This document shows positions 1 to 64,000 of a stretch of 64,000 bases of DNA, in pieces. The stretch spans positions 1 through 64,000 of the forward strand of contig NZ_FNQZ01000009.1 of assembly GCF_900107545.1 (NCBI RefSeq), in the 5' to 3' direction. Each line of letters starts with the position of its first letter. Position 1 is the stretch's first letter. The notes below the pieces were generated by a model. It was not told the DNA's origin. It searched no databases and saw nothing but the letters and a program-made list of their open reading frames with translations. The translations under genes and the position numbers were made by a program. The DNA is from Pseudobutyrivibrio sp. ACV-2. GTDB taxonomy: Bacteria; Bacillota; Clostridia; Lachnospirales; Lachnospiraceae.

Positions 1-259
1 GCTTGGATACAGCTTTAGGTGCTGAAATTTCATAAAAGCCTAGAGCTGTTTCTTCTTTTTCTGTAGTTTTACTTGATGATTTTGTTTCCTCTTGTTGATC
101 AAGAAAATATTCCCTGGCTTGGCGCTGCCAGTAAAAGAAATCGCCACGCTTAATGTTATTTTTCTCGCAAAAAGCTTGCTTAGTTAATCCACTTCTGGCT
201 TGTTCTTCAAAAACTGGTATCCAGGACTTCAATCTAACATCCATGACTTTTTTATCCAT
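1..259 (-). CDS. tnpA: IS66 TnpA-like accessory protein, 3' end outside the window
   Basis: The start ATG is at 257-259, preceded by a strong GGAGG ribosome binding site. The first 86 codons are visible. They encode a small helix-turn-helix type protein with the pattern W-I-P-V-F-E-E-Q, S-G-L-T-K-Q-A-F-C and F-F-Y-W, which is typical of the IS66 accessory protein TnpA (the short DNA-binding protein encoded ahead of TnpB and the transposase). After about residue 50 the sequence turns Glu/Lys/Ser/Thr-rich. The gene runs off the left edge. The family call is based on pattern recognition and agrees with the adjacent IS66-type terminus. Confidence 0.75.
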   Translation of the reverse strand, partial: MDKKVMDVRLKSWIPVFEEQARSGLTKQAFCEKNNIKRGDFFYWQRQAREYFLDQQEETKSSSKTTEKEETALGFYEISAPKAVSK

Positions 260-345
260 AACAAAACGCCCTCCAAATCAGTAGTTTTTCTTTAATACTA
301 CTAATTTGAAAGGGCGTATTCGAGAGCTTTATATTTGCCGCTTAC
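1..345 (-). mobile_element. IS66-family insertion sequence, one end (runs off the left edge)
   Basis: The element terminus is at 345: read leftwards it begins GTAAGCGGCAAATATAA, and GTAAGCG is the usual start of IS66-family inverted repeats. Inside it lies a TnpA-like accessory gene in the expected position and orientation. An inverted repeat (266-286 with 298-317) lies between the terminus and that gene. The rest of the element (TnpB, transposase) is outside the window. The 8 bases outside the terminus, 346-353, would be the target duplication; this cannot be checked without the other end. Confidence 0.8.
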
Positions 346-420
346 TTTTCATTTAAATTTTTATTCATATAATTGTTCCTTTCTGTAAAAACAAATTTCT
401 GTAACTCAAAGCATGTACAC

Positions 421-464
421 ATTGTACAGTGGAACAAAATAGGCTTCGTAAAATCTACGAAGCC
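421..464 (-). promoter_or_regulatory. Island control element, copy 1 (palindrome plus extended -10)
   Basis: On the minus strand the palindrome (442-464, arms GGCTTCGTA) is followed by TGTACAAT (421-428). It starts 32 bp after the stop codon of the RNase H gene, so it can also act as that operon's terminator. The promoter now points into about 75 bp of non-coding DNA and then the IS66 end, which suggests that the insertion sequence separated it from its former gene. The rest of 346-495 holds nothing else recognisable. Confidence 0.6.
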
Positions 465-495
465 TCAATTCTCTGAATAACTTATTCTGTTTTAA

Positions 496-909
496 CTATA
501 AGCCCACCGCTTCTTTCGCCAAACGATCAGCTTCCTCATTTCCATCTATTCCGGTATGAGCTTTAACATGTTCAAACTCGATTTTAATTACATTTTTAGC
601 AGCTGCAATATATCCACTATAAAACTTTGTAAGAGCCTTATTTGCTTTCCATTCTCCACTGGCCCATTTTTCAATACCTTCATAATCATAGTAGATTTTC
701 AATTCTTCTACGCCAAGCTCAATTGCCTTTTGGATTGCAGCCATGCTTCCAAAGACCTCTCCAGCCACATTTCTACTTTCTGCAAATTCTTTTACGTCCC
801 CATGTCCTTGCAGAACTATTTTTTCACCAGCCACATTTAAGAATCCACCGTAGCCATATACTTTCGTATCTTTGTTAAAAGAACCGTCTACAAATGCAAA
901 ATTTTCCAT
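496..909 (-). CDS. rnhA: Ribonuclease HI
   Basis: 137 aa, the usual length for a stand-alone RNase HI, which cleaves the RNA strand of RNA-DNA hybrids. The four acidic catalytic positions are visible: Asp in F-V-D-G-S-F near residue 8, Glu in A-G-E-V-F-G-S near 51, Asp in Y-Y-D-Y-E near 74, and the final Asp in N-E-E-A-D-R-L-A near 128, preceded by the conserved H-V-K-A-H-T-G. There is no N-terminal hybrid-binding domain. The start is supported by GGAGGTAAAGAG ahead of the ATG. It is the last gene of a leftward operon that appears to begin at 5072. Confidence 0.9.
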   Translation of the reverse strand: MENFAFVDGSFNKDTKVYGYGGFLNVAGEKIVLQGHGDVKEFAESRNVAGEVFGSMAAIQKAIELGVEELKIYYDYEGIEKWASGEWKANKALTKFYSGYIAAAKNVIKIEFEHVKAHTGIDGNEEADRLAKEAVGL

Positions 910-939
910 CTCTTTACCTCCTGCTCAACAATTAACTTT

Positions 940-1932
940 TTACCTTACATCATTCAAAATCCAAATATGCTTAAGCGGTATACGCTGCTGCATTTCAGGA
1001 CTTAACTTGTCGTAGTATTTTAGCACCTCATCAACCACCTCTTTGCTGGTCCATAGGCGAATACTATAAAAATAATCTGCCGGCTTCACTGCTTTATCAA
1101 ATCCATTCCAGGCTACAAATAATCCATATTCCGCATGAAACTTTTCTATAGTCTGTGACAGTTTATCCACTACTTCTTTTTTTACATGAGAATTTTGGGT
1201 TTTAACCTGTACACATATTTTAGGAGATTCAAATCCCATATCACCAGCTGCTGCAAGCAAGTCCTGACCTCCATCCGGTCCCTTAGGTCCATTGTAAACT
1301 GTAAAGCCTTTGGTCTTAAGGATTTCACAGATTAAATCTTCCATATCATAACCTTTGAAATTCTTGTATATATATTTTGATATGGTTGATTTAGCTGCAG
1401 CTTCCCAATCCATTTCATAGTCTTCATCAAATGGCTTCATAGGAGGTCGATTCCAGTCGTGCTCTACCATATATTCGATGCACTCAGTGATATCTTTATT
1501 CTTTATCATACCAACAGAATTTCTAATATTGGTATCATAGATAATTTGATTATCAAATAAATCCTTTGAAATATCTGTTGCGAACCAATCTACCACCCTT
1601 GAATGCTTATAATATTCTGGAGCTACTTCATCAAACTCATAGTCTCCTTCCACTCTTCCAAAATGAAATGTATTTGAAAACTTGCTTGGAAGAATAATCA
1701 AGTCATCTTTTTTTATCGCATTTACGATTGGACAAATCAGAAAATAATAATCCTCCAGCTTTTCCTTTGATAACCATGGAAAGGCCTGCCTGATAATTTT
1801 CTTTATATTAGCTTCAGACTCTCCAGCAAAGCTCTTGTCCAGATTACTCCAGGTCAAATATATCCTGCCATCATCTAAAAACTTCTTCTCATGCTCACCT
1901 TTTCTTCCTGCTCTATAAATCCAAATTGCCAT
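940..1932 (-). CDS. Mrr-like restriction endonuclease with an N-terminal recognition domain
   Basis: 330 aa. Residues about 190-300 match the Mrr_cat type PD-(D/E)XK nuclease: E-D-L-I-C-E-I-L-K-T-K-G-F, then G-P-D-G-G-Q-D, then C-V-Q-V-K, giving the E, D and QxK catalytic positions. Residues 1-150 (Y-L-T-W-S-N, I-I-L-P, F-H-F-G-R-V-E-G-D-Y, H-S-R-V-V-D-W) resemble the PUA/EVE-like modules that read modified bases in type IV restriction enzymes; that part is inference. No partner methylase or NTPase is adjacent, consistent with a modification-dependent or nucleic-acid quality-control enzyme. The start has AGAGGAG upstream. Confidence 0.75.
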   Translation of the reverse strand: MAIWIYRAGRKGEHEKKFLDDGRIYLTWSNLDKSFAGESEANIKKIIRQAFPWLSKEKLEDYYFLICPIVNAIKKDDLIILPSKFSNTFHFGRVEGDYEFDEVAPEYYKHSRVVDWFATDISKDLFDNQIIYDTNIRNSVGMIKNKDITECIEYMVEHDWNRPPMKPFDEDYEMDWEAAAKSTISKYIYKNFKGYDMEDLICEILKTKGFTVYNGPKGPDGGQDLLAAAGDMGFESPKICVQVKTQNSHVKKEVVDKLSQTIEKFHAEYGLFVAWNGFDKAVKPADYFYSIRLWTSKEVVDEVLKYYDKLSPEMQQRIPLKHIWILNDVR

Positions 1933-1977
1933 AACACTCCTCTAAGTAATAAATCCTTTTACAGAAACTTCGACTTC

Positions 1978-2298
1978 CTAAGTCAAATCGAAATAATTTT
2001 CGTCAAAAAACAAATCGTCATCATCCCAATCACTTTCAAATTCACGGTGCCGTTTATCTTTTTCATAGTCTTCGATTGCTTCCTGCACTCTTAATTCCTC
2101 TACTCCACGTATTTGTTCACGTAAAGACTTCCATAATTCTAAATCGCCTTTATAAAACTCAGTCTCAGTTATCTCGCACTTAGGGCACAAGTCATAATGC
2201 ATAGGAAATTTTTCACCACAATTAGGGCACATGAAAATAAAATCACCATACTCTTCACGCTCTTCATCTGTCATTTCAAAATTAATATTTTCTTCCAC
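1978..2298 (-). CDS. Small acidic zinc-ribbon protein
   Basis: 106 aa with one zinc ribbon at residues 24-41 (C-P-N-C then C-P-K-C), followed by a charged helical region and a very acidic C-terminus (D-W-D-D-D-D, F-F-D-E-N). The start is GTG at 2296-2298, placed 9 bases after GGAGG; no better ATG exists. I do not recognise a family beyond the ribbon. It belongs to the operon with the Mrr-like nuclease and RNase HI. Confidence 0.7.
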   Translation of the reverse strand: MEENINFEMTDEEREEYGDFIFMCPNCGEKFPMHYDLCPKCEITETEFYKGDLELWKSLREQIRGVEELRVQEAIEDYEKDKRHREFESDWDDDDLFFDENYFDLT

Positions 2299-2323
2299 GA
2301 AAATAAGCCTCCATATTTACTGA

Positions 2324-2512
2324 TTACTTTTGCCAACGAATTATAACGTACTGTCCATAATGCTCAATTTTTTTCAACATTTCACGCCCCATGAAATCTT
2401 TTCTTTTCTCTTGGCTCATCCCAAATAAATCCCTATACTCTTCAGCCAGCTTATCATCTTTTTCATCAGGATTGTACAAATCACCATCAACTACGTATAT
2501 TTTTTGTCCCAT
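2324..2512 (-). CDS. Hypothetical 62-residue protein
   Basis: Supported mainly by its strong ribosome binding site (AAAGGAGGAAGGT before the ATG) and tight placement between neighbours read in the same direction. The protein is charged, with no cysteines and no membrane segment: a short N-terminal strand (I-Y-V-V-D-G) and a Lys/Glu-rich middle. Function unknown. Confidence 0.6.
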   Translation of the reverse strand: MGQKIYVVDGDLYNPDEKDDKLAEEYRDLFGMSQEKRKDFMGREMLKKIEHYGQYVIIRWQK

Positions 2513-2553
2513 ACCTTCCTCCTTTGAGCAATCAGTTCTGGAACAACTAGCTC

Positions 2554-3225
2554 TTATTCCTTAAAATACTTCTTAATTCCCTCTGGGCAGTCAGCCGGTA
2601 TATGACCATTCATTTCACCGAACTCCTCCAGACAATCTAGCTTCTCATTATTAAAATCCTCATATGCTTCTTTTACGCTGGTACATGCAATATGAGCATA
2701 AGCATATGCTATAGATAAAAAAATTCCTTTACTATCTATTTCCTCCCAATTGGAAATAAAATCAATTCCACAATGAATAGATTGCGGATACGTGAAATAG
2801 CCTCTTTGATAATAATCTTTTCCAATGATATAAAGACCTACCCCCGTTACAGAATCAACCCTAACTGGAATTAGTATTGAATCACTGGATTCAGACTTAC
2901 ATATGCTTTTATATAATCTATCAAATTCTTCTATTGAGCCTGTCGTTGTTCCTTCGTACTCATACCATGCATCCACCATTTCCAATGGCGGATTACTAGT
3001 TTTTTCTTTAGTTGATTCCTTGTAGGATAGCGGGTATCCGTAGTTAATCATCGTATCCTGAATAGATTTAAGAATAGTCGCTTCTCGCTTATTAGCAGGG
3101 GTATCCCGTAGCTTCTTTTCTAATTTTTCATTATGTTCCAGGATGTACTTATACAAAAAAGATTTTTCTTTATGTCGGTGATAGTCGTCTCGTATCTGGG
3201 ACAAAACTTCATCTTTTATTCCCAT
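2554..3225 (-). CDS. Hypothetical protein, second gene of paired family A (copy 1)
   Basis: 223 aa, no recognised domain. It is a paralogue of 27297-28064: both share S-x-x-Y-K-Y near residue 23, then L-I-P-V/I-x-V-D-x-x-x-G-x-G-L, I-I-G-K/R-D, Y-P and H-C-G-I-D-x-I-S-N-W-E, and both end with P-x-x-C-P-E. Its ATG lies inside the end of the preceding gene (17-bp overlap) after GAGGAG, so the two are probably translationally coupled, exactly as in copy 2. The conserved middle block may be the functional core; I cannot assign an activity. Confidence 0.75.
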   Translation of the reverse strand: MGIKDEVLSQIRDDYHRHKEKSFLYKYILEHNEKLEKKLRDTPANKREATILKSIQDTMINYGYPLSYKESTKEKTSNPPLEMVDAWYEYEGTTTGSIEEFDRLYKSICKSESSDSILIPVRVDSVTGVGLYIIGKDYYQRGYFTYPQSIHCGIDFISNWEEIDSKGIFLSIAYAYAHIACTSVKEAYEDFNNEKLDCLEEFGEMNGHIPADCPEGIKKYFKE

Positions 3226-4348
3226 ACTTGATCTCCTCTATCGTTTTGTTGGAGTTTGATATAGCCTCCTGCATATTATCATATACAGCATAAAATCTTT
3301 CTTTATCCAGCCATGATCCAATACCATTACTAGACAAAGCCAAATACAATGCATTCACACAGTCTTCCTGAAAATGTCTTCTGTTATACATTTCTACACC
3401 TTTTTTCAGAAGAAGTTTGGATGCAGTTTTTATCCCTTCAGAATCAAAACAAACCCTCCAATCACTTGCGTCGCCTCTATGTTTTCCTATGGAATCAAAC
3501 ATTTTATGAGTTGATTTCTTCATTACTCGCTGCACGAGGTGCATTTGCTCTGATGTTGGATTTCCCAGTCTCTTGAGCTGATTCCTAAGATCTTTAATTG
3601 ATTTAATTACGTCCTCGTGACCAGCAAATTTTTTCTCTATTTCGTCATCAGTAATTTGTTGATAAAAAAGTTCATCCTCCCTATCTTGCTCCTGCCTAAT
3701 TTTCGAGCTTAATTTTTCATCATGTTTTTGAGCAACCTCAAGATATTTTAGTTCCTTCTCCGTCATCAGCGCCATTGCGGCTTTTCGCTGAGGTTTGGTC
3801 AATAAAGATGACAGCTTTTCACCAGTAACCTCTGTATATGCACAGGACAAACTATAAAATATTCCTTCAGGAACACTTTCCCCACCAAGAAACATTTTGC
3901 CTTCCTCAATAATTTCATTCCAAATAATCAAATCCTTGTGAAGTTCAGCAGATGTCTTATAGCTTAATGGATATTTAATCCTTTCAATAACTGCTCGCCA
4001 TGTGCCAGGCGTTCCAAACCAGCTAATCTCACCTGGTTCGTTGTAAACTGCAAGACTTGTTACTGTATCGAAAAAAGTGCCGTACAATTCTTTATCCTCA
4101 TCAGACAACTGAACTGGCTCCAGTTCATCCAACAGGCTTTTTGTACTCTCCAACTGAAAGCGGTAACCGTGATACAACTCCATCGCCGTAAGGAACTCCT
4201 CTGAGACATGATTCTTTAAGGATGTATCACAAGATGCATCCCAATATACTTCATCTGCACCACTTACCAAATCAAGTAATCCAATATAACGGTACTCAAG
4301 TTTTTTCTTGCGAATATCAAATTCTTCAATATCGGAATACGTTAACAT
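3209..4348 (-). CDS. Hypothetical protein, first gene of paired family A (copy 1)
   Basis: 379 aa, predicted soluble and helical, with a Lys/Glu/Gln-rich middle (residues 190-280). It is a paralogue of 28045-29136: shared landmarks are R-K-K-K near residue 13, L-V-S-G, V-T-G-E-x-L-S-S-L-L near 180, M-Y/F-N-x-R near 325 and S-W-L near 345. It overlaps the next gene by 17 bp in the same way as copy 2. The always-paired arrangement suggests the two products act together. No enzymatic motif is evident. Confidence 0.75.
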   Translation of the reverse strand: MLTYSDIEEFDIRKKKLEYRYIGLLDLVSGADEVYWDASCDTSLKNHVSEEFLTAMELYHGYRFQLESTKSLLDELEPVQLSDEDKELYGTFFDTVTSLAVYNEPGEISWFGTPGTWRAVIERIKYPLSYKTSAELHKDLIIWNEIIEEGKMFLGGESVPEGIFYSLSCAYTEVTGEKLSSLLTKPQRKAAMALMTEKELKYLEVAQKHDEKLSSKIRQEQDREDELFYQQITDDEIEKKFAGHEDVIKSIKDLRNQLKRLGNPTSEQMHLVQRVMKKSTHKMFDSIGKHRGDASDWRVCFDSEGIKTASKLLLKKGVEMYNRRHFQEDCVNALYLALSSNGIGSWLDKERFYAVYDNMQEAISNSNKTIEEIKYGNKR

Positions 4349-4382
4349 CTACATTTTCCCTCATAAAGTAGCCACAGAATAA

Positions 4383-5072
4383 TCAAATATCATATATTCC
4401 TATAAGGCTTGTATCGGTATAACAATTAAGTGCATCAAACCATTTAACCTTGTCCCACTGTCCTTCCGGTCTGCGGAGAATATGACAAGACAGATACTCG
4501 TAATTTCTACGAAGTCTCTGTAAAGCGTCATATGGCGTTTTACCTTTAGCATAACATTTGTCGATAGGTGGTTCGCCTAAATACCAATGAAACTCACCTG
4601 TTTTACGTAACTTATTGACAGCATCAATGAGTGACTCATTACAAGATGTAGCAAAATCTGGGTACATAGCTAAGTAGCTTGATAGATTAAATACATCCAT
4701 ATGATATATAGCCATACATCTGTACTCATCATTGTATTTTTCAAAATATAATTGAAGCTTTCTTGAATATATAGGCCCACCAACTTCATCTAGCTTTCTT
4801 TCAATAAAGCTATTGATAAACTCTATTTCATACTCTGGTTCCTGATATACCTCAAATTCCTTCGAAAACTGGTCCATATCTGCCACAAGGTTTTCGTTGT
4901 TTTCCAGATTTGAAAAAATCACACATTCTTCAGGTAAAGTCTCATAGCCCTTTGCCTTACCCTTGATTCTATATAAGTGCGCCAAAGGGCGCTGTTCTAT
5001 TTCATCACGCGTCATTGAACTACGTGCAATGTGTTCTACAACCATTGGTGCATATATTTTCTTTTTATCCAT
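4383..5072 (-). CDS. Hypothetical 229-residue protein
   Basis: First gene of the leftward operon that runs to the RNase HI gene. The ATG follows GGAGGTCGAAAATT, and an island control element (5094-5138) sits directly upstream, giving a 5' leader of only about 15 nt. The protein is soluble, with a Y-C-M-A-I-Y-H-M-D segment near residue 115, a W-Y-L-G-E-P-P loop near 163 and an Arg-rich helix near 185. I do not recognise the family. Confidence 0.7.
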   Translation of the reverse strand: MDKKKIYAPMVVEHIARSSMTRDEIEQRPLAHLYRIKGKAKGYETLPEECVIFSNLENNENLVADMDQFSKEFEVYQEPEYEIEFINSFIERKLDEVGGPIYSRKLQLYFEKYNDEYRCMAIYHMDVFNLSSYLAMYPDFATSCNESLIDAVNKLRKTGEFHWYLGEPPIDKCYAKGKTPYDALQRLRRNYEYLSCHILRRPEGQWDKVKWFDALNCYTDTSLIGIYDI

Positions 5073-5093
5073 AATTTTCGACCTCCAAAACCA

Positions 5094-5138
5094 ATTCTAT
5101 CAGCAAGCTGTGTTTTTTTCGTAAATTTTACTAAGTCC
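5094..5138 (-). promoter_or_regulatory. Island control element, copy 2 (degenerate, no U-tract)
   Basis: On the minus strand TTAGTAAAATTTACGAA (5118-5138 including flanks) is followed by A-rich sequence and TGATAGAAT (5094-5102). The distance from palindrome centre to -10 is 27 bp, as in the other copies. The run after the palindrome is A, not T, so this copy cannot be a rho-independent terminator. That supports a protein-binding or promoter role for the palindrome itself. Confidence 0.55.
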
Positions 5139-5225
5139 TTCGATGTCCTTGCAAAACTCTTCTGCAATCATTTGCCTGATAATGATCGCTATAAATGCCC
5201 ACAGGCAATCATCATAATCCCTCAC
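5100..5225 (-). pseudogene. Short remnant reading frame overlapping the control element
   Basis: An open frame of about 65 codons with no upstream ATG ends at TGA 5100-5102. The part from GTG 5223 reads as plausible protein (D-Y-D-D-C-L-W-A-F, then I-A-E-E-F-C-K-D-I-E-G-L). It has no ribosome binding site and its last codons run through the control element. It is probably the tail of a lost gene. The rest of 5226-5390 contains nothing recognisable. Confidence 0.25.
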
Positions 5226-5390
5226 TGTACAGTTTTTATATACTTCACAGCCCCTTTGTTTTATACTCTTTATTTTATTCAGCTACGGTATCGAAATTGA
5301 TAACCTCAGCTGCGCCCATCTGGGTCGAAGTCGGTATCTATATCTGTCCTCACCCTTTACCTGCTCTCTTTCAAATCTATTTCATACAAG

Positions 5391-5426
5391 AAAAAAGTCT
5401 ATCACTATTGTTTAGGGATAGACTTG
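5391..5426 (-). terminator. Rho-independent terminator after the 5514 gene
   Basis: On the minus strand AAGTCTATC pairs with GATAGACTT around a short loop and is followed by TTTTTT. It lies about 90 bp after the stop of the small membrane protein gene. Confidence 0.8.
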
Positions 5427-5513
5427 AAAAAGCAAACATATTTTCTATTATTTTCTTGTACAGTATGTATGATTACGTAGACAAAATTACTTTCCACTAA
5501 TTACATTTTTTGA

Positions 5514-5720
5514 TTAAGCAAAAGCAAGCTCATCTGCGAAATCTACCAAAGCTTTCTCTACACGCTCGTAGTCGGACTCTATAAAATTGTAAGTGTAGGC
5601 ATCACCAATGACACTTTCCTCTGGACTGTAATCGAAAAAGTCATCGTCTGTATCCTTTGTGTAAATAAATACTGCTACGCCAAGAATTAAGAATAATAAA
5701 TAACCAAATACTAAAATCAT
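5514..5720 (-). CDS. Small single-pass membrane protein
   Basis: 68 aa starting M-I-L-V-F-G. I chose the ATG at 5718-5720 because AGGAGG lies 8 bases upstream; the ATG six bases earlier is too close to it. Residues 1-18 form one hydrophobic membrane segment and the remaining 50 are acidic (D-T-D-D-D-F-F-D-Y-S-P-E-E), probably cytoplasmic. It is the only apparent intact product of the operon starting at the control element 6041-6086. Confidence 0.6.
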   Translation of the reverse strand: MILVFGYLLFLILGVAVFIYTKDTDDDFFDYSPEESVIGDAYTYNFIESDYERVEKALVDFADELAFA

Positions 5721-5935
5721 AATCATGTCCTCCTGTATCCAAGATTTTTATCTGTTGTTTTATTTTTTGTTTTGTCTGTTGTTCTATTTGATGAACACAG
5801 TATATAAAATCAAGTATCACAGAAGTATCACACATATAAAAAAGCCAATCTGTTACGGCTACAAGCCCAATGATTTCCACTCTGTTGGCCACTTTTCTTT
5901 AGCATTCGAATTGGTATTTCCTAGCAGCCGCAAGC

Positions 5936-5992
5936 TCACCCTAAAGTTTTTCCGTTCTTTTCTACGTTACCATTATTAACTAAATTACTCAT
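5936..5992 (-). pseudogene. N-terminal fragment of the 84-residue gene family of 13377-13631
   Basis: The ATG at 5990-5992 opens an 18-codon frame (M-S-N-L-V-N-N-G, then E-K-N-G-K-T-L-G) that matches the first 17 residues of the 13377-13631 product (M-N-I-L-V-N-N-G, K-K-N-D-K-T-L) and then stops at TGA 5936-5938. It lies about 40 bp downstream of an island control element, as that gene also follows one. Between 5721 and 5935 I see only degraded sequence on this strand. Confidence 0.45.
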
Positions 5993-6040
5993 ATATAGTC
6001 TTCCTTTCTTTAATAAAAGTTGGTCATCAACTATGTGCAC

Positions 6041-6086
6041 ATTATATCAGGGTACAAAAAAGGACCTCGTAAAATTTACGAAGTCC
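6041..6086 (-). promoter_or_regulatory. Island control element, copy 3
   Basis: The palindrome at 6062-6086 has 12-bp arms with one mismatch; on the minus strand a T6 run and TGATATAAT (6041-6049) follow, centre to -10 28 bp. It begins 40 bp after the stop of the P-loop gene at 6126, so it can terminate that operon and start the next one, which holds the 18-codon remnant and the small membrane protein. Confidence 0.65.
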
Positions 6087-6125
6087 TATGAACTATACAT
6101 ATTAAACTCTAATACAGCATTTTAC

Positions 6126-6593
6126 TCAATAATATCTTTTGGCATACAATGGATAAAATTCATTATAGATTTGCTGAGGATAATTAAATCTGCCAGAATT
6201 TCTAATCCCATATACCTCATTAATGCTATATGGCAGATTCTTAAGATAATCACGAGTAATTAAAACATAATAATTTGAACTGCCTTTGATTACAGATGCA
6301 AATTCTTTTGTCTTTATAAAATCAAAATCTTCATCGATAAAAACAATAGAATCCTTTGTAGCTGACAGTGATTCCTGCCAGGATACCAAACCATCTGCAT
6401 ATACTAGACACGGTACATCCGAGTCAACTCTAATACCGGTTCGCTCTGAAAACCTAGCATACTGACTTAGAAGTTCAATCAGTGTAGTTTTACCAGTAGC
6501 ACTATCACCACGAATCACAGTAATATTTCGCTTAACATCAAACTCGTATTTAATTTTTTTAGTCTCAACAATAATATGATGCTTCCCCTTCAT
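6126..6593 (-). CDS. Small P-loop ATPase, partner of DUF4869 (module B, copy 1)
   Basis: 155 aa. Walker A is G-D-S-A-T-G-K-T-T near residues 29-37 and Walker B is S-I-V-F-I-D-E-D near 82-89. The sequence is close to the first 155 residues of the 321-residue protein at 16622 (shared K-G-R/K-Y/H-H-I-I-V, R-N-I-T, F-A-S-A/V-I-K-G-S-S-N-Y-Y-V) but ends where that protein continues with a second domain. Start and upstream stop share one base (TAATG), as in copy 2, so the pair is translationally coupled. Either a naturally short form or a C-terminally truncated one. Biological role unknown. Confidence 0.75.
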   Translation of the reverse strand: MKGKHHIIVETKKIKYEFDVKRNITVIRGDSATGKTTLIELLSQYARFSERTGIRVDSDVPCLVYADGLVSWQESLSATKDSIVFIDEDFDFIKTKEFASVIKGSSNYYVLITRDYLKNLPYSINEVYGIRNSGRFNYPQQIYNEFYPLYAKRYY

Positions 6594-7042
6594 TACAGTT
6601 CCTCGTCTATAACACTAAGTGCAGCTAATGTATACTCTCGCCTATTTGTATATATCGTTTTATTATTCTCCAGTGAGATCTCAAATGCATCATTTTCTGG
6701 AAATCTCATTGCGTAACGCAAAGTTACTTTAATATCAGCCACTTTTCCTATTTCCAAAAGCCACTTTGCACAATTATCCCCACAGCTGGTAGCATCAAAA
6801 ATAAGGTCAGGATTTTTATAAATTGAAATCAAAGTCTTTACACCACCAGATAACCTCTCTGGAGGAATCGCGCCAAGGACACTACTTTCAAAAACTTCTC
6901 CTTCTTTATATTCAGTTTTATCTACATCCACGACCATAGCCTGAACAAATGGATCCTCAAACCATGACTGCTCATAGTTGTTCAAAAACCATGCCGGGCC
7001 ATATAAGGCTTCATCTAAAGTTCCGTAATATACCTTAAGCAT
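6593..7042 (-). CDS. DUF4869-type protein (module B, copy 1)
   Basis: 149 aa. Landmarks shared with 16185-16622: Y-Y/F-G at residue 5, W-F/L-x-D-P-F-V near 27, the S-V-L-G-A-I-P-P-E-R-L-S-G-G-V-K-T-L block near 52-70, and F-D-A-T-S-C-G-D-N-C-A-K-W near 82. I recall this family as DUF4869; function unknown. The conserved C-G-D-N-C-A-K-W and S-G-G-V-K motifs would be candidates for a binding or active site. Always followed by the P-loop gene with a TAATG overlap. Confidence 0.75.
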   Translation of the reverse strand: MLKVYYGTLDEALYGPAWFLNNYEQSWFEDPFVQAMVVDVDKTEYKEGEVFESSVLGAIPPERLSGGVKTLISIYKNPDLIFDATSCGDNCAKWLLEIGKVADIKVTLRYAMRFPENDAFEISLENNKTIYTNRREYTLAALSVIDEEL

Positions 7043-7149
7043 CTTTCACCTCGAAGCAATTGCTCTATACCTAAATAGCTATGATACATAATTGTAAATT
7101 AGTAGATTGTTAAAAGCAATCTCTTCCCATTTTTCGCCTACCCTTCATT

Positions 7150-7989
7150 CTATGAATTGAAAGCACTATCTTCTGCCGATGGGTGGTAATCTATTCGTGT
7201 TATCTGTTCATATAAGACATGGTCTTTATCTGTAATATTTCTATTTTCATGATAGTGTCCAAAGAACCAGTGCTTATAATCTAATGACTGTTTTATTCCC
7301 TCCAAGAATTTGCTAAACTCATCGGGCTTATACATCCTACTTATTAAAGCTAAATCTGAAGCAGGGGCCTCATGGGTAAATACATAATCCACCTTCCAGT
7401 TGTTAACCTCTAGGATGTCCATAGCTCTTTGTTGTTCTTCTTCAGATGGAATTTCCTCTTTCCACCAAGAGAGATGATTAATCCTGAATGGCTCATAAGC
7501 CCTTCGTGCTCTAGCTACTTTCTTCTGAAAATCTGGATCGTCCAAATCAAATACTCCTCCCCAAATATCATGACTTCTAGCTCCACCCATAGATAAACAT
7601 TTGAAACCACCTATATCAAATACATAGCCTCTCTTTAGAAGTAAAACCGATGGCCTGATTACTTTTACTACTCCACCATGCCACTCCTTATCAGGATATG
7701 TGCGAAGTCGGTCATAATTCTCATGATTACCTGTAATGAAAAGAGTTGTGAAATTCTTCTTCTCCAATTCATCAAGAAGCATCTTTTCACTGATTGGTTC
7801 TTTGGACCAATCAAAATCTTTATCCAATATTTCTTTATAATTCTTCTTATGGTAATTTGAATCCCAGACACCACCAAAATCCCCAAGAATAATCACATAG
7901 TCATCCTTGGTCATTTCTTTTTGTTCTGGAAAATTGCATTTTTCAAACCGAACAAAATCACGGTGAGTATCACCTGTAATGTAAATCAT
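7150..7989 (-). CDS. Calcineurin-like metallophosphoesterase, intact
   Basis: 279 aa with the full set of metal-binding motifs: T-G-D-T-H near residue 5, I-L-G-D-F-G-G near 34, T-G-N-H-E-N-Y near 85, T-H-E-A-P near 205 and F-G-H-Y-H near 243. The family hydrolyses phosphomonoesters, phosphodiesters or dinucleotides; the substrate cannot be read from sequence. Its ATG overlaps the stop of the preceding, core-deleted phosphoesterase gene (TAATG). It is the only fully intact enzyme in this operon. Confidence 0.85.
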   Translation of the reverse strand: MIYITGDTHRDFVRFEKCNFPEQKEMTKDDYVIILGDFGGVWDSNYHKKNYKEILDKDFDWSKEPISEKMLLDELEKKNFTTLFITGNHENYDRLRTYPDKEWHGGVVKVIRPSVLLLKRGYVFDIGGFKCLSMGGARSHDIWGGVFDLDDPDFQKKVARARRAYEPFRINHLSWWKEEIPSEEEQQRAMDILEVNNWKVDYVFTHEAPASDLALISRMYKPDEFSKFLEGIKQSLDYKHWFFGHYHENRNITDKDHVLYEQITRIDYHPSAEDSAFNS

Positions 7990-8330
7990 TAGTTCCCCCT
8001 GCTTTTAAAAATCTCATTATTCCTTATTAGTTCGTCCATAGAGGCAGGCATATAATTATTGATACAAGCTGCTGCATTGACAGCATGTTCCCTAGCTTTC
8101 ATAAACTCATAGGTCTCATTCTTGTTGCCATGGATGTGACCGTAAATATGCCATGATCCGTGTCTGGACTTGTACCACTCAGCAAGTGGATAATGGCAGA
8201 GTACTATTTGCTTATCTCCATCTGAAACATAATCAAGTTTTTCTATTGAGTCAAAGTACTTCATAGCCTCAGGTGAATTAAGTATTACATTTTTATGCCC
8301 AAAATGGGTATCGCTGATATATAGTTTCAT
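7989..8330 (-). pseudogene. Metallophosphoesterase with its catalytic centre deleted in frame
   Basis: 113 aa. It starts M-K-L-Y-I-S-D-T-H-F-G-H-K-N-V-I, as small cytoplasmic phosphoesterases do, then jumps directly to the C-terminal part (D-G-D-K-Q-I-V-L-C-H-Y-P and H-I-Y-G-H-I-H). The G-D-x-x and G-N-H-D metal-binding segments that normally lie between, about 60-70 residues, are missing. The frame is open, but the product cannot assemble the usual two-metal site. Adjacent genes carry similar core deletions. Confidence 0.7.
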
Positions 8331-8338
8331 AATTCATC

Positions 8339-9132
8339 CTAAAAACTGCATGTTACAACCCTTTCATTAACACTCATCACGAACTCATTAATCGCCTCAT
8401 AGTTAGGTTCATCTGGCAAAGATGTGTTAGCCTTGGCGTAATCTAATCTCTTTTCATATTCATTTACCATTTCAAAAAATTCTGGTGTAGGCTTATCATT
8501 AGAATCAAGATATTTCCCATCTCTAATATCCATCAGCAAATCATGTTCTTTCTCACGATATGTTACAATCTCCTCTTTTTCTAGAAGATCCAAGCACATC
8601 ATATAAAGCCTAATGAGGTGCATACTGTGTTTTCCTATTTTATTATGGGCAATGGCTTTTTCATTACGTCGGCCAACTTTTCCATAAGCCTTAACTGTAT
8701 TCTGGAGTTCTGCCCACAGCCCACAATAATCTCTAAGCGGATAGTGTGAAAGCTTAACGTCCATAAAGATTTCTGTATCAAAGCCTTCTTGAATGGCCCG
8801 ATCTATATACAGATTAATTCCATCGTCCTGCACATTCGAATACCTAGAAGAAAAATCTGTCCTCATATGCTCTAGAGTTTTTAAAATATGCTCTTCTAAA
8901 TCTGACTGTTTTAACTTACTAGCTGACTTCTGTTGCAGGCGATACAATTGCTGATTAGCATAACCGCCAAACGAATGCACAGCTTTCTTCGATAGGAACA
9001 TTTTTCTATTATTCAAAAGTTCCTGCCCGATAGGCGAAACATATAAATAATGTTGCTTCCAAGATGTTCATTCGTTATTAAAAAATCATATTCATCAGAC
9101 TGAGTCTTTATTTTTATTTCATCTAGCGTCAT
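8339..9132 (-). pseudogene. Nucleotidyltransferase (COG3541-like), catalytic core deleted and frameshifted
   Basis: An ATG at 9130-9132 with a good AGAGG site opens a frame that gives the family N-terminus ending N-E-H-L-G-S-N-I-I-Y and then runs into a stop. A second frame from about 9030 gives the family C-terminal part, S-P-I-G-Q-E-L-L, N-R-K-M-F-L-S-K-K-A-V and F-G-G-Y-A-N-Q-Q-L, through to 8339. Between the two halves the polymerase-beta-type segment (G-S-x-x-Y-G, D-x-D) is absent. As I recall the family, some 70-80 residues are missing. The C-terminal 225 codons remain open from a TTG at 9016. Confidence 0.7.
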
Positions 9133-9143
9133 AGTTATTCCTC

Positions 9144-9434
9144 TTATTTAAACTCTCTTTCAAATGCTACATAGTTTCGATCTGGTGGAACTGCAAATAT
9201 AACAGCCTTAACTTTTGTATCAGAAAAGTATTCTCTGAAATAATGCGCTACCATTTCAGGCTTTTGAGCAAACACACCACAACCGAATGCCCCTGCAATC
9301 AGGGTTTCCACATCTTCTTCATCACAAATATCTCGTATGAATCTAATTCTATCTATTGTTTCTAACGAAGCTACTGTTTCCATCCACATAAACTCGTGCC
9401 CACATTTGGGGCATTTTACTTCTCTAACTTTCAT
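9144..9434 (-). pseudogene. TIGR02452/PARG-like protein with internal core deletion
   Basis: 96 aa. The N-terminus has a zinc-knuckle start (C-P-K-C-G-H-E-F near residue 8) and the C-terminus matches the end of the microbial PARG-like (TIGR02452) family: L-I-A-G-A-F-G-C-G-V-F, P-E-M-V-A, F-R-E-Y-F. The family is normally well over 200 residues and carries the ADP-ribose-binding macro-type core between these segments; here they are joined almost directly. First gene of its operon, with a good promoter upstream (9484-9512). Alternatively a real minimal protein, but the neighbours' deletions argue for decay. Confidence 0.6.
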
Positions 9435-9483
9435 ACTTTCCCTTTACCATCGCGCTCCATGTAGATTATTGTAGATTAACTGT

Positions 9484-9512
9484 ATTATACGCTCTACTCG
9501 CCACGCATTCAA
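9484..9512 (-). promoter_or_regulatory. Sigma-70 type promoter for the 9434-to-6126 operon
   Basis: On the minus strand TTGAAT (9507-9512) and TATAAT (9484-9489) are separated by exactly 17 bp. This operon uses a consensus promoter instead of the palindrome element found elsewhere in the island. Confidence 0.7.
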
Positions 9513-9585
9513 TAGATTTTCGTAGGTTCCACTAGTAATCTACACAATTCTACGCCCCGCTACTCTCCGCACATCTTTTCCTGAA

Positions 9586-9616
9586 GCAAAAAGCCGACTG
9601 GAGATTCCAGCCGACC
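9586..9616 (-). terminator. Terminator of the 9651 ATPase gene
   Basis: The minus strand folds GUCGGCUGGA / UCCAGUCGGC (10 pairs, with wobbles) around a three-base loop, followed by TTTTTG, 35 bp after the stop codon. Confidence 0.8.
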
Positions 9617-9650
9617 AGATTTAGTTTATAATTCTATTTTCATTCAGGAC

Positions 9651-10691
9651 TTATATTTCTCCCCAAGCATTAACGATTTCTCCAAATCTAGGGAGAGTCA
9701 GTTTTGCCTGACCATAATCTGATACATCAATCAGTCCTTTTTCTTTAAGACGCTTACGATATGTGGAAAAGCTGCTAGATGTATTACCTGTTGCTGCCTG
9801 GATATCCTTTGTTTTCATAACACCGCCGTTTTTTGATATAGCTTGGATAACCTTCTTGTCTCCTTCAGATAATTCGGACCATATTTTTTCATAAGCAAAA
9901 TCTTCCATCATGCTATCAAACTCAGGAATAAGACTTTCCAATGGTTGGTTGTTCTCCCATTTTAAATATCCTAGAGTTTGAAAAGCATATGGATACCCTT
10001 TTGTAAATCGAGCCATCTCTTCTGCCTCATCGGAAGTAATATCAAAAACCTCTTTATAATTGTTAGCCATTCCCACTATTCCAAGCGGCTTAAGATCGAT
10101 TCTTGGCGTTCTATATAAAAATGTTAATGTATTCTCATTTTGCAGATTTCTAATATTCTCAAAAAGCCCAGCCATAAGCAAAAATACTGGATAATCTTCT
10201 CTTATGAAAGTCTGAAAAGATGATGCGAAAGCTATTATATTATAATTTTTTACAACCTCGTCTATGGTTATCAGAACTTTTTTTCCAAGCTTTTTAACAA
10301 CCTTAAGCATCTTTATAAGCTGAACCTCTACTGTAGCAGTTGGTCTATCTGAACCAATACTAGCACTGATCCCGAAGGCAGAAACATTTATATCCGCCTT
10401 CATAAAGGCAGCCGACAATATCTTGTTTTCACATAAGTGTGCAGCCAGCGCCTCTAGCAAATCCATATTGGGATTTAGTGGCACTGTAATCCAAGTATCA
10501 TCCTTTGCAAGTTTATGCTCAATATAAGTCATGGTTACTGTTTTACCATATCCCCTGACTCCTGTAATCATATAGGCTTGTGTAGATGGATGCTCACTGT
10601 TAAAGGTATCTATTACCTTTTTGACTTGAGATGTTCTAGCAATTAATCTGGCTGGTTCTTTACCAAAACTGATATTAAATGGATTTGACAT
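9651..10691 (-). CDS. AAA-type ATPase with C-terminal winged helix (archaeal-ATPase/Orc-like fold)
   Basis: 346 aa. Walker A G-V-R-G-Y-G-K-T near residue 44 and Walker B V-L-I-T-I-D-E-V near 139 sit in an AAA_16/ExeA/Cdc6-like ATPase; residues 270-340 form a winged helix (M-K-T-K-D-I-Q-A-A-T, S-S-S-F-S-T-Y-R-K-R-L-K-E-K-G-L). Such proteins serve as NTP-dependent switches or nucleic-acid-binding regulators. Start supported by AAGAGGAAACATT. Stand-alone gene with its own terminator and an unusual A/T repeat upstream that may be its operator. Confidence 0.75.
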   Translation of the reverse strand: MSNPFNISFGKEPARLIARTSQVKKVIDTFNSEHPSTQAYMITGVRGYGKTVTMTYIEHKLAKDDTWITVPLNPNMDLLEALAAHLCENKILSAAFMKADINVSAFGISASIGSDRPTATVEVQLIKMLKVVKKLGKKVLITIDEVVKNYNIIAFASSFQTFIREDYPVFLLMAGLFENIRNLQNENTLTFLYRTPRIDLKPLGIVGMANNYKEVFDITSDEAEEMARFTKGYPYAFQTLGYLKWENNQPLESLIPEFDSMMEDFAYEKIWSELSEGDKKVIQAISKNGGVMKTKDIQAATGNTSSSFSTYRKRLKEKGLIDVSDYGQAKLTLPRFGEIVNAWGEI

Positions 10692-10703
10692 AATGTTTCC
10701 TCT

Positions 10704-10792
10704 TACAAAGTTTAATAAGTTTTAATAACTTTTAAAAAGTTTAATAAGTCTTAATAACTTATAATAAGTTTAATAACTTTTAATAACTTTGT
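10704..10792 (-). repeat. Direct repeats of AAGTTTAATAAGT / TTAATAACTT type upstream of the ATPase gene
   Basis: About 90 bp immediately upstream of the ATPase start is built almost entirely of alternating units of about 10-12 bp, roughly TTAATAACTT and AAGTTTAATAAG, seven to eight in number. The units are partly complementary to one another, so the block could be an operator or iteron array for the ATPase or its winged helix. No -35/-10 pair stands out inside it. Confidence 0.6.
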
Positions 10793-10822
10793 CAAACTCA
10801 ATGTTACTGTGAATAGTATCCT

Positions 10823-11275
10823 CTAATACATCTTCGTAAACCTAACCCCATCACCATCAACAGTTCCCACAAAAAAGATACTAAAATGCACTCCCCAATT
10901 GCTGACTACTCGGAGGTTTGCTACGAAGTTTCCTTCGCTACTCAGATTGATATATATCTCTTCAACATCTAACTCCATATGCTGAGCATCTATGTGACCT
11001 ATAGTATTTCCGTCAAAAGTAGTAGTCGGTTCTGGTGGAAACAATTCTCCCCAAACTTTTTCATCAGCAAACTGTGGCAAGTATTCCTCTCGTAAACCGG
11101 CGTATGATTCTGAACTGTCGAAGGAAATTCCCATCAATGTCTCTTCTATAAGCTGATGCCGTTCTTTTGCCACATTAGCTTCATGCAAAAAACATAGTCC
11201 AGTTACAAGTGACAATATAATTATCCATATAAAAACACTATCAATTACTTTCAGTATCTTTGTCGTTCTCTCCAT
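10823..11275 (-). CDS. Hypothetical protein with one N-terminal membrane segment
   Basis: 150 aa from the ATG at 11273-11275, which has GGAG seven bases upstream. One transmembrane helix (residues about 12-32, V-F-I-W-I-I-I-L-S-L-V) is followed by an outside-facing domain ending with a beta-rich segment. It overlaps the end of the preceding gene by 35 bp. No family recognised; probably works with the gene before it. Confidence 0.65.
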   Translation of the reverse strand: MERTTKILKVIDSVFIWIIILSLVTGLCFLHEANVAKERHQLIEETLMGISFDSSESYAGLREEYLPQFADEKVWGELFPPEPTTTFDGNTIGHIDAQHMELDVEEIYINLSSEGNFVANLRVVSNWGVHFSIFFVGTVDGDGVRFTKMY

Positions 11276-11552
11276 CAACCATCTCCAACACTTTCTTTAC
11301 GAATTCATCCATTTCCTGCTGCTCTTTTTCTCGCGCAATACGCTGTTCTTCCCGCTCCTCCATTCTTTGGACATAGCGCTTCTTATCTAGCTCATCTAAA
11401 AGTAGTTGAGAATCATACTGTACGTTATATTCATCAATCTGTTTTACACAAAACTTAACTGATAAAGGCATTGCTATGCAGAGTAAATATGTAATCAAAA
11501 TCAGTCTAACTGAGCCTTTTTCAGGTTCAACTCTTTTTTCAAATATCTTCAT
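11241..11552 (-). CDS. Hypothetical membrane-anchored coiled-coil protein
   Basis: 103 aa. One membrane segment (residues 16-33, L-I-L-I-T-Y-L-L-C-I-A-M) and then a long charged helix rich in Glu, Arg, Lys and Gln (residues 50-95), typical of a coiled coil. Divergent from the XRE regulator gene, with only 54 bp between the starts, so the regulator may control it. Function unknown. Confidence 0.6.
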   Translation of the reverse strand: MKIFEKRVEPEKGSVRLILITYLLCIAMPLSVKFCVKQIDEYNVQYDSQLLLDELDKKRYVQRMEEREEQRIAREKEQQEMDEFVKKVLEMVDGENDKDTESN

Positions 11553-11570
11553 AATTTAAAACTCCTATAG

Positions 11571-11576
11571 TATAAT
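11571..11576 (+). promoter_or_regulatory. Probable -10 box of the XRE regulator gene
   Basis: TATAAT with TTCATA 17 bp upstream (11548-11553), 30 bp ahead of the GTG start. The -35 overlaps the start of the divergent gene at 11552. Confidence 0.5.
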
Positions 11577-11605
11577 CAAACTAGCTAAAAGCAAGGAGGA
11601 CTCTC

Positions 11606-11950
11606 GTGAGCATTGGGCAAAAAATAAAATACCATCGCAAACTCAAAGGCTTGAAGCAAAAGGATTTGGCTGCAATTCTTGGTATCAGTGACAAGACTAT
11701 TTCTTCGTGGGAAATAGATCGCACAGAACCAAGCATGGATATGATTAACAAGATGTGTGAGTTATTCAAAATCGACGCTTCTGTTTTAATCGCTCCTCCA
11801 ACCACCACCCCAAGCCTCAGCCAGGATGAACTAGATATAATAAATAAATACAGAAGTTTGAACGAATACGGCAAAAATGATTTGTTCCGCAGAGCCGACG
11901 AGCTAATCAAACTTGATTATACTAATGATGATTACGAACCTGAGCCATGA
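11606..11950 (+). CDS. XRE-family transcriptional regulator
   Basis: 114 aa. A classic Cro/CI helix-turn-helix fills residues 4-60 (K-I-K-Y-H-R-K-L-K-G-L-K-Q-K-D-L-A, I-S-D-K-T-I-S-S-W-E), followed by a short helical tail. The start is GTG at 11606, seven bases after a perfect AAGGAGG; there is no ATG alternative. It is one of only three intact genes in the island read rightwards, and the only obvious stand-alone DNA-binding regulator there, so it is a candidate for binding the repeated palindromes. That link is untested. Confidence 0.9.
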   Translation: MSIGQKIKYHRKLKGLKQKDLAAILGISDKTISSWEIDRTEPSMDMINKMCELFKIDASVLIAPPTTTPSLSQDELDIINKYRSLNEYGKNDLFRRADELIKLDYTNDDYEPEP

Positions 11951-11970
11951 AGTTCAGGTTCGTTTTTCTT
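11934..11970 (+). terminator. Terminator of the XRE gene
   Basis: ACGAACCTGA pairs with TCAGGTTCGT and is followed by TTTTTC. It overlaps the stop codon. The convergent ClpP-like gene ends at 11972, right after it. Confidence 0.8.
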
Positions 11971-11971
11971 A

Positions 11972-12589
11972 TTACACCATAGTTCTTTTCATCAAATCCC
12001 TGAGGCAATCTGAATCTATCACCTTTGAAGCAAGTCCAAATTCAATGGCTTCCTCAGCATTAAAGTAACTATCGGACATGGTCACCTTTGAGACCTGCTT
12101 CACAGTCTTACCAGTTCGTTCTGCGATGATAGATACCAGCCTTTCATTAACCTGTTCAAGCTGTCTCAATTCCTGCTCAATTTCAAAAGGCTTCATTCCG
12201 CCCATCTCGCGATGCCCCCAGCTACAGTCATGAATCATTACCTTACTGCTAGGAAGCATTAGACGCTTATCCTTATCGCAAGCCAGGAGAATAATACTTC
12301 CCATACTTGCAGCTATCCCTGTCACCACTGCAGTGACTGGGCTTTTCATTAATCTAATTGTGTCGTAAACAGCAAGTCCTGAGCCAACATCCCCACCTGG
12401 AGAATTGATGAACAATGTAATTGGCTGTGTGTTGTCCTCTGCTTCCAAATAAAGGAGCTGCTTGATCAAATTATTGCAAGAGGCATCATTCACTTCCCCC
12501 ACAAGAAAGATTTTCCTGTTCTTTAAGAACATATCATCAATTGGTACTGGCTGTGGACCTCTAACTGAATCTAAAATAATATTTGGCAT
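11972..12589 (-). CDS. clpP: ClpP-family serine protease
   Basis: 205 aa from the ATG at 12587-12589 (AAGGGGATACAAA upstream). An earlier in-frame start at 12628 overlaps the -10 box and would be untranscribed. Catalytic Ser lies in G-I-A-A-S-M-G-S and His in V-M-I-H-D, in the usual ClpP order, and the N-terminal substrate region (L-F-I-N-S-P-G-G) is intact. As an island copy with its own control element it is probably an accessory ClpP paralogue; no Clp ATPase is adjacent. A possible MecA-like adaptor is encoded 2.7 kb upstream. Confidence 0.85.
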   Translation of the reverse strand: MPNIILDSVRGPQPVPIDDMFLKNRKIFLVGEVNDASCNNLIKQLLYLEAEDNTQPITLFINSPGGDVGSGLAVYDTIRLMKSPVTAVVTGIAASMGSIILLACDKDKRLMLPSSKVMIHDCSWGHREMGGMKPFEIEQELRQLEQVNERLVSIIAERTGKTVKQVSKVTMSDSYFNAEEAIEFGLASKVIDSDCLRDLMKRTMV

Positions 12590-12626
12590 TTTGTATCCCC
12601 TTTCCTTACTTTGTTTTGATGTATTC

Positions 12627-12672
12627 ATTGTATCAGGGCATAAAAATGGACTTCGTAATATTTACGAAGTCC
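12627..12672 (-). promoter_or_regulatory. Island control element, copy 4
   Basis: The palindrome at 12648-12672 starts 8 bp after the stop of the 12680 gene. The extended -10 TGATACAAT (12627-12635) follows at 28 bp from the centre and serves the ClpP-like gene, with a short leader of about 30 nt. Confidence 0.65.
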
Positions 12673-12679
12673 CAAGTAA

Positions 12680-13360
12680 CTAATTCCTTTCCATTGCTTG
12701 CTGCACTATAGTCGCACCCCTGTTTTCAATGAATTTTACATCTTTCTCTGATGTGATTAAGATTCCTTTTTCCTCAAAGAACTTAATTGCCTTATCAATT
12801 TCATCTTTATTATTCTTATAATTATACTCACCACCACAAGCATTTTTAAAGGCATGTTGAATATCATGAAGGTCGTTTCCTAGTACGTAGGTGTATTTCA
12901 GTGAGTATCCAGTTTCCGGCTTGCCGCTAAAATAAATATAGAAATAGCCATCGGTTCCATCTCCGGCAAATAGATCATATTTCAATTCGCTAGGTTTTTC
13001 TTCATATCTCTTTTTATTTCTTCCCCAATTTTTGATAACATATTCTACTGAATCATACCCCAATTCAATGATTCCCTGGTCCATAAAAACATCAAATGCT
13101 GTTTTAATCTCTGGCAGACTCGAAGACCTTCCTCTTCTATAGTCTGATAAATCCAAGCCTGAATGATCAAATCTTTCCATAAAGTATCTCATGCCATAAT
13201 AAGCATGTTGTACTATTCCACTTATTCCAGAATATTTATAATGCTTAACTATTATTCCTCTTGTTGTTTCTCGTACAGTTTCACCGTCTTCCTTCCAAAA
13301 TTCCCATTTGAAGTCCCACTCATAATCATATAAAAAAACTACTGTTCCCCAGTCACTCAT
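12680..13360 (-). CDS. Hypothetical 226-residue protein
   Basis: Start supported by CGGAGGTGAAAGA. The protein is soluble, rich in aromatic residues (Y-D-Y-E-W-D-F-K-W-E-F-W-K at residues 11-23), with a central strand-rich part (D-G-Y-F-Y-I-Y-F-S-G) and a helical C-terminus. No family recognised. Second gene of the operon controlled by the leader at 13632-13844. Confidence 0.65.
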   Translation of the reverse strand: MSDWGTVVFLYDYEWDFKWEFWKEDGETVRETTRGIIVKHYKYSGISGIVQHAYYGMRYFMERFDHSGLDLSDYRRGRSSSLPEIKTAFDVFMDQGIIELGYDSVEYVIKNWGRNKKRYEEKPSELKYDLFAGDGTDGYFYIYFSGKPETGYSLKYTYVLGNDLHDIQHAFKNACGGEYNYKNNKDEIDKAIKFFEEKGILITSEKDVKFIENRGATIVQQAMERN

Positions 13361-13376
13361 TCTTTCACCTCCGTTT

Positions 13377-13631
13377 CTAATCGTGATTTTCTTCTTCAGT
13401 CCATTGCTTTAGGCTTTCAACTAAGTAATCATAATCATATGCCCTAGCAAGCTTTGCATATGTTTCATCCATATGATTCATATGCCATGAATTATAGTAG
13501 TCACATATTCCCATTAGTAATTCATTGATTCCCCAACCACCAGTCTCGGCAAGTATTTCCTTTAGAATTGCAATTTTATCTTCTAAAGTTTTATCGTTCT
13601 TTTTTACACCATTGTTAACTAAAATATTCAT
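13377..13631 (-). CDS. Hypothetical 84-residue protein behind the conserved leader
   Basis: I start it at the ATG 13629-13631, which follows AAAGGAAG; an upstream ATG lies inside the conserved leader. The product is helical and acidic with W-G-I-N-E-L-L-M-G-I-C-D near residue 33. Its first 17 residues recur as a truncated copy at 5936-5992, so this family was once present twice. Function unknown. Confidence 0.6.
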   Translation of the reverse strand: MNILVNNGVKKNDKTLEDKIAILKEILAETGGWGINELLMGICDYYNSWHMNHMDETYAKLARAYDYDYLVESLKQWTEEENHD

Positions 13632-13844
13632 AAACAGTCTTCCTTTCATCATTAAACCATGTATTAACATCAATTACCAATTTCCTTTAGGCTGGAACAT
13701 CCCTGTAAGTATTTCAAGGACCTTGATTTTCCATGTAAATCAGGAAACCTTATAAGTTGAAGCCGCTTACAGTCACTGTCGGTGAACTATCCCCCACCCA
13801 CCGACCGGGGAGCAAATATGAAGTTGTAACTCAAGCATGTTCAC
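13632..13844 (-). ncRNA. Conserved structured 5' leader, copy 1
   Basis: About 200 nt between the -10 box and the 84-residue gene. It is nearly identical to 15855-16047, which precedes an unrelated gene. On the minus strand, hairpin 1 is GTCGGTG / CACCGAC around a G-rich loop. Then a long hairpin is closed by CTGTAAG / CTTACAG, with inner helices TTCAA / TTGAA and AAGG / CCTT. In the inner helix the two copies differ in ways that largely keep pairing. Candidate riboswitch-like or protein-binding leader. I do not recognise a known class. Confidence 0.5.
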
Positions 13845-13890
13845 ATTATATCAGGGTACAAAAAAGGACCTCGTAAAATTTACGAAGTCC
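13845..13890 (-). promoter_or_regulatory. Island control element, copy 5
   Basis: The palindrome at 13866-13890 lies 15 bp after the stop of the phosphoesterase gene and is followed on the minus strand by T6 and TGATATAAT (13845-13853). It drives the leader-84-residue-226-residue operon. Confidence 0.7.
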
Positions 13891-13905
13891 AAACCATTTT
13901 CTCAT

Positions 13906-14592
13906 TCATCTTTTAATCAGCAATCTTCGACCATCTCGCGACAAACTATAATATTCCTTTGTGTCTGTATCAAACATAAGCACAGGTATCACACCGCTAT
14001 ACTGCACTGATCCGTCAATATAAAAATGTGACTCGCCATCATAATAGATATCGTGAAAATCCGGATTACCTGAAATTTTATGTGTACCCGTATGACCTGC
14101 AATAACATCTGTCACAAATTTACCTGTGTTTGGCGGATACATATTTGTGAACCAATCATCGGGAGTCCCTAGTAAATAATCATCAACTGTTCGCCCCTCA
14201 TCTATCATTTCTTCGCCATCTCCCTCATTTAATCCGGCATGAACAAATATCTGATCTTTTGTTCTGTAAAAAAGTCGCAGTTGCTTCATCCATTTCTTAT
14301 ACTTTCTCAAATCTGCATTGGGAATTTTTCTCACTACAGTATCATGCAAAAATAATGATTCACCTTCTAGTACCAGTTCTTCATGATTACCTCTTAGCAC
14401 CACGACTCTATCCTTACCATATTTTTCTTCAAGAGCCATAACCTTATCAATCACAGCGACACTATCCCTGCCATGAACATAGTCACCTAACAGAATCAGC
14501 TTGTTGTCTGGATTGTTTAAATCAATTAATGTTAAAGCCTCATCAAGGGCTTTAACATTTCCATGGATATCACTAATCGCATAATACTTCAT
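13906..14592 (-). CDS. PPP-family metallophosphoesterase (ApaH/PrpE-like), intact
   Basis: 228 aa from the ATG at 14590-14592. All PPP-type motifs are visible: S-D-I-H-G-N near residue 7, L-L-G-D-Y-V-H-G-R-D-S near 37, L-R-G-N-H-E-E near 70, and A-G-H-T-G-T-H near 165. Members dephosphorylate proteins or cleave diadenosine polyphosphates; the substrate is not evident. Last gene of the three-gene operon starting at the leader 15855-16047; an island control element follows its stop. Confidence 0.85.
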   Translation of the reverse strand: MKYYAISDIHGNVKALDEALTLIDLNNPDNKLILLGDYVHGRDSVAVIDKVMALEEKYGKDRVVVLRGNHEELVLEGESLFLHDTVVRKIPNADLRKYKKWMKQLRLFYRTKDQIFVHAGLNEGDGEEMIDEGRTVDDYLLGTPDDWFTNMYPPNTGKFVTDVIAGHTGTHKISGNPDFHDIYYDGESHFYIDGSVQYSGVIPVLMFDTDTKEYYSLSRDGRRLLIKR

Positions 14593-14657
14593 AAACAATA
14601 GAATTCTTTTCTACATATCAGCCAGCATAAAAAATCTTCCATCCTGTACCCCTAAAC

Positions 14658-15248
14658 CTAACAAAAAATCTTCTTAACATCTCTATATAACTTAAGCCCC
14701 TGCTCCTGACCATACTTGGAAACTATGCTTCGATATATCTGCTGCTTACCATTTTTCTCATTTAAATGTTTGCCTATCAGCTTTTCAACATACTTTATTT
14801 CTACATCTGTATAGCCTATCTCATTTAACACCTTGCTTTGTTCTAGCTTATAAGGAGATGAAATAATACTGACCCTAGTTGAAATACTTCCAGAGTTGCA
14901 GTCGCTCATACTGTCAATCCGCTCTATATCTGCGCCCAGTCTGGTTTTCCAAAATTTAATGATTGAATCATAATCATGATCCTTGCTTACCACAACTATC
15001 CTTCTTTCTGCCTCTGATAGTAGATTTCCAACAAATGAGCTTAAGTGCATGTCAAGTGACTGCTTTCCTGATGGCACTTCAATAAATTGGAGTTTTGCCC
15101 TATCAACTTTTGAAAGGACAGACATGTCTATCTTACTTGCATTTTTTGTAAAAAAGATAATCACAGTGTCCTGGTCTGTCAAAAGCTTCTTGCTTTCTAG
15201 TCCAGCACTATTAACATTTTCAAAATCAATCAGATAGTATGATTCCAT
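14658..15248 (-). CDS. PIN/NYN-like domain protein
   Basis: 196 aa. The N-terminal half has the PIN-like pattern: Y-L-I-D-F-E-N-V at residues 5-12, L-D-M-H-L near 66 and V-V-V-S-K-D-H-D-Y-D near 85, giving clustered acidic residues suited to metal-dependent RNA cleavage. The C-terminal part (Y-V-E-K-L-I-G-K-H-L, Q-Q-I-Y-R-S-I-V-S-K-Y-G) looks like a small RNA-binding or regulatory helix bundle. Its C-terminal part is duplicated, in decayed form, at 26679-26907. Middle gene of its operon; RNase role is inferred from fold only. Confidence 0.65.
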   Translation of the reverse strand: MESYYLIDFENVNSAGLESKKLLTDQDTVIIFFTKNASKIDMSVLSKVDRAKLQFIEVPSGKQSLDMHLSSFVGNLLSEAERRIVVVSKDHDYDSIIKFWKTRLGADIERIDSMSDCNSGSISTRVSIISSPYKLEQSKVLNEIGYTDVEIKYVEKLIGKHLNEKNGKQQIYRSIVSKYGQEQGLKLYRDVKKIFC

Positions 15249-15267
15249 TAATTCTCACATATCCTTT

Positions 15268-15834
15268 CTACATCGCAGCCAGCATAAACAAATCCTTGCA
15301 AATCATTTCCCCATGCTCTGCCCAATACTCCACAGGGAAGTTAAGTGCGTCGCGCAAATGAATGTCATTGTAATCACAGATGTGAACTAATGAGGCTTCC
15401 AACGGTCTATAAGCTACGGTATCAGAAGGAAGTTCGAAACGTATTGCATATTTTTTATGGGCTGGATCCTTATACACCGCAAGATCTTGTTCATCCAAGA
15501 TGTGTGAAACTGGCTTCATTTGCTTTGCAGTAGTTATCACAGCATCAAGTGTATCACAAACAATATAGATATCGTTCGATGCTGTGCGCCACTTTACGGA
15601 GATTACCACGTTATTATCAGGCGACTGGGTTGTGTTTGTGATTGATGCTTCCGAATCAGCTGGAATATATTTCTGTTCCTTCAATTCATTCATTGTGAAA
15701 TCAACTAAACCTTGAAGTGTTTTATCAATTGTTTCCTGGTCTACAACCTCTTCTTCAAGAAGTTTTACTTCAACCTGGTAAGTTCTCATTCCTGTCTGTC
15801 TGATTGCCATTTCTCTAGGTGTTATATTTTCCAT
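15268..15834 (-). CDS. Hypothetical protein, possibly MecA-like adaptor
   Basis: 188 aa from the ATG 15832-15834 (GAGGT site); a longer frame would begin inside the conserved leader. The layout resembles the C-terminal domain of MecA-type adaptors: a strand pair (N-V-V-I-S-V-K-W) then an A-V-I-T-T-A-K-Q helix, Y-A-I-R-F-E-L and an A-S-L-V-H-I-C-D-Y end. MecA proteins deliver substrates to Clp proteases, and a ClpP-like gene lies nearby, but similarity is faint and the family call is tentative. First gene after the leader. Confidence 0.4.
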   Translation of the reverse strand: MENITPREMAIRQTGMRTYQVEVKLLEEEVVDQETIDKTLQGLVDFTMNELKEQKYIPADSEASITNTTQSPDNNVVISVKWRTASNDIYIVCDTLDAVITTAKQMKPVSHILDEQDLAVYKDPAHKKYAIRFELPSDTVAYRPLEASLVHICDYNDIHLRDALNFPVEYWAEHGEMICKDLFMLAAM

Positions 15835-15854
15835 TGCAGATACCTCGCTTTCAA

Positions 15855-16047
15855 ATAAGTACGTATTAATATCAATTACCAATTTCCTTTAGGCTGGAAT
15901 ATCCCTGTAAGTATTTCAAGGTTTTGATTTTCCTAAGAAAATCAAGAAACCTTATAAGCTGAAGCCGCTTACAGTCACTGTCGGTGAACTATCCCCCACC
16001 CACCGACCGGGGAGCATGTTATGAAGTTGTAACTCAAGCATGTGCAC
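15855..16047 (-). ncRNA. Conserved structured 5' leader, copy 2
   Basis: Nearly identical to 13632-13844 from about 15870 to 16047, although the downstream genes are unrelated. On the minus strand the long hairpin is better paired here: AAGGTTT with the downstream AACCTT, and TTGATTTTC with GAAAATCAA. The GTCGGTG / CACCGAC hairpin is unchanged. Preservation of pairing despite changes is the main argument for a functional RNA. Confidence 0.5.
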
Positions 16048-16091
16048 ATTATATCAGGATACAAAAAAGGACCTCGTAAAATTTACGAAGT
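16048..16091 (-). promoter_or_regulatory. Island control element, copy 6
   Basis: The palindrome (16069-16091) has lost its outer two pairs; T6 and TGATATAAT (16048-16056) follow on the minus strand. The neighbouring gene on the right is divergent, so here the element has no operon to terminate and must be acting only as promoter/operator. Confidence 0.65.
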
Positions 16092-16184
16092 GGCGATGTT
16101 ATTTGCATATCCCACCAAAACAATACTAATCTCACATAAAATACGATATAATTATTCCGATAGTAAAATTATGGAGATTATATT

Positions 16185-16622
16185 ATGCTTAGCATTTATT
16201 TTGGAGATTTAAAGGATTCAATATACAATACTTCTTCCTATTTCAAATTCAATTATGAAAAGGAATGGCTTACTGATCCATTTGTGTCTGAAATGATAAA
16301 AGATGTTGATGACTCAGTCGTTTTAGGAACGGGCGCCATTGATAGCCCTGTCATGGGAGTGATCGCCCCCGTGAGCCTTTCCGGCGGTGTAAAGACATTA
16401 ATACTTATTGATAAAGTGACAGATAAAGTGTTTAATGCATCTAACTGCGGAGATAACTGTGCAAAATGGATTTTGAAAATTGCCGAAAAAAAGGATATCA
16501 CTATCAACCTTAGGCACATTATGAATTTTGGAAAAGAAACATTTTCTGCAAAGATCCTTAATGATGATGTCATCGTATCGTCCATGGATGAACTCATCCC
16601 TATTGCTGGGAGGTACGTATAA
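16185..16622 (+). CDS. DUF4869-type protein (module B, copy 2)
   Basis: 145 aa, paralogue of 6593-7042 with the same order of motifs: D-P-F-V near residue 27, S-P-V-M-G-V-I, L-S-G-G-V-K-T-L near 64, and F-N-A-S-N-C-G-D-N-C-A-K-W near 80. The ribosome binding site is GGAG eight bases ahead of the ATG. A TATAAT at 16147-16152 is a likely -10. Divergent from the leader-controlled operon. Its stop overlaps the start of the ATPase gene (TAATG). Confidence 0.8.
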   Translation: MLSIYFGDLKDSIYNTSSYFKFNYEKEWLTDPFVSEMIKDVDDSVVLGTGAIDSPVMGVIAPVSLSGGVKTLILIDKVTDKVFNASNCGDNCAKWILKIAEKKDITINLRHIMNFGKETFSAKILNDDVIVSSMDELIPIAGRYV

Positions 16623-17587
16623 TGAAAGGCAGATATCACATCATCGTTCAAAGTTCACACCTAAAGTATGAATTTGATATCATCCGCAATATAACTATAA
16701 TAAAAGGCGATAGCGCCACTGGTAAAACAACCCTTGCCGAGCTTATTCGAGAATACACTTTAAATGGCACTGACACTGGTATCACAATCAGCTGCGATGT
16801 ACCTTGCAGGTTGTTAGAGGGCAACACTTGGGCTGAGCAACTGTCACTTATCAATGACAGTATTGTTTTCATAGATGAAGGGAACAGCTTTGTTTCTTCA
16901 AATGAATTTGCTTCTGCCATAAAAGGCTCTAGCAATTATTATGTAATCATCACTCGAGAGAGTCTGCATTCTCTACCTTATAGTGTCACAGAAATCTATG
17001 GAATTCATTCATCTGGAAAATATAACTCGCTTGAGCCAGTTTACCATGAACTTTATAAGATATATAGCAGTGAGAAAGCCACTTCATCCAAGCCTGACAC
17101 AGTAATTGTTGAAGATAGTAATTCCGGTTATGAGTTCTTTGATACTCTATTCAAAAATACAAAATGCATATCAGCAAAAGGACGTGACAATATTTTTTCA
17201 CTACTAACTGATGGCAACATAACTGGTAATATTTTAGTCATTGCTGATGGGGCAGCATTTGGTGCACCAATGTCCAACATTCACAGCTTCGTTGAAAACA
17301 AAGATAATATTAGCTTGTATTTACCAGAGTCTTTTGAATGGCTAATACTAGATTCCGTCTTACTAGATAATTCCGATGTCAGAAAAATCCTTTCTGCACC
17401 AGAAGATCATATAGATTCTGAAAACTATTTTAGTTGGGAACGGTACTTTACTCATTTACTTATAGAAAAGACCGAGGATTCTTATCTGAAATATACTAAA
17501 GCTAAGTTGAATCCAGCTTACTTACATGAGAAAAGTTTAAATGCAATTTCTCAAAAGTTACCTAAATTATTATTAGACCTAATTTAA
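16622..17587 (+). CDS. P-loop ATPase partner of DUF4869, long form (module B, copy 2)
   Basis: 321 aa. Walker A G-D-S-A-T-G-K-T-T near residues 29-37; Walker B S-I-V-F-I-D-E-G near 79-86; F-A-S-A-I-K-G-S-S-N-Y-Y-V after it. Residues 1-155 match the short protein at 6126; residues 160-321 are an additional domain with V-I-V-E-D near 162 and a helical end, absent from copy 1. The two forms together define the family. No membrane segments. Role unknown; the obligate pairing with DUF4869 suggests a two-protein device. Confidence 0.75.
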   Translation: MKGRYHIIVQSSHLKYEFDIIRNITIIKGDSATGKTTLAELIREYTLNGTDTGITISCDVPCRLLEGNTWAEQLSLINDSIVFIDEGNSFVSSNEFASAIKGSSNYYVIITRESLHSLPYSVTEIYGIHSSGKYNSLEPVYHELYKIYSSEKATSSKPDTVIVEDSNSGYEFFDTLFKNTKCISAKGRDNIFSLLTDGNITGNILVIADGAAFGAPMSNIHSFVENKDNISLYLPESFEWLILDSVLLDNSDVRKILSAPEDHIDSENYFSWERYFTHLLIEKTEDSYLKYTKAKLNPAYLHEKSLNAISQKLPKLLLDLI

Positions 17588-17597
17588 GTTTCTATAC

Positions 17598-17642
17598 GAG
17601 CATGAAGAATCTGAGTGAGGTTCTTCGTGCTTGTTTATTTTC
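17598..17642. terminator. Bidirectional terminator between convergent genes
   Basis: GAGCATGAAGAATC pairs with the downstream GGTTCTTCGTGCTTG arm; T-rich sequence follows on the plus strand and A-rich sequence precedes it, so it can serve the ATPase gene (plus) and, more weakly, the 17647 gene (minus). Confidence 0.75.
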
Positions 17643-17646
17643 TATA

Positions 17647-18135
17647 CTAATCAAACCAATCATCAATATCACATGGCATTTCTCTGACTTGGAATCGAAT
17701 TTCTTCTAAGCGGGCGAACTCTGTTAAACAGCTAAATAATTCGTCGTTATAACCTTCTGTGCCGTACTTACAAGCATATCCGATTGCTTTTACGCTTTCT
17801 AAACTGAGTGGATAAAGTTCATCAGTTCTAGCGTCTCTCAAACTAGCGAAGTCTTTGAGATTCACTGGTATTTCAATACCCTTTTCTGATAAATACTCAA
17901 GGTATTCGTATAAGTAGTTCAATGCACTACCAAGGTTTCCACCGAAACCTCTGCTGTGTACTACATCTTTACGAATGTCTTCAGGAATATCAGATACTTT
18001 ACAAGGGCCAAGCTTGAGATTCTTAATCTCGTCAAACTTAGTGATGTCGAAATAGTCTGGTCTTTCGTCCTGTTCAACAAGCTCTCGAGCTGTTTTGCCA
18101 GTTCTTTCTTCGATTAACATTTTCCTTTCTTCCAT
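17647..18135 (-). CDS. Hypothetical 162-residue protein
   Basis: Start at the ATG 18133-18135; a TTG six bases upstream is the alternative and sits closer to the AAAGG site. The protein is soluble and mainly helical, with an R-G-F-G-G-N-L-G-S-A-L-N-Y-L-Y-E-Y-L segment near residue 63 and an acidic end (D-I-D-D-W-F-D). Single-gene operon behind control element copy 7. No family recognised. Confidence 0.6.
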   Translation of the reverse strand: MEERKMLIEERTGKTARELVEQDERPDYFDITKFDEIKNLKLGPCKVSDIPEDIRKDVVHSRGFGGNLGSALNYLYEYLEYLSEKGIEIPVNLKDFASLRDARTDELYPLSLESVKAIGYACKYGTEGYNDELFSCLTEFARLEEIRFQVREMPCDIDDWFD

Positions 18136-18182
18136 TGTCAATGTTTCCTTTCAAAATAAAGCTACAACTGAATTATGAGCAC

Positions 18183-18229
18183 ATTATACAGGGGTATAAA
18201 AAGGTACCTCGTAGAATTTACGAAGCCCC
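18183..18229 (-). promoter_or_regulatory. Island control element, copy 7
   Basis: The palindrome at about 18203-18229 contains CTTCGTAAATTCTACGAG on the minus strand. It is followed by a T5 run and TGTATAAT (18183-18190), 28 bp from the centre. It serves the 17647 gene. The 100 bp between it and the dual-OB gene contain nothing else I recognise. Confidence 0.6.
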
Positions 18230-18328
18230 CTAATCAGGTCAATATCCATATTATGAATTAACCATTCTTTCGGCAACTTTGTCCACACGAAGATTTCCTT
18301 TCAAACTTGTAAATAGAAATTTTATCAT

Positions 18329-19198
18329 TTAACTCAGATAATTTTTCTCGCATTCCTTACATTGTCCCATGCCGTCAGCTACCATATCATCCCATAATGC
18401 ATAGATAACTGAGTCCTTATATTTTTCAAGATACTTACAATCACTGAATGCGTGGAAGAAACCATAGGTATTATTTTCAATCGTATATACGGTTTCAAAT
18501 ATCTTTGCAATTATCTTATAATGCCTTTCTCGATATTCTTCACCGACACTCATAATCAGATATGTCTCACCAAATTTCAGCCCCTGGAAATCCGTTTTAG
18601 CAGCATCATAATCTGGATCTGTGACAGACAATCCATCGTATTGATGTCCCTTATATTTAAATCGTGCTCTATAATGAGCCTGATACCCGTCTTCATCGTA
18701 CTTTTCCTTAGGATACAGTTCTAAATCCTCCACCTTAACCATAACTAGGGATTTGTTGCACTCGATTGCATCTTCGATACTTAGACTAGTAGTGTCGTCT
18801 TTGTATATATACTCATCGTCACTTACAATTCCCAAATGCATAACTTCATCAATGGAAGCTTTTCGTACTAATTTGAACTTATCACGTACAATATAATTTT
18901 CAGGTTGTATGCTTAATAAATTCTCTGGATACTGTTCTGTGAATCCATTCCCCCATCCATGGGCATTACACTCTATCCTCTTTTGAGAATCTATCTTTTC
19001 TGCATCCACTTCCACCACATCAAAAGGCTCACAAAGTGTACCATCCTCATAAATTGCCTCAGCATCAGCAATTTTAAAATGATAATGTGGCCCCACAAGT
19101 CTAATCCACTGATTATTTTGCAAGTTAATGCCTGCTACACAATATCCTCCATCGTCTGCTTTGTGTTTATCTGATCTTGTAAGAATTAAAACTTCCAC
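18329..19198 (-). CDS. Dual-OB-type protein ending the DUF1848-helicase operon
   Basis: 289 aa. The N-terminal part (E-V-L-I-L-T-R-S-D-K, Y-C-V-A-G-I, W-I-R-L-V-G) and the later H-Y-R-A-R-F-K-Y-K-G and Y-L-I-M-S-V-G-E strands fit what I know as the dual OB-containing domain, a putative nucleic-acid-binding beta-barrel pair found in accessory operons. A C-terminal C-K-E-C motif may bind metal. Located 13 bp after the preceding DUF488 gene, last in a six-gene operon. Family call moderate; function unknown. Confidence 0.55.
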   Translation of the reverse strand: MEVLILTRSDKHKADDGGYCVAGINLQNNQWIRLVGPHYHFKIADAEAIYEDGTLCEPFDVVEVDAEKIDSQKRIECNAHGWGNGFTEQYPENLLSIQPENYIVRDKFKLVRKASIDEVMHLGIVSDDEYIYKDDTTSLSIEDAIECNKSLVMVKVEDLELYPKEKYDEDGYQAHYRARFKYKGHQYDGLSVTDPDYDAAKTDFQGLKFGETYLIMSVGEEYRERHYKIIAKIFETVYTIENNTYGFFHAFSDCKYLEKYKDSVIYALWDDMVADGMGQCKECEKNYLS

Positions 19199-19211
19199 AA
19201 TTGTATCCTTT

Positions 19212-19649
19212 CTATAGATGCTTTACTTCAACTCCAAGTTCCCTTTCCATTGCTTCTGCCACAAGTCTTCGGTGGCACATATCAGGAAGTGCCTCCGAGC
19301 ACAAAAGAACTGCATTCTCTTTATCTAAATAATGCTTTGCAAAATGACCTACCATATCTCTTTTTACTATCAGAGAATTAAAAATTTCTGTATAGGCATC
19401 CCAATCTATCTTTTTACTCTTATAATCGCTGAGCAGTTCTTTTGTCGGTGCATACACCAGCTGATGTTCGTATTTGCAGCCAACTATCTCTTTTAGGAAA
19501 TACTCTAAATCTTTTCCCTTAGTAAATCCTGCCAGCTGGGATTGATTGTTTAATCTTACATCTATTAACAGCTCTACATTATTAGACTTAAGCTTCTCAA
19601 AAAATTCTCTGGCGGTCTTTTGGGTGAATCCAATCGTATATAATGTCAT
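19212..19649 (-). CDS. DUF488 protein, short paralogue
   Basis: 145 aa. Residues 2-35 read L-Y-T-I-G-F-T-Q-K-T, then L-I-D-V-R; near residue 115 comes the signature L-L-C-S-E-A-L-P-D-M-C-H-R-R. The paired Cys and C-H-R are the conserved residues of DUF488 and suggest a catalytic or metal site; activity is not established. It begins one base after the stop of the larger DUF488 gene, so the two are probably translated together and may form a heterodimer. Confidence 0.85.
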   Translation of the reverse strand: MTLYTIGFTQKTAREFFEKLKSNNVELLIDVRLNNQSQLAGFTKGKDLEYFLKEIVGCKYEHQLVYAPTKELLSDYKSKKIDWDAYTEIFNSLIVKRDMVGHFAKHYLDKENAVLLCSEALPDMCHRRLVAEAMERELGVEVKHL

Positions 19650-20270
19650 CTATTCCTCGCCTCCTTCCTTATCAGAACCTAGCCTATATCCTATGTCCTT
19701 ATTTCTAATTCTGTAGGCCTCAACCAGATATTCCTCCTCGGTCTTCTCATGGCCTATATCAAATAACGACAATTGATTCCTATCAGGAAAAAACATATCC
19801 AAAAGCTGTTGATTAAGCTGGTATTGAGAAATAGCACTTCCATCATGCAGGATGTGCTTCACATCTATACCATCAAGCTCAAATCCTCTGCCGACCATTA
19901 TCGCTCTATGGCAATCTATAGGATTCTTCTCTGTACACATAAGAGCTATATTGTATTTTTCCAAGCCGTGCTCAATGTTCAGCATGCCTTTTTTAAATAA
20001 ATCCGATTGCCGGAACATTTCAAAATCCAAATAATTATTGGGATAATACTGCTTATCCTCCTGCCTGGCGCCAAAAAACTTGCCCATATGGAAATACTCA
20101 ATTCCATTTTTCTTTAACACTGCACTTAAGGCATCCGAATTATACTGAGATGCAAATCTGGAATAAGGAGTACTCCTTACATCAATGATATACTGCACAT
20201 TGAACTTTCTTAACAATTCTAAAAAATGTTCCACTGGATAAGTCGAATGACCTACTGTATATAACTGCAC
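19650..20270 (-). CDS. DUF488 protein, long paralogue
   Basis: 206 aa. Y-T-V-G-H-S-T-Y-P near residue 4, I-I-D-V-R-S-T-P-Y-S near 27, and L-M-C-T-E-K-N-P-I-D-C-H-R-A near 111 mark a full DUF488 domain. The extra 60 C-terminal residues (L-N-Q-Q-L-L-D-M-F-F-P onward) are absent from the neighbour. Its start overlaps the stop of the receiver gene by one base. Two DUF488 paralogues in tandem inside one operon are unusual. Confidence 0.85.
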   Translation of the reverse strand: MQLYTVGHSTYPVEHFLELLRKFNVQYIIDVRSTPYSRFASQYNSDALSAVLKKNGIEYFHMGKFFGARQEDKQYYPNNYLDFEMFRQSDLFKKGMLNIEHGLEKYNIALMCTEKNPIDCHRAIMVGRGFELDGIDVKHILHDGSAISQYQLNQQLLDMFFPDRNQLSLFDIGHEKTEEEYLVEAYRIRNKDIGYRLGSDKEGGEE

Positions 20271-20662
20271 TATTCTACCTCACTCTCCGCAGCCTGCTTC
20301 ACAAGCGCAATCAATTCCGGCTCCCAGTTTCTCTCCTTGCCGTAAAGAACCTCGCCGATTGCATCCTCGCTTCGATACTGCTGATTGGAGAAAATAATTA
20401 CTGGTATACCATATTCCTTTTCTTTTACAGTGGCAGCTAGTTCCAATCCACATTGGTCCTCAGCACCTCTTGACTCGCGAGGATACCACATATCTGTAAT
20501 TATAACACCAAACTCATCCTGAGACAGCACGCTTTGCTCAATAGCATAAAGGCCATCTTCAAGATTCTTCTCTTGCTTAATATCTCTGAAGCCAACGCTA
20601 GCAAGCGCTCGTTTAACAGCATCAAATTTCTCTGGTGTATCCTCAATATATAAAATCTTCAT
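20270..20662 (-). CDS. Stand-alone response-regulator receiver domain
   Basis: 130 aa starting M-K-I-L-Y-I-E-D at the ATG 20660-20662, which has GGAGGT seven bases upstream; an earlier ATG has no properly spaced site. The acidic pair (I-E-D), the phospho-acceptor Asp (V-I-I-T-D-M-W-Y-P near residue 53) and the S/T strand (V-I-I-F-S-N) are present. The usual conserved Lys after the S/T strand is not clearly in place. No output domain and no histidine kinase nearby, so it may control its operon partners by direct contact. Confidence 0.75.
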   Translation of the reverse strand: MKILYIEDTPEKFDAVKRALASVGFRDIKQEKNLEDGLYAIEQSVLSQDEFGVIITDMWYPRESRGAEDQCGLELAATVKEKEYGIPVIIFSNQQYRSEDAIGEVLYGKERNWEPELIALVKQAAESEVE

Positions 20663-20716
20663 GGCTTTTACCTCCATCTCTTTACCGCCAATCCATAAAA
20701 TATCAGCAATCTGTGG

Positions 20717-23700
20717 CTATTCTCTCCTAAAAGGTAAGATCTGGAAGACTGTATGATCTACATCCTCTCCAGTCGCCATGTTGAGGTTCTTTCTAGGGAT
20801 TGATCTTATTTTCCGACACTTTTTCTGGACACATTTTTCACAAATCGTGGTAATCGATTTGCCCTCAAGAAGCTGGTCATCTGTGATATTGCCGTCACAA
20901 TTATTAACCAAAATACCGCCCTTGGACATATAATTCTGTACCTCTACGGGTAGGTTAAAATCGGCATATTTATTTTCATAATCCACTATGCAGTCATCCT
21001 TTGATTGAAATACCATTTTATCATCGTCAATCAAATCAAAGTATTCATTGCAGACCCAACCGTCTATCACATCCTGACCAAAAGCTTCAGGGGCATACCC
21101 CTTCTCTCTCATGGTAGCAATTATCTTTTCTACCAAGGCATTATCTTCATCAAAGGTTTTACTTCCTCTGTAGGAAACGCAAATAATGATATAGTCCCTC
21201 ACTAGTGTTGCTTCTGATACTCTCTCGCAGAACTGATCAATAATTGAGGTACCAGTCGAATCATCATCCAATCCTTCGCTAAGCATTTTGGGAAACATAA
21301 TTACATTTGCTAAAAAAGTTTGCATTTCATTCCAAAAATCCACCATTCCTGAATCAAGATGACCTGTGGTTTTCAGGTATTCGTTGTGCTCGGCTACTTC
21401 TTCTGGAAATAGCATACCGACATCTGCCCACTTAACAATGTCTATTCCCCTGTAGTATAGTTTCTTTTCTAAACTGTAATCCTCTGTATCTAATAATTGA
21501 CGATGTGCATATAGTAGCGACAGTGCATCCACCATAGACCCACAACCAAAGGTATAAACAACTGCTGCATCATCTTTAGCATCCTTTAATTCCTTAGACA
21601 GCAATCGCAAAACCAGATCATATATCCAGTAATATTCCAGAGCATAATATTTGGCATATTTCATCATGTAAAAAGCAACCTGGAATTCATCACTGTAATC
21701 TGGTATACCTTCTCCAAAATTAACGCGCTGTATCCTATTTTCAAAGGCTTCGCGGGTAAGGTGTTCTTCTAAGAAATCTTTAGCTTCAAGTAATTTATTG
21801 TCGAGATATTCCATATTCATAATTTCATTAACCCCCAATACTGGTGCCTTCTCATCAAAAACAGCTTCAATAATTTGATCCAATTCATCCGAAGATGTAC
21901 CATCAGTCGAAAGTCTTAAATACCTTCTTTCGGCAAATTTCTTGTTCATTAATGAAACTATTCGGTCTTTTAATTCGTCCTTTTTCGCTTGCTCTTCATC
22001 CGAACGATGATATGCTCCATCCACTTCAATTATCGCATATACGTATCCAGCTTTTGCAATGACAAAATCAAAGCGGGCTCCATTTTCCACATATTCCTTA
22101 ATCTCTTCATCGTCTAATGGAATATTTTTGAATTTTCTAAGTTCCACCTCTCTATGTATCTCAAAGTCAGCTAATAAGCCATCACATTTTTTCAATTCCT
22201 CATAAAGGCATTCTTCAGGAGCGAAGTCCCTTTTACCTGAATGTCTTTTTTCATCCTCACCAGCTCTAAATTTCTGGCGATAATAAGGTATCTTATCAAA
22301 AACTGAAGAAATAGATGTGCGTATGAATCCATAATCTGCGCCTGTATCACGGAGCTTTTCCTGGGCATAAACATACCCCAGAAAATCTCTGAGATAGCAT
22401 TCCTGTTTCCATTTATTTTTCACAAGGTATCCAAGCTCTTTTTCCTGCATTTCTTCTGGGAGCCATACTGCAGAGGTTATAACGCATATTTCTTTCTTTG
22501 CCCTGGATATAGCCACATTAATCAATGTTTTCTTTTGAGACCATGGCTTATTTCCAGCATCCTGTACAGGCATTATGTACACTCTGTCATAGCCTCTTCC
22601 CTGGGCCTTGTGAATAGTTAACTGAGGAATCTTATTTATAAAACCAGCCTCTTCATCCTCTGGGTTTTTCCCCTGGCTGTCATATTCAATATCATTATCT
22701 ATGATTACACCTTCAAGTTCTCCAGCAGCAACCACTTCTTGAATCCTTTCCTGAAGAAGCTCCAAATGATACTTAAAAGGTGAAAGCACACAAATACTAT
22801 AGTCAGGCTCGTCTATTAATTTATTGTAAATATCTGGAAGTTCTTCTCTGACAAAGATTTCAATCTGTCTTTTGTTATAATTGTTGTTTTTAGGCTTATC
22901 CTCTTCATCCTTAGCTGGAGCATCTATACATTCCCAATAATCCCCTTCATACCAGCGGATTCTTATAGGGAGTTTTTTTCCTGCATCGCTTGTTTTAACT
23001 ATAAGCTGATTCTTATACACTTTTTCATTGCAAAATCCAATAATAGCAGGATGACACCTGAAATGCTCATTTAAAAGAATAGCGCTGCACCTATCACCAA
23101 AACTCTGACCACAGGCCTTCATGAAGCTATTGTCCTCTTTATCAATAAAAAACTCATAGCTTCCCTTCAACTGCTTTTCACTATCTATGCCACCTTCAAT
23201 TTTTTTGTGAATAGGAGGCAATTGCTCATTATCTCCCAAAAGAATAAGGTGCTTAGCAGAGGACATGGCTATCAATCCAATATAGCATGGCACCTGTGAG
23301 CACTCATCTACAATGACATAATCATATTCATCCATATCAGCTACACATTTGCGCAGTGAATGAATCGTACTGAATATAATAGGATAGCTATCAAGCAAAA
23401 GTTTGGGAAATATATATTTATTGTCAGCCTTACAGCTGCGAAGCTTCTTATGTAAATCTGGATTTACCTCCTTGAGACTTTTCTTAAATTCTTTTCTTTT
23501 ATCCTGAGGTCCCAACCTTGCATAGCATTTTGCAAGACTGGCTTCTGTGCTGACAGCATCCTTTGCATTTTCAATAGCCTCACTATTTGCTGAAATGACT
23601 GCTATTTTTGCATCGGGATAAAAATCTCTAATGCAAAGCAAAATGTTCTTGATGGTCTCCGTCTTACCGGTGCCTGGAGGCCCCTGAATAATTGTAATAT

Positions 23701-24007
23701 CATTAAGGAGGGCATTTGAAATAGCATCAACTTGCGCAGGGTACGGAGGAATAGGCATGCCATCACACAGTGCCATAACTTTAGCATTCATAGCTTCAAG
23801 CTCACTCTTAGAAGCACGCTTAATGGCAGCTTTAGCCTCATCATCCTGCAGAAATGCCTTGGTAAGAGTATTCAAATTATCTGCTAAAACACCTAGAGCT
23901 TTCTCCTCATAGAACCATGAGACAGAATATCCGTATGGTATACCATCCTCACCAATACCTATTTTTTCTGCTAAATCCTTGTAGTATTGCCAGATTCTCT
24001 CATTCAT
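20717..24007 (-). CDS. Superfamily 1 helicase with nuclease and methyltransferase-like regions
   Basis: 1096 aa. Residues 60-530 are a DNA2/Upf1-type SF1 helicase: Walker A G-P-P-G-T-G-K-T near 108, D-E-C-S-Q near 235, G-D-N-E-Q-L-P near 258, H-F-R-C-H-P near 315, and H-K-A-Q-G-R-G-Y-D with V-A-I-S-R-A-K near 470-505. Near residue 650 comes F-D-F-V-I-A, then I-E-V-D-G-A-Y-H-R and Q-A-K-K-D, the pattern of DUF559/Vsr-like endonucleases. Residues about 800-870 (V-Y-T-F-G-C-G-S-M-V-D-A-L, then Y-R-G-I-D-I-V-K-W) resemble the SAM-binding start of a Rossmann methyltransferase. A four-Cys cluster lies near the C-terminus. Methyltransferase part is inference. Confidence 0.8.
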   Translation of the reverse strand: MNERIWQYYKDLAEKIGIGEDGIPYGYSVSWFYEEKALGVLADNLNTLTKAFLQDDEAKAAIKRASKSELEAMNAKVMALCDGMPIPPYPAQVDAISNALLNDITIIQGPPGTGKTETIKNILLCIRDFYPDAKIAVISANSEAIENAKDAVSTEASLAKCYARLGPQDKRKEFKKSLKEVNPDLHKKLRSCKADNKYIFPKLLLDSYPIIFSTIHSLRKCVADMDEYDYVIVDECSQVPCYIGLIAMSSAKHLILLGDNEQLPPIHKKIEGGIDSEKQLKGSYEFFIDKEDNSFMKACGQSFGDRCSAILLNEHFRCHPAIIGFCNEKVYKNQLIVKTSDAGKKLPIRIRWYEGDYWECIDAPAKDEEDKPKNNNYNKRQIEIFVREELPDIYNKLIDEPDYSICVLSPFKYHLELLQERIQEVVAAGELEGVIIDNDIEYDSQGKNPEDEEAGFINKIPQLTIHKAQGRGYDRVYIMPVQDAGNKPWSQKKTLINVAISRAKKEICVITSAVWLPEEMQEKELGYLVKNKWKQECYLRDFLGYVYAQEKLRDTGADYGFIRTSISSVFDKIPYYRQKFRAGEDEKRHSGKRDFAPEECLYEELKKCDGLLADFEIHREVELRKFKNIPLDDEEIKEYVENGARFDFVIAKAGYVYAIIEVDGAYHRSDEEQAKKDELKDRIVSLMNKKFAERRYLRLSTDGTSSDELDQIIEAVFDEKAPVLGVNEIMNMEYLDNKLLEAKDFLEEHLTREAFENRIQRVNFGEGIPDYSDEFQVAFYMMKYAKYYALEYYWIYDLVLRLLSKELKDAKDDAAVVYTFGCGSMVDALSLLYAHRQLLDTEDYSLEKKLYYRGIDIVKWADVGMLFPEEVAEHNEYLKTTGHLDSGMVDFWNEMQTFLANVIMFPKMLSEGLDDDSTGTSIIDQFCERVSEATLVRDYIIICVSYRGSKTFDEDNALVEKIIATMREKGYAPEAFGQDVIDGWVCNEYFDLIDDDKMVFQSKDDCIVDYENKYADFNLPVEVQNYMSKGGILVNNCDGNITDDQLLEGKSITTICEKCVQKKCRKIRSIPRKNLNMATGEDVDHTVFQILPFRRE

Positions 24008-24042
24008 AACAACCTTAGCACCTCTTGATGCACAAACTCCAT

Positions 24043-24996
24043 TTACAAATCAAACAACGACATCTGCCCAGCCATCTTGCTGCCATCTCTAAGAGATTTT
24101 ACAGGCCTGTCAGTCACCTTATCATCGGCCGTAATCTCATCGCACAATATTGGTGAGTCGACATCGTACCTTGAATACATTTCCTTTACAACATCATCCT
24201 GATAGTTGGCATAACAATAGCGGCAGCCATGTATACATGTATTATAGGAACCAATGTCCTCACACTTCACACAGCCGCAGCCTTCTCTTTGGCCATCAGC
24301 CTTAACCTTCAGCGAGTATCCAATGATGCTCTCTATCAATTCTTTATCTATACAACTGTTGTGTTTTATCCCACAGAACTCTAAATCCACCGCCTCGGCG
24401 CAGGTGGCAATCTCCATATCATTCGCCCTTGCTATATCTGCAAGCTGTTTAGCAAAATCGTTCAAACGATTTGGAGTTAAAAACTTATTGCCTGCTTCTG
24501 TAAGGTTGCCCTTATTTTTTGTGGCATACACATCCACAAAACTGATAACTACCTTTTTGGTATATCCTTTAAGACTTGTTGCAATCTTCTCAAAGCATCT
24601 CAAATGATATTCAGTAGTGTATTTGTCCGTGATTATAATCGGGTCGTATCTCCAGATTACACACTTACTTCCAAGCCTTTCAGAAAGACTTTTAAAGGTG
24701 GAAATGCGATTCTCCACAGGTGCCAGATTCGGCTCCAAGTCTCTGTCATAGCCATTGAGGGTAAATTGAAAATAATACTTATAGTCCCTCAACTCATCCA
24801 GGCGACTGAGCATTGGAGCTGGATCCTTTGTCCAAAAAACTATACAATCCACCACCTCAGGTGAAATATCTATACGACTCACCTGATATTTATTCATCGG
24901 GTTTCTAACACACACACTTTTTTCTTTTATTCGGTTATAAAACCATTCTGAATAAAAGGTTGGAATATCTGTTCTTCTACTGGCACTTAATATCAT
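24043..24996 (-). CDS. DUF1848 protein (iron-sulfur, radical-SAM-like)
   Basis: 317 aa. It opens M-I-L-S-A-S-R-R-T-D-I-P, continues C-V-R-N-P-M-N and I-V-F-W-T-K-D-P, and carries a C-terminal Cys set (G-C-G-C-V-K-C, then C-I-H-G-C-R-Y-C-Y-A-N). All are hallmarks of DUF1848, which is thought to bind an iron-sulfur cluster through the CxxxCxxC motif. Substrate unknown. First gene of the operon with the helicase, receiver, two DUF488 and dual-OB proteins; 35 bp separate it from the helicase gene. Confidence 0.85.
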   Translation of the reverse strand: MILSASRRTDIPTFYSEWFYNRIKEKSVCVRNPMNKYQVSRIDISPEVVDCIVFWTKDPAPMLSRLDELRDYKYYFQFTLNGYDRDLEPNLAPVENRISTFKSLSERLGSKCVIWRYDPIIITDKYTTEYHLRCFEKIATSLKGYTKKVVISFVDVYATKNKGNLTEAGNKFLTPNRLNDFAKQLADIARANDMEIATCAEAVDLEFCGIKHNSCIDKELIESIIGYSLKVKADGQREGCGCVKCEDIGSYNTCIHGCRYCYANYQDDVVKEMYSRYDVDSPILCDEITADDKVTDRPVKSLRDGSKMAGQMSLFDL

Positions 24997-25029
24997 TTTT
25001 TCCCCCTTACTCTATGTTGGGGCTTTTAA

Positions 25030-25894
25030 TTATTTTTTAATTTCCCCACAAATTTTATTAATATCCTCTTTACCCAAGTGACCCTTCTCTAAAAGTTCAT
25101 GGGCAAATTTATCGACTGTCTCTTTATTATCTTTAACGATTTTTATGGTATTTTCAAGCTCTCGCTGCAAGATAGCATCGGCCTCTTCACAGTATTTAAC
25201 TGTCAGAGCTCCTGAATTATTAGGATAGTAGAATAAATGATTCTCACTCATTCCAAACCTGGTAACCATCAAATATGCTAATCTTGATGCATTTTCCAAA
25301 TCGTTTGAAATGCCCGCATTCAATCCGTCCTCAGGGCCATAAAATACCAATTCCGTTGCGCGTCCAGCCAAGCTCGTTCTAATCTTACCTAGCAAATCAT
25401 TCTTAGAGTAATCTGTTGACGACTCATCCACCTCATGTTGAACATATCCCAAGAAGCTTGCCCTGGCCTGTACTGTGGCAAATTCCGGACTACACCATCC
25501 GCCTTCAACATAACCCACCACAGCATGGCCGGCTTCATGACGGGCTGTAAGTAGCATGTCCTCTTCCTTAACAGGGAGCTTTTTGCCATAGTTCATCTCT
25601 TCATCGGTTTCCACAAGCATATCCCTAGAAATATTAGTTTCATTCATCAATGCCTTAGTGCCAGCTTTATTAATAAGATTGTCTATTTCAGCCAGACTGG
25701 TACCAAACATTCTCTCTGCAAGAGAAGCTATATCCTCTTTGCTTAAACCATCAAGACTAATCTTACAACCAGATAGTTTTTCCTTCTGCTTCAGTAGGAA
25801 TTTCAAATTCAATTCTCGTCGCTAACACATACTGATAGTATGCATATTTTCTTGCTCTTTTGAGAAAATTCTTACTTGTTCTTGGTATCAACAT
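25030..25894 (-). pseudogene. FtsH-like protease remnant: peptidase M41 intact, AAA+ domain lost, frameshifted
   Basis: The 3' frame (25030-25812, TTG start) encodes a complete M41 peptidase: H-E-A-G-H zinc motif near residue 92 and the third ligand in I-S-N-D-L-E-N-A near 170. Upstream, an ATG at 25892-25894 with a strong GGGAGGT site opens a 43-codon frame. It ends in A-T-R-I-E-F-E-I-P-T-E-A-E-G-K-T, the end of an AAA+ domain, and then stops at 25763. Joining the two needs a +1 shift near 25775, after which S-L-D-G-L-S-K-E-D-I-A continues the AAA+ lid. The Walker motifs are absent altogether. Confidence 0.65.
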
Positions 25895-25926
25895 ATAAAG
25901 CTACCTCCCAATTCATAAAATACAAA

Positions 25927-25962
25927 AACACCCAAAGAAACATAATCCGCCTCTTAGGGTGT
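25927..25962 (-). terminator. Terminator or attenuator ahead of the FtsH-like remnant
   Basis: On the minus strand AACACCCTAAGA pairs with TCTTTGGGTGTT around a 13-base loop and is followed by TTTTG. It lies between a promoter-like repeat (26061-26124) and the remnant, and overlaps the stop of a 20-codon frame, so it could be an attenuator rather than a simple end. Confidence 0.65.
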
Positions 25963-26016
25963 TCTGGAATTCATAGATAAAGCATTTAGAATAGCCATGT
26001 CTATCTGTTTGTACAA
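25954..26016 (-). CDS. Possible 20-codon leader peptide
   Basis: TTG start at 26014-26016, eight bases after GGAGG, stop inside the following terminator stem. The peptide begins M-Y-K-Q-I-D-M-A. No residue run suggests amino-acid attenuation. Coding status uncertain. Confidence 0.25.
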   Translation of the reverse strand: MYKQIDMAILNALSMNSRTP

Positions 26017-26060
26017 AATTATACCTCCGTGGTGTTTTTCAAATAATCTCTCACACAGTA

Positions 26061-26124
26061 ACTGAATACATTCTACCTTCAATCTGTGAAAAACTATTGT
26101 ATACGTTGTGAACAAACAACCATG
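26061..26124 (-). repeat. 64-bp promoter-like repeat, copy 1
   Basis: Shares with 29279-29342 the minus-strand blocks GTTGTTTGTTCACAAC, TACAAT, TTTTCACA and TAGAATGTA at the same spacing. Both copies lie just after a stop codon and upstream of a short GGAGG-preceded frame. TACAAT and TAGAAT are possible -10 boxes. Confidence 0.5.
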
Positions 26125-26127
26125 GTT

Positions 26128-26658
26128 TTATGCATGCTCTTCAGAATCAGACTCCTCATCCCATTCCTCATCAGGGTCAGCCACCCCATATATATCACGA
26201 GAAATCAAAGTAAGGTTATCCTTGTATTCCTTTACTCGCTCAGGCTGATTAAGAAGATTAATAAAATCTCGAATTGAAAGTACATACTCATCTGTGTCAC
26301 CAACTCTGATAGTTGTAATTGTATGATTATCCCCAGCAGAAGTACCAGTGCGCGACAGAAGAGAAAGTATGATAGTCCGTGGGTAATTTTTATTAAATTC
26401 ATATTCCCTTAATTTATCATTTAAGACAATGAATAATTCCCCGCCGAAGTATAACGTTTGAAAATCATAATATACATCTATCTTTTCTTCTCTAATAGCA
26501 TTTAATAATTCTTCTTTTTCTTTACGATATCCACAATTATCCTCCAACTTCACCCAACCAGCTAGAACAGTGTCATTATTCTCAAACACTTTATTCAAAT
26601 ACTGATTATCCAATGGTTCCAAATCATATAATTTAAAAATCTTTTCAATTGCTTTCAT
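26128..26658 (-). CDS. Hypothetical 176-residue protein with acidic tail
   Basis: Soluble, with alternating helices and strands and a strongly acidic C-terminus (D-P-D-E-E-W-D-E-E-S-D-S-E-E). A central block reads P-R-T-I-I-L-S-L-L-S-R-T-G-T-S-A-G-D. Probably transcribed from control element copy 8 through the NYN remnant. No family recognised. Confidence 0.6.
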   Translation of the reverse strand: MKAIEKIFKLYDLEPLDNQYLNKVFENNDTVLAGWVKLEDNCGYRKEKEELLNAIREEKIDVYYDFQTLYFGGELFIVLNDKLREYEFNKNYPRTIILSLLSRTGTSAGDNHTITTIRVGDTDEYVLSIRDFINLLNQPERVKEYKDNLTLISRDIYGVADPDEEWDEESDSEEHA

Positions 26659-26678
26659 AATCCGTCATACCTTAATCT

Positions 26679-26907
26679 AACAAAAAATCTTCTTAACATC
26701 TCTATACAGCTTAAGCCCCAGCTCCTGCCTATACTTGGAAACTATACTTCTATATATCTGCTGCTTTCCATTTTTCTCATATAAATGTTTGACTATGAGC
26801 TTCTCAACATACTTTATTTCATCATCTTTATAGCCAAGACCATTTAACACCTTACTTTGTTCTAGATTATAAGGTACTGAAATGATATTAACTCTAGCCG
26901 AAATACT
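26679..26907 (-). pseudogene. C-terminal fragment of a PIN/NYN-like gene (copy of 14658-14886)
   Basis: This stretch is closely similar, base for base, to the 3' part of the NYN-like gene at 14658-15248 (for example both contain AACAAAAAATCTTCTTAACA). The N-terminal catalytic half is missing: at about 26908 it joins the conserved leader sequence. The junction lies at a short similarity (cagtcgct in the gene, cagtcact in the leader), consistent with deletion between short repeats. Confidence 0.75.
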
Positions 26908-26992
26908 ACCAGCGTCACAGTCACTGTCGGTGAACTATCCCCCACCCACCGACCGGGGAGCAAATATGAAGTTGTTTCTTAAGCATGTGTAC
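26908..26992 (-). ncRNA. Truncated copy of the conserved leader
   Basis: Contains the GTCGGTG / CACCGAC hairpin and the sequence up to the -10 box, but the long second hairpin has been deleted by the junction with the NYN fragment. It resembles leader copy 1 in detail (GCAAATATGAAGTTGT). Confidence 0.5.
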
Positions 26993-27036
26993 ATTATATC
27001 AGGGCACAAAAAGGGCCTCGTAGAATTTACGAAGCC
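26993..27036 (-). promoter_or_regulatory. Island control element, copy 8
   Basis: The palindrome (27014-27036, arms GGCTTCGTA and TACGAGGCC on the minus strand) is followed by T5 and TGATATAAT (26993-27001), 27 bp from the centre. It faces the truncated leader, the NYN fragment and the 26128 gene. Confidence 0.6.
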
Positions 27037-27128
27037 TCGATATTATTTGCATAGACCTCCAAAACAATATTAATCTCCCACAAAATACGATATAATTATT
27101 CCGATAGTAAAATTATGGAGATTATATT

Positions 27129-27233
27129 ATGCTTAGCATTTATTTTGGAGATTTAAAGGATTCAATATACAATACTTCTTCCTATTTCAAGTTCAATTAT
27201 GAAAAGGAATGGCTTACTGATTCATTTGTGTCT
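27129..27233 (+). pseudogene. N-terminal fragment of a DUF4869 gene (third trace of module B)
   Basis: The first 35 codons, together with about 60 bp of upstream sequence including the TATAAT, are nearly identical to 16185-16283. Similarity ends abruptly after tttgtgtctg; the frame then continues meaninglessly into the end of the convergent gene. No trace of the P-loop partner remains. Confidence 0.8.
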
Positions 27234-27296
27234 GCTTTTTTAATCTCTCTTAATCATCAGAAACTAATAACTAAAATTCTTCCGAAACTCCTACTT

Positions 27297-28064
27297 TTAA
27301 AACTCGGACATAATCCTGTCTCTATCATCATCCGAAATACTCCAATAGTCATCTTCATCAGGAAAGTAATCGGCAAAATATTTCATCAATTCCTCTGGAC
27401 ATCCTTCCGGCATATTACCATTTAGGTTTCTAATTTCAGATAGAACATCATCCTCATTTATCACAAGCCATTTATCAAACCACAAGGCCGCCTCTCTAAC
27501 ATTTTTGATATCAGATAGATAATTGTCATTGCCTATTCTATGTAAGCAAACACCGTAGTCATCGGTATTTTCCCAATTTGAAATAATATCTATACCACAA
27601 TGGTATGTAGCTGGATATAAGAATTCATTTTTTAAATAATTGTCTCGCCCGATTATAAAAAGACCAATGCCGCTTTTTGCATCTACCTTGATTGGAATAA
27701 GCACCTTATCACTTGCAGGAGATTTATAAAGCTTGTCATATAATGTTTGATATTTTTCTGTAGAAATCTCATTAACACCTGTCTCCTGTATTTTTCTATC
27801 ATGCATTTGGTACCAACCGTTAATAAGATTAATTGCTGTATTATTAGATCTTGTTTGCAAATCATATTTGAATGTCTTAATACGCTTATCTATAGCCTTT
27901 TTTAATTCTTCACTGGTTATATTTTCCAACTTCCTTTTTTGTATATTGGAATCAAATTCAAGGAAATACTTATATATGTACGAATCGTTTTCCTTTAAAG
28001 CATATTCCTGCATCATGTCATCTATTGCTACATCACTCATCTTCTTATTCTGGTAAATCGGCAT
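27297..28064 (-). CDS. Hypothetical protein, second gene of paired family A (copy 2)
   Basis: 255 aa from the ATG at 28062-28064. It shares with 2554-3225 the block L-I-P-I-K-V-D, G-I-G-L-F-I-I-G-R-D, Y-P-A-T-Y-H-C-G-I-D-I-I-S-N-W-E and a late P-E-G-C-P-E-E. It has an additional acidic C-terminus (Y-F-P-D-E-D-D-Y-W-S-I-S-D-D-D). It overlaps the preceding gene by about 20 bp, as in copy 1. Function unknown. Confidence 0.75.
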   Translation of the reverse strand: MPIYQNKKMSDVAIDDMMQEYALKENDSYIYKYFLEFDSNIQKRKLENITSEELKKAIDKRIKTFKYDLQTRSNNTAINLINGWYQMHDRKIQETGVNEISTEKYQTLYDKLYKSPASDKVLIPIKVDAKSGIGLFIIGRDNYLKNEFLYPATYHCGIDIISNWENTDDYGVCLHRIGNDNYLSDIKNVREAALWFDKWLVINEDDVLSEIRNLNGNMPEGCPEELMKYFADYFPDEDDYWSISDDDRDRIMSEF

Positions 28065-29136
28065 CACAAATCACCCTTTCAATCAAAGCATATACCTTAT
28101 CTAGATAAATATAACTATCAAAGAACTTATCATCCTTTAACCAGCTTGACGCTTTAAGTTTATCAAGATAAAGATTAATTCCATTTTCAATTTCTTCTTT
28201 AACGTTTCGGCTGTTAAACATTGCTGCTGATTTTGTCAAAAGGGTTTTGCAGCACTGTTTGAAGTATTCTATATCTGAAAAATATTGTCGATAAATTTCG
28301 TCAAGATTTTCAATAGACTCATTTGCTGATTCCTCATCAAACTTTGGCCATGGATCATACATCTCCTGATAAGCCTGATACATATTTTCTTCATACAAAT
28401 TATCATCTTCATCCCATTCAGGAGGTTCAGGCAAATCAGCAATTTTTATATTTGGTATAGAACCCTCAGTTAATCTCTTCCGAATCTCTTCTGCATAACG
28501 ACGGCATTCTTCATCTTCCATAAGCAGGCTTGAAAGATCTTCTCCAGTAACAAGTCTATAAACTCTTTTTAAAGGCCACATAACCTTATCTAAAAATGGA
28601 GTATCCTCACACCCACAAGAAGAAGGATCAAATGAGGGATCTAGTAAACAATTCACTTCAGCAGTAACATCAGGAAAAATCAAACTTTTAAAAAATTTTT
28701 CCTCTTCACTGTATCCAAATGGAGTAGAGATTTTTTTTAAAACCCCTTTCCAGGTTCCATCTTCAATTGCTAGCCCCATTACTATATAAATAAATGCTTC
28801 ATAGAATTCTTTTTCTTCATTATCCAGTGCTAGGACACCAGACATTTTTTCTAACCACTCATCAGCCTCAATGGAAAAATATAGGGATTCAGCATCAAAT
28901 TTTATGTAGGCATCATACTGAATATATTTTTCAATACATTCAATTATTTCCTTCGGGAACTCATTTTCAAATTGACCATATCCCCCTTTCTTAAACATCA
29001 ACTTGCCTTGGTTAAGTTTATGGGAGACATAGTCCCATTCCACACCACTCACCAGTTCTATCAGTTTCCGACACTTTTCTTCATACTTTTTCTTTCTATA
29101 ATTTATCGCATCTATTCTTTCAAAATATCCATACAT
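28045..29136 (-). CDS. Hypothetical protein, first gene of paired family A (copy 2)
   Basis: 363 aa, paralogue of 3209-4348: R-K-K-K near residue 14, L-V-S-G near 29, V-T-G-E-D-L-S-S-L-L near 205, M-F-N-S-R near 318 and S-S-W-L near 338. The middle is much more acidic than in copy 1 (E-P-P-E-W-D-E-D-D-N-L-Y-E-E-N). Its promoter region is the 64-bp repeat plus a 20-codon frame, not the palindrome element used by copy 1, so the two copies are probably regulated differently. Confidence 0.75.
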   Translation of the reverse strand: MYGYFERIDAINYRKKKYEEKCRKLIELVSGVEWDYVSHKLNQGKLMFKKGGYGQFENEFPKEIIECIEKYIQYDAYIKFDAESLYFSIEADEWLEKMSGVLALDNEEKEFYEAFIYIVMGLAIEDGTWKGVLKKISTPFGYSEEEKFFKSLIFPDVTAEVNCLLDPSFDPSSCGCEDTPFLDKVMWPLKRVYRLVTGEDLSSLLMEDEECRRYAEEIRKRLTEGSIPNIKIADLPEPPEWDEDDNLYEENMYQAYQEMYDPWPKFDEESANESIENLDEIYRQYFSDIEYFKQCCKTLLTKSAAMFNSRNVKEEIENGINLYLDKLKASSWLKDDKFFDSYIYLDKVYALIERVICDADLPE

Positions 29137-29164
29137 AATTGTTTCCCCTTTTATTTACTCGCCT

Positions 29165-29227
29165 TTAATCAATATCAAAATCCGGTGAAAATCCCCAGTA
29201 CATCCCATTACGTTCTATATTTTCCAT
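29165..29227 (-). CDS. Possible 20-codon leader peptide
   Basis: ATG at 29225-29227, nine bases after a GGAGG; peptide begins M-E-N-I-E-R-N-G-M-Y-W-G. It ends 28 bp before the start of the 363-residue gene and lies downstream of the 64-bp repeat, mirroring the arrangement at 25954-26124. Could be a leader peptide or a real tiny protein. Confidence 0.35.
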   Translation of the reverse strand: MENIERNGMYWGFSPDFDID

Positions 29228-29278
29228 AGGTGTATCCCTCCATCATTCAAAAAACACCAATAAATAGCCACACTACGA

Positions 29279-29342
29279 CTGAGTACATTCTATATCCAAG
29301 GTGTGAAAATGCATTGTAAAAGTTGTGAACAAACAACTATGA
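29279..29342 (-). repeat. 64-bp promoter-like repeat, copy 2
   Basis: Second copy of the element at 26061-26124, differing at roughly one base in four but keeping GTTGTTTGTTCACAAC and the spacing to TACAAT and TAGAATGTA. It begins 38 bp after the stop of the 29380 gene and probably drives the paired family A genes. Confidence 0.5.
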
Positions 29343-29379
29343 GCACCTGACCATAAAGGGCTCATAGCAGTCACCCCTC

Positions 29380-30201
29380 TTATCCAAAATACACATCGAA
29401 TTTGCCTACCTCACTGTTATATGTGACAGATGCTTCGTACACAATCCCTGTCTTGCTTACGAAATCACTGCAAGTAACCTTTCCACCTGATTGCAATATT
29501 TCAATTTCCTCTTGTGTGAACTTATGGCTAAATAATTCCTCTGGCATCTCGCATACCTCCTCAAAATAATCATTATTGTTTACTACTTCACTACTATTCA
29601 TATCACCCATAGCCTCATAAATAACCGCCATCATGTTGTAGAACCAAATATCTAATTTATCCAAAGCATCCTGATCAAACCCAAAGTCCTCCTTGACTCT
29701 GTTGATTACATAGACTTCTTCCTTATCAGTCAATCGACGGTTTATTGTTTTCACCACCAAATTCATGGTTCTCAAGGTGTGGTTTGTTGGATTGTCCAGC
29801 ACTGTATCCACATGAATCAAGTCACTATACTCAGGCCATAACATATTCAAGACTTCCTTCAACGACTCAGCTGCTTTATTCAGCTCCTCAGGATTTACTT
29901 TCCAACAAAGTGAAACCGTAAATACGTATTGAAAATTTTCATGGGGTCTCACAGGTATAAGAAACTTTCCTGATAATTCTCGAAGGAAATAATATAGAAT
30001 CTCGAAGGTCTCGTCGTCAATTTGTCCTGCCTTATATGCATCTTCAAAGTCAACGTATATTTTTGTAAATCCGCAACCACCTCCCTTTTTTATTGTGGTA
30101 GATATAGCCTGATTACGCAGAGATTTTATCCGCTCCATCAAAGGCTCATTATCATAGTAGTTTTTAATTGTGTTGTATAAATAATTTGCATTCATCATCA
30201 T
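29380..30201 (-). CDS. Hypothetical protein with a C-terminal topoisomerase-repeat-like module
   Basis: 273 aa from the ATG at 30199-30201 (AAGG site; several ATGs follow in a row). Residues 1-220 are unrecognised and mostly helical. The last 45 residues (F-T-Q-E-E-I-E-I-L-Q-S-G-G-K-V, F-V-S-K-T-G-I-V-Y-E-A-S-V-T-Y) resemble the C-terminal repeat of type IA topoisomerases, also present in DUF3945 proteins, which binds nucleic acid. It follows the VirD4-like gene by 9 bp and is likely its partner. Confidence 0.6.
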   Translation of the reverse strand: MMMNANYLYNTIKNYYDNEPLMERIKSLRNQAISTTIKKGGGCGFTKIYVDFEDAYKAGQIDDETFEILYYFLRELSGKFLIPVRPHENFQYVFTVSLCWKVNPEELNKAAESLKEVLNMLWPEYSDLIHVDTVLDNPTNHTLRTMNLVVKTINRRLTDKEEVYVINRVKEDFGFDQDALDKLDIWFYNMMAVIYEAMGDMNSSEVVNNNDYFEEVCEMPEELFSHKFTQEEIEILQSGGKVTCSDFVSKTGIVYEASVTYNSEVGKFDVYFG

Positions 30202-30210
30202 TACCACCTT

Positions 30211-31527
30211 CTATGCGCTTAACTGATCATCATTTTCCTCCTCCAGCTCAAAGCTGTAAGAAGGAATTTTGTTTACTAGTGACACTGGTTTTCCTGCTTC
30301 GAGGATGAATTCCTTTTGTCTGTCAGTACACAGGACTGCCTCAGGAGTCTTTAAGGCTCTGGTCCCAATAAACTGAGCTGACTGCATATCATTGCTGCCC
30401 AGGTATACTATATGGTCACAATTATTGATAACTGTCATTGCCTGAGAGTGCGAATACAGTGTTTCCAACTGAGTAAACGACTGGATACAAAGCGTAAGCC
30501 AGATATCGCGGCTTCTTACAACAGAAATCAGCTTGTCAAAATCCGGAATAATTGCTGATGATGCAAAGTCATCCATAATAATTCTGACTGGCACATTAAG
30601 CTGCCCATCATCCTGAGCATCAGCCTCAGCCATAAGACCTTGCAGCGCCTGAGCATAAAATAAATTCACAACGTCATCCAGGCTGTGATCACTATCTGAG
30701 ATATTTAAGAATAAAACTGTTTTTTCTTTTCCTAAGGATGAAAAGTCCAGTCTTCTTTCGTCAACATCAAAATCATCCATCGCAAATGGATTTTCCTCCC
30801 ACTCTTCCTTAGTTCTGAGGGAATTATAGTAAGGTTCGAAAATGACTCTATATTCCTTATAAGCAAAAGATTTTATCGCATTATTCACAATTGCAAAAAT
30901 GCTGGCTATGGTTTTATCTGCCGTGCGCATCCCCTGGATCTGTATATAACGGCTGGCAGCTAACGTGTTATAATGTTCTGAAATCCATGGCTCAAAATAT
31001 TTTCTGTCATTTACCATTAACTTTCCTATGATGCTTTCAACTATATTCATATTATGGTTCTCTTCAGGCAAAGCCATCAGGGTAAAAGCCACAGCAAATT
31101 CCAGTACTGTTCTGGCGCTCATTGGCCAAAAGGCTTCATGGTGGTATCCTAAAGGAACGAGACAAGCAGCGAGTTTTGCTATATCCTGCTCTCTATAATT
31201 TCCCCGCTCATCCCGACGAATGTAATCAAGAGGATTATAGGTAACATCACTATTTTCAGGATTTACAAAATCAAGTGTTTTTATGTTGTAGCCTTTGCAG
31301 TTCAGTTCCTCGCTGAACATCTTTGCCAGACGCCCTTTAGTGTCTGCTACAATAAGGCTTGAATCCTTCAATGACTTAAGCTGCGCATACACAATAGAAC
31401 CAGTCTTTGATGAGCCGGAACTTCCAACAATTAAATCATTGTTATTCAGATGGGTTTCTCTAGTGTCGTTACTCACCTTAAAACCGTCACCTAAGTATCT
31501 GTAGCTGTATCTTTCTTTTCTATTCAT
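30211..31527 (-). CDS. VirD4/TraG-like coupling ATPase, soluble form
   Basis: 438 aa. Walker A G-S-S-G-S-S-K-T near residue 36, Walker B V-R-I-I-M-D-D-F near 303, and the family's T-L-C-I-Q-S-F-T-Q-L and V-Y-L-G-S-N-D blocks further on. VirD4-type proteins are hexameric motors that feed DNA or protein into type IV secretion systems. Membrane segments are absent from the N-terminus and no other secretion or relaxase gene is in the window, so this is an orphan coupling protein, a remnant or a repurposed motor. Start has GGAAGGGG upstream. First gene inside the island border. Confidence 0.8.
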   Translation of the reverse strand: MNRKERYSYRYLGDGFKVSNDTRETHLNNNDLIVGSSGSSKTGSIVYAQLKSLKDSSLIVADTKGRLAKMFSEELNCKGYNIKTLDFVNPENSDVTYNPLDYIRRDERGNYREQDIAKLAACLVPLGYHHEAFWPMSARTVLEFAVAFTLMALPEENHNMNIVESIIGKLMVNDRKYFEPWISEHYNTLAASRYIQIQGMRTADKTIASIFAIVNNAIKSFAYKEYRVIFEPYYNSLRTKEEWEENPFAMDDFDVDERRLDFSSLGKEKTVLFLNISDSDHSLDDVVNLFYAQALQGLMAEADAQDDGQLNVPVRIIMDDFASSAIIPDFDKLISVVRSRDIWLTLCIQSFTQLETLYSHSQAMTVINNCDHIVYLGSNDMQSAQFIGTRALKTPEAVLCTDRQKEFILEAGKPVSLVNKIPSYSFELEEENDDQLSA

Positions 31528-31560
31528 GAATATCCCCTTCCTTTTTTTGTTGATGGAGAT

Positions 31561-31606
31561 ATTATGCCAGAAATAAAAAAAGGACTTCGTAAAATCTACG
31601 AAGTCC
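31561..31606 (-). promoter_or_regulatory. Island control element, copy 9 (right border)
   Basis: The palindrome at 31582-31606 lies 21 bp after the stop of the chromosomal Na/Pi cotransporter gene, with a T7 run and TGGCATAAT (31561-31569) following on the minus strand at 28 bp. It is the rightmost copy and marks the edge of the island. Confidence 0.65.
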
Positions 31607-31627
31607 GAACCCTCTCATTAGGGATTC

Positions 31628-33250
31628 CTATTTATTTGTGTCTTTAAGTGCGTAAGCGATGTTGATAGCGTGGTCAGCGCATCGTTCGAGGTCGGTAACC
31701 ATATCTGAGAAAACAACACCAGCCATAGGCTCACATTTGTTTTCCATCAAACGCTCAACATGATGATTGATGAGCTGCTTTTCCTGTTTATCAACCTTGG
31801 CCTCAAGCTTTTCGATTTTTGGAAGATTCTCGTAATTTTCTGAAGTGAAAATATCGATTGCAAGTTCAACCTCTTCCATTGAATTATCTGCCATTTCCTT
31901 AAGCTCTTTGGCAGCCTTTTTGGAAAGCTTGGTCTTTTTGTTTTTCATGCGGGTTGCATATTCGATGATGTTTTCCGCATGGTCAGAAATACGTTCTATA
32001 TCTGTAACCGCAATAGTGATAGCTGAAATACGACGAAGCATTGCAGGTGTAAGGTTAAGAGTTTGAAGCTTGACCATGGCATCCTGAATTGCATGATTGA
32101 GGATATTTACTGTCTCCTCACGCTCCTCTACATCTTCTACTTTTTCAGGAGAATAATCGAAGAAGCAATCGATTGCCTTTTCAAAATTTTCTGCTGCGAT
32201 AGCGCCCATTCTGGCTGCCTCAAGCTGTGCCTGATGAATAGCCATGTTTGGTGGTACATTGCCCATCTGAGTCATAAATACAAGCTTGCGATCCTCTGCT
32301 GCTCTGGTTTCCTCAGGAAGCTCTGGGATAAACATGTATGTAAGCTTGATGATGTAGTCAGTGAATGGGAATATAATCAATACCGCAAGGATAGCAAAAA
32401 TCGTATGTGTGTTGGCTATCTGACGAGCCGGATCTGCCGATGTGGATCTAATCCAGCTGAGCAGTGGTGTTACGTTAATAATGACTACTATTATGGTAGC
32501 TCTGATAAGGTTGAATAATAAATTCAGGATGGCAGAACGCTTACCGTTTCTATTGGCTGTAAGTGATGCTAAAAGGTTTGGTGTAACAGAACCGATAGCA
32601 GCACCAATTACAAGATATACAGCCTGATTATAATTCAATATTCCCTGAACAACAAAAGCCTGGAAGATAACTGTTGATGATGATGAACTCTGCAATAAAG
32701 CAGTGAACAAAATACCAAATATCAATAAAATAAATGGATTGTTCATGCCACTTAAGAATTCTTTGAACGCAGGTAATTCCTTAAGTGGTGCAATGGCTGC
32801 CTTCATAATAGTTATACCCTGAAAGAGCATACCAAAGCCCATGATAACTGTACCTATATGCTTTACCAGATCCTTTTTCATAAATAGATACATTACTGCA
32901 CCAGAAAAAAGTAAAAATGGTGTGAATGTAGCAATATTAAAGGCTGTAATCTGTGCTGTGATTGTGGTACCGATGTTGGCGCCAAGAATAACTCCAATAG
33001 CCTGTGCCAGCGTCATCATGCCCGAGTTTACGAAGCCGATAACCATGACATCAGTGGCTGAAGAGCTCTGAACAAGGACTGTCATAAGAAGTCCTACCAA
33101 GACAGCTACTGCTCTGTTAGTAGTAGCTTTTTCCAAGATAACTTGAAGATTATCACCGCAGCTATTTTTGAGGCCAGTGGACATAATGGACATTCCATAT
33201 AAAAATAAGCCCACTCCACCTAACAGTGATAATAATTGTGCAATTGTCAT
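31628..33250 (-). CDS. Na+/phosphate cotransporter family protein with PhoU-like domain
   Basis: 540 aa. Two inverted Na_Pi_cotrans repeats carry the signature Q-S-S-S-A-T near residue 61 and Q-S-S-S-S-S near 187, within about eight membrane helices. From about residue 340 a soluble PhoU-like helical domain follows (I-A-V-T-D-I-E-R-I-S-D-H-A-E, then D-M-V-T-D-L-E-R-C-A-D-H-A). Members import phosphate with sodium. Ordinary chromosomal gene; not part of the island. Confidence 0.9.
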   Translation of the reverse strand: MTIAQLLSLLGGVGLFLYGMSIMSTGLKNSCGDNLQVILEKATTNRAVAVLVGLLMTVLVQSSSATDVMVIGFVNSGMMTLAQAIGVILGANIGTTITAQITAFNIATFTPFLLFSGAVMYLFMKKDLVKHIGTVIMGFGMLFQGITIMKAAIAPLKELPAFKEFLSGMNNPFILLIFGILFTALLQSSSSSTVIFQAFVVQGILNYNQAVYLVIGAAIGSVTPNLLASLTANRNGKRSAILNLLFNLIRATIIVVIINVTPLLSWIRSTSADPARQIANTHTIFAILAVLIIFPFTDYIIKLTYMFIPELPEETRAAEDRKLVFMTQMGNVPPNMAIHQAQLEAARMGAIAAENFEKAIDCFFDYSPEKVEDVEEREETVNILNHAIQDAMVKLQTLNLTPAMLRRISAITIAVTDIERISDHAENIIEYATRMKNKKTKLSKKAAKELKEMADNSMEEVELAIDIFTSENYENLPKIEKLEAKVDKQEKQLINHHVERLMENKCEPMAGVVFSDMVTDLERCADHAINIAYALKDTNK

Positions 33251-33390
33251 TTATTTTCTCCTTTTACCTACCGTACTTTTCCTTCACGAAAAGTAAATAC
33301 TCTTTTCCTCTCTTGCGTCCGTAGATAATATTATCAAAAACGAATAGAAAAGTCTAAAGATTTATCAATTATTGTTATTAAAAATAACTA

Positions 33391-34623
33391 TTAAATATAG
33401 GCCTTAATGAATATTCCGTCTTCGCGATATTCTTCTGATATTAGTTCGCCATTTTCACGGATTTTAGCAATTGAGCCAGCCTCAGTGTATGGCACCAGCT
33501 TTTCAACATACTGCTTGCCATCTCTAAGAAGCTCCGCCAAAATCTCTTTTACTCTATCCAAACCTTTTCCGGTTTTAATCGATGTATGTACGGTATAATC
33601 AGCTCGCAAATCATGATAATCGTGTTCATCATCAACTTTGTCTACCTTATTAAAGATAGTTACAACAGGCTTGTTGCACACTCCAAGCTTATCTAAAGTC
33701 TCGTAGACAATTTCCATCTGTCTATCCATCTGAGGATTGCTCACATCCACAACATGGATGATATAATCTGCGTATTTTGCTTCCTCCAAGGTACTTTTGA
33801 AGGCATCCACCAGGTGATGTGGCAATTTTCGAATAAAGCCTACTGTATCTGTAAGAAGGAGCTTTTGATCATTGTCCAATAAAAGCTCTCTAGTAGTAGG
33901 GTCGAGTGTAGCAAAAAGAGCATCCCACTCCAAAATGTTGGCATCTGTCATCTTGTTCAAAAATGATGATTTGCCTGCGTTTGTATATCCTACGATAGCA
34001 GCTACAGGAACTCCGTTTCGCTGACGTTTCGCCCTAGTGATTTCACGGTGGGATACCACATCAGCAAGCTCTTTTTTCAGCTGTGTGATACGTCCAGCGA
34101 TAAGACGTTTGTCCATTTCAAGCTTTTTCTCACCAGGACCACGGGTACCGATTGCACCGCCACCTCCGGCAGCAGTACCACCCACTCTGGACATATTTTT
34201 TCCAAAGCCTGTCAAACGAGTCATCTCATATCTAAGCTGAGCCAACTCTACCTGAATCTTACCCTCGGCAGTGCCTGCTCTGGCTGCAAAAATATCCAAA
34301 ATCACAAGGGTTCTATCCATAACCTTTGTGTCTAATGCATCTGCAAGATTTCTCATTTGAGCAGGAGTAAGCTCATCATCGCAAACTATGCCTGTGGCTT
34401 CTGTTTCCCATATTAAATCTGCAATTTCCTGTACCTTGCCTGAGCCTACGTAGGTGCCCGGATTGCGACGTTCAAGATTTTGAATCACCTGACCTACTAC
34501 TTCAGCTCCTGCAGTTTTACACAAGTCCTTGAGCTCCTCAAGGGAATCCTTCGCCTCAGCTTCCTCTCCCTCGTTGACTGCTACAAGTATTACTTTTTCT
34601 ATTATTTTATCTGTACTTACCAT
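33391..34623 (-). CDS. hflX: GTPase HflX
   Basis: 410 aa, normal length. The N-terminal HflX domain holds G-T-Y-V-G-S-G-K-V and M-D-R-T-L-V-I-L-D-I-F; a Gly-rich linker reads G-G-T-A-A-G-G-G-G-A-I-G; the G domain has G-Y-T-N-A-G-K-S-S near residue 207, L-L-T-D-T-V-G-F-I near 255 and F-N-K-V-D-K near 325. HflX splits stalled ribosomes under stress. Single gene with its own upstream region. Confidence 0.95.
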   Translation of the reverse strand: MVSTDKIIEKVILVAVNEGEEAEAKDSLEELKDLCKTAGAEVVGQVIQNLERRNPGTYVGSGKVQEIADLIWETEATGIVCDDELTPAQMRNLADALDTKVMDRTLVILDIFAARAGTAEGKIQVELAQLRYEMTRLTGFGKNMSRVGGTAAGGGGAIGTRGPGEKKLEMDKRLIAGRITQLKKELADVVSHREITRAKRQRNGVPVAAIVGYTNAGKSSFLNKMTDANILEWDALFATLDPTTRELLLDNDQKLLLTDTVGFIRKLPHHLVDAFKSTLEEAKYADYIIHVVDVSNPQMDRQMEIVYETLDKLGVCNKPVVTIFNKVDKVDDEHDYHDLRADYTVHTSIKTGKGLDRVKEILAELLRDGKQYVEKLVPYTEAGSIAKIRENGELISEEYREDGIFIKAYI

Positions 34624-34767
34624 ATGTATTCCTTCTATATTAATTCAATTCGATTGTATCATACATATGCGTAGGAATACTATTACAAATAACGGTAAAA
34701 ATTGTGTAAATATATTGACAGTTCAATATTTATGATGTATTTTCTATTTGAATTAATTAAATAATTT

Positions 34768-34845
34768 TGCTAGGGGCGCATTTTTGCTGAGAGGTGATTC
34801 ACCGACCCTTAATACTTGAACTGGATAATACCAGCGTAAGGAAGC
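34768..34845 (+). ncRNA. TPP riboswitch (THI element)
   Basis: The conserved elements are in order: GGGGCGC near 34773, GCTGAGAGG near 34786, ACCCTT near 34805, CTGGATAATACCAGCGTA near 34821 and AGGAAGC. It precedes the thiamine transporter gene and is expected to shut it off when thiamine pyrophosphate is bound. Confidence 0.95.
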
Positions 34846-34851
34846 TTTTTA

Positions 34852-34888
34852 CGATCTCCTAGCATGTGTATGAAGGGAGATTTTTTTT
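34852..34888 (+). terminator. Riboswitch expression platform: terminator that contains the thiT ribosome binding site
   Basis: ATCTCCT pairs with GGGAGAT across a 14-base loop and is followed by T8, ending directly at the thiT ATG. The 3' arm AAGGGAGA is also the ribosome binding site, so the same helix can stop transcription and hide the site. Confidence 0.8.
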
Positions 34889-35461
34889 ATGATTAACCAC
34901 GTTTCATCAGATGAAAAAGTAAAGGTTACTTTTACTGCGAAACAACTTGCCTTTTGTGCCGTTTCTATGGCACTGGCTTTCGTGCTTTCCAACATTAAAA
35001 TTTTCAAGTTTCCTACTGGTGGCTCTATCACAGCATTTTCTATGCTTGTAGCTTGCCTCCCTGGATTCTTCTTCGGTCCTCTCGTAGGCATCGTAACCGG
35101 CGTTGCCTACGGACTGTTAAATCTTATTGTGGATCCATATATCCTATTTCCTGCTCAGGTTATTGTAGATTACATACTTGCTTTTGGCGCGCTAGGCTTA
35201 TCAGGCATTTTTTCAAATTCAAAGTATGGTCTCATTAAGGGCTACATTGCTGGTGTTCTTGGACGTTATGTATTTGCAGTAATTTCCGGATGGATTTTCT
35301 TTGGCGAATGGGCTTGGGAAGGTTGGAATCCTCTGGCATATTCTTTAGCTTACAATGCAATCTATATTTTTGCCGAAGCTGGAGTAACTATCGTAGTTCT
35401 TTGTCTTCCACCTGTACGCGCACTTATGAGCAAGCTTAAAAATATGGCTATAGGTAACTAA
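34889..35461 (+). CDS. thiT: Thiamine transporter ThiT (ECF S component)
   Basis: 190 aa with six hydrophobic segments. The ThiT pattern is visible: F-P-T-G-G-S-I-T near residue 33, L-P-G-F-F-F-G-P-L-V-G near 48, Y-I-L-F-P-A-Q-V-I-V-D-Y near 77, and the F-F-G-E-W-A-W-E-G-W-N-P segment near 134 whose aromatic residues bind thiamine in the family. It works with a shared ECF energizing module encoded elsewhere. Controlled by the TPP riboswitch just upstream. Confidence 0.95.
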   Translation: MINHVSSDEKVKVTFTAKQLAFCAVSMALAFVLSNIKIFKFPTGGSITAFSMLVACLPGFFFGPLVGIVTGVAYGLLNLIVDPYILFPAQVIVDYILAFGALGLSGIFSNSKYGLIKGYIAGVLGRYVFAVISGWIFFGEWAWEGWNPLAYSLAYNAIYIFAEAGVTIVVLCLPPVRALMSKLKNMAIGN

Positions 35462-35507
35462 TTCATTTTAGTTTTGCCTTTTGCCCCAATAAATATTTGC
35501 ATAATAA

Positions 35508-35541
35508 AATCCCCCTTACCATAGCGGCAAGGGGGATTTTT
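35508..35541 (+). terminator. Terminator after thiT
   Basis: AATCCCCCTT pairs with AAGGGGGATT and is followed by TTTG. On the minus strand it can also end the convergent phosphorylase gene. Confidence 0.85.
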
Positions 35542-35549
35542 GATAACTA

Positions 35550-37196
35550 TTATTTAATTATCTGATACTCATAAGTAGCAAAATCTGCCTTAAGAGTGAT
35601 GGTGTCATCTCCCTTAGTCCATGTAAAGGAAACAACTGATCCTTCTGTTTCAATGTTAAGCTTGCTGTCAAATCCAAATGCTGGATGAGACTTTCTAAGC
35701 TGTAACAATTCAATCTGATTCTTAACTACTTCCTTCTGAAGCTGTGATTCAATCTGCTCCATAGAAAGGTTTGTTCTGTTGATTTCTTTGTGACCGCCTG
35801 CACCAGCGCGAGCTACTGCTTCGTGGTCATTCTTTCCTGCGAACAAATCAAGGTACCATACCTGTGGTTTACCTGGCATGAACATCTGAATTGCTCTAGC
35901 GAAGAGCATCTTCTTGTCGTCCTCACCAAGTGCGCTATAGTATGTAGCGTTTACCTGATAGTACATGTTCTTTGCGCCGTGAAGATCCTTTACAAAGCCG
36001 CCTCTTGCAACAATAGTATCGATTAATTCCTGAATCTCTTCCTCTGGGAGAAGTCCCTTAAGATCAAGAAGAGGAATACCATCGTGGCAACCAAGCATGT
36101 TTACAACGCGGATATCGTTGTCTACAAGTTCCTTTGCCCACTCGATAAGCTTTTCAGGGTTCTTTTTCTCGATAGCGTAGATAAGAAGTCCTGGAAGGAA
36201 GAAGTCGTATGTCATGTAGCCCTTCTTTGCTACAAGATCGTAAATCTTCTCTCCGTAGCTTGCATGAATTTCAGGAAGAAGTGTTACCTGATTCTTGTCT
36301 GCAAGCTCCTTAACCTTCTGTAATAAATCCCATGTACCTGGGTCATTAAGGAAGTTCTTAAGACCTGGCTCCTTTGGAGCGTAGGCAAATGCATCGAGAC
36401 GAACGATTTTAGCACCATATGATGATAAAGTCTTAAGAGTGTTTTCGTAGAATTCCCAAACAAGTGGAGACTTAATGTTTAAGTCCATCTGTCCTAAGTA
36501 TCTACGGCTGCTCTCTAAGAGCTCTACTACCTGCGCGCGATACTGCTCGTATTTACCAAGCTGTAAATCAGCTACTGCGCAGCCCTCAGAAATCTGAGAG
36601 TTTACACATTCAGCTAAACGTCCTGCTGCAACGTACTGAATATCCATTACTTCCATAAGGTCCTCAGCCTCTAAAGACTTGTAGCGAACCTCCTGGTAGA
36701 ATGTGTTCCAATAAGGAACGTTACGTCCATCAGGGAATCTAACCATAAGGATTGGTAAACCTGGCTTGCGGAAGAACATATCCTTGATGTACTTTTCGTC
36801 TGGCTGAATGTAGCCAGCTTCAGTCATCTCTCCGCAGCCTTCCCAAAACTTGTTCCAGTCAATAAAGAAATCTTTATATTTGGACTTTTCACCATTTTTG
36901 ATGATATCCTGAAACTCTTTTGAAAGAACAGAAGCGTGATTTAAGATGAAGTCGAGCTTAAGGTCAATATCCATTCCCTTAATGTCCTCGATAGCCTGAC
37001 GGCTGCCAAGCTCTTCATTAATTCCGTAATCAATTACAGAGAAGCCTCTGTCCAAATCTGTATTAAAAATACTTGGAAGGATGTAGAAAGACTCAAATGT
37101 GTCCTTTAATTCATCCTTCTTCAAAACCTTTACAATGTCGTCAAGTGTGCCACCCATAGAATCTGGGTAGGCATTCAGCATAGGGCCGTTACTCAT
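35550..37196 (-). CDS. GH13_18 phosphorylase (sucrose-phosphorylase-like)
   Basis: 548 aa. GH13 catalytic residues are visible: nucleophile Asp in V-R-L-D-A-F-A-Y near residue 262, acid/base Glu in L-L-P-E-I-H near 300, and stabilizing Asp in G-C-H-D-G-I near 360. The N-terminus M-S-N-G-P-M-L-N-A-Y-P-D-S matches subfamily GH13_18. These enzymes phosphorolyse sucrose, sucrose-6-phosphate or glucosylglycerate, giving glucose-1-phosphate; which one is not decided by these motifs. The adjacent kinase may handle the second product. Confidence 0.85.
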   Translation of the reverse strand: MSNGPMLNAYPDSMGGTLDDIVKVLKKDELKDTFESFYILPSIFNTDLDRGFSVIDYGINEELGSRQAIEDIKGMDIDLKLDFILNHASVLSKEFQDIIKNGEKSKYKDFFIDWNKFWEGCGEMTEAGYIQPDEKYIKDMFFRKPGLPILMVRFPDGRNVPYWNTFYQEVRYKSLEAEDLMEVMDIQYVAAGRLAECVNSQISEGCAVADLQLGKYEQYRAQVVELLESSRRYLGQMDLNIKSPLVWEFYENTLKTLSSYGAKIVRLDAFAYAPKEPGLKNFLNDPGTWDLLQKVKELADKNQVTLLPEIHASYGEKIYDLVAKKGYMTYDFFLPGLLIYAIEKKNPEKLIEWAKELVDNDIRVVNMLGCHDGIPLLDLKGLLPEEEIQELIDTIVARGGFVKDLHGAKNMYYQVNATYYSALGEDDKKMLFARAIQMFMPGKPQVWYLDLFAGKNDHEAVARAGAGGHKEINRTNLSMEQIESQLQKEVVKNQIELLQLRKSHPAFGFDSKLNIETEGSVVSFTWTKGDDTITLKADFATYEYQIIK

Positions 37197-37216
37197 TTTA
37201 TACCTCCAAATAGTGT

Positions 37217-37346
37217 GCTGGTGCCGTAGTCTTTGGCTCGCCAGTTACGGATACAAGCCTTAATATCTCTACAGTCGGCTAGGAATGCCTCCTTTAAGAG
37301 ATATTAATGCTTGTCTCCTACTGGCTCCTCTTTACTGTGGACCAGC
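37217..37346 (-). repeat. Nested long hairpin, copy 1
   Basis: The inner arms ACAAGCCTTAATATCTCT (37252-) and AGAGATATTAATGCTTGT (37297-37314) are flanked by imperfect outer arms GCTGGTGCCGTAG (37217-) and CTGTGGACCAGC (to 37346). The inner loop, CTACAGTCGGCTAGGAATGCC and what follows, recurs almost unchanged in the hairpin at 38482-38569. No U-tract. It fills the gap between the kinase and phosphorylase genes. Confidence 0.65.
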
Positions 37347-37370
37347 GTGAATTATTACCATACGTATTAA

Positions 37371-38273
37371 TTATTTGTTCATTAGAGCTTTATATTCGTC
37401 GAACGAAAGGAGCTCTCCTGCTTTTGAAAGTATAATCTTTGCCTTGTGTGCCTGTGACGCAAGAAGATTCTGCTCGAGTTCAAGAACTAACATTGTGAAT
37501 GCACTATCAGTTTTGCCATCGCGGTTACGAGCTCTGCGGTGAGCAAGTGTTTCCTCTGGTGTACTGTTGAGAAGGATAGGAATATCTACACCTTCATAGT
37601 GATCACTGTTACCATGTGTCCATTCAATTACTAGAACCTTAATTGTTGAAAAATCAACTTCTTCATACCAAAGTTCAGAGTCTGTTCTGCCCATTCTCTT
37701 AAGGTAGATTTTATCCTGACCAGACTTGAATGCTTTTACAATACCAGATACCTCATCGAAATCGATTTCATTGCTGGTGCCAAGATATCCTTCAAGACCC
37801 TTACGACCTGCTTCAAGATAAGCTGCTGCCCAAGGACATTCTGATACGTGATCTGCGGATGCATCAGTTTCCTCCTGCTGCCACTTACGAATTGTGTCGA
37901 AGTGTTCCATTGTGCCTTCGCCAGCTTTAACTAAGCCTCTAACGCCTGCGGTGCGGAAGATGCGAAGACGCTCTGCGTCATTGTACATAGGAATACGTCT
38001 TGGATAGTTGTCGCCTGACATGGTGTAAGCTCCGATGCCCTGCTCGTTAAGGAAGTAGCTGATAAGAGATGCGGTCTCTGATTTACCTACTCCTGAGCCA
38101 CCACAAACTGTGATAACTGCCTTTCCATCCTTTGCGAGAACTTCATCAAGCTGACCCTTAAGAGTCTCCATGATGAGCTGTGCCTTTTTAACGTGCTCCT
38201 CGCCAATTTCTACCTTGTCACCTGGCATATCGCCATGTGGTATATTCTCGTATTGTTTAAGATCAATAGCCAT
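37371..38273 (-). CDS. P-loop kinase (APS/uridine kinase-like), substrate unknown
   Basis: 300 aa from the ATG at 38271-38273; a TTG nine bases upstream is the alternative. Walker A V-C-G-G-S-G-V-G-K-S-E near residue 56, a D-N-Y-P-R-R segment near 90 as in uridine-kinase-like enzymes, and a V-L-V-I-E-W-T-H-G Walker B strand near 206. The family is often labelled adenylylsulfate kinase by homology, but nothing in the context concerns sulfate. Placed directly upstream of the GH13_18 phosphorylase, it more likely phosphorylates that enzyme's released acceptor. That is inference from context. Confidence 0.7.
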   Translation of the reverse strand: MAIDLKQYENIPHGDMPGDKVEIGEEHVKKAQLIMETLKGQLDEVLAKDGKAVITVCGGSGVGKSETASLISYFLNEQGIGAYTMSGDNYPRRIPMYNDAERLRIFRTAGVRGLVKAGEGTMEHFDTIRKWQQEETDASADHVSECPWAAAYLEAGRKGLEGYLGTSNEIDFDEVSGIVKAFKSGQDKIYLKRMGRTDSELWYEEVDFSTIKVLVIEWTHGNSDHYEGVDIPILLNSTPEETLAHRRARNRDGKTDSAFTMLVLELEQNLLASQAHKAKIILSKAGELLSFDEYKALMNK

Positions 38274-38333
38274 AATAATCAAAATCCTCCTATTAAAACA
38301 TTTGATATAAACAACACGTCAAACAGTATACAC

Positions 38334-38361
38334 AAAAAAAAAGGAGTGGGAAACTCCTTTT
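38334..38361 (-). terminator. Terminator upstream of the kinase gene
   Basis: On the minus strand AAAGGAGT pairs with ACTCCTTT, followed by a long T run. It ends transcription coming from the binding-protein gene at 38592. Confidence 0.8.
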
Positions 38362-38419
38362 ATCTGTTTTCTATATTTTAACTAAAAAAGTCGTGATAAT
38401 AACCAAGAGAATGGACATG

Positions 38420-38485
38420 TTGTAATCTTGAATGATTTAGGCTGTGTGCATCTTGTAATATTGAATGATTTAGGCTGTGTGCATC
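38420..38485. repeat. Two tandem 33-bp units
   Basis: Two copies of a unit starting TTGTAATCTTGAATGATT, ending GTGTGCATC, differ at one base. A third partial unit (TTGTTAC) leads into the neighbouring hairpin. Non-coding. Confidence 0.85.
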
Positions 38486-38569
38486 TTGTTACGCTAACAA
38501 ATTTAGGATCTCTACGGTCGGCTGGGAACGCCTCCCTTAAGAGACCCTAAGTTTGTTAGCTACAAGATG
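38482..38569 (-). repeat. Nested long hairpin, copy 2
   Basis: Arms CATCTTGTTACGCTAACAAA (38482-) and the matching TTTGTTAGCTACAAGATG (to 38569) enclose ATCTCTACGGTCGGCTGG and AAGAGACC. The central sequence is shared with 37217-37346. It starts 23 bp after the stop of the binding-protein gene. Confidence 0.65.
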
Positions 38570-38591
38570 TTCTTTAGTTTACAATGGAAAA

Positions 38592-39596
38592 TCACATATA
38601 GTCCTTTACGTTAGAAGCATCGACGGGTTCGAATGGGACCCAGACGTAGAGGCCATCTTCGCTGAGACCGTCTAGGCCTTCAACTTTTCCGTTCTTTACA
38701 ACTTGTTTAACTACCTGCGCTGCCATTTGAGCCTGGCCTACTGCAGATTGATAAACGGTGAATTGCATCTCGCCTTTGGCGATTGATTCACAGCCTGCGG
38801 TTGTTGCGTCAACACCTACTACAGGGATTTTATTTAAATCATAGCCTGCGGCCTTCATGGCTTCCACCACTCCCAGAGCCATGTCATCGTTGTTACAGAA
38901 TACAGCATCAAAGCTCTGGCCTGTCTGAAGGAATACATTAAATACGTATTCAGCTTCCTCAACGCTCCAATTTGCTGTGTCATCGAATACTATGTTTACA
39001 TCTACACCGTTTTCTCTCAGCCAGTTTTTAACTGAAAGGGAACGCTGTATTGCAGCGTTATGTGTAAGCTCGCCTCGTAATATAACAGCATTTATACTGC
39101 TTGGCTTACCTAACTTATTCCATACATACTCAGCTTGATATTCTCCTGCGGTGTATTCGTAGCTGCTGACTGCCATGTATTTATTTGCCTTAAGAAACTG
39201 CTCATCTGGCACACCATTTACATAAATGATAGGTAAATCGCCAGCCACCACCTCAAGCTGTAAGGCTGTTGCTCTATCTACCGGCAAGCACACTATTGCG
39301 TTATATCCAGACGAAACAGCATCTCTTATCTGCTCTACCTGATCATTTACACTTTCACATGGAGCGCCGATGTCAAGTGTCAAGCCTTCCTCTGCTGCAG
39401 CTTCCTGTAAACCATCCATCAACAGTTGCTTAAATGTATCTGAAGGAGGTCCAGAATATAATATCTTTATTCCACCTGCGTTGCCCGTTGATGCCCCTGA
39501 GTTTGAACTTCCACAACCTGCAAGCATCATGGCTGATGTCATTACGACTACAAGCATAAACCCGACTAGTTTCTTCAGACGTATATTAATCCTCAT
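38592..39596 (-). CDS. Sugar-type periplasmic binding lipoprotein, probably a chemoreceptor partner
   Basis: 334 aa from the ATG at 39594-39596, nine bases after GAGGAGG. Signal peptide with lipobox L-A-G-C near residue 28, then a type-1 (ribose/galactose-like) binding fold: [19 protein letters not shown] near 97, [12 protein letters not shown] near 235 and P-V-V-G-V-D-A near 260. No ABC permease or ATPase is adjacent. Instead its start overlaps the end of a chemotaxis receptor gene, so ligand-bound protein probably signals to that receptor. Confidence 0.85.
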
Positions 39597-41607
39597 AGCC
39601 ATCTACCTCCTCATTTCCAATTTTAAACTGCTGAACATAGTCCGTCAGTTTTTGGGATGTATTTGCCAACTCATGAGAATTATCTGCAACATCCTGGCTG
39701 CTTTGTGTAATACTATTTGCCTGTTCAACCATATTTCTACTGGTTTCAAGAATTTCATCTGCGCTGGCAGCCTGCTCTTCAGATATGGCAGCTACGTTGC
39801 TTGCAACATCATCAACCTTCTGCACATCATCTATCATCAAATCTAATAGTTCATTAGAACGCTGAATGTTTTCATATATCTGGTCAAAGGTTCCAACTGC
39901 TGCACGTATTAATTCACCGTTTGCTTCTATCTCTTTAGCACTTGACTGTGCCTGGCCAACTACGCCTTCTATTGCCCTGCTTACATCATCAATAAGCTTA
40001 GAGATATTTTCAGCACTCTTAGCCGAATTTTGTGCAAGCTTTCCGATCTCGCTTGCAACTACTGCAAATCCCTTTCCTGCCTCACCTGCTCTGGCGGCCT
40101 CAATTGAAGCATTCAGTGATAAAAGATTTGTCTCATCAGCAATTTCTGCGATAAGCCCTACAATCTTTGTGATTTCTTCAGATGCTCTACCAACGTCATT
40201 GATTGACTCAACAAGTTCGTCATTACTCTTCTTAATTCCTTCCATTGCATGTGAAAGCTGTTCCATATCCTCACGACCCTTCTTACTGATATGAACAGTC
40301 TCCTTCATGCTGTCGTTGGCCTGATTAGAATTATCTCTAGTATCTGCAACTACCATTGCAAGAGTGGTAGCATTTTCTGCTATCTCATTTACAGCAATGG
40401 CCAACTGGTCTACCGTATTGTTCAAATTCTGCATAGCCTCAGCCTGGGAGCGGGATGCCTCAAACATATCCTTAGATACTCTGTCAGAATTATCCGATTC
40501 CTCTTTCAGACGCTCTGACTCTTCATTGATAGATGAAAGCATCTTTCTCATGGAAGATACGAATTCGGAAACCTTACTTCCCATAAGTCCGATTTCGTCA
40601 TTGCTTTCCTGCTTAACCTTGATAGTAAAATCACCTTCAGACATATCTGTAATATTTTTAGTAATGCTTCCAAGTGGTGCAACTACTCTGGCTACCAGTA
40701 CATTGATAAGTACTGCGATAAGAACTATTGCTGCAATGCCTATCATAACGAGAAGATTAATCAATCTCATCACATCAGCCAGGATAATATCGTTATCAAT
40801 ATAAGATACCAGATACCATTCTGTCCCTGAAATGTTTCTAAAAGCAACCTGATAGCCATTGATTTCTGAAGTACTATAATCCTTGGCATTGAGCTTTTTT
40901 GCTATCCCAGCCATTAGCTTATCAGGATCCTGGTCTGTTAATGTAGTGTTTAATCTACTACTGTCGCGATGTGCCAAGATTGTGCCGTTAAAACTATCTA
41001 TAAGGAAAGAAGCAGCCTGGTCCATTTTTACGCCAGAATTTACAATGATAGTTATCTGATCTAGTGGAAGATCCGCTGCAATAATCTTGATTCCAGGTTC
41101 ACCATCGCACAATATACCTGATGCTGATATAACCGAATTTCCATTTGCATCCGTATATGCAGCACCATAGTTCATATTAATTCTGGTGATACCCTGCTTA
41201 TACCATGGTTCTTCCTTAAAATTTGTGATGGTTTTGTCGCTGGCTTTCGCTTTAAAAGTTCGTCCATCATCAAATGCGATATATAATCCATTTGGACAAT
41301 TTTTATTATAGCCGTAAAAACCGTCTAGTATCCCTTGAATACCGTCTGCATCGGGATGTGTTTTCTCAATCACATGTTTAATAGATGAGAAATTCTCCAG
41401 ATTCTCTTGTAACCAGGCTTCAATATTATCCCCCTGATTTGAAATAGACGAATCCAACTGAGCCATAGCCATTTTCTTCATACTATTTCTCGATACCCAT
41501 CCTGCAATGAATACCAATACCAGCATAGTTACAATAACAACAGGGACAATAAGAAGAATCAGCTTATTTTTGATTTTAGCATTTTTTTTTGCTTTGTCTT
41601 TTGCCAT
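39586..41607 (-). CDS. Methyl-accepting chemotaxis protein with Cache sensor
   Basis: 673 aa. Membrane segments at about residues 14-35 and 280-305 bracket a Cache-type extracellular sensor ([16 protein letters not shown]). HAMP follows, then the signalling domain with the conserved tip [21 protein letters not shown] near 510. No C-terminal CheR-binding pentapeptide is visible. Its last codons overlap the start of the binding-protein gene by about 10 bp, so the two are co-translated. Confidence 0.95.
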
Positions 41608-41621
41608 ATCCCTTCTCCTTA

Positions 41622-41672
41622 TAACAAAACAGACTACTTTAATGGTATTGTATTACCAAAAAAGTAGTCTGT
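41622..41672 (-). terminator. Terminator after the 41708 gene
   Basis: ACAGACTACTTT pairs with AAAGTAGTCTGT on the minus strand, followed by TTTGTT. It separates the PI-PLC operon from the chemoreceptor gene. Confidence 0.8.
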
Positions 41673-41707
41673 GTGGCATTTTACCAATTGTTCGAAGATA
41701 ATTCACA

Positions 41708-41959
41708 CTATCTTCGTAATCTCATCGTCTCATATCTGGATCTGGTTCTTACGCAGTTTTTCAGGTCTTGAACTCTGTCTTCAATTTCTCCATCCTCTAT
41801 CACCACGTCGATTGATGAAGCCATGTTGTCAATTAATAAATTGTCAAAATCCATAATTGGTGTGGCTACAAGTATCTTGTACTTGTCCTCAAAACAATCG
41901 GCATCTAAGAATTCCAAAAGAATTGGATTGATTTCTCCGTCTTCATAAACATTACCCAT
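41708..41959 (-). CDS. Hypothetical acidic 83-residue protein
   Basis: Starts at the ATG 41957-41959, eight bases after GGAGG. Acidic and soluble: a strand-helix layout with Y-K-I-L-V-A-T-P-I-M-D-F near residue 28 and an Arg-rich C-terminus (R-T-R-S-R-Y-E-T-M-R-L-R-R). Follows the PI-PLC-like gene by 14 bp and is followed by a terminator. No family recognised. Confidence 0.65.
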   Translation of the reverse strand: MGNVYEDGEINPILLEFLDADCFEDKYKILVATPIMDFDNLLIDNMASSIDVVIEDGEIEDRVQDLKNCVRTRSRYETMRLRR

Positions 41960-41973
41960 AAACAATTCCTCCG

Positions 41974-42990
41974 TTAAAAATTTGAGTAGTAAATATGTCT
42001 AGCTAAATTGGCATCACCAAAGTCAACTATAACTGTGCCGTAGCCCGTGTTAGATTTTAACGGATATTCCATTATCAATCCATTCAAGGTTTTAGCATAT
42101 CCGTATGGATGTCCAATAGGTCCATCACCACTTGTGCTGACAAAATTCAAGAATACTGTATTTTCATCGGCTTCACAGTTTTCAAAACCATCCACAACTG
42201 CCTCATATTTGTCCTCTACAGAATACTTATATCTGTCCTGAACCCAGAGTCTGTAGTCATCAATGACATACAAGTCATATGGCAAATCAGCAGGTGTAGA
42301 GTTGTCCTGCTCGGTCCAAATCAAATTAAGACCTGTGGTACCTGTACCATTTGCATCCTCAAAACGTGTGCCCAAAACAACCTTGCCGCGGACCTCCCCC
42401 AGGGTAGGTATGCTACTGTCTGTATACCAGTAACCCTTGTTTTGCTTGATTTTGTCTAATAGTAAGCTTTGGATTTCTGCTACTGAATGCGCATCATCCT
42501 CCATTTTTATATTAATAACAACTGACTCACTTGGATGTTCCTCAAGGAAGGCGTATACATCTTCCATCGCATCATCGAAATAGAGATAGTCTGAGAAAAA
42601 GCTTCCAGCTACATGGCACTTTGCCAACTTATTCACCATCACTATATCGCTGTCTTCATCTGTCTCCTCTAAAGCTATCCTAAAATCTAAATATCTATAT
42701 CCATTTACAAGCTGCTCTGAAACATCTGTATTTTGGCATCTCATAGCATACCCAAAGACAACATTTCTCGCACAGCTATTATGGGTGCCTGGAATAGTAA
42801 TTTCAGAAATGTATTTATCGTCTGGCAGATAACTCATCCAGTCAGAGGCTGTAGCATATTCCGCTGTCATGTCTATGCTGCCTTCTGGGATGGTATTGTC
42901 ATCATCGCTGACAAATAGCGCAATCAAAATACCCACTATTATGGCAATCATTACCCCGCATATTACTCTAAACAGTCGTCCTTTGTCCAT
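41974..42990 (-). CDS. Membrane-anchored PI-specific phospholipase C-like protein
   Basis: 338 aa. One N-terminal membrane anchor (residues 8-27, I-C-G-V-M-I-A-I-I-V-G-I), then a bacterial PI-PLC X domain outside the cell: the first catalytic His in I-P-G-T-H-N-S near residue 71, the second in K-C-H-V-A-G-S near 128, and Y-L-D-F-R-I before it. The family cleaves phosphatidylinositol or its glycosylated forms to cyclic inositol phosphate. Substrate in this organism unknown. Confidence 0.85.
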   Translation of the reverse strand: MDKGRLFRVICGVMIAIIVGILIALFVSDDDNTIPEGSIDMTAEYATASDWMSYLPDDKYISEITIPGTHNSCARNVVFGYAMRCQNTDVSEQLVNGYRYLDFRIALEETDEDSDIVMVNKLAKCHVAGSFFSDYLYFDDAMEDVYAFLEEHPSESVVINIKMEDDAHSVAEIQSLLLDKIKQNKGYWYTDSSIPTLGEVRGKVVLGTRFEDANGTGTTGLNLIWTEQDNSTPADLPYDLYVIDDYRLWVQDRYKYSVEDKYEAVVDGFENCEADENTVFLNFVSTSGDGPIGHPYGYAKTLNGLIMEYPLKSNTGYGTVIVDFGDANLARHIYYSNF

Positions 42991-43131
42991 CTAGCATCCC
43001 CCTTAGACTAATTTGAAGTAATCTTTTATATAATTATTTTATCATTCTTTGATGACAAAGTCTTTCTAAATCATTAAACTTAGAGAGTAAAAATACAGCA
43101 CTGACGTGAAATTAAAACGGAGGATTAAATT

Positions 43132-43392
43132 ATGATAGATAGAAGCAGATTATTATCTCTCGGTTACTATAAAAAAGCTGCCTCTTTTACAGGCAGTGAT
43201 AAAAATAAATGCTATAAGATTGAACGATTTCGCGAAGAGGATTCTGATGTAGATCAGTTCAAGGCTACTATCTGGCCTGGTCCATATAGCTCAGAAAACA
43301 CGCCAGAAGAGCAAAAACAGTCAAAATTAGCAGAATTCACTGAAGAGGGTCTTATGGAGCTTGTTGATTGGATGAACTCTCTTGACATTTAA
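43132..43392 (+). CDS. Hypothetical 86-residue protein
   Basis: ATG eight bases after GGAGG, followed by a clear terminator, so a real gene. The protein is small and soluble, with K-C-Y-K-I-E-R-F-R near residue 28 and an acidic C-terminal helix (F-T-E-E-G-L-M-E-L-V-D-W-M). One of two chromosomal genes in the window on the plus strand. No family recognised. Confidence 0.75.
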   Translation: MIDRSRLLSLGYYKKAASFTGSDKNKCYKIERFREEDSDVDQFKATIWPGPYSSENTPEEQKQSKLAEFTEEGLMELVDWMNSLDI

Positions 43393-43403
43393 TCTTAATA
43401 TTG

Positions 43404-43440
43404 AAAAGGGCCACCTCATGACAAGGCGGCCCTTATATTT
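43404..43440. terminator. Bidirectional terminator
   Basis: AAGGGCCACCT pairs with AGGCGGCCCTT between convergent genes, with A-run on the left and T-rich sequence on the right. Confidence 0.85.
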
Positions 43441-45044
43441 TAGCTTATTCTTTTACTTTCCTTTTTATTTTCATACATATGAGTATCTGCACGCTTAATT
43501 AGAGATTTGAAATCAGAATCAACAGCTGAATTATATTTTGCATGCCCAACTGCTACTCCTATGTTGAAATCGTATTCACCCTCAAGATTTGTATTGTAAA
43601 TCTTTGCTGCAAATATAGATTTTAATCTATCAACATCTACTGACTTGTTTGATGGAATAATACAGCAGAATTCATCACCACCGGTACGATAGCAGCTTCC
43701 GTATTTGCCATATACTTTATTAAATAGATTTGCAACGGTGGTTATGTACACATCTCCTACATCGTGTCCATAGGTATCATTGCATTTCTTTAATCCATTA
43801 GCATCGGCCACAACAACAGTAACTCCATCTATTGAATTCTGCATTCTTACGTGAGTCTCAAATGCATTTCTATTGAATAGACCAGTCATTGAATCAGTTA
43901 ATGCAAAAACTTCAAGCTCCTTCGCACGACGTCCCTTCTCAATAATTTCATATGTATCTCGGATAAGGTCCCATGCTAACAGTACTACTAATACGAGGAA
44001 TAAATATCTTCCAAGGTAATCTGAGTCTCCAATGTGTGTATAGTATTTCACAATGTCCACAAGCAATGCAAGAAGCATTAAGCTAAGACCAATTGACATC
44101 ACAATCACATGATGGGTCATATTCTGTCTGGATACTTGAATCAGTACACCTGATAATGCATAAACCGCCGCTATAACTAGCATTACATGTATAAAGACAA
44201 GCGATTGTCTAAATTCTAATATTTTTGTGAAATGCAGTACAGTAAGAACAGAACTTTGGATTATAGACAGACTTAATATTATCGTTCTAATAGCATTGCT
44301 CTTAAGCTCTAAATATTCATCCACAAATAAAACAAAAGGTGGAATAACGAGCATCAAACAAAAATATGGTACCAATGAATCAAAAATAACGCTTTTATTT
44401 ATCAACACTTCCACGGCTGACTCATTTAAGGTCCAGGACCCCAGGAAAAATGAAAAGAATGCAAGATGCACTATTTCACGTCCTAAATTCTGTTTTTTAC
44501 GCATAGCAATGTAATATACAAACAAGATTATGCTAAACAAAATTATTAACATGCTGGCAATGAATCTAGGCATAGACCGTACCAAAATATCTTTATACAT
44601 CTGATATGATGATCCGATATAAAATACAATATCCTGATCTGCCACTTGCGGATAAGCTGGTGTGATACTGACAGCTACATGTAGCATCTTTTCGTTTACT
44701 TCAACAAAATTATAATTTGCTCCTGGTGTAGAGCCCCAAAAACCTCCTGGTGTATCAAAGGAATATATAAGCTTGCCGGCATTATGAACTTGCACAAACT
44801 GATGTGAAGTGTAAAACATTATTCCAGAATATTTATAATCATAATCCACCAAATCAAAATAATATTCTTTACTGCCATCTGGAAGATTTGCTACGGTATA
44901 TGGTTTTATAACTTTTGTATGGGAATTATTACAGGTCTCATTAGGTGTTAAAAAATAACATGCTCCCAAAAGCAATGCGCATATTATTAAAATAACAATA
45001 TTTACCCTTCTTTTAACCCCCTTCAGGTTTGACAACTTAAACAT
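43440..45044 (-). CDS. Diguanylate cyclase with 7TM sensor
   Basis: 534 aa. Residues 14-30 form a membrane helix, about 35-165 an external domain, then seven membrane helices (about 170-365), a layout like 7TMR-DISM sensors. The C-terminal GGDEF domain is complete: L-T-D-S-M-T-G-L-F-N-R-N, D-A-N-G-L-K-K-C-N-D-T-Y-G-H, and R-T-G-G-D-E-F near residue 465. It makes c-di-GMP. An inhibitory RxxD site is not visible at the usual place. Confidence 0.9.
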   Translation of the reverse strand: MFKLSNLKGVKRRVNIVILIICALLLGACYFLTPNETCNNSHTKVIKPYTVANLPDGSKEYYFDLVDYDYKYSGIMFYTSHQFVQVHNAGKLIYSFDTPGGFWGSTPGANYNFVEVNEKMLHVAVSITPAYPQVADQDIVFYIGSSYQMYKDILVRSMPRFIASMLIILFSIILFVYYIAMRKKQNLGREIVHLAFFSFFLGSWTLNESAVEVLINKSVIFDSLVPYFCLMLVIPPFVLFVDEYLELKSNAIRTIILSLSIIQSSVLTVLHFTKILEFRQSLVFIHVMLVIAAVYALSGVLIQVSRQNMTHHVIVMSIGLSLMLLALLVDIVKYYTHIGDSDYLGRYLFLVLVVLLAWDLIRDTYEIIEKGRRAKELEVFALTDSMTGLFNRNAFETHVRMQNSIDGVTVVVADANGLKKCNDTYGHDVGDVYITTVANLFNKVYGKYGSCYRTGGDEFCCIIPSNKSVDVDRLKSIFAAKIYNTNLEGEYDFNIGVAVGHAKYNSAVDSDFKSLIKRADTHMYENKKESKRIS

Positions 45045-45179
45045 AATTCATTCTCAACGTTTAACATTTGATATTAATCCGTTAACGTTATATTTCTTTC
45101 CTCGTTTTTATTTGTTCACAAAACTGTAACAATTATACACTAAATGAATTATGTAGACAAGTCTGTGGTGTTATAAATA

Positions 45180-45836
45180 TCAGCCTATAAATGTTTTTAT
45201 ATATGAATATAACTTGTCATTTTGCACAACATAACTAGAATGATTTTCGCCTTTGATAACCAAAAGCTCGGAATCGGGTATATTTTGTGCAATTTTCACA
45301 GTTTCCCTTTCCTTAACCAGGTCATGTTCACCAGCGATAATCATAGCGGGAACTGTAATGGATTTTAAGGATGCCACTGGAATATTGGGCTCTTCTAACA
45401 TCAAAAGTGTTCTTGGATCCTTGGTTTCCTTATACTGTCTTTTTATTTCACGAATGGCCTTATGATGTAAACCTGCAGGTGTAAGATTTGCCCCACAACA
45501 TACAATGCCCCCTATGCGTTTTGAAGCTCTCATAGCCACAAGTAAAGCTACAATACCGCCATCCGAATACCCAATAATATATGGCTTTTCTATATCTAAT
45601 GCTTTTATCAGATTAATGACATCTGATGCCATATCATCATAATGATATTCCTTTGGCGTAGCACTTTCTCCATGTCCACGGGAATCCATGGCGTATATTG
45701 TATGATCTGCCTGCATTGCTTCAACAAGTTGATCAAAAATATGATGATCCTCACTATTTCCGTGTATAAGAATAACCGGCGAGCCCTCGCCGGTCTTTTC
45801 ATAGCAAATAATTTGTGAGTTGAGTTGTATGTACAT
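45180..45836 (-). CDS. Alpha/beta hydrolase
   Basis: 218 aa. Oxyanion H-G-N-S-E-D-H near residue 25, nucleophile Ser in G-Y-S-D-G-G near 94, acid Asp in A-G-E-H-D-L-V near 170 and His in G-E-N-H-S-S near 199 complete the triad. Substrate unknown; size and motifs resemble small esterases or lactonases. Located 38 bp after dapB in the same direction. Confidence 0.85.
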   Translation of the reverse strand: MYIQLNSQIICYEKTGEGSPVILIHGNSEDHHIFDQLVEAMQADHTIYAMDSRGHGESATPKEYHYDDMASDVINLIKALDIEKPYIIGYSDGGIVALLVAMRASKRIGGIVCCGANLTPAGLHHKAIREIKRQYKETKDPRTLLMLEEPNIPVASLKSITVPAMIIAGEHDLVKERETVKIAQNIPDSELLVIKGENHSSYVVQNDKLYSYIKTFIG

Positions 45837-45873
45837 AAGTCACCTCATCCGTAGCCCTGCTGGCAGGGAATTT

Positions 45874-46635
45874 TTATTTTGCAGATATTACTTCCTTCAT
45901 ATCGTAATGACCTGCTGGTTTTCCAGCAATGAATTTTGCTGCTTCAATAGCACCTTTTGCAAAAACACTCTTTGAGTATGCAGTATGCTTGATTGTGATT
46001 ACTTCATCTAAGCCTGCAAAAATAACCTCGTGCTCGCCAACGATATTTCCACCTCTTACGGCTGAAATACCTATTTCATTCTTAGGACGCTTTTCTCTTC
46101 TATCAGCTCTTCCGTAGCAATACTCATATTTTTCGTCCAAAGCATCATTACATGCATCTGCAAGAGCAAGAGCTGTACCACTTGGTGCATCAAGCTTTTG
46201 ATTATGATGTTTTTCTATTATTTCAATATCAAATCCTGCATCTGCAAAAACTTTTGTTGCCTTCTGGCATAAATCGAAAAGAGTATTAATGCCAAGTGAC
46301 ATATTTGCAGAACGAAGGACAGCAATGCTTTCACACGCTTTGTCCACATGAGCAAGCATTTCTTCGCTAAGACCCGTGGTACAAAGAACTACAGGCTTAC
46401 CATTTTTCTCACAGCAATCAAGTAATCCATCAACAGCTGCAGCATTAGAAAAATCAATAACTGCATCATAATCAACATTTACTTCTGCGATAGAATCAAA
46501 CACTGGATAATCGTTATCCACATCCTTATACTTGTCTACGCCAGCAACGATTTCAATATCGCTGTCTGCCTTGCATAAATCTGTGATAACTCTTCCCATG
46601 TGTCCATTACATCCGTGCATTACAACTTTTGTCAT
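45874..46635 (-). CDS. dapB: 4-hydroxy-tetrahydrodipicolinate reductase
   Basis: 253 aa. Nucleotide-binding G-C-N-G-H-M-G near residue 8 and the catalytic block E-K-H-H-N-Q-K-L-D-A-P-S-G-T-A near 142 identify DapB, the NAD(P)H-dependent step of lysine and diaminopimelate synthesis in the cytoplasm. Its neighbours (a GGDEF gene 3 bp upstream, a hydrolase downstream) are unrelated to lysine synthesis; dapA is not in the window. Confidence 0.95.
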   Translation of the reverse strand: MTKVVMHGCNGHMGRVITDLCKADSDIEIVAGVDKYKDVDNDYPVFDSIAEVNVDYDAVIDFSNAAAVDGLLDCCEKNGKPVVLCTTGLSEEMLAHVDKACESIAVLRSANMSLGINTLFDLCQKATKVFADAGFDIEIIEKHHNQKLDAPSGTALALADACNDALDEKYEYCYGRADRREKRPKNEIGISAVRGGNIVGEHEVIFAGLDEVITIKHTAYSKSVFAKGAIEAAKFIAGKPAGHYDMKEVISAK

Positions 46636-46637
46636 AG

Positions 46638-47804
46638 CTATTCTCCTTCATCAAAAAAATCTATATCATTACTAAAAGATTGAACCTTTTCATCAAATCG
46701 GTCATCTCTTTTATTTGCTTGTTTATTCTTGTTTGATTTATATATGTGTTTATCATCATACATGGCTTTGTCAGCCTTTACAACTGCTTCCTCAAAATCT
46801 TCACCTGGTTTATACATATGTAATCCAAAGGAACAGGTGTAAGGTGTCTCCTTGAGTTTTTCCTTTATGATGCTAATCAGGTTTTCCGCTTCCTTTTGAG
46901 ATGACTTTATTCCTAGTATCATAAATTCATCGCCACCGGTTCGATAGAGAATGAATTTATTGGTTTTAACACTTCTGCATACTTCTGCGAATGTTAATAA
47001 AGCAACATCTCCAGCCTGGTGCCCATAATTGTCATTGATGTATTTCAGGTCATTCAAATCCATAGATATAATGGCCATTTCCTGCTTGGCATATTTGGCA
47101 GCATCCGAGTAAAAGCATCTGCGCTTGTAACACATCGACACAGAATCGACATTGTAGCGTTCGGCATACATATATACATACACGAACAATACACCAATAC
47201 TGCTGGAAGTCAGAGTACAATTATCGAATATGTATGCTTCCTCTAGGAGTACACCTGTACTAACAACCGCAAGCATAAATAGAATAATCAATGCATCTCT
47301 CTGGTAACCGGTAAACCATTTTTTCACACAGATACACAAACCTACCAGCAGATAAAAACCTGCTTCTATAAAAATAGAATAACCAAGTGAACCACGTACA
47401 AATAATCCAAGTGTGCTATCAAAATAAAATACTGATGGATTAACAGGCGCAGTACAAATCAATATGGAAATAACAATAAATGGTATCCAAAGCAACTTTG
47501 ATTGAATCTTTTTGTAATCACGACCTACTATTCTAATTACTGCTATTTCCATGTAACCTTCTAAAATATATTTTAGAAGAAGCGCTGCATATATCAATGT
47601 AGATGTATCCCCTTTGGCTAACAGTCCCAGCTCAAGCGCCCCCGCTGCAAGAGCAATAATCATAGCCATAGCTACTCTTGTAAATTTGCGCCTGAGCTTT
47701 AAATCAAATGAGCGCATTATAAGGATAAACATCAACAATGTGATGCAGACTATAAATCCTAAGTATGTACCACCGTCAATCCAAAAATATGATAACCCCA
47801 TCAT
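46638..47804 (-). CDS. Membrane diguanylate cyclase
   Basis: 388 aa. Six to seven membrane helices fill residues 8-220, with no large external domain. The GGDEF domain follows: I-S-M-D-L-N-D-L-K-Y-I-N-D-N-Y-G-H near 247, and R-T-G-G-D-E-F near 296. A basic, Lys/Asn-rich tail follows the catalytic domain. Synthesises c-di-GMP. It ends 3 bp before dapB, so the two are likely co-transcribed. Confidence 0.9.
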   Translation of the reverse strand: MMGLSYFWIDGGTYLGFIVCITLLMFILIMRSFDLKLRRKFTRVAMAMIIALAAGALELGLLAKGDTSTLIYAALLLKYILEGYMEIAVIRIVGRDYKKIQSKLLWIPFIVISILICTAPVNPSVFYFDSTLGLFVRGSLGYSIFIEAGFYLLVGLCICVKKWFTGYQRDALIILFMLAVVSTGVLLEEAYIFDNCTLTSSSIGVLFVYVYMYAERYNVDSVSMCYKRRCFYSDAAKYAKQEMAIISMDLNDLKYINDNYGHQAGDVALLTFAEVCRSVKTNKFILYRTGGDEFMILGIKSSQKEAENLISIIKEKLKETPYTCSFGLHMYKPGEDFEEAVVKADKAMYDDKHIYKSNKNKQANKRDDRFDEKVQSFSNDIDFFDEGE

Positions 47805-47839
47805 AACAAAACCCTCTAAATAAACAAAGAACCAGAGAT

Positions 47840-48319
47840 TTATTTCTCTGGTTTTACGTTTAGTACACTATCTGCAATTTCTATTATTCCTTGCGTAATA
47901 GTTAAACCAGTCATTATGACATTTGTTGAAATGGAACGCCCCTCAAGAGCAGACAATATATCCTGCTCCGAGACAATTCCTTCATCTAGTACGCCAAGGA
48001 TTTCATCAAGAATAACCAAATCGCTCTCCCCTGTGCCAAGAACTTTCTTGGCATAGTTGAGACCGTTTTGGATATTTATAATTTCTTCTTGTTTTTGCTC
48101 ATCAGAAAGATGCATAAAATCTTCTTTTGAGCGCTCAAATCTAAACAGCTTGATTTCTGGTTCAAGCTTGCTTAGATAATCTGCGTTAGTTTCTGATTTT
48201 AAAAACTGAATAATTGTAGTGGTCTTTCCCTGAGATGCATAGCGAATCGCATTGCCAAGTGCGGCTGCCGATTTGCCCTGACCATTTCCATAATATACTA
48301 CAATATTTCCTTTTTCCAT
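47840..48319 (-). CDS. Cob(I)alamin adenosyltransferase, BtuR/CobO type
   Basis: 159 aa. P-loop G-N-G-Q-G-K-S-A-A near residue 11, T-I-I-Q-F-L-K near 35 and the L-V-I-L-D-E strand near 105 match the CobO/BtuR family, which adenosylates corrinoids with ATP. The loop reads GQGKS where family members usually have GKGKT, a conservative change. It lies 8 bp downstream of typA. No other cobalamin gene is in the window. Confidence 0.85.
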   Translation of the reverse strand: MEKGNIVVYYGNGQGKSAAALGNAIRYASQGKTTTIIQFLKSETNADYLSKLEPEIKLFRFERSKEDFMHLSDEQKQEEIINIQNGLNYAKKVLGTGESDLVILDEILGVLDEGIVSEQDILSALEGRSISTNVIMTGLTITQGIIEIADSVLNVKPEK

Positions 48320-48326
48320 GAGTCTC

Positions 48327-50159
48327 CTACTTTCTGAAACTTGCTCTCTTTCTGAGTGTAGGATCGAGAATTCTCTTTCTGATTCGAAGAGATTCTGGAG
48401 TAACCTCTAAGAGCTCGTCTACATCAATGAAGTCCAAAGCCTGCTCTAGGCTGAGAACTCTAGGTGGCACAAGTGTAAGTGCTTCATCAGCTGAAGATGA
48501 ACGAGTATTTGTAAGATGCTTTTTCTTACATACGTTAAGCTCTACATCCTCTGCACGTGAGCATTGTCCGATAACCATTCCTGAGTAAACCTTTTCGCCT
48601 GGTCCGATGAAAAGTGTTCCTCTATCCTGTGCTGAGAAAAGTCCGTATGTAACTGACTCTCCTGTTTCAAATGCTATAAGACTTCCAAGCTTACGATAAG
48701 CGATATCCCCCTTGTAAAGTTCATAGCCATCGAAAATTGTATTGATTATACCATTTCCCTTTGTATCTGTCATGAATTCTCCACGATATCCGATAAGACC
48801 ACGTGAAGGAATCTTAAATTCGATACGTGTATATCCACCTGCGATAGGTGTCATATTCTGAAGCTCACCCTTACGCTGAGAAAGCTTTTCGATAACAGCT
48901 CCTGTGAATTCATCTGGTACATCTACATAAGCACGTTCCATTGGCTCAAGCTTACGTCCCTTTTCGTCTGTGTGGTAAAGAACCTCTGCCTTTGATACGG
49001 CAAACTCGAAGCCTTCTCGACGCATGTTTTCAATAAGAACTGAAAGGTGAAGCTCACCACGTCCTGAAACCTTAAGTGAATCTGGTGAATCTGTGTCTTC
49101 TACACGAAGTGAAACATCAGTGTTAAGTTCCTTCATAAGACGCTCACGGATGTGTCGTGATGTAACATACTTACCTTCCTGACCAGCAAGTGGGCTATCA
49201 TTTACAATGAAGTTCATTGAAATGGTAGGCTCAGAAATCTTCTGGAATGGAATAGGGTTTGGAGCATCAACTGCACAAATTGTATCTCCGATATGAATAT
49301 CTGCAATACCTGAAATAGCTACGATAGAACCGATATTTGCTTCGTTAACATCTACTTTGTTAAGTCCATCATACTCAAACAACTTAGAGATTCGTACTTT
49401 ATTTTTCTTTTCAGGATCATGAGCATTAACTACGACAGCATCCTGGTTAATCTTGATAGAACCATTTTCAACCTTACCGATACCGATACGACCAACGTAT
49501 TCATTGTAGTCGATTGTAGAAATAAGCACCTGTGTAGGAGCCTCTGGGTCTCCTGTTGGAGCTGGGATATAATCTACGATTGTCTCAAAGAGAGCTGTCA
49601 TATCCTTGTGCTCTTCGCTAAGGTCCCTGATTGCAAAACCTTCCTTTGCAGAAGCATAGATGAATGGGCAGTCAAGCTGCTCATCTGAAGCATCAAGATC
49701 CATGAAAAGCTCTAATACTTCATCGATAACCTCATCTGGTCTTGCTTCTGGTCTATCGATTTTGTTGATACATACGATAACAGGTAAATCCAAATCAAGT
49801 GCCTTCATAAGAACGAACTTGGTCTGTGGCATAGCGCCTTCGAAAGCATCTACAACAAGAACTACACCGTTAACCATCTTAAGTACTCGCTCTACCTCGC
49901 CACCGAAATCGGCATGGCCTGGAGTATCGATGATGTTAATCTTTGTGCCCTTGTAGTATACAGCTGTATTCTTTGAAAGGATTGTGATACCACGCTCACG
50001 CTCGATATCATTCGAGTCCATGACACGCTCTGCTACTTCCTGATTTTCACGGAATACACCTGACTGCTTTAAAAGCTCATCTACAAGTGTAGTTTTACCA
50101 TGATCGACGTGGGCGATGATGGCAATGTTTCTAATATCTTCTCTACTTTGAATTCCCAT
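48327..50159 (-). CDS. typA: Ribosome-associated GTPase TypA/BipA
   Basis: 610 aa, full length. G1 A-H-V-D-H-G-K-T-T near residue 16, R-G-I-T-I-L near 56, D-T-P-G-H-A-D-F near 77, N-K-I-D-R-P near 131, then the EF-G-like domains and the TypA C-terminal block (Y-G-L-F-S-A-Q-D-R-G, N-T-R-S-S-S-A-D-E-A-L). Assists ribosome assembly and stress translation. Preceded by the 177-bp nested hairpin 50221-50397. Confidence 0.97.
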   Translation of the reverse strand: MGIQSREDIRNIAIIAHVDHGKTTLVDELLKQSGVFRENQEVAERVMDSNDIERERGITILSKNTAVYYKGTKINIIDTPGHADFGGEVERVLKMVNGVVLVVDAFEGAMPQTKFVLMKALDLDLPVIVCINKIDRPEARPDEVIDEVLELFMDLDASDEQLDCPFIYASAKEGFAIRDLSEEHKDMTALFETIVDYIPAPTGDPEAPTQVLISTIDYNEYVGRIGIGKVENGSIKINQDAVVVNAHDPEKKNKVRISKLFEYDGLNKVDVNEANIGSIVAISGIADIHIGDTICAVDAPNPIPFQKISEPTISMNFIVNDSPLAGQEGKYVTSRHIRERLMKELNTDVSLRVEDTDSPDSLKVSGRGELHLSVLIENMRREGFEFAVSKAEVLYHTDEKGRKLEPMERAYVDVPDEFTGAVIEKLSQRKGELQNMTPIAGGYTRIEFKIPSRGLIGYRGEFMTDTKGNGIINTIFDGYELYKGDIAYRKLGSLIAFETGESVTYGLFSAQDRGTLFIGPGEKVYSGMVIGQCSRAEDVELNVCKKKHLTNTRSSSADEALTLVPPRVLSLEQALDFIDVDELLEVTPESLRIRKRILDPTLRKRASFRK

Positions 50160-50220
50160 AAATTTCTCTTTCTAAAATTACTACTATAAACTACCTTGTA
50201 AAAACCCCTGAATCTAGTCT

Positions 50221-50397
50221 GCAATAAAACAAGCTAATCCAAGTACTATTGAGTAATATAATCCGCTAGTTACGTCAACAAGCCTCTATATCTGTTTTTG
50301 AGATTGCTTTCGCTATACTCCTCAAAAAACAGATATAGAGTCTTGTTAACTACTAGCTCATCTCAAAACCTAGCCTATGCGTAGCTTGTTTTATTGC
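50221..50397 (-). repeat. Nested long hairpin, copy 3 (three paired blocks)
   Basis: The outer arms GCAATAAAACAAGCT (50221-50235) and AGCTTGTTTTATTGC (50383-50397) match perfectly over 15 bp. Middle arms are GCTAGTTACGTCAACAAG (50265-50282) and CTTGTTAACTACTAGC (50342-50357). Inner arms are CTCTATATCTG (50284-) and CAGATATAGAG (to 50340). It occupies most of the 277 bp between serS and typA. No sequence similarity to the loop of the other two nested hairpins. Confidence 0.7.
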
Positions 50398-50436
50398 TCA
50401 CTTAAGTACTTTTTATGATATTAACGAACCCGAAGC

Positions 50437-51726
50437 TTATTTTACGGGTACTAATACTTCCTTGCCACCCATATAAGGCTGAAGTGCCTTAGGGATAGCT
50501 ACACTTCCGTCTGCGCGGAGGTTATTCTCTAAGAATGCGATAAGCATACGTGGTGGAGCAACTACTGTGTTGTTAAGTGTGTGTGCGAAGTACTTACTTC
50601 CGTCAGCACCCTTAACACGAATCTTAAGACGACGAGCCTGAGCATCGCCAAGATTAGAGCATGAACCAACCTCAAAGTATTTCTTCTGACGTGGTGACCA
50701 TGCCTCTACGTCGCATGACTTAACCTTAAGATCTGCAAGGTCTCCTGAGCAGCACTCAAGAGTACGTACAGGAATATCAAGGCTACGGAATAAATCAACT
50801 GTGTTCTGCCAAAGCTTGTCATAGTACATCTTTGATTCTTCTGGCTTGCAGACTACAATCATCTCCTGCTTTTCGAACTGGTGAATACGGTAAACACCAC
50901 GCTCTTCGATACCATGAGCACCCTTTTCCTTACGGAAGCATGGGCTATAGCTTGTAAGAGTGTAAGGAAGATTTGCTTCATCATTAAGCGTGTCGATAAA
51001 CTTACCAATCATAGAATGCTCTGATGTACCGATAAGGTAAAGATCCTCACCTTCGATTTTGTACATCATGGCATCCATTTCTTCAAATGACATAACACCA
51101 GTAACTACGTTTGAACGAATCATGAAAGGTGGGATGCAATATGTGAATCCTCTATCAATCATGAAATCACGAGCATAAGAAATAACTGCTGAGTGAAGAC
51201 GCGCAATATCACCCATTAAGTAATAGAAACCGTTACCTGCGACCTTGCCAGCGGCATCCATATCGATACCATTGAAACGCTCCATGATATCTGTGTGATA
51301 TGGAATCTCAAAATCAGGAACTACTGGCTCACCGAACTTTTCGATTTCAACATTGCAAGAATCGTCTGGACCGATTGGAACGCTAGGATCGATAATGTTA
51401 GGAATCTTCATCATGATTTCCTCAACCTTATCAGCAAGTTCCTTTTCAACTGGCTCTAAATCCTTGATTTTCTGCTTGAGCTCAGCGACCTCAGCCTTTA
51501 CAGCCTCAGCCTCATCCTTTTTGCCCTGTCCCATAAGAGCGCCAATCTGCTTTGCAGCCTGGTTCATCTTTGCTCTCATGTCATCAGCTTCCTGCTGAGC
51601 AGCACGACGCTTGTCGTCAAGCTCGATAACTTCATCTACAAGACCAAGCTTGTGCTCCTGGAATTTTTTCTTAATGTTTTCTTTTACTGCGTCTGGGTTC
51701 TCACGTAAAAACTTAATGTCGATCAT
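50437..51726 (-). CDS. serS: Seryl-tRNA synthetase
   Basis: 429 aa. N-terminal coiled-coil arm (residues 25-110, Lys/Glu/Ala-rich), then the class II core with motif 2 R-G-V-Y-R-I-H-Q-F-E-K-Q-E near 275, E-C-C-S-G-D-L near 335 and motif 3 near 395 (P-P-R-M-L-I-A-F-L-E-N). Charges tRNA-Ser. There is no T-box in front: it starts 28 bp after secDF, so it is expressed from the scf-sec operon. Confidence 0.97.
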   Translation of the reverse strand: MIDIKFLRENPDAVKENIKKKFQEHKLGLVDEVIELDDKRRAAQQEADDMRAKMNQAAKQIGALMGQGKKDEAEAVKAEVAELKQKIKDLEPVEKELADKVEEIMMKIPNIIDPSVPIGPDDSCNVEIEKFGEPVVPDFEIPYHTDIMERFNGIDMDAAGKVAGNGFYYLMGDIARLHSAVISYARDFMIDRGFTYCIPPFMIRSNVVTGVMSFEEMDAMMYKIEGEDLYLIGTSEHSMIGKFIDTLNDEANLPYTLTSYSPCFRKEKGAHGIEERGVYRIHQFEKQEMIVVCKPEESKMYYDKLWQNTVDLFRSLDIPVRTLECCSGDLADLKVKSCDVEAWSPRQKKYFEVGSCSNLGDAQARRLKIRVKGADGSKYFAHTLNNTVVAPPRMLIAFLENNLRADGSVAIPKALQPYMGGKEVLVPVK

Positions 51727-51754
51727 TTTAAATCTCCTAATCTATAATTACATC

Positions 51755-54022
51755 TTATTTGTTTGCAAACTTAACCTTTAATATGTACCAAAGCTGTGTT
51801 GCGATAAAGATTGATGAATATGTACCTGCAACTACACCAGCAAGAAGTGGTAATGCGAATTCTCTGATTGATGAAACACCAAGGATGAGAAGCATAAGTA
51901 CCATGATTGCTGTAGTGATTGATGTTGAAATACTACGTGAAAGAGTCTGTGATAATGACTCGTTACAAAGCTCTTTAAGTGTATCTGTATTTTCTGTACG
52001 GATTGACTTGTGGTTTTCTCTGATACGGTCAAATACAACGATTGTATCGTTGACAGAGTAACCAATAACAGTAAGCATACATGCAATAAATGCAGAACCA
52101 ACTGAGATTCTGGCAAATGCATAAAGTGCAAGAACAACAAGTACATCATGTACAAGGGCGATGATTGCTGATGAAGCAAATCTAATGTCCTTGAATCTGA
52201 ACCAAATATACACAAGCATGCAAAGTACTGCAACTAAAACAGCGATAGTAGACTGGCTACGCATCTCGCCTGAGATTGTAGAACCGATACTCTGCGATGT
52301 GATTGACTCCTCTGCAACGCTGAAGCTCTCCTCAAACATCTCGTTGAGCTTTGTTCTCTCATCAAGTGTAAGTGTACGTGTCTTGAAGATTGCCTGATTG
52401 CTTCCGTCTACTGTAGTAGTCTGGATACTTCCTTCGCTGACATCTATTGCCTTTGCGATTTCTGGAACAACCTTTGCATCTAAGTCTGCAAGTGAATATG
52501 TCTCATTGAAATCAACTGTTGTAGATGTACCACCAAGAAACTCAAGTGAGAAATTGAGTCCTGTACCGCTTGTAGCCTTGAATACACCCATTGTAATAAA
52601 TCCAGCAGCAATGATTGCAACTGAGATTGTAAGGAACACTGCCTTCTTTCCTACGAAGTCGAACTTTGTAGGTTCCTTTGCCTTACCATACGCCTTTGGA
52701 GAACGAACACCAAGTGCATAGAAGGAATTCATAAGGATACGTGTAATTACAAGTGCTGTAAACATTGATAAAACAACACCGAGTGCAAGAGTGATTGCAA
52801 ATCCCTTTACAGAACCTGAGCCAAGTAATCCAAGAACTGCTGCTGCAATAAGTGTTGTGATGTTTCCATCAAGGATGGCTGAAAGAGCCTTTGAGAAACC
52901 TGTCTCTATAGATGAAATAACTGGACGACCAGCTTTGATTTCCTCACGGATACGAGCGAATACGATAACATTTGCATCAACCGCCATACCGATTGAAAGA
53001 ATCATACCTGCAATACCAGGAAGTGTAAGTGTGATATCGAAAGCCTTGAGGATTCCGATAAGCATTGCTGTGTAAAGTGCAAGTGCAAGTGATGCAACCA
53101 CACCAGGAACAAGGTACATAACCATAAGGAATACCATAACAAGTGCAAGACCTACACCAGCAGCAATAAGTGATGTACGAAGTGCATCAGAACCAAGCTG
53201 CGCACCAACAACCTGTGACTCTAATTCCTGAAGTTCGATGTCAAGGCCACCGATACGGATATATGAAGCAAGCTTTTCTGCTGCTTCGAAGCTTTCCATT
53301 CCTTCGATTACGCAGTTACCATTTGTGATAGCTGAGTTAACTCTTGGAACTGAGACAAACTGTCCATCATAGTAGATACCGATTGTCTCGCCTGTAAGAA
53401 CAGCTGCCTGAGTAGCAGTTGCGAATGCCTTTGTGCCTTCATCATCAAATGTAAGCTGTACTACGTATTCTGTGGCATTGGTAGTTTTGTTTGACTGGCT
53501 ACCTGCCTGAGAACTCTTTACATTAGTACCAGTAGCTATAACTGAACCATTGTCAATAAGTGTCTGGATATCGTAGTTAAGTGCATATCCTTCAGCACCA
53601 TAGCTGTAGTTTTCATTACCATCGTTGTCTTTCTGAGCGATGAAGTAAAGTGTACCAGGAGTTCCCAACTCCTCCAATAATGCATTAGCATCTGAAACGC
53701 CTGGAATCTCAACTGTGATTCGTCTGTCACCTACGCGGTAAACATTTGCTTCTGTTGTTGAGCTTTCCTCACCAAGATCATTTTCAATACGCTGCTGAAG
53801 CTTGAGGATTGTATCTGCCATCTGCTCATCAGTAGGCTTATCTCCAACTGCCTCGTATGTAATGCTGACACCACCATCAAGGTCAAGACCAAGCTTGAGG
53901 CTGTCCTCATTTTCCTTAATTGTGCCTGTAAGTACGGCAGCTGCGCAGTAGCCAAGTACACCCAAGAGAGCTACAAACGCAACAAGCCAGGCAATCCCCT
54001 GTCCTTTTTTCAAACGTTTCAT
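51755..54022 (-). CDS. secDF: Protein translocase SecDF, fused
   Basis: 755 aa. The SecD half carries L-G-L-D-L-D-G-G near residue 43 and a first set of six membrane helices with G-M-A-V-D-A-N-V near 355; the SecF half (from about 450) has the E-F-L-G-G-T-S pattern and a second six-helix set with G-Y-S-V-N-D-T-I-V-V-F-D-R-I-R-E near 655. SecDF uses the proton gradient to pull secreted proteins through SecYEG. Placed between scfB and serS. Confidence 0.95.
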   Translation of the reverse strand: MKRLKKGQGIAWLVAFVALLGVLGYCAAAVLTGTIKENEDSLKLGLDLDGGVSITYEAVGDKPTDEQMADTILKLQQRIENDLGEESSTTEANVYRVGDRRITVEIPGVSDANALLEELGTPGTLYFIAQKDNDGNENYSYGAEGYALNYDIQTLIDNGSVIATGTNVKSSQAGSQSNKTTNATEYVVQLTFDDEGTKAFATATQAAVLTGETIGIYYDGQFVSVPRVNSAITNGNCVIEGMESFEAAEKLASYIRIGGLDIELQELESQVVGAQLGSDALRTSLIAAGVGLALVMVFLMVMYLVPGVVASLALALYTAMLIGILKAFDITLTLPGIAGMILSIGMAVDANVIVFARIREEIKAGRPVISSIETGFSKALSAILDGNITTLIAAAVLGLLGSGSVKGFAITLALGVVLSMFTALVITRILMNSFYALGVRSPKAYGKAKEPTKFDFVGKKAVFLTISVAIIAAGFITMGVFKATSGTGLNFSLEFLGGTSTTVDFNETYSLADLDAKVVPEIAKAIDVSEGSIQTTTVDGSNQAIFKTRTLTLDERTKLNEMFEESFSVAEESITSQSIGSTISGEMRSQSTIAVLVAVLCMLVYIWFRFKDIRFASSAIIALVHDVLVVLALYAFARISVGSAFIACMLTVIGYSVNDTIVVFDRIRENHKSIRTENTDTLKELCNESLSQTLSRSISTSITTAIMVLMLLILGVSSIREFALPLLAGVVAGTYSSIFIATQLWYILKVKFANK

Positions 54023-54072
54023 TATTTATTCTCCTATCGTTTATTTATGACTGCTTTCGCAGTTAAAAGAGG

Positions 54073-55461
54073 TTAGGCCTCTTTTGATTTTTCGTCCAGC
54101 TCGCTCTTGTGTACCTTGAGAGCGATTGCACATTCGATACGTTTCTTTTGAAGCTCGCAGCCCACATGATAGTTTCCAAGGATACTTCCTGTGAAATTAA
54201 ATGCATTTGCTGCACAGCCTCCGCTGCAATAGAAACGTGCGAAACAATTCTTGCACTCTTCCTTCGCGTATACGTTGCAGTGCTTGAATTCATTAACGAC
54301 TTCCTTCTTTTTAACTCCTGTAAATACATCGCCAAGACAGAAATCTGTGTTACCAACGAACTGATGGCAAGGATAAAGCTCACCAGTAGGAGTGACTGCC
54401 ATGTATTCTGTTCCTGAACCACAGCCAGAAAGACGCTTGTAAACACATGGGCCACCTTCCAAATCAATCATAAAGTGGAAGAAGTTGAAGTCCTCATCTG
54501 TGCCCTGACGACGCATCATCTCTGCGGCAAGATCATCGTACTCCTTAAAGAGCTTTGGTAAATCCTCCTCGCGGATAGCGTAATCGTCTGTCTCCTGAGC
54601 AACTACAGGCTCTACAGAAATCTGCTTGAAGCCTTCATCTGCAAGATGAATAACATCCTTCGAGAAATCAAGGTTATTTCTGGTGAATGTACCACGGATG
54701 TAGTATTTATCTTGATTTCTTGACTCAGCAAGCTTTTTGAACTTTGGCATAACAAGCTCGTAGCTTGGTGCACCCTTTTTGAATGGGCGCATGAGATTGT
54801 GGATTTCTGGACGACCATCGCAGCTGAGAACCACGTTTGCCATCTCTTTATTAGCGAATTCCTGAATCTCATCATTTAAAAGCACACCATTTGTGGTGAG
54901 TGTAAATCTGAAGTTTTTATTTTTTTCTTTTTCGATGGAGCGGCCATAGGCAACTAAATCCTTAACCACCTGCCAGTTCATGAGAGGCTCTCCACCAAAG
55001 AAGTCAACCTCAAGATTGCGACGTGTGCCCGAATTGGCAACAAGGAAATCAAGAGCCTGCTTGCCGACCTCGTAGGTCATAAGCTCACGCTTTCCTGTGT
55101 GGTACTCGCCTTCTTCTGCAAAGCAGTACTTGCAGGCAAGGTTACAATCGTGGGTTATATGTAAGCAAAGAGCCTTTACAACTGTAGGACGTGCTGTGAA
55201 ATCTGCAATCCTTGGCTCGTAATTGTCTGTGGTAAATAATGAGCCATCCTCAATGAGACTATCGATTTCTGACTGAATCTCTAAAAGTTCTGATTCAGCC
55301 ACCTCAGGATGGTCTGTTTTCATCTGTGAAAGTGCCTCGTCACGTCCCTTCTCCTGCCAGAGAGCAAGGAAATCGTAAGTGATTTCGTCTACAACATGAA
55401 TGGCGCCGCTATTAATATCTATAACAATGTTATATCCATTGTTTTTGAACTGATGTATCAC
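54073..55461 (-). CDS. scfB: SCIFF peptide maturase, radical SAM with SPASM domain
   Basis: 462 aa. I start at GTG 55459-55461 (V-I-H-Q-F-K-N-N-G-Y-N) because AAAGGA lies nine bases upstream and the family begins with this segment; an ATG 18 bases earlier has no site. The radical SAM cluster C-N-L-A-C-K-Y-C is near residue 112. SPASM cysteines follow near 345-405 (C-G-S-G-T-E, C-H-Q-F, C-K-N-C, C-S-G-G-C). ScfB-type enzymes form thioether links in the six-cysteine SCIFF peptide, whose gene is immediately upstream. Confidence 0.93.
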   Translation of the reverse strand: MIHQFKNNGYNIVIDINSGAIHVVDEITYDFLALWQEKGRDEALSQMKTDHPEVAESELLEIQSEIDSLIEDGSLFTTDNYEPRIADFTARPTVVKALCLHITHDCNLACKYCFAEEGEYHTGKRELMTYEVGKQALDFLVANSGTRRNLEVDFFGGEPLMNWQVVKDLVAYGRSIEKEKNKNFRFTLTTNGVLLNDEIQEFANKEMANVVLSCDGRPEIHNLMRPFKKGAPSYELVMPKFKKLAESRNQDKYYIRGTFTRNNLDFSKDVIHLADEGFKQISVEPVVAQETDDYAIREEDLPKLFKEYDDLAAEMMRRQGTDEDFNFFHFMIDLEGGPCVYKRLSGCGSGTEYMAVTPTGELYPCHQFVGNTDFCLGDVFTGVKKKEVVNEFKHCNVYAKEECKNCFARFYCSGGCAANAFNFTGSILGNYHVGCELQKKRIECAIALKVHKSELDEKSKEA

Positions 55462-55490
55462 TAAAAAATGTCCTTTCATAAACGCACAAT

Positions 55491-55524
55491 AGACCGTCCC
55501 TGTCTAAAAGACAAGGTCCGGTCT
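55491..55524 (-). promoter_or_regulatory. Hairpin between scfA and scfB
   Basis: AGACCGGACCTTGTC pairs with GACAGGGACGGTCT on the minus strand around a four-base loop, without a U-tract. It could stabilise the abundant peptide mRNA or lower read-through into scfB. Confidence 0.6.
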
Positions 55525-55555
55525 GCGTTGTTATTACTTTATTGTTTGTAAGCTA

Positions 55556-55699
55556 TTACTTTGAATGCTCACAGCTCTGGTTACCAACTGTGCAAGATGT
55601 CTTGCAAGCTGACTGGCATGATGTCTGGCACTCGCCGCATCCGCCTTCCTTTACAGTGTTCTGTAATCTAGCAGTATTAAGTGTTTTGATGTGTTCCAT
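55556..55699 (-). CDS. scfA: SCIFF six-cysteine RiPP precursor peptide
   Basis: 47 aa: M-E-H-I-K-T-L-N-T-A start, then six Cys in C-G-E-C, T-S-C, S-A-C, T-S-C and Q-S-C, the hallmark of SCIFF (six cysteines in forty-five residues), a peptide conserved across Clostridia. The ATG at 55697-55699 follows AAAGGAG. Missed by length-based gene calling. The adjacent radical SAM enzyme is its maturase. The physiological role of the mature peptide is not established. Confidence 0.95.
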   Translation of the reverse strand: MEHIKTLNTARLQNTVKEGGCGECQTSCQSACKTSCTVGNQSCEHSK

Positions 55700-55792
55700 A
55701 ATGAAAACTCCTTTCATATTGTGATTACTACGCTTAGTAACCCTCAGGTTAGTAAATTATACTACAAATTGCCTAAAATATAAAGTCTTTTC

Positions 55793-56953
55793 CTAGTTCT
55801 CCTCTGCTTCGCCCTTTGTAACTACTGCATTATCCACGCAGAACTGTACTGCCTTCTGGATAAGGTACTGCTGACGGAAATAACGTTTCCCATCGTAGTT
55901 GTCCACTGTGTACACCTCATAGAAAGCATCCTCATCCTTGCTGCCTGTTGATGCTACAAGGTTTGCGATGAATTTCTCATAGCCTTCTGCATCAACTTCC
56001 ATACCTTCTTTTTTTGCAATAGCTTCAAGAATTAATTCTTCTGTAAGGGAGTCATTGAGGTTGCTCTTTACATTCTCTACATATTCATCATAATCCTGGC
56101 CCATGGAATCCAGGTAATCCTTTGTTGTGGTGTTGTACTGCTTACACTGCATTTCAAGCAAATTAAGGTACATATCAACTCTGGCCTGTACCAGTTCTTC
56201 TGGAACCTTTGAAACCTTGCTGTTGTTGATAATTGTATTTAGCACAGATGTCTGAACATCATTTTCATAATCAGACTCAAGCTTGCTTTTGTACTGTTCT
56301 GTTAATGAATCAATGTACTCATCAACTGTATCTGAACCAAAGTTTTCTTTAACAATATCATCTGTTAAGTCAGCCTTGCTTTCGATAGCCTTAGCCACAT
56401 AGTTAATCTGGAAGGTGAAGATAACTGTCTGACCAGCTAAATCAGCATTACCGTACTGCTCTGGGAATGTAACCTCATAAGCTACTTCCTCTCCTACTGA
56501 ATGTCCTGCCAATCCTGATGTGAAGCCATCGATATAGCCACCAGTTCCACCTGCTGCGCAGTTGCCAGCAACATCAATCATCTGATTTTCTGCTGAACCG
56601 CCATCAAATGCTACACCATCCTGGGAACCTACGTAATCAACATTGATGATAGAATCTTCCTCTACTTCTGTTTTTGATGTGTCCTCAACGTAAACGCTTG
56701 CATCTGCAATAGTCTTTGATACGTATTCATCAAGGCCCTCTTCAGTAAAATCGTATGTGCCAGTCAGTGTGACTTCAACGCCCTTGTAATCTCCAAGAGT
56801 TACATACTCATCTACATCATATTCAACTGGCTTAGCATCAGTCTTAGTCTTTTCTGTTTTAGTCTCAGCTTTTTCTGCAGATTCCTTGCCGCAGGCTACC
56901 ATAGATACGGCCATTACAGTCACAAGGAAAAATGCTAATAATCTATTTTTCAT
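55793..56953 (-). CDS. Lipoprotein FKBP-type peptidyl-prolyl isomerase, trigger-factor-like
   Basis: 386 aa. Signal peptide with lipobox S-M-V-A-C near residue 21 and a Lys/Glu/Thr linker. The FKBP domain is at about 90-190 (V-D-Y-V-G-S, G-Y-I-D-G-F-T-S-G-L-A-G-H, V-T-F-P-E-Q-Y) and the trigger-factor-like C-terminal helices at about 190-370. Anchored outside the membrane, it probably helps fold secreted proteins. The gene follows scfA-scfB-secDF upstream of them, but a gap of 93 bp separates it from scfA. Confidence 0.9.
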   Translation of the reverse strand: MKNRLLAFFLVTVMAVSMVACGKESAEKAETKTEKTKTDAKPVEYDVDEYVTLGDYKGVEVTLTGTYDFTEEGLDEYVSKTIADASVYVEDTSKTEVEEDSIINVDYVGSQDGVAFDGGSAENQMIDVAGNCAAGGTGGYIDGFTSGLAGHSVGEEVAYEVTFPEQYGNADLAGQTVIFTFQINYVAKAIESKADLTDDIVKENFGSDTVDEYIDSLTEQYKSKLESDYENDVQTSVLNTIINNSKVSKVPEELVQARVDMYLNLLEMQCKQYNTTTKDYLDSMGQDYDEYVENVKSNLNDSLTEELILEAIAKKEGMEVDAEGYEKFIANLVASTGSKDEDAFYEVYTVDNYDGKRYFRQQYLIQKAVQFCVDNAVVTKGEAEEN

Positions 56954-57003
56954 TTCGTGTCCTCCTAAAAGTCTGCATTAGTTTACCATATTATTATTTT
57001 TAA

Positions 57004-57038
57004 GGCAAAAAATGCTCCCCCAAAACACTGGGGAAGCA
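57004..57038 (-). terminator. Terminator after malQ
   Basis: ATGCTTCCCC pairs with GGGGGAGCAT on the minus strand, followed by T6. Confidence 0.9.
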
Positions 57039-57070
57039 TCTTCGAAGAAGAAAGTATATGAAAAAGAAGA

Positions 57071-58645
57071 TTAATTAGCTTTTTTTGCTGAAGCTTCTGA
57101 CTTTTCAGCCTGTTCAGCCTTTTCGACCTTTTCTGCTGCCTGTGCTGTCTCTTCCTTTTTAGGCTTTACAGCGCGGTCATACATTACGGAAATTCCATAA
57201 ATCTTTTCCGCCAATTTATCATCTAACTCATCAGATAATAATCTCCACTGCCAGTTACCGCTCTTGGTTCCTGGAACGTTAATACGATTATATTTGCCAA
57301 GTCCTAAGTAGTCCTGAATCTGAGCTACAAAAAGATTAGCAACAGAGCTCATTCCTCCACGGATTAGGCCCCAATTAAAACCTTCGGATCTAGAAATTCC
57401 AAGATACTTCTTTGCGTAATTTCTATCCTTTCTCTTGGCTTCCTCGTACCACTCCATAACTGTGGCATTATCGTGAGTTCCTGTATAACAAATGCAATTC
57501 TTATCATAAGTATGTGGCTGATAGTTATTAGCCTCACCTGAATCAAAGGCGAACTCTAATACCTTCATACCTGGCCATCCGCTATCCTCAAGAAGCTGTA
57601 CAACTGTAGGTGATGGCTCTCCTAAATCCTCTGCGATGAATTCAATGTTAGGGAACTTCTTTGAAAGAAGACCAACTAAATCCATACCAGGACCCTTTTT
57701 CCACTTACCATTTTTAGCAGTATCATCCTTTGCAGGAATAGCCCAATATTCATCGAAGCCTCTGAAATGATCTATACGAAGCACATCATAAAGCTTGCCT
57801 GCTCCCTCGATACGACGAATCCACCAACGATATTTATCTGCTTTAAGAGCCTTCCAGTTGTAGCATGGATTACCCCAAAGCTGACCATCCTCGCTGAAAT
57901 AATCTGGTGGTACACCTGCTACTTCAACCGGATAGTTCTCCTCGTCCAAACTGAAGAATTCAGGCTCTGACCACACATCACATGAATCCAGTGCAACATA
58001 AATTGGTAAATCACCGATTACATCGATGCCAAGACCATTGATATATTTTTTAAGCTTATCCCACTGTTCAAAGAACAGATACTGAATGTAAATAAAGAAT
58101 TCTATATCATCACTTAGAAGCTTTTGGTATTTTTCAACTGCAGCTGCCTCGTGTAAACGGATATCTTCCTCAGGCCATTCCTGCCAGCTCTTCTGGCCAA
58201 AATGCTTCTTGATAGACATAAACAAGGCATAATTTTCAACCCATGGATTTTTCTCTTTAAAAGCTGCAATTGCATCAAGAGAATCCTTGTAGCCTCTTTC
58301 TTTTGCCTTCTCTAATACCTTAAAACGGCTCTCATAAATCTGGCCATAATCAACATATCTAGGATTTGTGCCCCAGTTCTCAGCATCTACTTCCTCCTGA
58401 GTGAGCAAACCGTCTTCAATTAACATGTCTAAATCGATAAAGTATGGATTTCCAGCAAATGTAGAAAAGCTCTGGTAAGGGCTATCTCCATAGCTGGTAG
58501 GACCAAGTGGAAGCACCTGCCAATACTTCTGCCCTGCCTCCTTTAAAAAATCAGCGAAATCATAAGCTGCTTTACCAAAAGTACCAATACCATAAGGTGA
58601 TGGCAATGAAGATACAGGCATCAAAATACCGCTACTTCTTTTCAT
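57071..58645 (-). CDS. malQ: 4-alpha-glucanotransferase (GH77)
   Basis: 524 aa. GH77 catalytic residues: nucleophile in V-L-R-I-D-H-F-R-G near residue 292, acid/base in F-I-A-E-D-L-G near 338, stabilizer in G-T-H-D-N-A-T near 392. N-terminus R-S-S-G-I-L-M-P-V-S-S-L-P as usual. It rearranges maltodextrins in the cytoplasm. Oddly, the last 25 residues form a Lys/Glu/Ala-rich tail (A-E-K-V-E-K-A-E-Q-A-E-K) beyond the normal end, a possible interaction or disorder segment. A LacI gene lies upstream. Confidence 0.95.
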   Translation of the reverse strand: MKRSSGILMPVSSLPSPYGIGTFGKAAYDFADFLKEAGQKYWQVLPLGPTSYGDSPYQSFSTFAGNPYFIDLDMLIEDGLLTQEEVDAENWGTNPRYVDYGQIYESRFKVLEKAKERGYKDSLDAIAAFKEKNPWVENYALFMSIKKHFGQKSWQEWPEEDIRLHEAAAVEKYQKLLSDDIEFFIYIQYLFFEQWDKLKKYINGLGIDVIGDLPIYVALDSCDVWSEPEFFSLDEENYPVEVAGVPPDYFSEDGQLWGNPCYNWKALKADKYRWWIRRIEGAGKLYDVLRIDHFRGFDEYWAIPAKDDTAKNGKWKKGPGMDLVGLLSKKFPNIEFIAEDLGEPSPTVVQLLEDSGWPGMKVLEFAFDSGEANNYQPHTYDKNCICYTGTHDNATVMEWYEEAKRKDRNYAKKYLGISRSEGFNWGLIRGGMSSVANLFVAQIQDYLGLGKYNRINVPGTKSGNWQWRLLSDELDDKLAEKIYGISVMYDRAVKPKKEETAQAAEKVEKAEQAEKSEASAKKAN

Positions 58646-58709
58646 GTGTGTTCTCCTTTTATTATTTAATGCAAATGGATTAATAGTTATATTCCATAGT
58701 ATTTTCTCG

Positions 58710-58742
58710 AAAAATGGAGGGTGTTAGGCCTCACCCTCCAAT
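58710..58742 (-). terminator. Terminator after the LacI gene
   Basis: TGGAGGGTGAGG pairs with CTAACACCCTCCA on the minus strand, followed by TTTTTC. A second perfect hairpin (TGATTCCTT / AAGGAATCA, near 58748-58771) lies between it and the lacI stop. Confidence 0.85.
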
Positions 58743-58843
58743 CCGTTGATTCCTTTAATTCAAGGAATCATTAATGTTTTGGGAAGAAAAACTCTTCTAT
58801 ATATGTAAATTGCATTTAGCAATAAACATCGATTTTAATAAAT

Positions 58844-59857
58844 TTACTGTACCATCTTCAGAGATTCACCCTGTCGTAAAATGGTTGGCAGTAAAATGTG
58901 TTTATGGGTTTTCTCACCTTTGATGATATCTACCATCAATCTCACAGCCTCAGCACCCATTTTTTCCATCGGCTGGCAAAGTGTTGTAAGCACTGGGTTC
59001 ATGTATTCGGAAGCTTCAATTCCATCTATGGCAATAACTGCCACGTCATTTGGAACATTCATTCCCGCTTCCCTAATTGCTTTCATGGCACCCATAGCCA
59101 TGTTATCTGAAATTGCAAACAATGCTGTAAACTCATGCTTTTCAGCTAGCCATGTTTTCATGCCTTCATAGGCATCTGCAATGTTAAAACTATTTATGGA
59201 TATAATTAGATTTTCATCTAATTCAATTTCAAAATCTTTTAAGGCTCTTATGTAGCCTTCAAATCTGACCTGACTAACAGAACCATCTTCAGGTCCTGCC
59301 AGAAGAACTGCTATTTTTCTATGGCCTTCTTTATAAAGATATTCAACTGCATCATGGGCAGCCTGATTATCATCAATACAAACGCTGGAATAATCTGATT
59401 TGTCAACATCTCCGTACTGATTATTAAATGTACAGCATACAAATGGTACATTAATACTGGAAAGCTGCTTTTTAGAATAATTCAAACGACCACCAAGAAA
59501 GATAATTCCTAGAAGTTTTTTGTCTCGCTCCATTTTTGCAGCTGCAAAGATTTCATCATCGTTTGCTCCTATTTGCTGCATCACCATGGTATAGCCAGCT
59601 CTTTCGATTTTATCCCCTATTTCTGTAATAATCTTTGTGTAGAAAGGATTTGACATTCCTCGCACTACTACACCTATATTTTCTGAAGTACTTTTTCCCA
59701 ACTCCCTGGCACTGGTATTTGGTATGTAATTGTATTCTTTTACAATTGCACGTACTTTTTCCTTAGCAGTATCGCTGACATCTGGATGATCATTTAATAC
59801 ACGTGACACCGTGCTCACACTCACCCCTGCCAGTCGTGCGATATCTTTGATTGTCAT
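58844..59857 (-). CDS. LacI-family regulator, probably of maltodextrin use
   Basis: 337 aa. Helix-turn-helix M-T-I-K-D-I-A-R-L-A-G-V-S-V-S-T-V-S-R at residues 1-19 with the hinge, then a type-1 binding fold ligand domain (G-V-V-V-R-G-M-S-N-P-F, A-V-I-A-I-D-G near 282, T-L-C-Q-P near 300). Upstream of malQ and in the same direction. A perfect palindrome downstream of its own promoter indicates autoregulation. No second copy of that palindrome is seen before malQ. Confidence 0.9.
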   Translation of the reverse strand: MTIKDIARLAGVSVSTVSRVLNDHPDVSDTAKEKVRAIVKEYNYIPNTSARELGKSTSENIGVVVRGMSNPFYTKIITEIGDKIERAGYTMVMQQIGANDDEIFAAAKMERDKKLLGIIFLGGRLNYSKKQLSSINVPFVCCTFNNQYGDVDKSDYSSVCIDDNQAAHDAVEYLYKEGHRKIAVLLAGPEDGSVSQVRFEGYIRALKDFEIELDENLIISINSFNIADAYEGMKTWLAEKHEFTALFAISDNMAMGAMKAIREAGMNVPNDVAVIAIDGIEASEYMNPVLTTLCQPMEKMGAEAVRLMVDIIKGEKTHKHILLPTILRQGESLKMVQ

Positions 59858-59940
59858 ATGGTTTTCCTTCCTTACTTTCCCAAATCAATTATTTATTGAA
59901 CTAAAACTCTGTGGGGCCTAATCCACTTCTGAGAATTATT

Positions 59941-59966
59941 TGGAAACGTTACTGGTAACGTTTCCA
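59941..59966 (-). promoter_or_regulatory. LacI-type operator
   Basis: A perfect palindrome with 12-bp arms (TGGAAACGTTAC and its complement, two central bases). It lies 12 bp beyond the -10 box of the lacI promoter, the position expected for a repressor that blocks its own transcription. Confidence 0.85.
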
Positions 59967-59978
59967 GTTCATGGTTAA

Positions 59979-60007
59979 ATAATAACGCAGGTCTGCTCCT
60001 GCGTCAA
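59979..60007 (-). promoter_or_regulatory. Promoter of the LacI gene
   Basis: TTGACG (60002-60007) and TATTAT (59979-59984) on the minus strand with a 17-bp spacer, directly upstream of the operator. Confidence 0.75.
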
Positions 60008-60095
60008 TATAGAAGCTTCTTTTTGTATATTTAAACAATTATTATCATATAGAATTAGCAAAATTAAACATAAGCTGTTATTTCCTTTACTAAAT

Positions 60096-60123
60096 AAAAA
60101 TGGCTCCCATTTCTGGGAGCCAT
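60096..60123 (-). terminator. Terminator after the hydrogenase gene
   Basis: ATGGCTCCCA pairs with TGGGAGCCAT on the minus strand, followed by TTTTTA, 12 bp after the stop. Confidence 0.9.
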
Positions 60124-60134
60124 AAATCAGACTT

Positions 60135-61613
60135 TTATTCCATATGTCCATCTCTATACATAGAGAATTTATCCATTGGGTAATTTTCAAGGTTTTCAAG
60201 GATCTTACGTCCATCAGCCTTATTGATAAGACCTGTTCTAGCCTTGATGATTTCTCTCTCTGCCTTATGCTTTGAAGGACCACCAACGCAACCACCTTCA
60301 CAAATCATACCTTCGATGAAGTCTACATCGAGCTTGCCGCTCTTGAGAAGCATAAGTGCCTTCTTACACTCAGCTCCACCTGCGCACTGCATAAGCTTGA
60401 TATCGTCTGTGTTCTGTCCACGCTCCTGCATGCACTCGATAACAGCCTTTGCAACACCGCCTGAAGAAGCGAAGTGCTTACCAAATGTAGATGACTCCTG
60501 GTAGTTCTCATCTACTGGCTCGAACTCAACGCCCTTAGAACGCATTAATGCACGAAGCTCACCAAATGTAATTACGTAATCTGCATTTCCTGGAACTGTC
60601 TCATCTGCAGCTTCAGATTTCTTTGCGATACATGGTCCAACGAATACTGTAACTACATCGTCGCCCTGTGTAGCCTTAAGAAGACGTGAGATAGCACACA
60701 TAGGTGAGATTGTTGAAGACATGTTGTTCTCGAACTGCTCTGGGAAGTGCTTTCTAAGCATGTTGATGAAAGCTGGGCAGCAAGATGTAGTCATCTTACG
60801 TCCTTCTTCCTTGGCCTCGTACCACTCAGCAGACTCGTAAGCTGCTGTCATATCTCCACCGAGACCAACTTCTACCATATCTGTGAAGCCAATCTTCTTG
60901 CAAGCTTCCTTAACTGCTGCCATTGAGATGTCCTCGCCGAACTGTCCCTCTGTAGCAGGTGCGCACATAGCATATACCTTCTTGCCTTCAAGAATAGCCT
61001 TGATGATGTGTACAAGGTATGTCTTAGAACCAATAGCACCGAATGGACAGCTGTGGATACAGTGACCACATGAGATACACTTCTCATCGTCGATTACGCA
61101 GTGACCGTACTCATCGTAAGAGATAGCGCCAACAGGGCAAGCCTTCTTACATGGTCTCTCAAGATGAACGATTGCCTGATAAGGGCATTCCTTAGCACAC
61201 ATACCACATTCCTTACATTTTGTAGGATCGATGTGCATTCTTCTCTCACCTGGAGAAATAGCACCGAACTTACAAGAATTGAGACAAGCCTTGCCGAGAC
61301 AGAAACGGCAGTTGTCTGTAACTGAATAAGATGCGATTGAACAGTCATCACATGCAGGCTGGATAACCTGAACTACGTTCTTTGAATCTGGATTTGTTGG
61401 AAGATTCTCTGCACAAGAAAGGATAACTCTCTGTCTAACGATTTCTCTTTCCTTGTAAACGCAACAACGATATGTTGGTCTAGGTCCAGGAATGATTTCG
61501 TAGCAAACAGCCTCTTTGTGCTCTGCGTCAAGCTCGCCAGCCCATGCGAGCTTACAAACTTCTTCCATAATGTTGTGCTTCAATCTAACTATGCTTTGAT
61601 CTGAAGTAACCAT
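60135..61613 (-). CDS. [FeFe]-hydrogenase catalytic protein with ferredoxin-type clusters (group B-like)
   Basis: 492 aa. Ferredoxin-type motifs C-K-E-C-G-M-C-A-K-E-C-P near residue 137 and C-I-S-C-G-H-C-I-H-S-C-P near 180 follow a further Cys-rich N-terminus. The H-cluster motifs are T-S-C-C-P-A-F near 275, G-P-C-I-A-K-K-S-E near 328 and E-G-G-C-V-G-G-P-S near 438. The A-F after the first motif and the form of the third differ from classical HydA and fit group B enzymes; the class is my judgement. It makes or senses hydrogen with ferredoxin. Single gene with its own terminator. Confidence 0.9.
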   Translation of the reverse strand: MVTSDQSIVRLKHNIMEEVCKLAWAGELDAEHKEAVCYEIIPGPRPTYRCCVYKEREIVRQRVILSCAENLPTNPDSKNVVQVIQPACDDCSIASYSVTDNCRFCLGKACLNSCKFGAISPGERRMHIDPTKCKECGMCAKECPYQAIVHLERPCKKACPVGAISYDEYGHCVIDDEKCISCGHCIHSCPFGAIGSKTYLVHIIKAILEGKKVYAMCAPATEGQFGEDISMAAVKEACKKIGFTDMVEVGLGGDMTAAYESAEWYEAKEEGRKMTTSCCPAFINMLRKHFPEQFENNMSSTISPMCAISRLLKATQGDDVVTVFVGPCIAKKSEAADETVPGNADYVITFGELRALMRSKGVEFEPVDENYQESSTFGKHFASSGGVAKAVIECMQERGQNTDDIKLMQCAGGAECKKALMLLKSGKLDVDFIEGMICEGGCVGGPSKHKAEREIIKARTGLINKADGRKILENLENYPMDKFSMYRDGHME

Positions 61614-61691
61614 ATTTTTCTCCTTTTACAATACTTTTGCCAGTTTATTTACAAGTTACACCTAGGTAACCAGTTTGCCAGTTTGTGAAAT

Positions 61692-61756
61692 ATTATAGCC
61701 TAAACTTATGTATTTTTTATGTAACCAAATCCACTTCGTTTATTTTTTCACAATCT
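61692..61756 (-). promoter_or_regulatory. Possible Rex half-sites upstream of the hydrogenase gene
   Basis: TTGTGAAATATTATA at 61692 and, on the other strand, TTGTGAAAAAATAAAC near 61740-61756 each match the first half of the Rex consensus (TTGTGAAWWWWTTCACAA) but not the second. Rex commonly controls fermentation genes by NADH level. A short palindrome GTTACACCTAGGTAAC lies nearby at about 61656-61671. Confidence 0.25.
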
Positions 61757-61801
61757 AACTATATCATAAAATCGCGATTTAAAAAGTTTATTTTTGAATA
61801 C

Positions 61802-61831
61802 AAAAATACCAGCTGAAAAATCAGCTGGTAT
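61802..61831 (-). terminator. Terminator after the small frame / surface protein gene
   Basis: ATACCAGCTGA pairs with TCAGCTGGTAT on the minus strand, followed by TTTTTG. Confidence 0.85.
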
Positions 61832-61888
61832 CAGTGTTAAAGCAAAACTATGTAAGTCTAATTTTGCTTTAATGTCGATGTGGATGAA

Positions 61889-61990
61889 TTAACGGTCCCT
61901 CATGTTTTCGAACTTCTTGAGGCGCCGTCTTGCTCTACAATTTTCCATCATAGTTTTTAGCATTTTCATCTTCAAGATCAACACTTTCAT
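61889..61990 (-). CDS. Possible 33-residue basic peptide
   Basis: ATG at 61988-61990 with GAGG about nine bases upstream; the peptide is M-K-V-L-I-L-K-M-K then a basic stretch R-A-R-R-R-L-K-K-F and ends 57 bp before a terminator. It is the only coding candidate between the surface protein and that terminator (61832-62157). Coding status uncertain. Confidence 0.35.
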   Translation of the reverse strand: MKVLILKMKMLKTMMENCRARRRLKKFENMRDR

Positions 61991-62157
61991 AACATTCTAC
62001 CTCATTCTTCTCACCCACGTAATGTCACACTACTCCCTCTCAAAAATGTGAACATTTTGTGAACAACACCTTACATAGGTACTTTACCACTGTTGAATAG
62101 CCTAAACAATAATTTGGCACAATCTTCTTCTGTTTGGCAAATGTGTGAAATACTCTA

Positions 62158-64000
62158 TTATTGATTCAATTTATCCAGTATTTTCGCAATTGCACGGCGT
62201 CTGGCTTCGAATATACCTATTCCAATGCCTCCTGTACCTGCTATACCTGCCAAACCAACAAACCACTTACGATGCTGTTTTAAACCTGACAGGGTTATAT
62301 CCTTTGGTGTGGCTCCATCAGGTATGGTAATGGTTTCATCTGATGATAAAACGGGTTCTTCAATAGCAGTGTCATCCTGCAGTTCCAGACTTTCACTATC
62401 CTGGTAAACTGTATCCTGATGTCTTCCTCCATCCTGCGATACAGTGTCATCACTATTTAGGAATGGCAAAAGATCAATAATCTCTTCCTGTGGCTCTTCT
62501 ACAGTTTCCTCTACCTCAACCTGTTTTGGGAGAGATATCACAGGGGCTGCTTCATACCAGGATTCATCAGAATTTCCACCACTAGAAGATATCTTTTGTG
62601 GCACTTTTTCGATAACATCCCTTTTTTCTTTATCATCAATCTCTGTTTCAGGCAAAATCTCCTCTGGAATATCCTCTTCAGATGGTACGATTTCTGCGTC
62701 AGTAGATTCTGAAGGTGATGCTTCTGGTTGCTTTTCCTCTGGAGCTTGCTGATATTTATTTGCATAGATGTCTTTGGCATCCTGTAGATTTTTATTTGCT
62801 ACGATAAGATTTTCTTTGGCCTGGTTGTATGAGGCTGTGGCTGCTTCAAGTCTGCTCTCCAGATACGTCACCTGAACCAGTGCCAGAACGCTGTCATCAT
62901 CTTTAAGATTATCCAGCTTATTTTGAATATCTCTAACCTTTTCTCTGGCAGCCTTCATCTGTGTTTTAGCCAGCTCTGCATCGGCTATAAGTTTGTTATA
63001 GTCAGCTTCATCGCCCACAAGATATTTATATTTTTCAACAATTTCTGAATAAAGAGTGACATTAGCAGGATTGAGTCTGCTGTCTTCCATATCAATTGTT
63101 GCAGCACCGTGAAGCTTTTTAGCTTCGTCTATTACTGCATCAACAGCCTCATTCTCAGATGAATAATGACTCTCCTTGATGGTATCGCTTACTTCATAGC
63201 CGTTTTTCTCTATCGTCTTATTGTAAGATGCTTTAAAAGTACCAGTAGTTTCATATGTCCTTTTATGGGGATTTTTTTCAGTCTCCCAATCGTCATTGAA
63301 TTCTATAGAAGTCTTATAGTACTCTCGATTGTATTTAAATTCATCTTCAACATATTGCTTCCCATCTTCAACGGCAGATATGGGATTATATACTCTGGCA
63401 TCACGGACACCGGTGTATCTCATGTACTCTATGTATCTAGGCACATAAGTTCCGTCTATTGTCCAATAATTATCGATTGCTATTTGTCCATTTAATGCTT
63501 CAGCTTCTTCCGCTGTAAGCTGAAGCACCTGGCCATCAGCGTCAGTATATTCATATATGCTCTCTCTGGCTGCGGCGATTTCCTGCTCAAGCTGGTGAAG
63601 TCTCGCCTCTGCTTCAGCCAAGCCCCCCTCAGCGTCCTCAAGAGAGCTTTGTGTAGCTTGTAATTCTACAGCATAAGCTAATGCTGCATTTTCGTACTCA
63701 GCTTTTGCTTTATCATACTCGGATACAAGCTGATTATATTTATTTTCTGCATTTTCCAATTCCTGTTCTGCTGAATCTACGGCATTGGATGCGTTTTCTA
63801 CAACGGTCTGTGCATCTTCAGCTGATATCTCCTGACTTTCAAGAGTACCAACCGCAGTTTCTGTTTCACTAACTGCAGCCTGGGTAGCTTCTTGAGCTTC
63901 ATCCATGGCTTCACAGGCCTCATCTGCAATTGTCTCGGCGTCAGCCACTGTCTCATCGTTTGTTACTGATACCTGCTCCAGATGCTCTGGTGCATTCTCC
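62158..64000 (-). CDS. Long coiled-coil surface protein, N-terminus outside the window
   Basis: At least 614 codons; the frame stays open to the right edge, so the true start lies beyond 64000. Residues visible: a long Ala/Glu/Gln-rich coiled coil, a central mixed domain with Tyr/Lys-rich strands (about 63150-63480), a second coiled coil, and a Pro/Glu/Ser/Asp-rich spacer (E-E-K-Q-P-E-A-S-P-S-E-S). The end is one membrane helix (W-F-V-G-L-A-G-I-A-G) followed by basic residues (E-A-R-R-R-A). No LPxTG is present; it is membrane-anchored by its tail. Probably an adhesin or structural cell-surface protein. Confidence 0.7.
   Translation of the reverse strand, partial: ENAPEHLEQVSVTNDETVADAETIADEACEAMDEAQEATQAAVSETETAVGTLESQEISAEDAQTVVENASNAVDSAEQELENAENKYNQLVSEYDKAKAEYENAALAYAVELQATQSSLEDAEGGLAEAEARLHQLEQEIAAARESIYEYTDADGQVLQLTAEEAEALNGQIAIDNYWTIDGTYVPRYIEYMRYTGVRDARVYNPISAVEDGKQYVEDEFKYNREYYKTSIEFNDDWETEKNPHKRTYETTGTFKASYNKTIEKNGYEVSDTIKESHYSSENEAVDAVIDEAKKLHGAATIDMEDSRLNPANVTLYSEIVEKYKYLVGDEADYNKLIADAELAKTQMKAAREKVRDIQNKLDNLKDDDSVLALVQVTYLESRLEAATASYNQAKENLIVANKNLQDAKDIYANKYQQAPEEKQPEASPSESTDAEIVPSEEDIPEEILPETEIDDKEKRDVIEKVPQKISSSGGNSDESWYEAAPVISLPKQVEVEETVEEPQEEIIDLLPFLNSDDTVSQDGGRHQDTVYQDSESLELQDDTAIEEPVLSSDETITIPDGATPKDITLSGLKQHRKWFVGLAGIAGTGGIGIGIFEARRRAIAKILDKLNQ

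Follow-up and report, generated by a model that had tools for sequence, protein, structure and literature searches.

We propose that the operons of an accessory island in Pseudobutyrivibrio sp. ACV-2 are probably set apart by a fused terminator-promoter joint, which recurs between shuffled operons and carries in its core the site of one putative dimeric regulator. Each joint would span about 55 bp, from the stem to the expected start, and would lie between consecutive transcription units of the same direction. As RNA, its palindrome and the T-run behind it would form an intrinsic terminator for the preceding unit. In DNA, the same stretch would supply the 5' part of a sigma-A promoter lacking a -35 element, with an extended -10 element 14 to 15 bp past the 25-bp palindrome. 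The base of the stem varies, mostly with pairing kept, and the core, TCGTA-N5-TACGA, is constant; it would be a sequence-specific site, near -40, for the putative dimeric regulator, which would control the promoters of the island.

Operons come and go in accessory islands, and every newcomer needs starting and insulating. A reused joint with a common operator would bring modules in already insulated and under the control of the island. No description of such terminator-promoter joints was found in the literature searched. The position of the joints, their restriction to islands, the covariation of their arms, the invariance of their core, and the spacing of their promoters are read directly from the DNA.

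Joints in the window and across the genus

The window, meaning the whole 64,000-nucleotide stretch that was analyzed, is contig C14:1-64000 of a 3.66-Mb genome. A 17-mer search that allowed up to three mismatches gave 19 strand matches at 10 window places (shuffled sequences averaged 0.37 matches with a maximum of 5, and 0 of 100 reached 19). The sequence-only reading of this DNA had described nine copies of a palindrome with an extended -10 element, all of them on the minus strand. Eight stand as members by a composite of core, T-run, and -10 element, each on the minus strand at its true window coordinates (Table 1), and the copy at 5094 is set aside. There, the outer arm is noncomplementary, no T-run follows, and the sequence is the coding 3' end of family F13 in relatives; it also occurs at the same place in genomes G015 and G020, with the second core arm changed in G020. 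A further match at about 4497, inside gene 4383-5072, was rejected too. Some copies are not followed by an intact operon: joint 2 leads into a truncated frame, and joint 1 runs to the contig end; no intact same-strand gene lies directly downstream of these two or of the joint in genome G023. That reading had not included the hairpin with its T-run, the placement just after stop codons, or the covarying arms.

Table 1. Coordinates of joints and related features; hairpins and promoters are predictions.
Feature	Position	Strand	Description
Joint 1	421..465	-	Hairpin 441-465, T-run, -10 element TACAAT at 421; upstream gene stop at 496; downstream to contig end
Joint 2	6041..6086	-	Hairpin 6062-6086, T-run, extended -10 element TATAAT; then truncated F11 frame (by eye)
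Joint 3	12627..12672	-	Hairpin 12648-12672; stop of 12680-13360 lies 7 nt before; putative promoter for ClpP-like gene 11972-12589
Joint 4	13845..13890	-	Hairpin 13866-13890; stop of 13906-14592 lies 15 nt before; then conserved leader, F11, F10
Joint 5	16048..16093	-	Weakest hairpin, -8.3 kcal/mol; two outermost arm bases unpaired; heads F0 gene 15268-15834
Joint 6	18183..18228	-	Hairpin 18204-18228; stop of 18329-19198 lies 100 nt before; heads F1 gene 17647-18135
Joint 7	26993..27037	-	Hairpin 27013-27037; stop of 27297-28064 lies 259 nt before; then partial leader, small gene remnant
Joint 8, island edge	31561..31606	-	Hairpin 31582-31606; stop of chromosomal Na/Pi transporter gene lies 21 nt before hairpin; heads VirD4-like gene 30211-31527
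Ninth true copy	C23:67582-67623, contig end		Outside the window, probably same island
Rejected copy	5094..5138	-	Look-alike within 3' end of F13 remnant
Conserved leader after joint 4	13680..13835	-	Related leader 15882-16038; partial leader 26917-26983
XRE-type protein	11606..11950	+	Earlier candidate regulator

A motif search of the genome and its relatives, as the sequence-only reading had suggested, placed the composite at 9 positions in its own genome and at 20 sites across the genus, with 0 matches to the reversed pattern. The exact composite occurs nowhere in its own genome beyond the eight window places and one on contig C23. With the relaxed composite, the 20 sites fall in 5 of 29 Pseudobutyrivibrio genomes (9, 5, 3, 2, and 1 sites), and the 24 genomes without a site include several incomplete ones; the reversed relaxed composite had 0 matches in these 29. 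Among the 21 good genomes of the genus, 4 carry the composite.

Wider searches point back to the genus. A stricter pattern run against 84,980 named species returned five Pseudobutyrivibrio stretches and one Planococcus sequence, the sole match outside the genus in that scan, which reads as a plain terminator and was rejected. A family search of 397 genomes, with the own genome and one of the same genus included, matched the own genome alone. The one palindrome-pattern match among viral contigs, which was discarded, has no T-run and no promoter. Genome G060, from another family of the same order, has one match at one mismatch on one strand, at a locus below the threshold of the matrix scan.

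Ordinary chromosome begins at window position 31628 with the Na/Pi transporter gene, followed by a GTPase gene that is taken for HflX. Contig C23 holds a dnaE-like gene (named by eye), then island gene families and one joint. Because the dnaE-like and Na/Pi genes nearly adjoin in G023, at about 2.3 to 2.4 kb with a single joint between them, we infer that a single island, inserted between these two genes, is split over C23 and C14.

The island genes as such do not need joints; joints link operons in some islands. This is evidenced by genome G007 (86% complete), in which ClpP, VirD4-like, F13, and F8 genes stand in a row with no joint, so that joints are dispensable to these genes. In G020, reading from the gap next to a gene that looks by eye like RecQ, a similar gene set comes first and then a joint.

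Predicted terminator and promoter halves of the joint

A T-run of at least four T's starts 0 to 1 base beyond the 25-mer at all 20 sites, and a separate scan classes all eight window copies as terminator-like. Stop codons of same-strand genes, as called by the ORF caller of this analysis, lie 6 to 100 nt before the joint at 16 of 20 sites and 259 nt before it at one; the exceptions are joint 5, the site on G015:C68, and joint 68 of G028, which is at a contig end. In an alignment of the 20 sites (18 distinct 33-mers), standard pairs fill 96.7% of the stem cells when the transcript strand is read versus 88.9% for the other strand. Covariation on the transcript strand is 0.256 against a shuffled mean of 0.153, a value attained by none of 500 shuffles. 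The opposite strand, too, scores above its shuffled versions (0.142 versus 0.074; 0 of 500), as is expected of any dyad, and therefore it is the strand difference alone that argues for RNA. Four pairs change on both sides, which 14 of 500 shuffles reach.

Wobble pairs add to this picture. The ten stem pairs hold 16 G-U versus 2 A-C cells over the 20 sites, or 14 versus 2 over 15 distinct 25-mers; with the loop-closing pair included, the counts are 20 versus 6 and, in distinct 25-mers, 16 versus 6. One position holds half of the 16 G-U cells, and counting distinct kinds per position leaves 5 G-U, 1 A-C, and 4 other mismatches. The two-sided probability of a split of 14:2 or beyond would be about 0.004, and that of 16:6 about 0.05, if the cells were independent, which they are not. 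Predicted hairpin energies range from -11.8 to -20.1 kcal/mol at the 19 sites other than joint 5. An intrinsic terminator accounts for the palindrome no less well than an operator does.

Joint 5, whose hairpin is the weakest, is also the joint whose closest upstream gene (16185-16622) lies on the opposite strand; this coincidence is a single case.

In the promoter half, at all 20 sites, the -10 element begins 14 or 15 bp beyond the 25-mer, and 27 or 28 bp separate the center of the palindrome from the first base of the -10 element, the very spacing that the sequence-only reading had given. The center of the dyad thereby falls near -40, with the start site assumed. A TGn motif does usually precede the -10 element, as had been noted (6 of 8 window sites and 13 of 20 overall, by eye), and the TG abuts the -10 element at the remaining 7. 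The absence of a normal -35 element is likewise borne out, with the best match to TTGACA being 2 of 6 at a spacing of 16 to 18 for all 18 distinct composites. The dinucleotide AT lies 7 to 8 bases beyond the -10 element at 20 of 20 sites and is preceded by C at 18 of 20 (by eye). A joint of predicted terminator and predicted promoter is well supported by the sequence.

The joints resemble known intrinsic terminators in their stem of 9 to 14 pairs, the T-run after it, the placement near stop codons, and the compensatory changes. Unlike those terminators, the inner stem of the joint is AT-rich and invariant in sequence, and it is fused directly to the next promoter. In class II activator-dependent promoters of the CRP type, the activator site is centered near -41.5. 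The joints share with these promoters a palindrome over the -35 region, a poor -35 element, and a good -10 element, but the joint palindrome doubles as a putative terminator.

The invariant core and competing explanations

The core arms TCGTA and TACGA are identical at all 20 sites. The search patterns had required them, and therefore the scan was rerun blind to the core. Across four islands with 15 joints, this home-made scan found 32 terminators, 13 of them with a -10 element just after, and all 13 carried the core; the scan misses joint 5, which has a broken arm, and the -10 element of joint 1 scores below its limit. In about 127 kb of chromosome, it found 64 terminators, 2 with a -10 element and 0 with the core, and in 800 kb more of the own chromosome, it found 291, of which 12 have a -10 element and 0 the core. 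The share of terminators with a -10 element is 6 of 16 in the window island versus 12 of 291 in the chromosome (Fisher p 9.5e-5). Within the stem, the five inner pairs are invariant, four of the five outer positions show 3 to 4 standard pair types, and the fifth shows two.

Off the joints, the 29 genomes have 28 places that match the half-site pattern TCGTARNNNYTACGA (0 to 4 each) and 96 that match its reversal (0 to 7 each). The flanks of 14 of the 28 were viewed by eye, and none has a T-run plus a -10 element. Nothing here thus points to a regulon that extends beyond the islands. Half-sites in the own genome number 11, namely, the 9 composites, one at about 4498 in a gene, and one on contig C34, whose sequence recurs in relatives within conserved, coding-looking DNA (by eye). 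Island restriction, a missing -35 element, and an invariant core near -40 fit a dedicated regulator, and the core is likely a regulator's operator site, as predicted from sequence. Activation is one of three possibilities, beside repression and the lack of any regulator; over repression we favor it slightly, because the -35 element is missing. Termination, initiation, and binding at the joints are what we infer from these features.

Sequence beside the joints bears on how they spread. Among 190 site pairs, 28 share flanking sequence within about 200 bp (score above 35; shuffled maximum, 27.5), although these pairs fall into a small number of clusters and so do not count as independent. Sharing is confined to one side in 26 of the 28 (6 upstream, 20 downstream) and covers both sides in 2; if the shuffled maximum is taken as the cutoff, both-side sharing rises to 5 pairs, since the second side scores between 27.5 and 35 in three of the one-sided pairs. 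Five of the 20 downstream pairs involve joint 68 of G028, which has 67 bp upstream only. Because sharing is mostly one-sided, the joints lie at module seams. At the gene level, a change of neighbor is slightly commoner at joints: the same gene neighbor was found in 2 of 18 cases with a joint versus 12 of 34 without one (p 0.10) and, on the other side, in 2 of 15 versus 12 of 28 (p 0.09), neither of which is significant.

Several explanations other than the proposed joint with a dedicated regulator need to be weighed. That the joints are plain stop-start elements with no dedicated regulator, copied by duplication and recombination and with a core kept by recency, seems rather unlikely to us. 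Extended -10 promoters can function without a -35 element or an activator, flanks are freely exchanged among joints, and the 12 chromosomal terminators followed by a -10 element have no core, so that such joints do arise without it. The sites, moreover, are linked to one another by descent and recombination and do not count as independent, and core invariance may partly reflect a recent common origin. Recency fits poorly, however, with outer arms that are wholly different in G020 (GTCC/GGAC) and G023 (GAGC/GCTC) around the same core and with neighboring F0 genes that have 68 to 89% DNA identity between copies while the core is constant. The sequence-only reading had made the palindrome a class II activator operator, which would leave the hairpin and T-run incidental. 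We consider this improbable. The center near -40, the missing -35 element, the invariant symmetric core, and the absence of sites seen outside islands all agree with it; a dyad in DNA, however, should bear G-U- and A-C-type asymmetry equally, against the 16:2 counted (20:6 with the loop-closing pair), and T-runs at 20 of 20 sites and stop codons just upstream at 16 of 20 speak for more than an operator. What survives of that regulon is its island-restricted promoter architecture with no -35 element and an invariant core near -40, and what does not is the palindrome as an operator alone. A repressor operator that silences the island, with a Fur/Zur-like or XRE protein over the -35 region, is unlikely, if somewhat less so than the activator operator. 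The TCGTA half-site resembles the Bacillus Zur box sequence. The overlap of the palindrome with the -35 region and its 7-1-7 symmetry are also like those of Zur-type boxes, which are described as having a 7-1-7 form and frequent -35 overlap (PMC6103462); unlike them, the joint boxes were seen only in islands, where no zinc genes were noticed. A host Zur regulon finds no support, there being one off-island site (on C34) in a search that could miss degenerate boxes, and a repressor with host-wide targets sits badly with own-genome half-sites that comprise the 9 composites, one place in a gene, and one in coding-looking DNA. As to the XRE protein at 11606, which had been put forward as the common regulator, it is intact only in G000 among the five joint-bearing genomes, in the matches listed. 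G028 (77% complete) has a degraded fragment with 82% over the last 40 residues and two stops, and the matches listed are otherwise distant XRE proteins of about 23 to 39% identity. Because the other four joint-bearing genomes lack an intact ortholog among the matches listed, the XRE protein is dropped as a shared regulator, whether activating or repressing. The analysis found no regulator gene common to the joint-bearing genomes.

Two further explanations are both very unlikely in our view. In one, the joint is a site-specific recombination joint of mobile cassettes, as in an integron, which would account for the one-sided sharing and the position at module seams, with the reservation that the flank-sharing pairs are clustered. 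No integrase has been found in the island, which makes such a system unlikely: the 15 tyrosine-integrase matches (PF00589) in the genome include 0 on C14 or C23, between which unassembled sequence may lie, and no recombinase came up when 38 window island ORFs were scanned against Pfam. Homology between joint 1751 of G028 and joint 3 reaches 14 bp past the palindrome into the end of the neighboring gene, and therefore the breakpoint is not tied to a single base; nor is the change of neighbors at joints significant. Homologous recombination in repeated joints is enough to explain the seams. In the other, termination would be coupled to initiation in a relay, with a polymerase that ends at the hairpin being handed to the -10 element 14 to 15 bp on, so that operons fire in a chain. 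The extended -10 element would be weak alone for want of a -35 element, and the polymerase might be held or gated by the invariant core or by a protein bound to it. Recycling of RNA polymerase from a terminator to a same-direction downstream promoter, an arrangement like that of the joints, is described in a 2020 paper for E. coli in vitro, where single molecules of polymerase diffuse on DNA, and by that account, it had not yet been observed in vivo (PMC6978380). The joints differ in their fixed, natural spacing of 14 to 15 bp. With them, one could ask in a natural setting whether a terminator just upstream supplies a promoter with polymerase.

Contents of the island

Genes and leaders beside the joints gave further observations. 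The conserved leader was considered as a structured RNA and rejected, since it has no Rfam match near the gathering score and folds no better than shuffled sequences (z -0.08). Joint 4 together with this leader had no match in a search of plasmids and phages. One of three scanned members of family F0 matches the Pfam MecA family (E 0.0017; 18.4 bits versus a cutoff of 22.5). F0 as a MecA-like adaptor was set aside, given the match below cutoff and a poor structural model (mean pLDDT, 54.7), and a fold search with that model returned nothing at E 0.001 or better. The VirD4-like ATPase headed by joint 8 (minus strand) is CD1115-family-like, at 224.7 bits versus a cutoff of 250, and relatives of this protein, all below 60% identity, are present in 1360 plasmid records.

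Leader sequence and ClpP-upstream hairpins

Downstream of several joints, the repeated elements that combine a hairpin and T-run with an extended -10, lies a leader of about 156 nt, and the genes behind it differ from copy to copy. The four full-length copies share about 92% identity; one copy is reduced to its first 67 nt, and that of the relative G015 is split into two pieces. The leader matched no family in Rfam, and its fold was not better than those of shuffled sequences.

Three further hairpins, two in G020 and one in G007, precede the ClpP gene of a recurrent gene row. All three have the inner sequence GCTTGCGC in common, while their outer arms vary and a T-run lies close by, a sequence pattern that is possibly a second case of a fixed core with covarying arms.

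The ClpP/VirD4-like row and candidate defence genes

The row itself, which runs ClpP-like, VirD4-like ATPase, F13, F8 (the last two being island gene families) and adjoins a divergent helicase gene named RecQ-like by eye, may represent an undescribed system; distant ClpP and VirD4-like pairs also occur in G016:C1 and G028:C21. Island family F0 may be a MecA-like adaptor, as one homolog matches MecA with an E value of 0.0017, its score falling short of the cut-off. If F0 is MecA-like, its presence together with the ClpP-like protein would hint at targeted proteolysis.

A DUF4869 protein is paired with a P-loop ATPase-like protein twice in the window, possibly as a defence or toxin-antitoxin pair; the longer of the two ATPase-like proteins weakly matches LmuB profiles (E value, 2e-5).

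Coordinates of the features discussed
Feature	Location	Remark
Leader, this genome	window 13680-13835, 15882-16038, 26917-26983	
Leader, relatives	G028:C120 123-277, 930-1084; G015:C67 4016-4137	
ClpP-upstream hairpins	G020:C1 about 27520-27830; L149 11380-11660	
Gene row	L149 11637-15163	G007
VirD4-like ATPase gene of row	window 30211-31527	
F0	window 15268-15834	
DUF4869/P-loop pairs	window 6126-7042 (-), 16185-17587 (+)	
Mrr-type nuclease	window 940-1932	candidate defence family PDC-S02, E 3e-106
Large helicase	window 20717-24007	Mko-like matches, E 7e-34
Contig start	window 1-300	
TPP riboswitch	window 34762-34859 (+)	

Contig start and riboswitch

Read by eye, the contig start resembles the beginning of a transposase gene, and the assembly may have broken between contigs C23 and C14 because such a gene start lies at the contig end. 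The TPP riboswitch scores above the Rfam gathering score.
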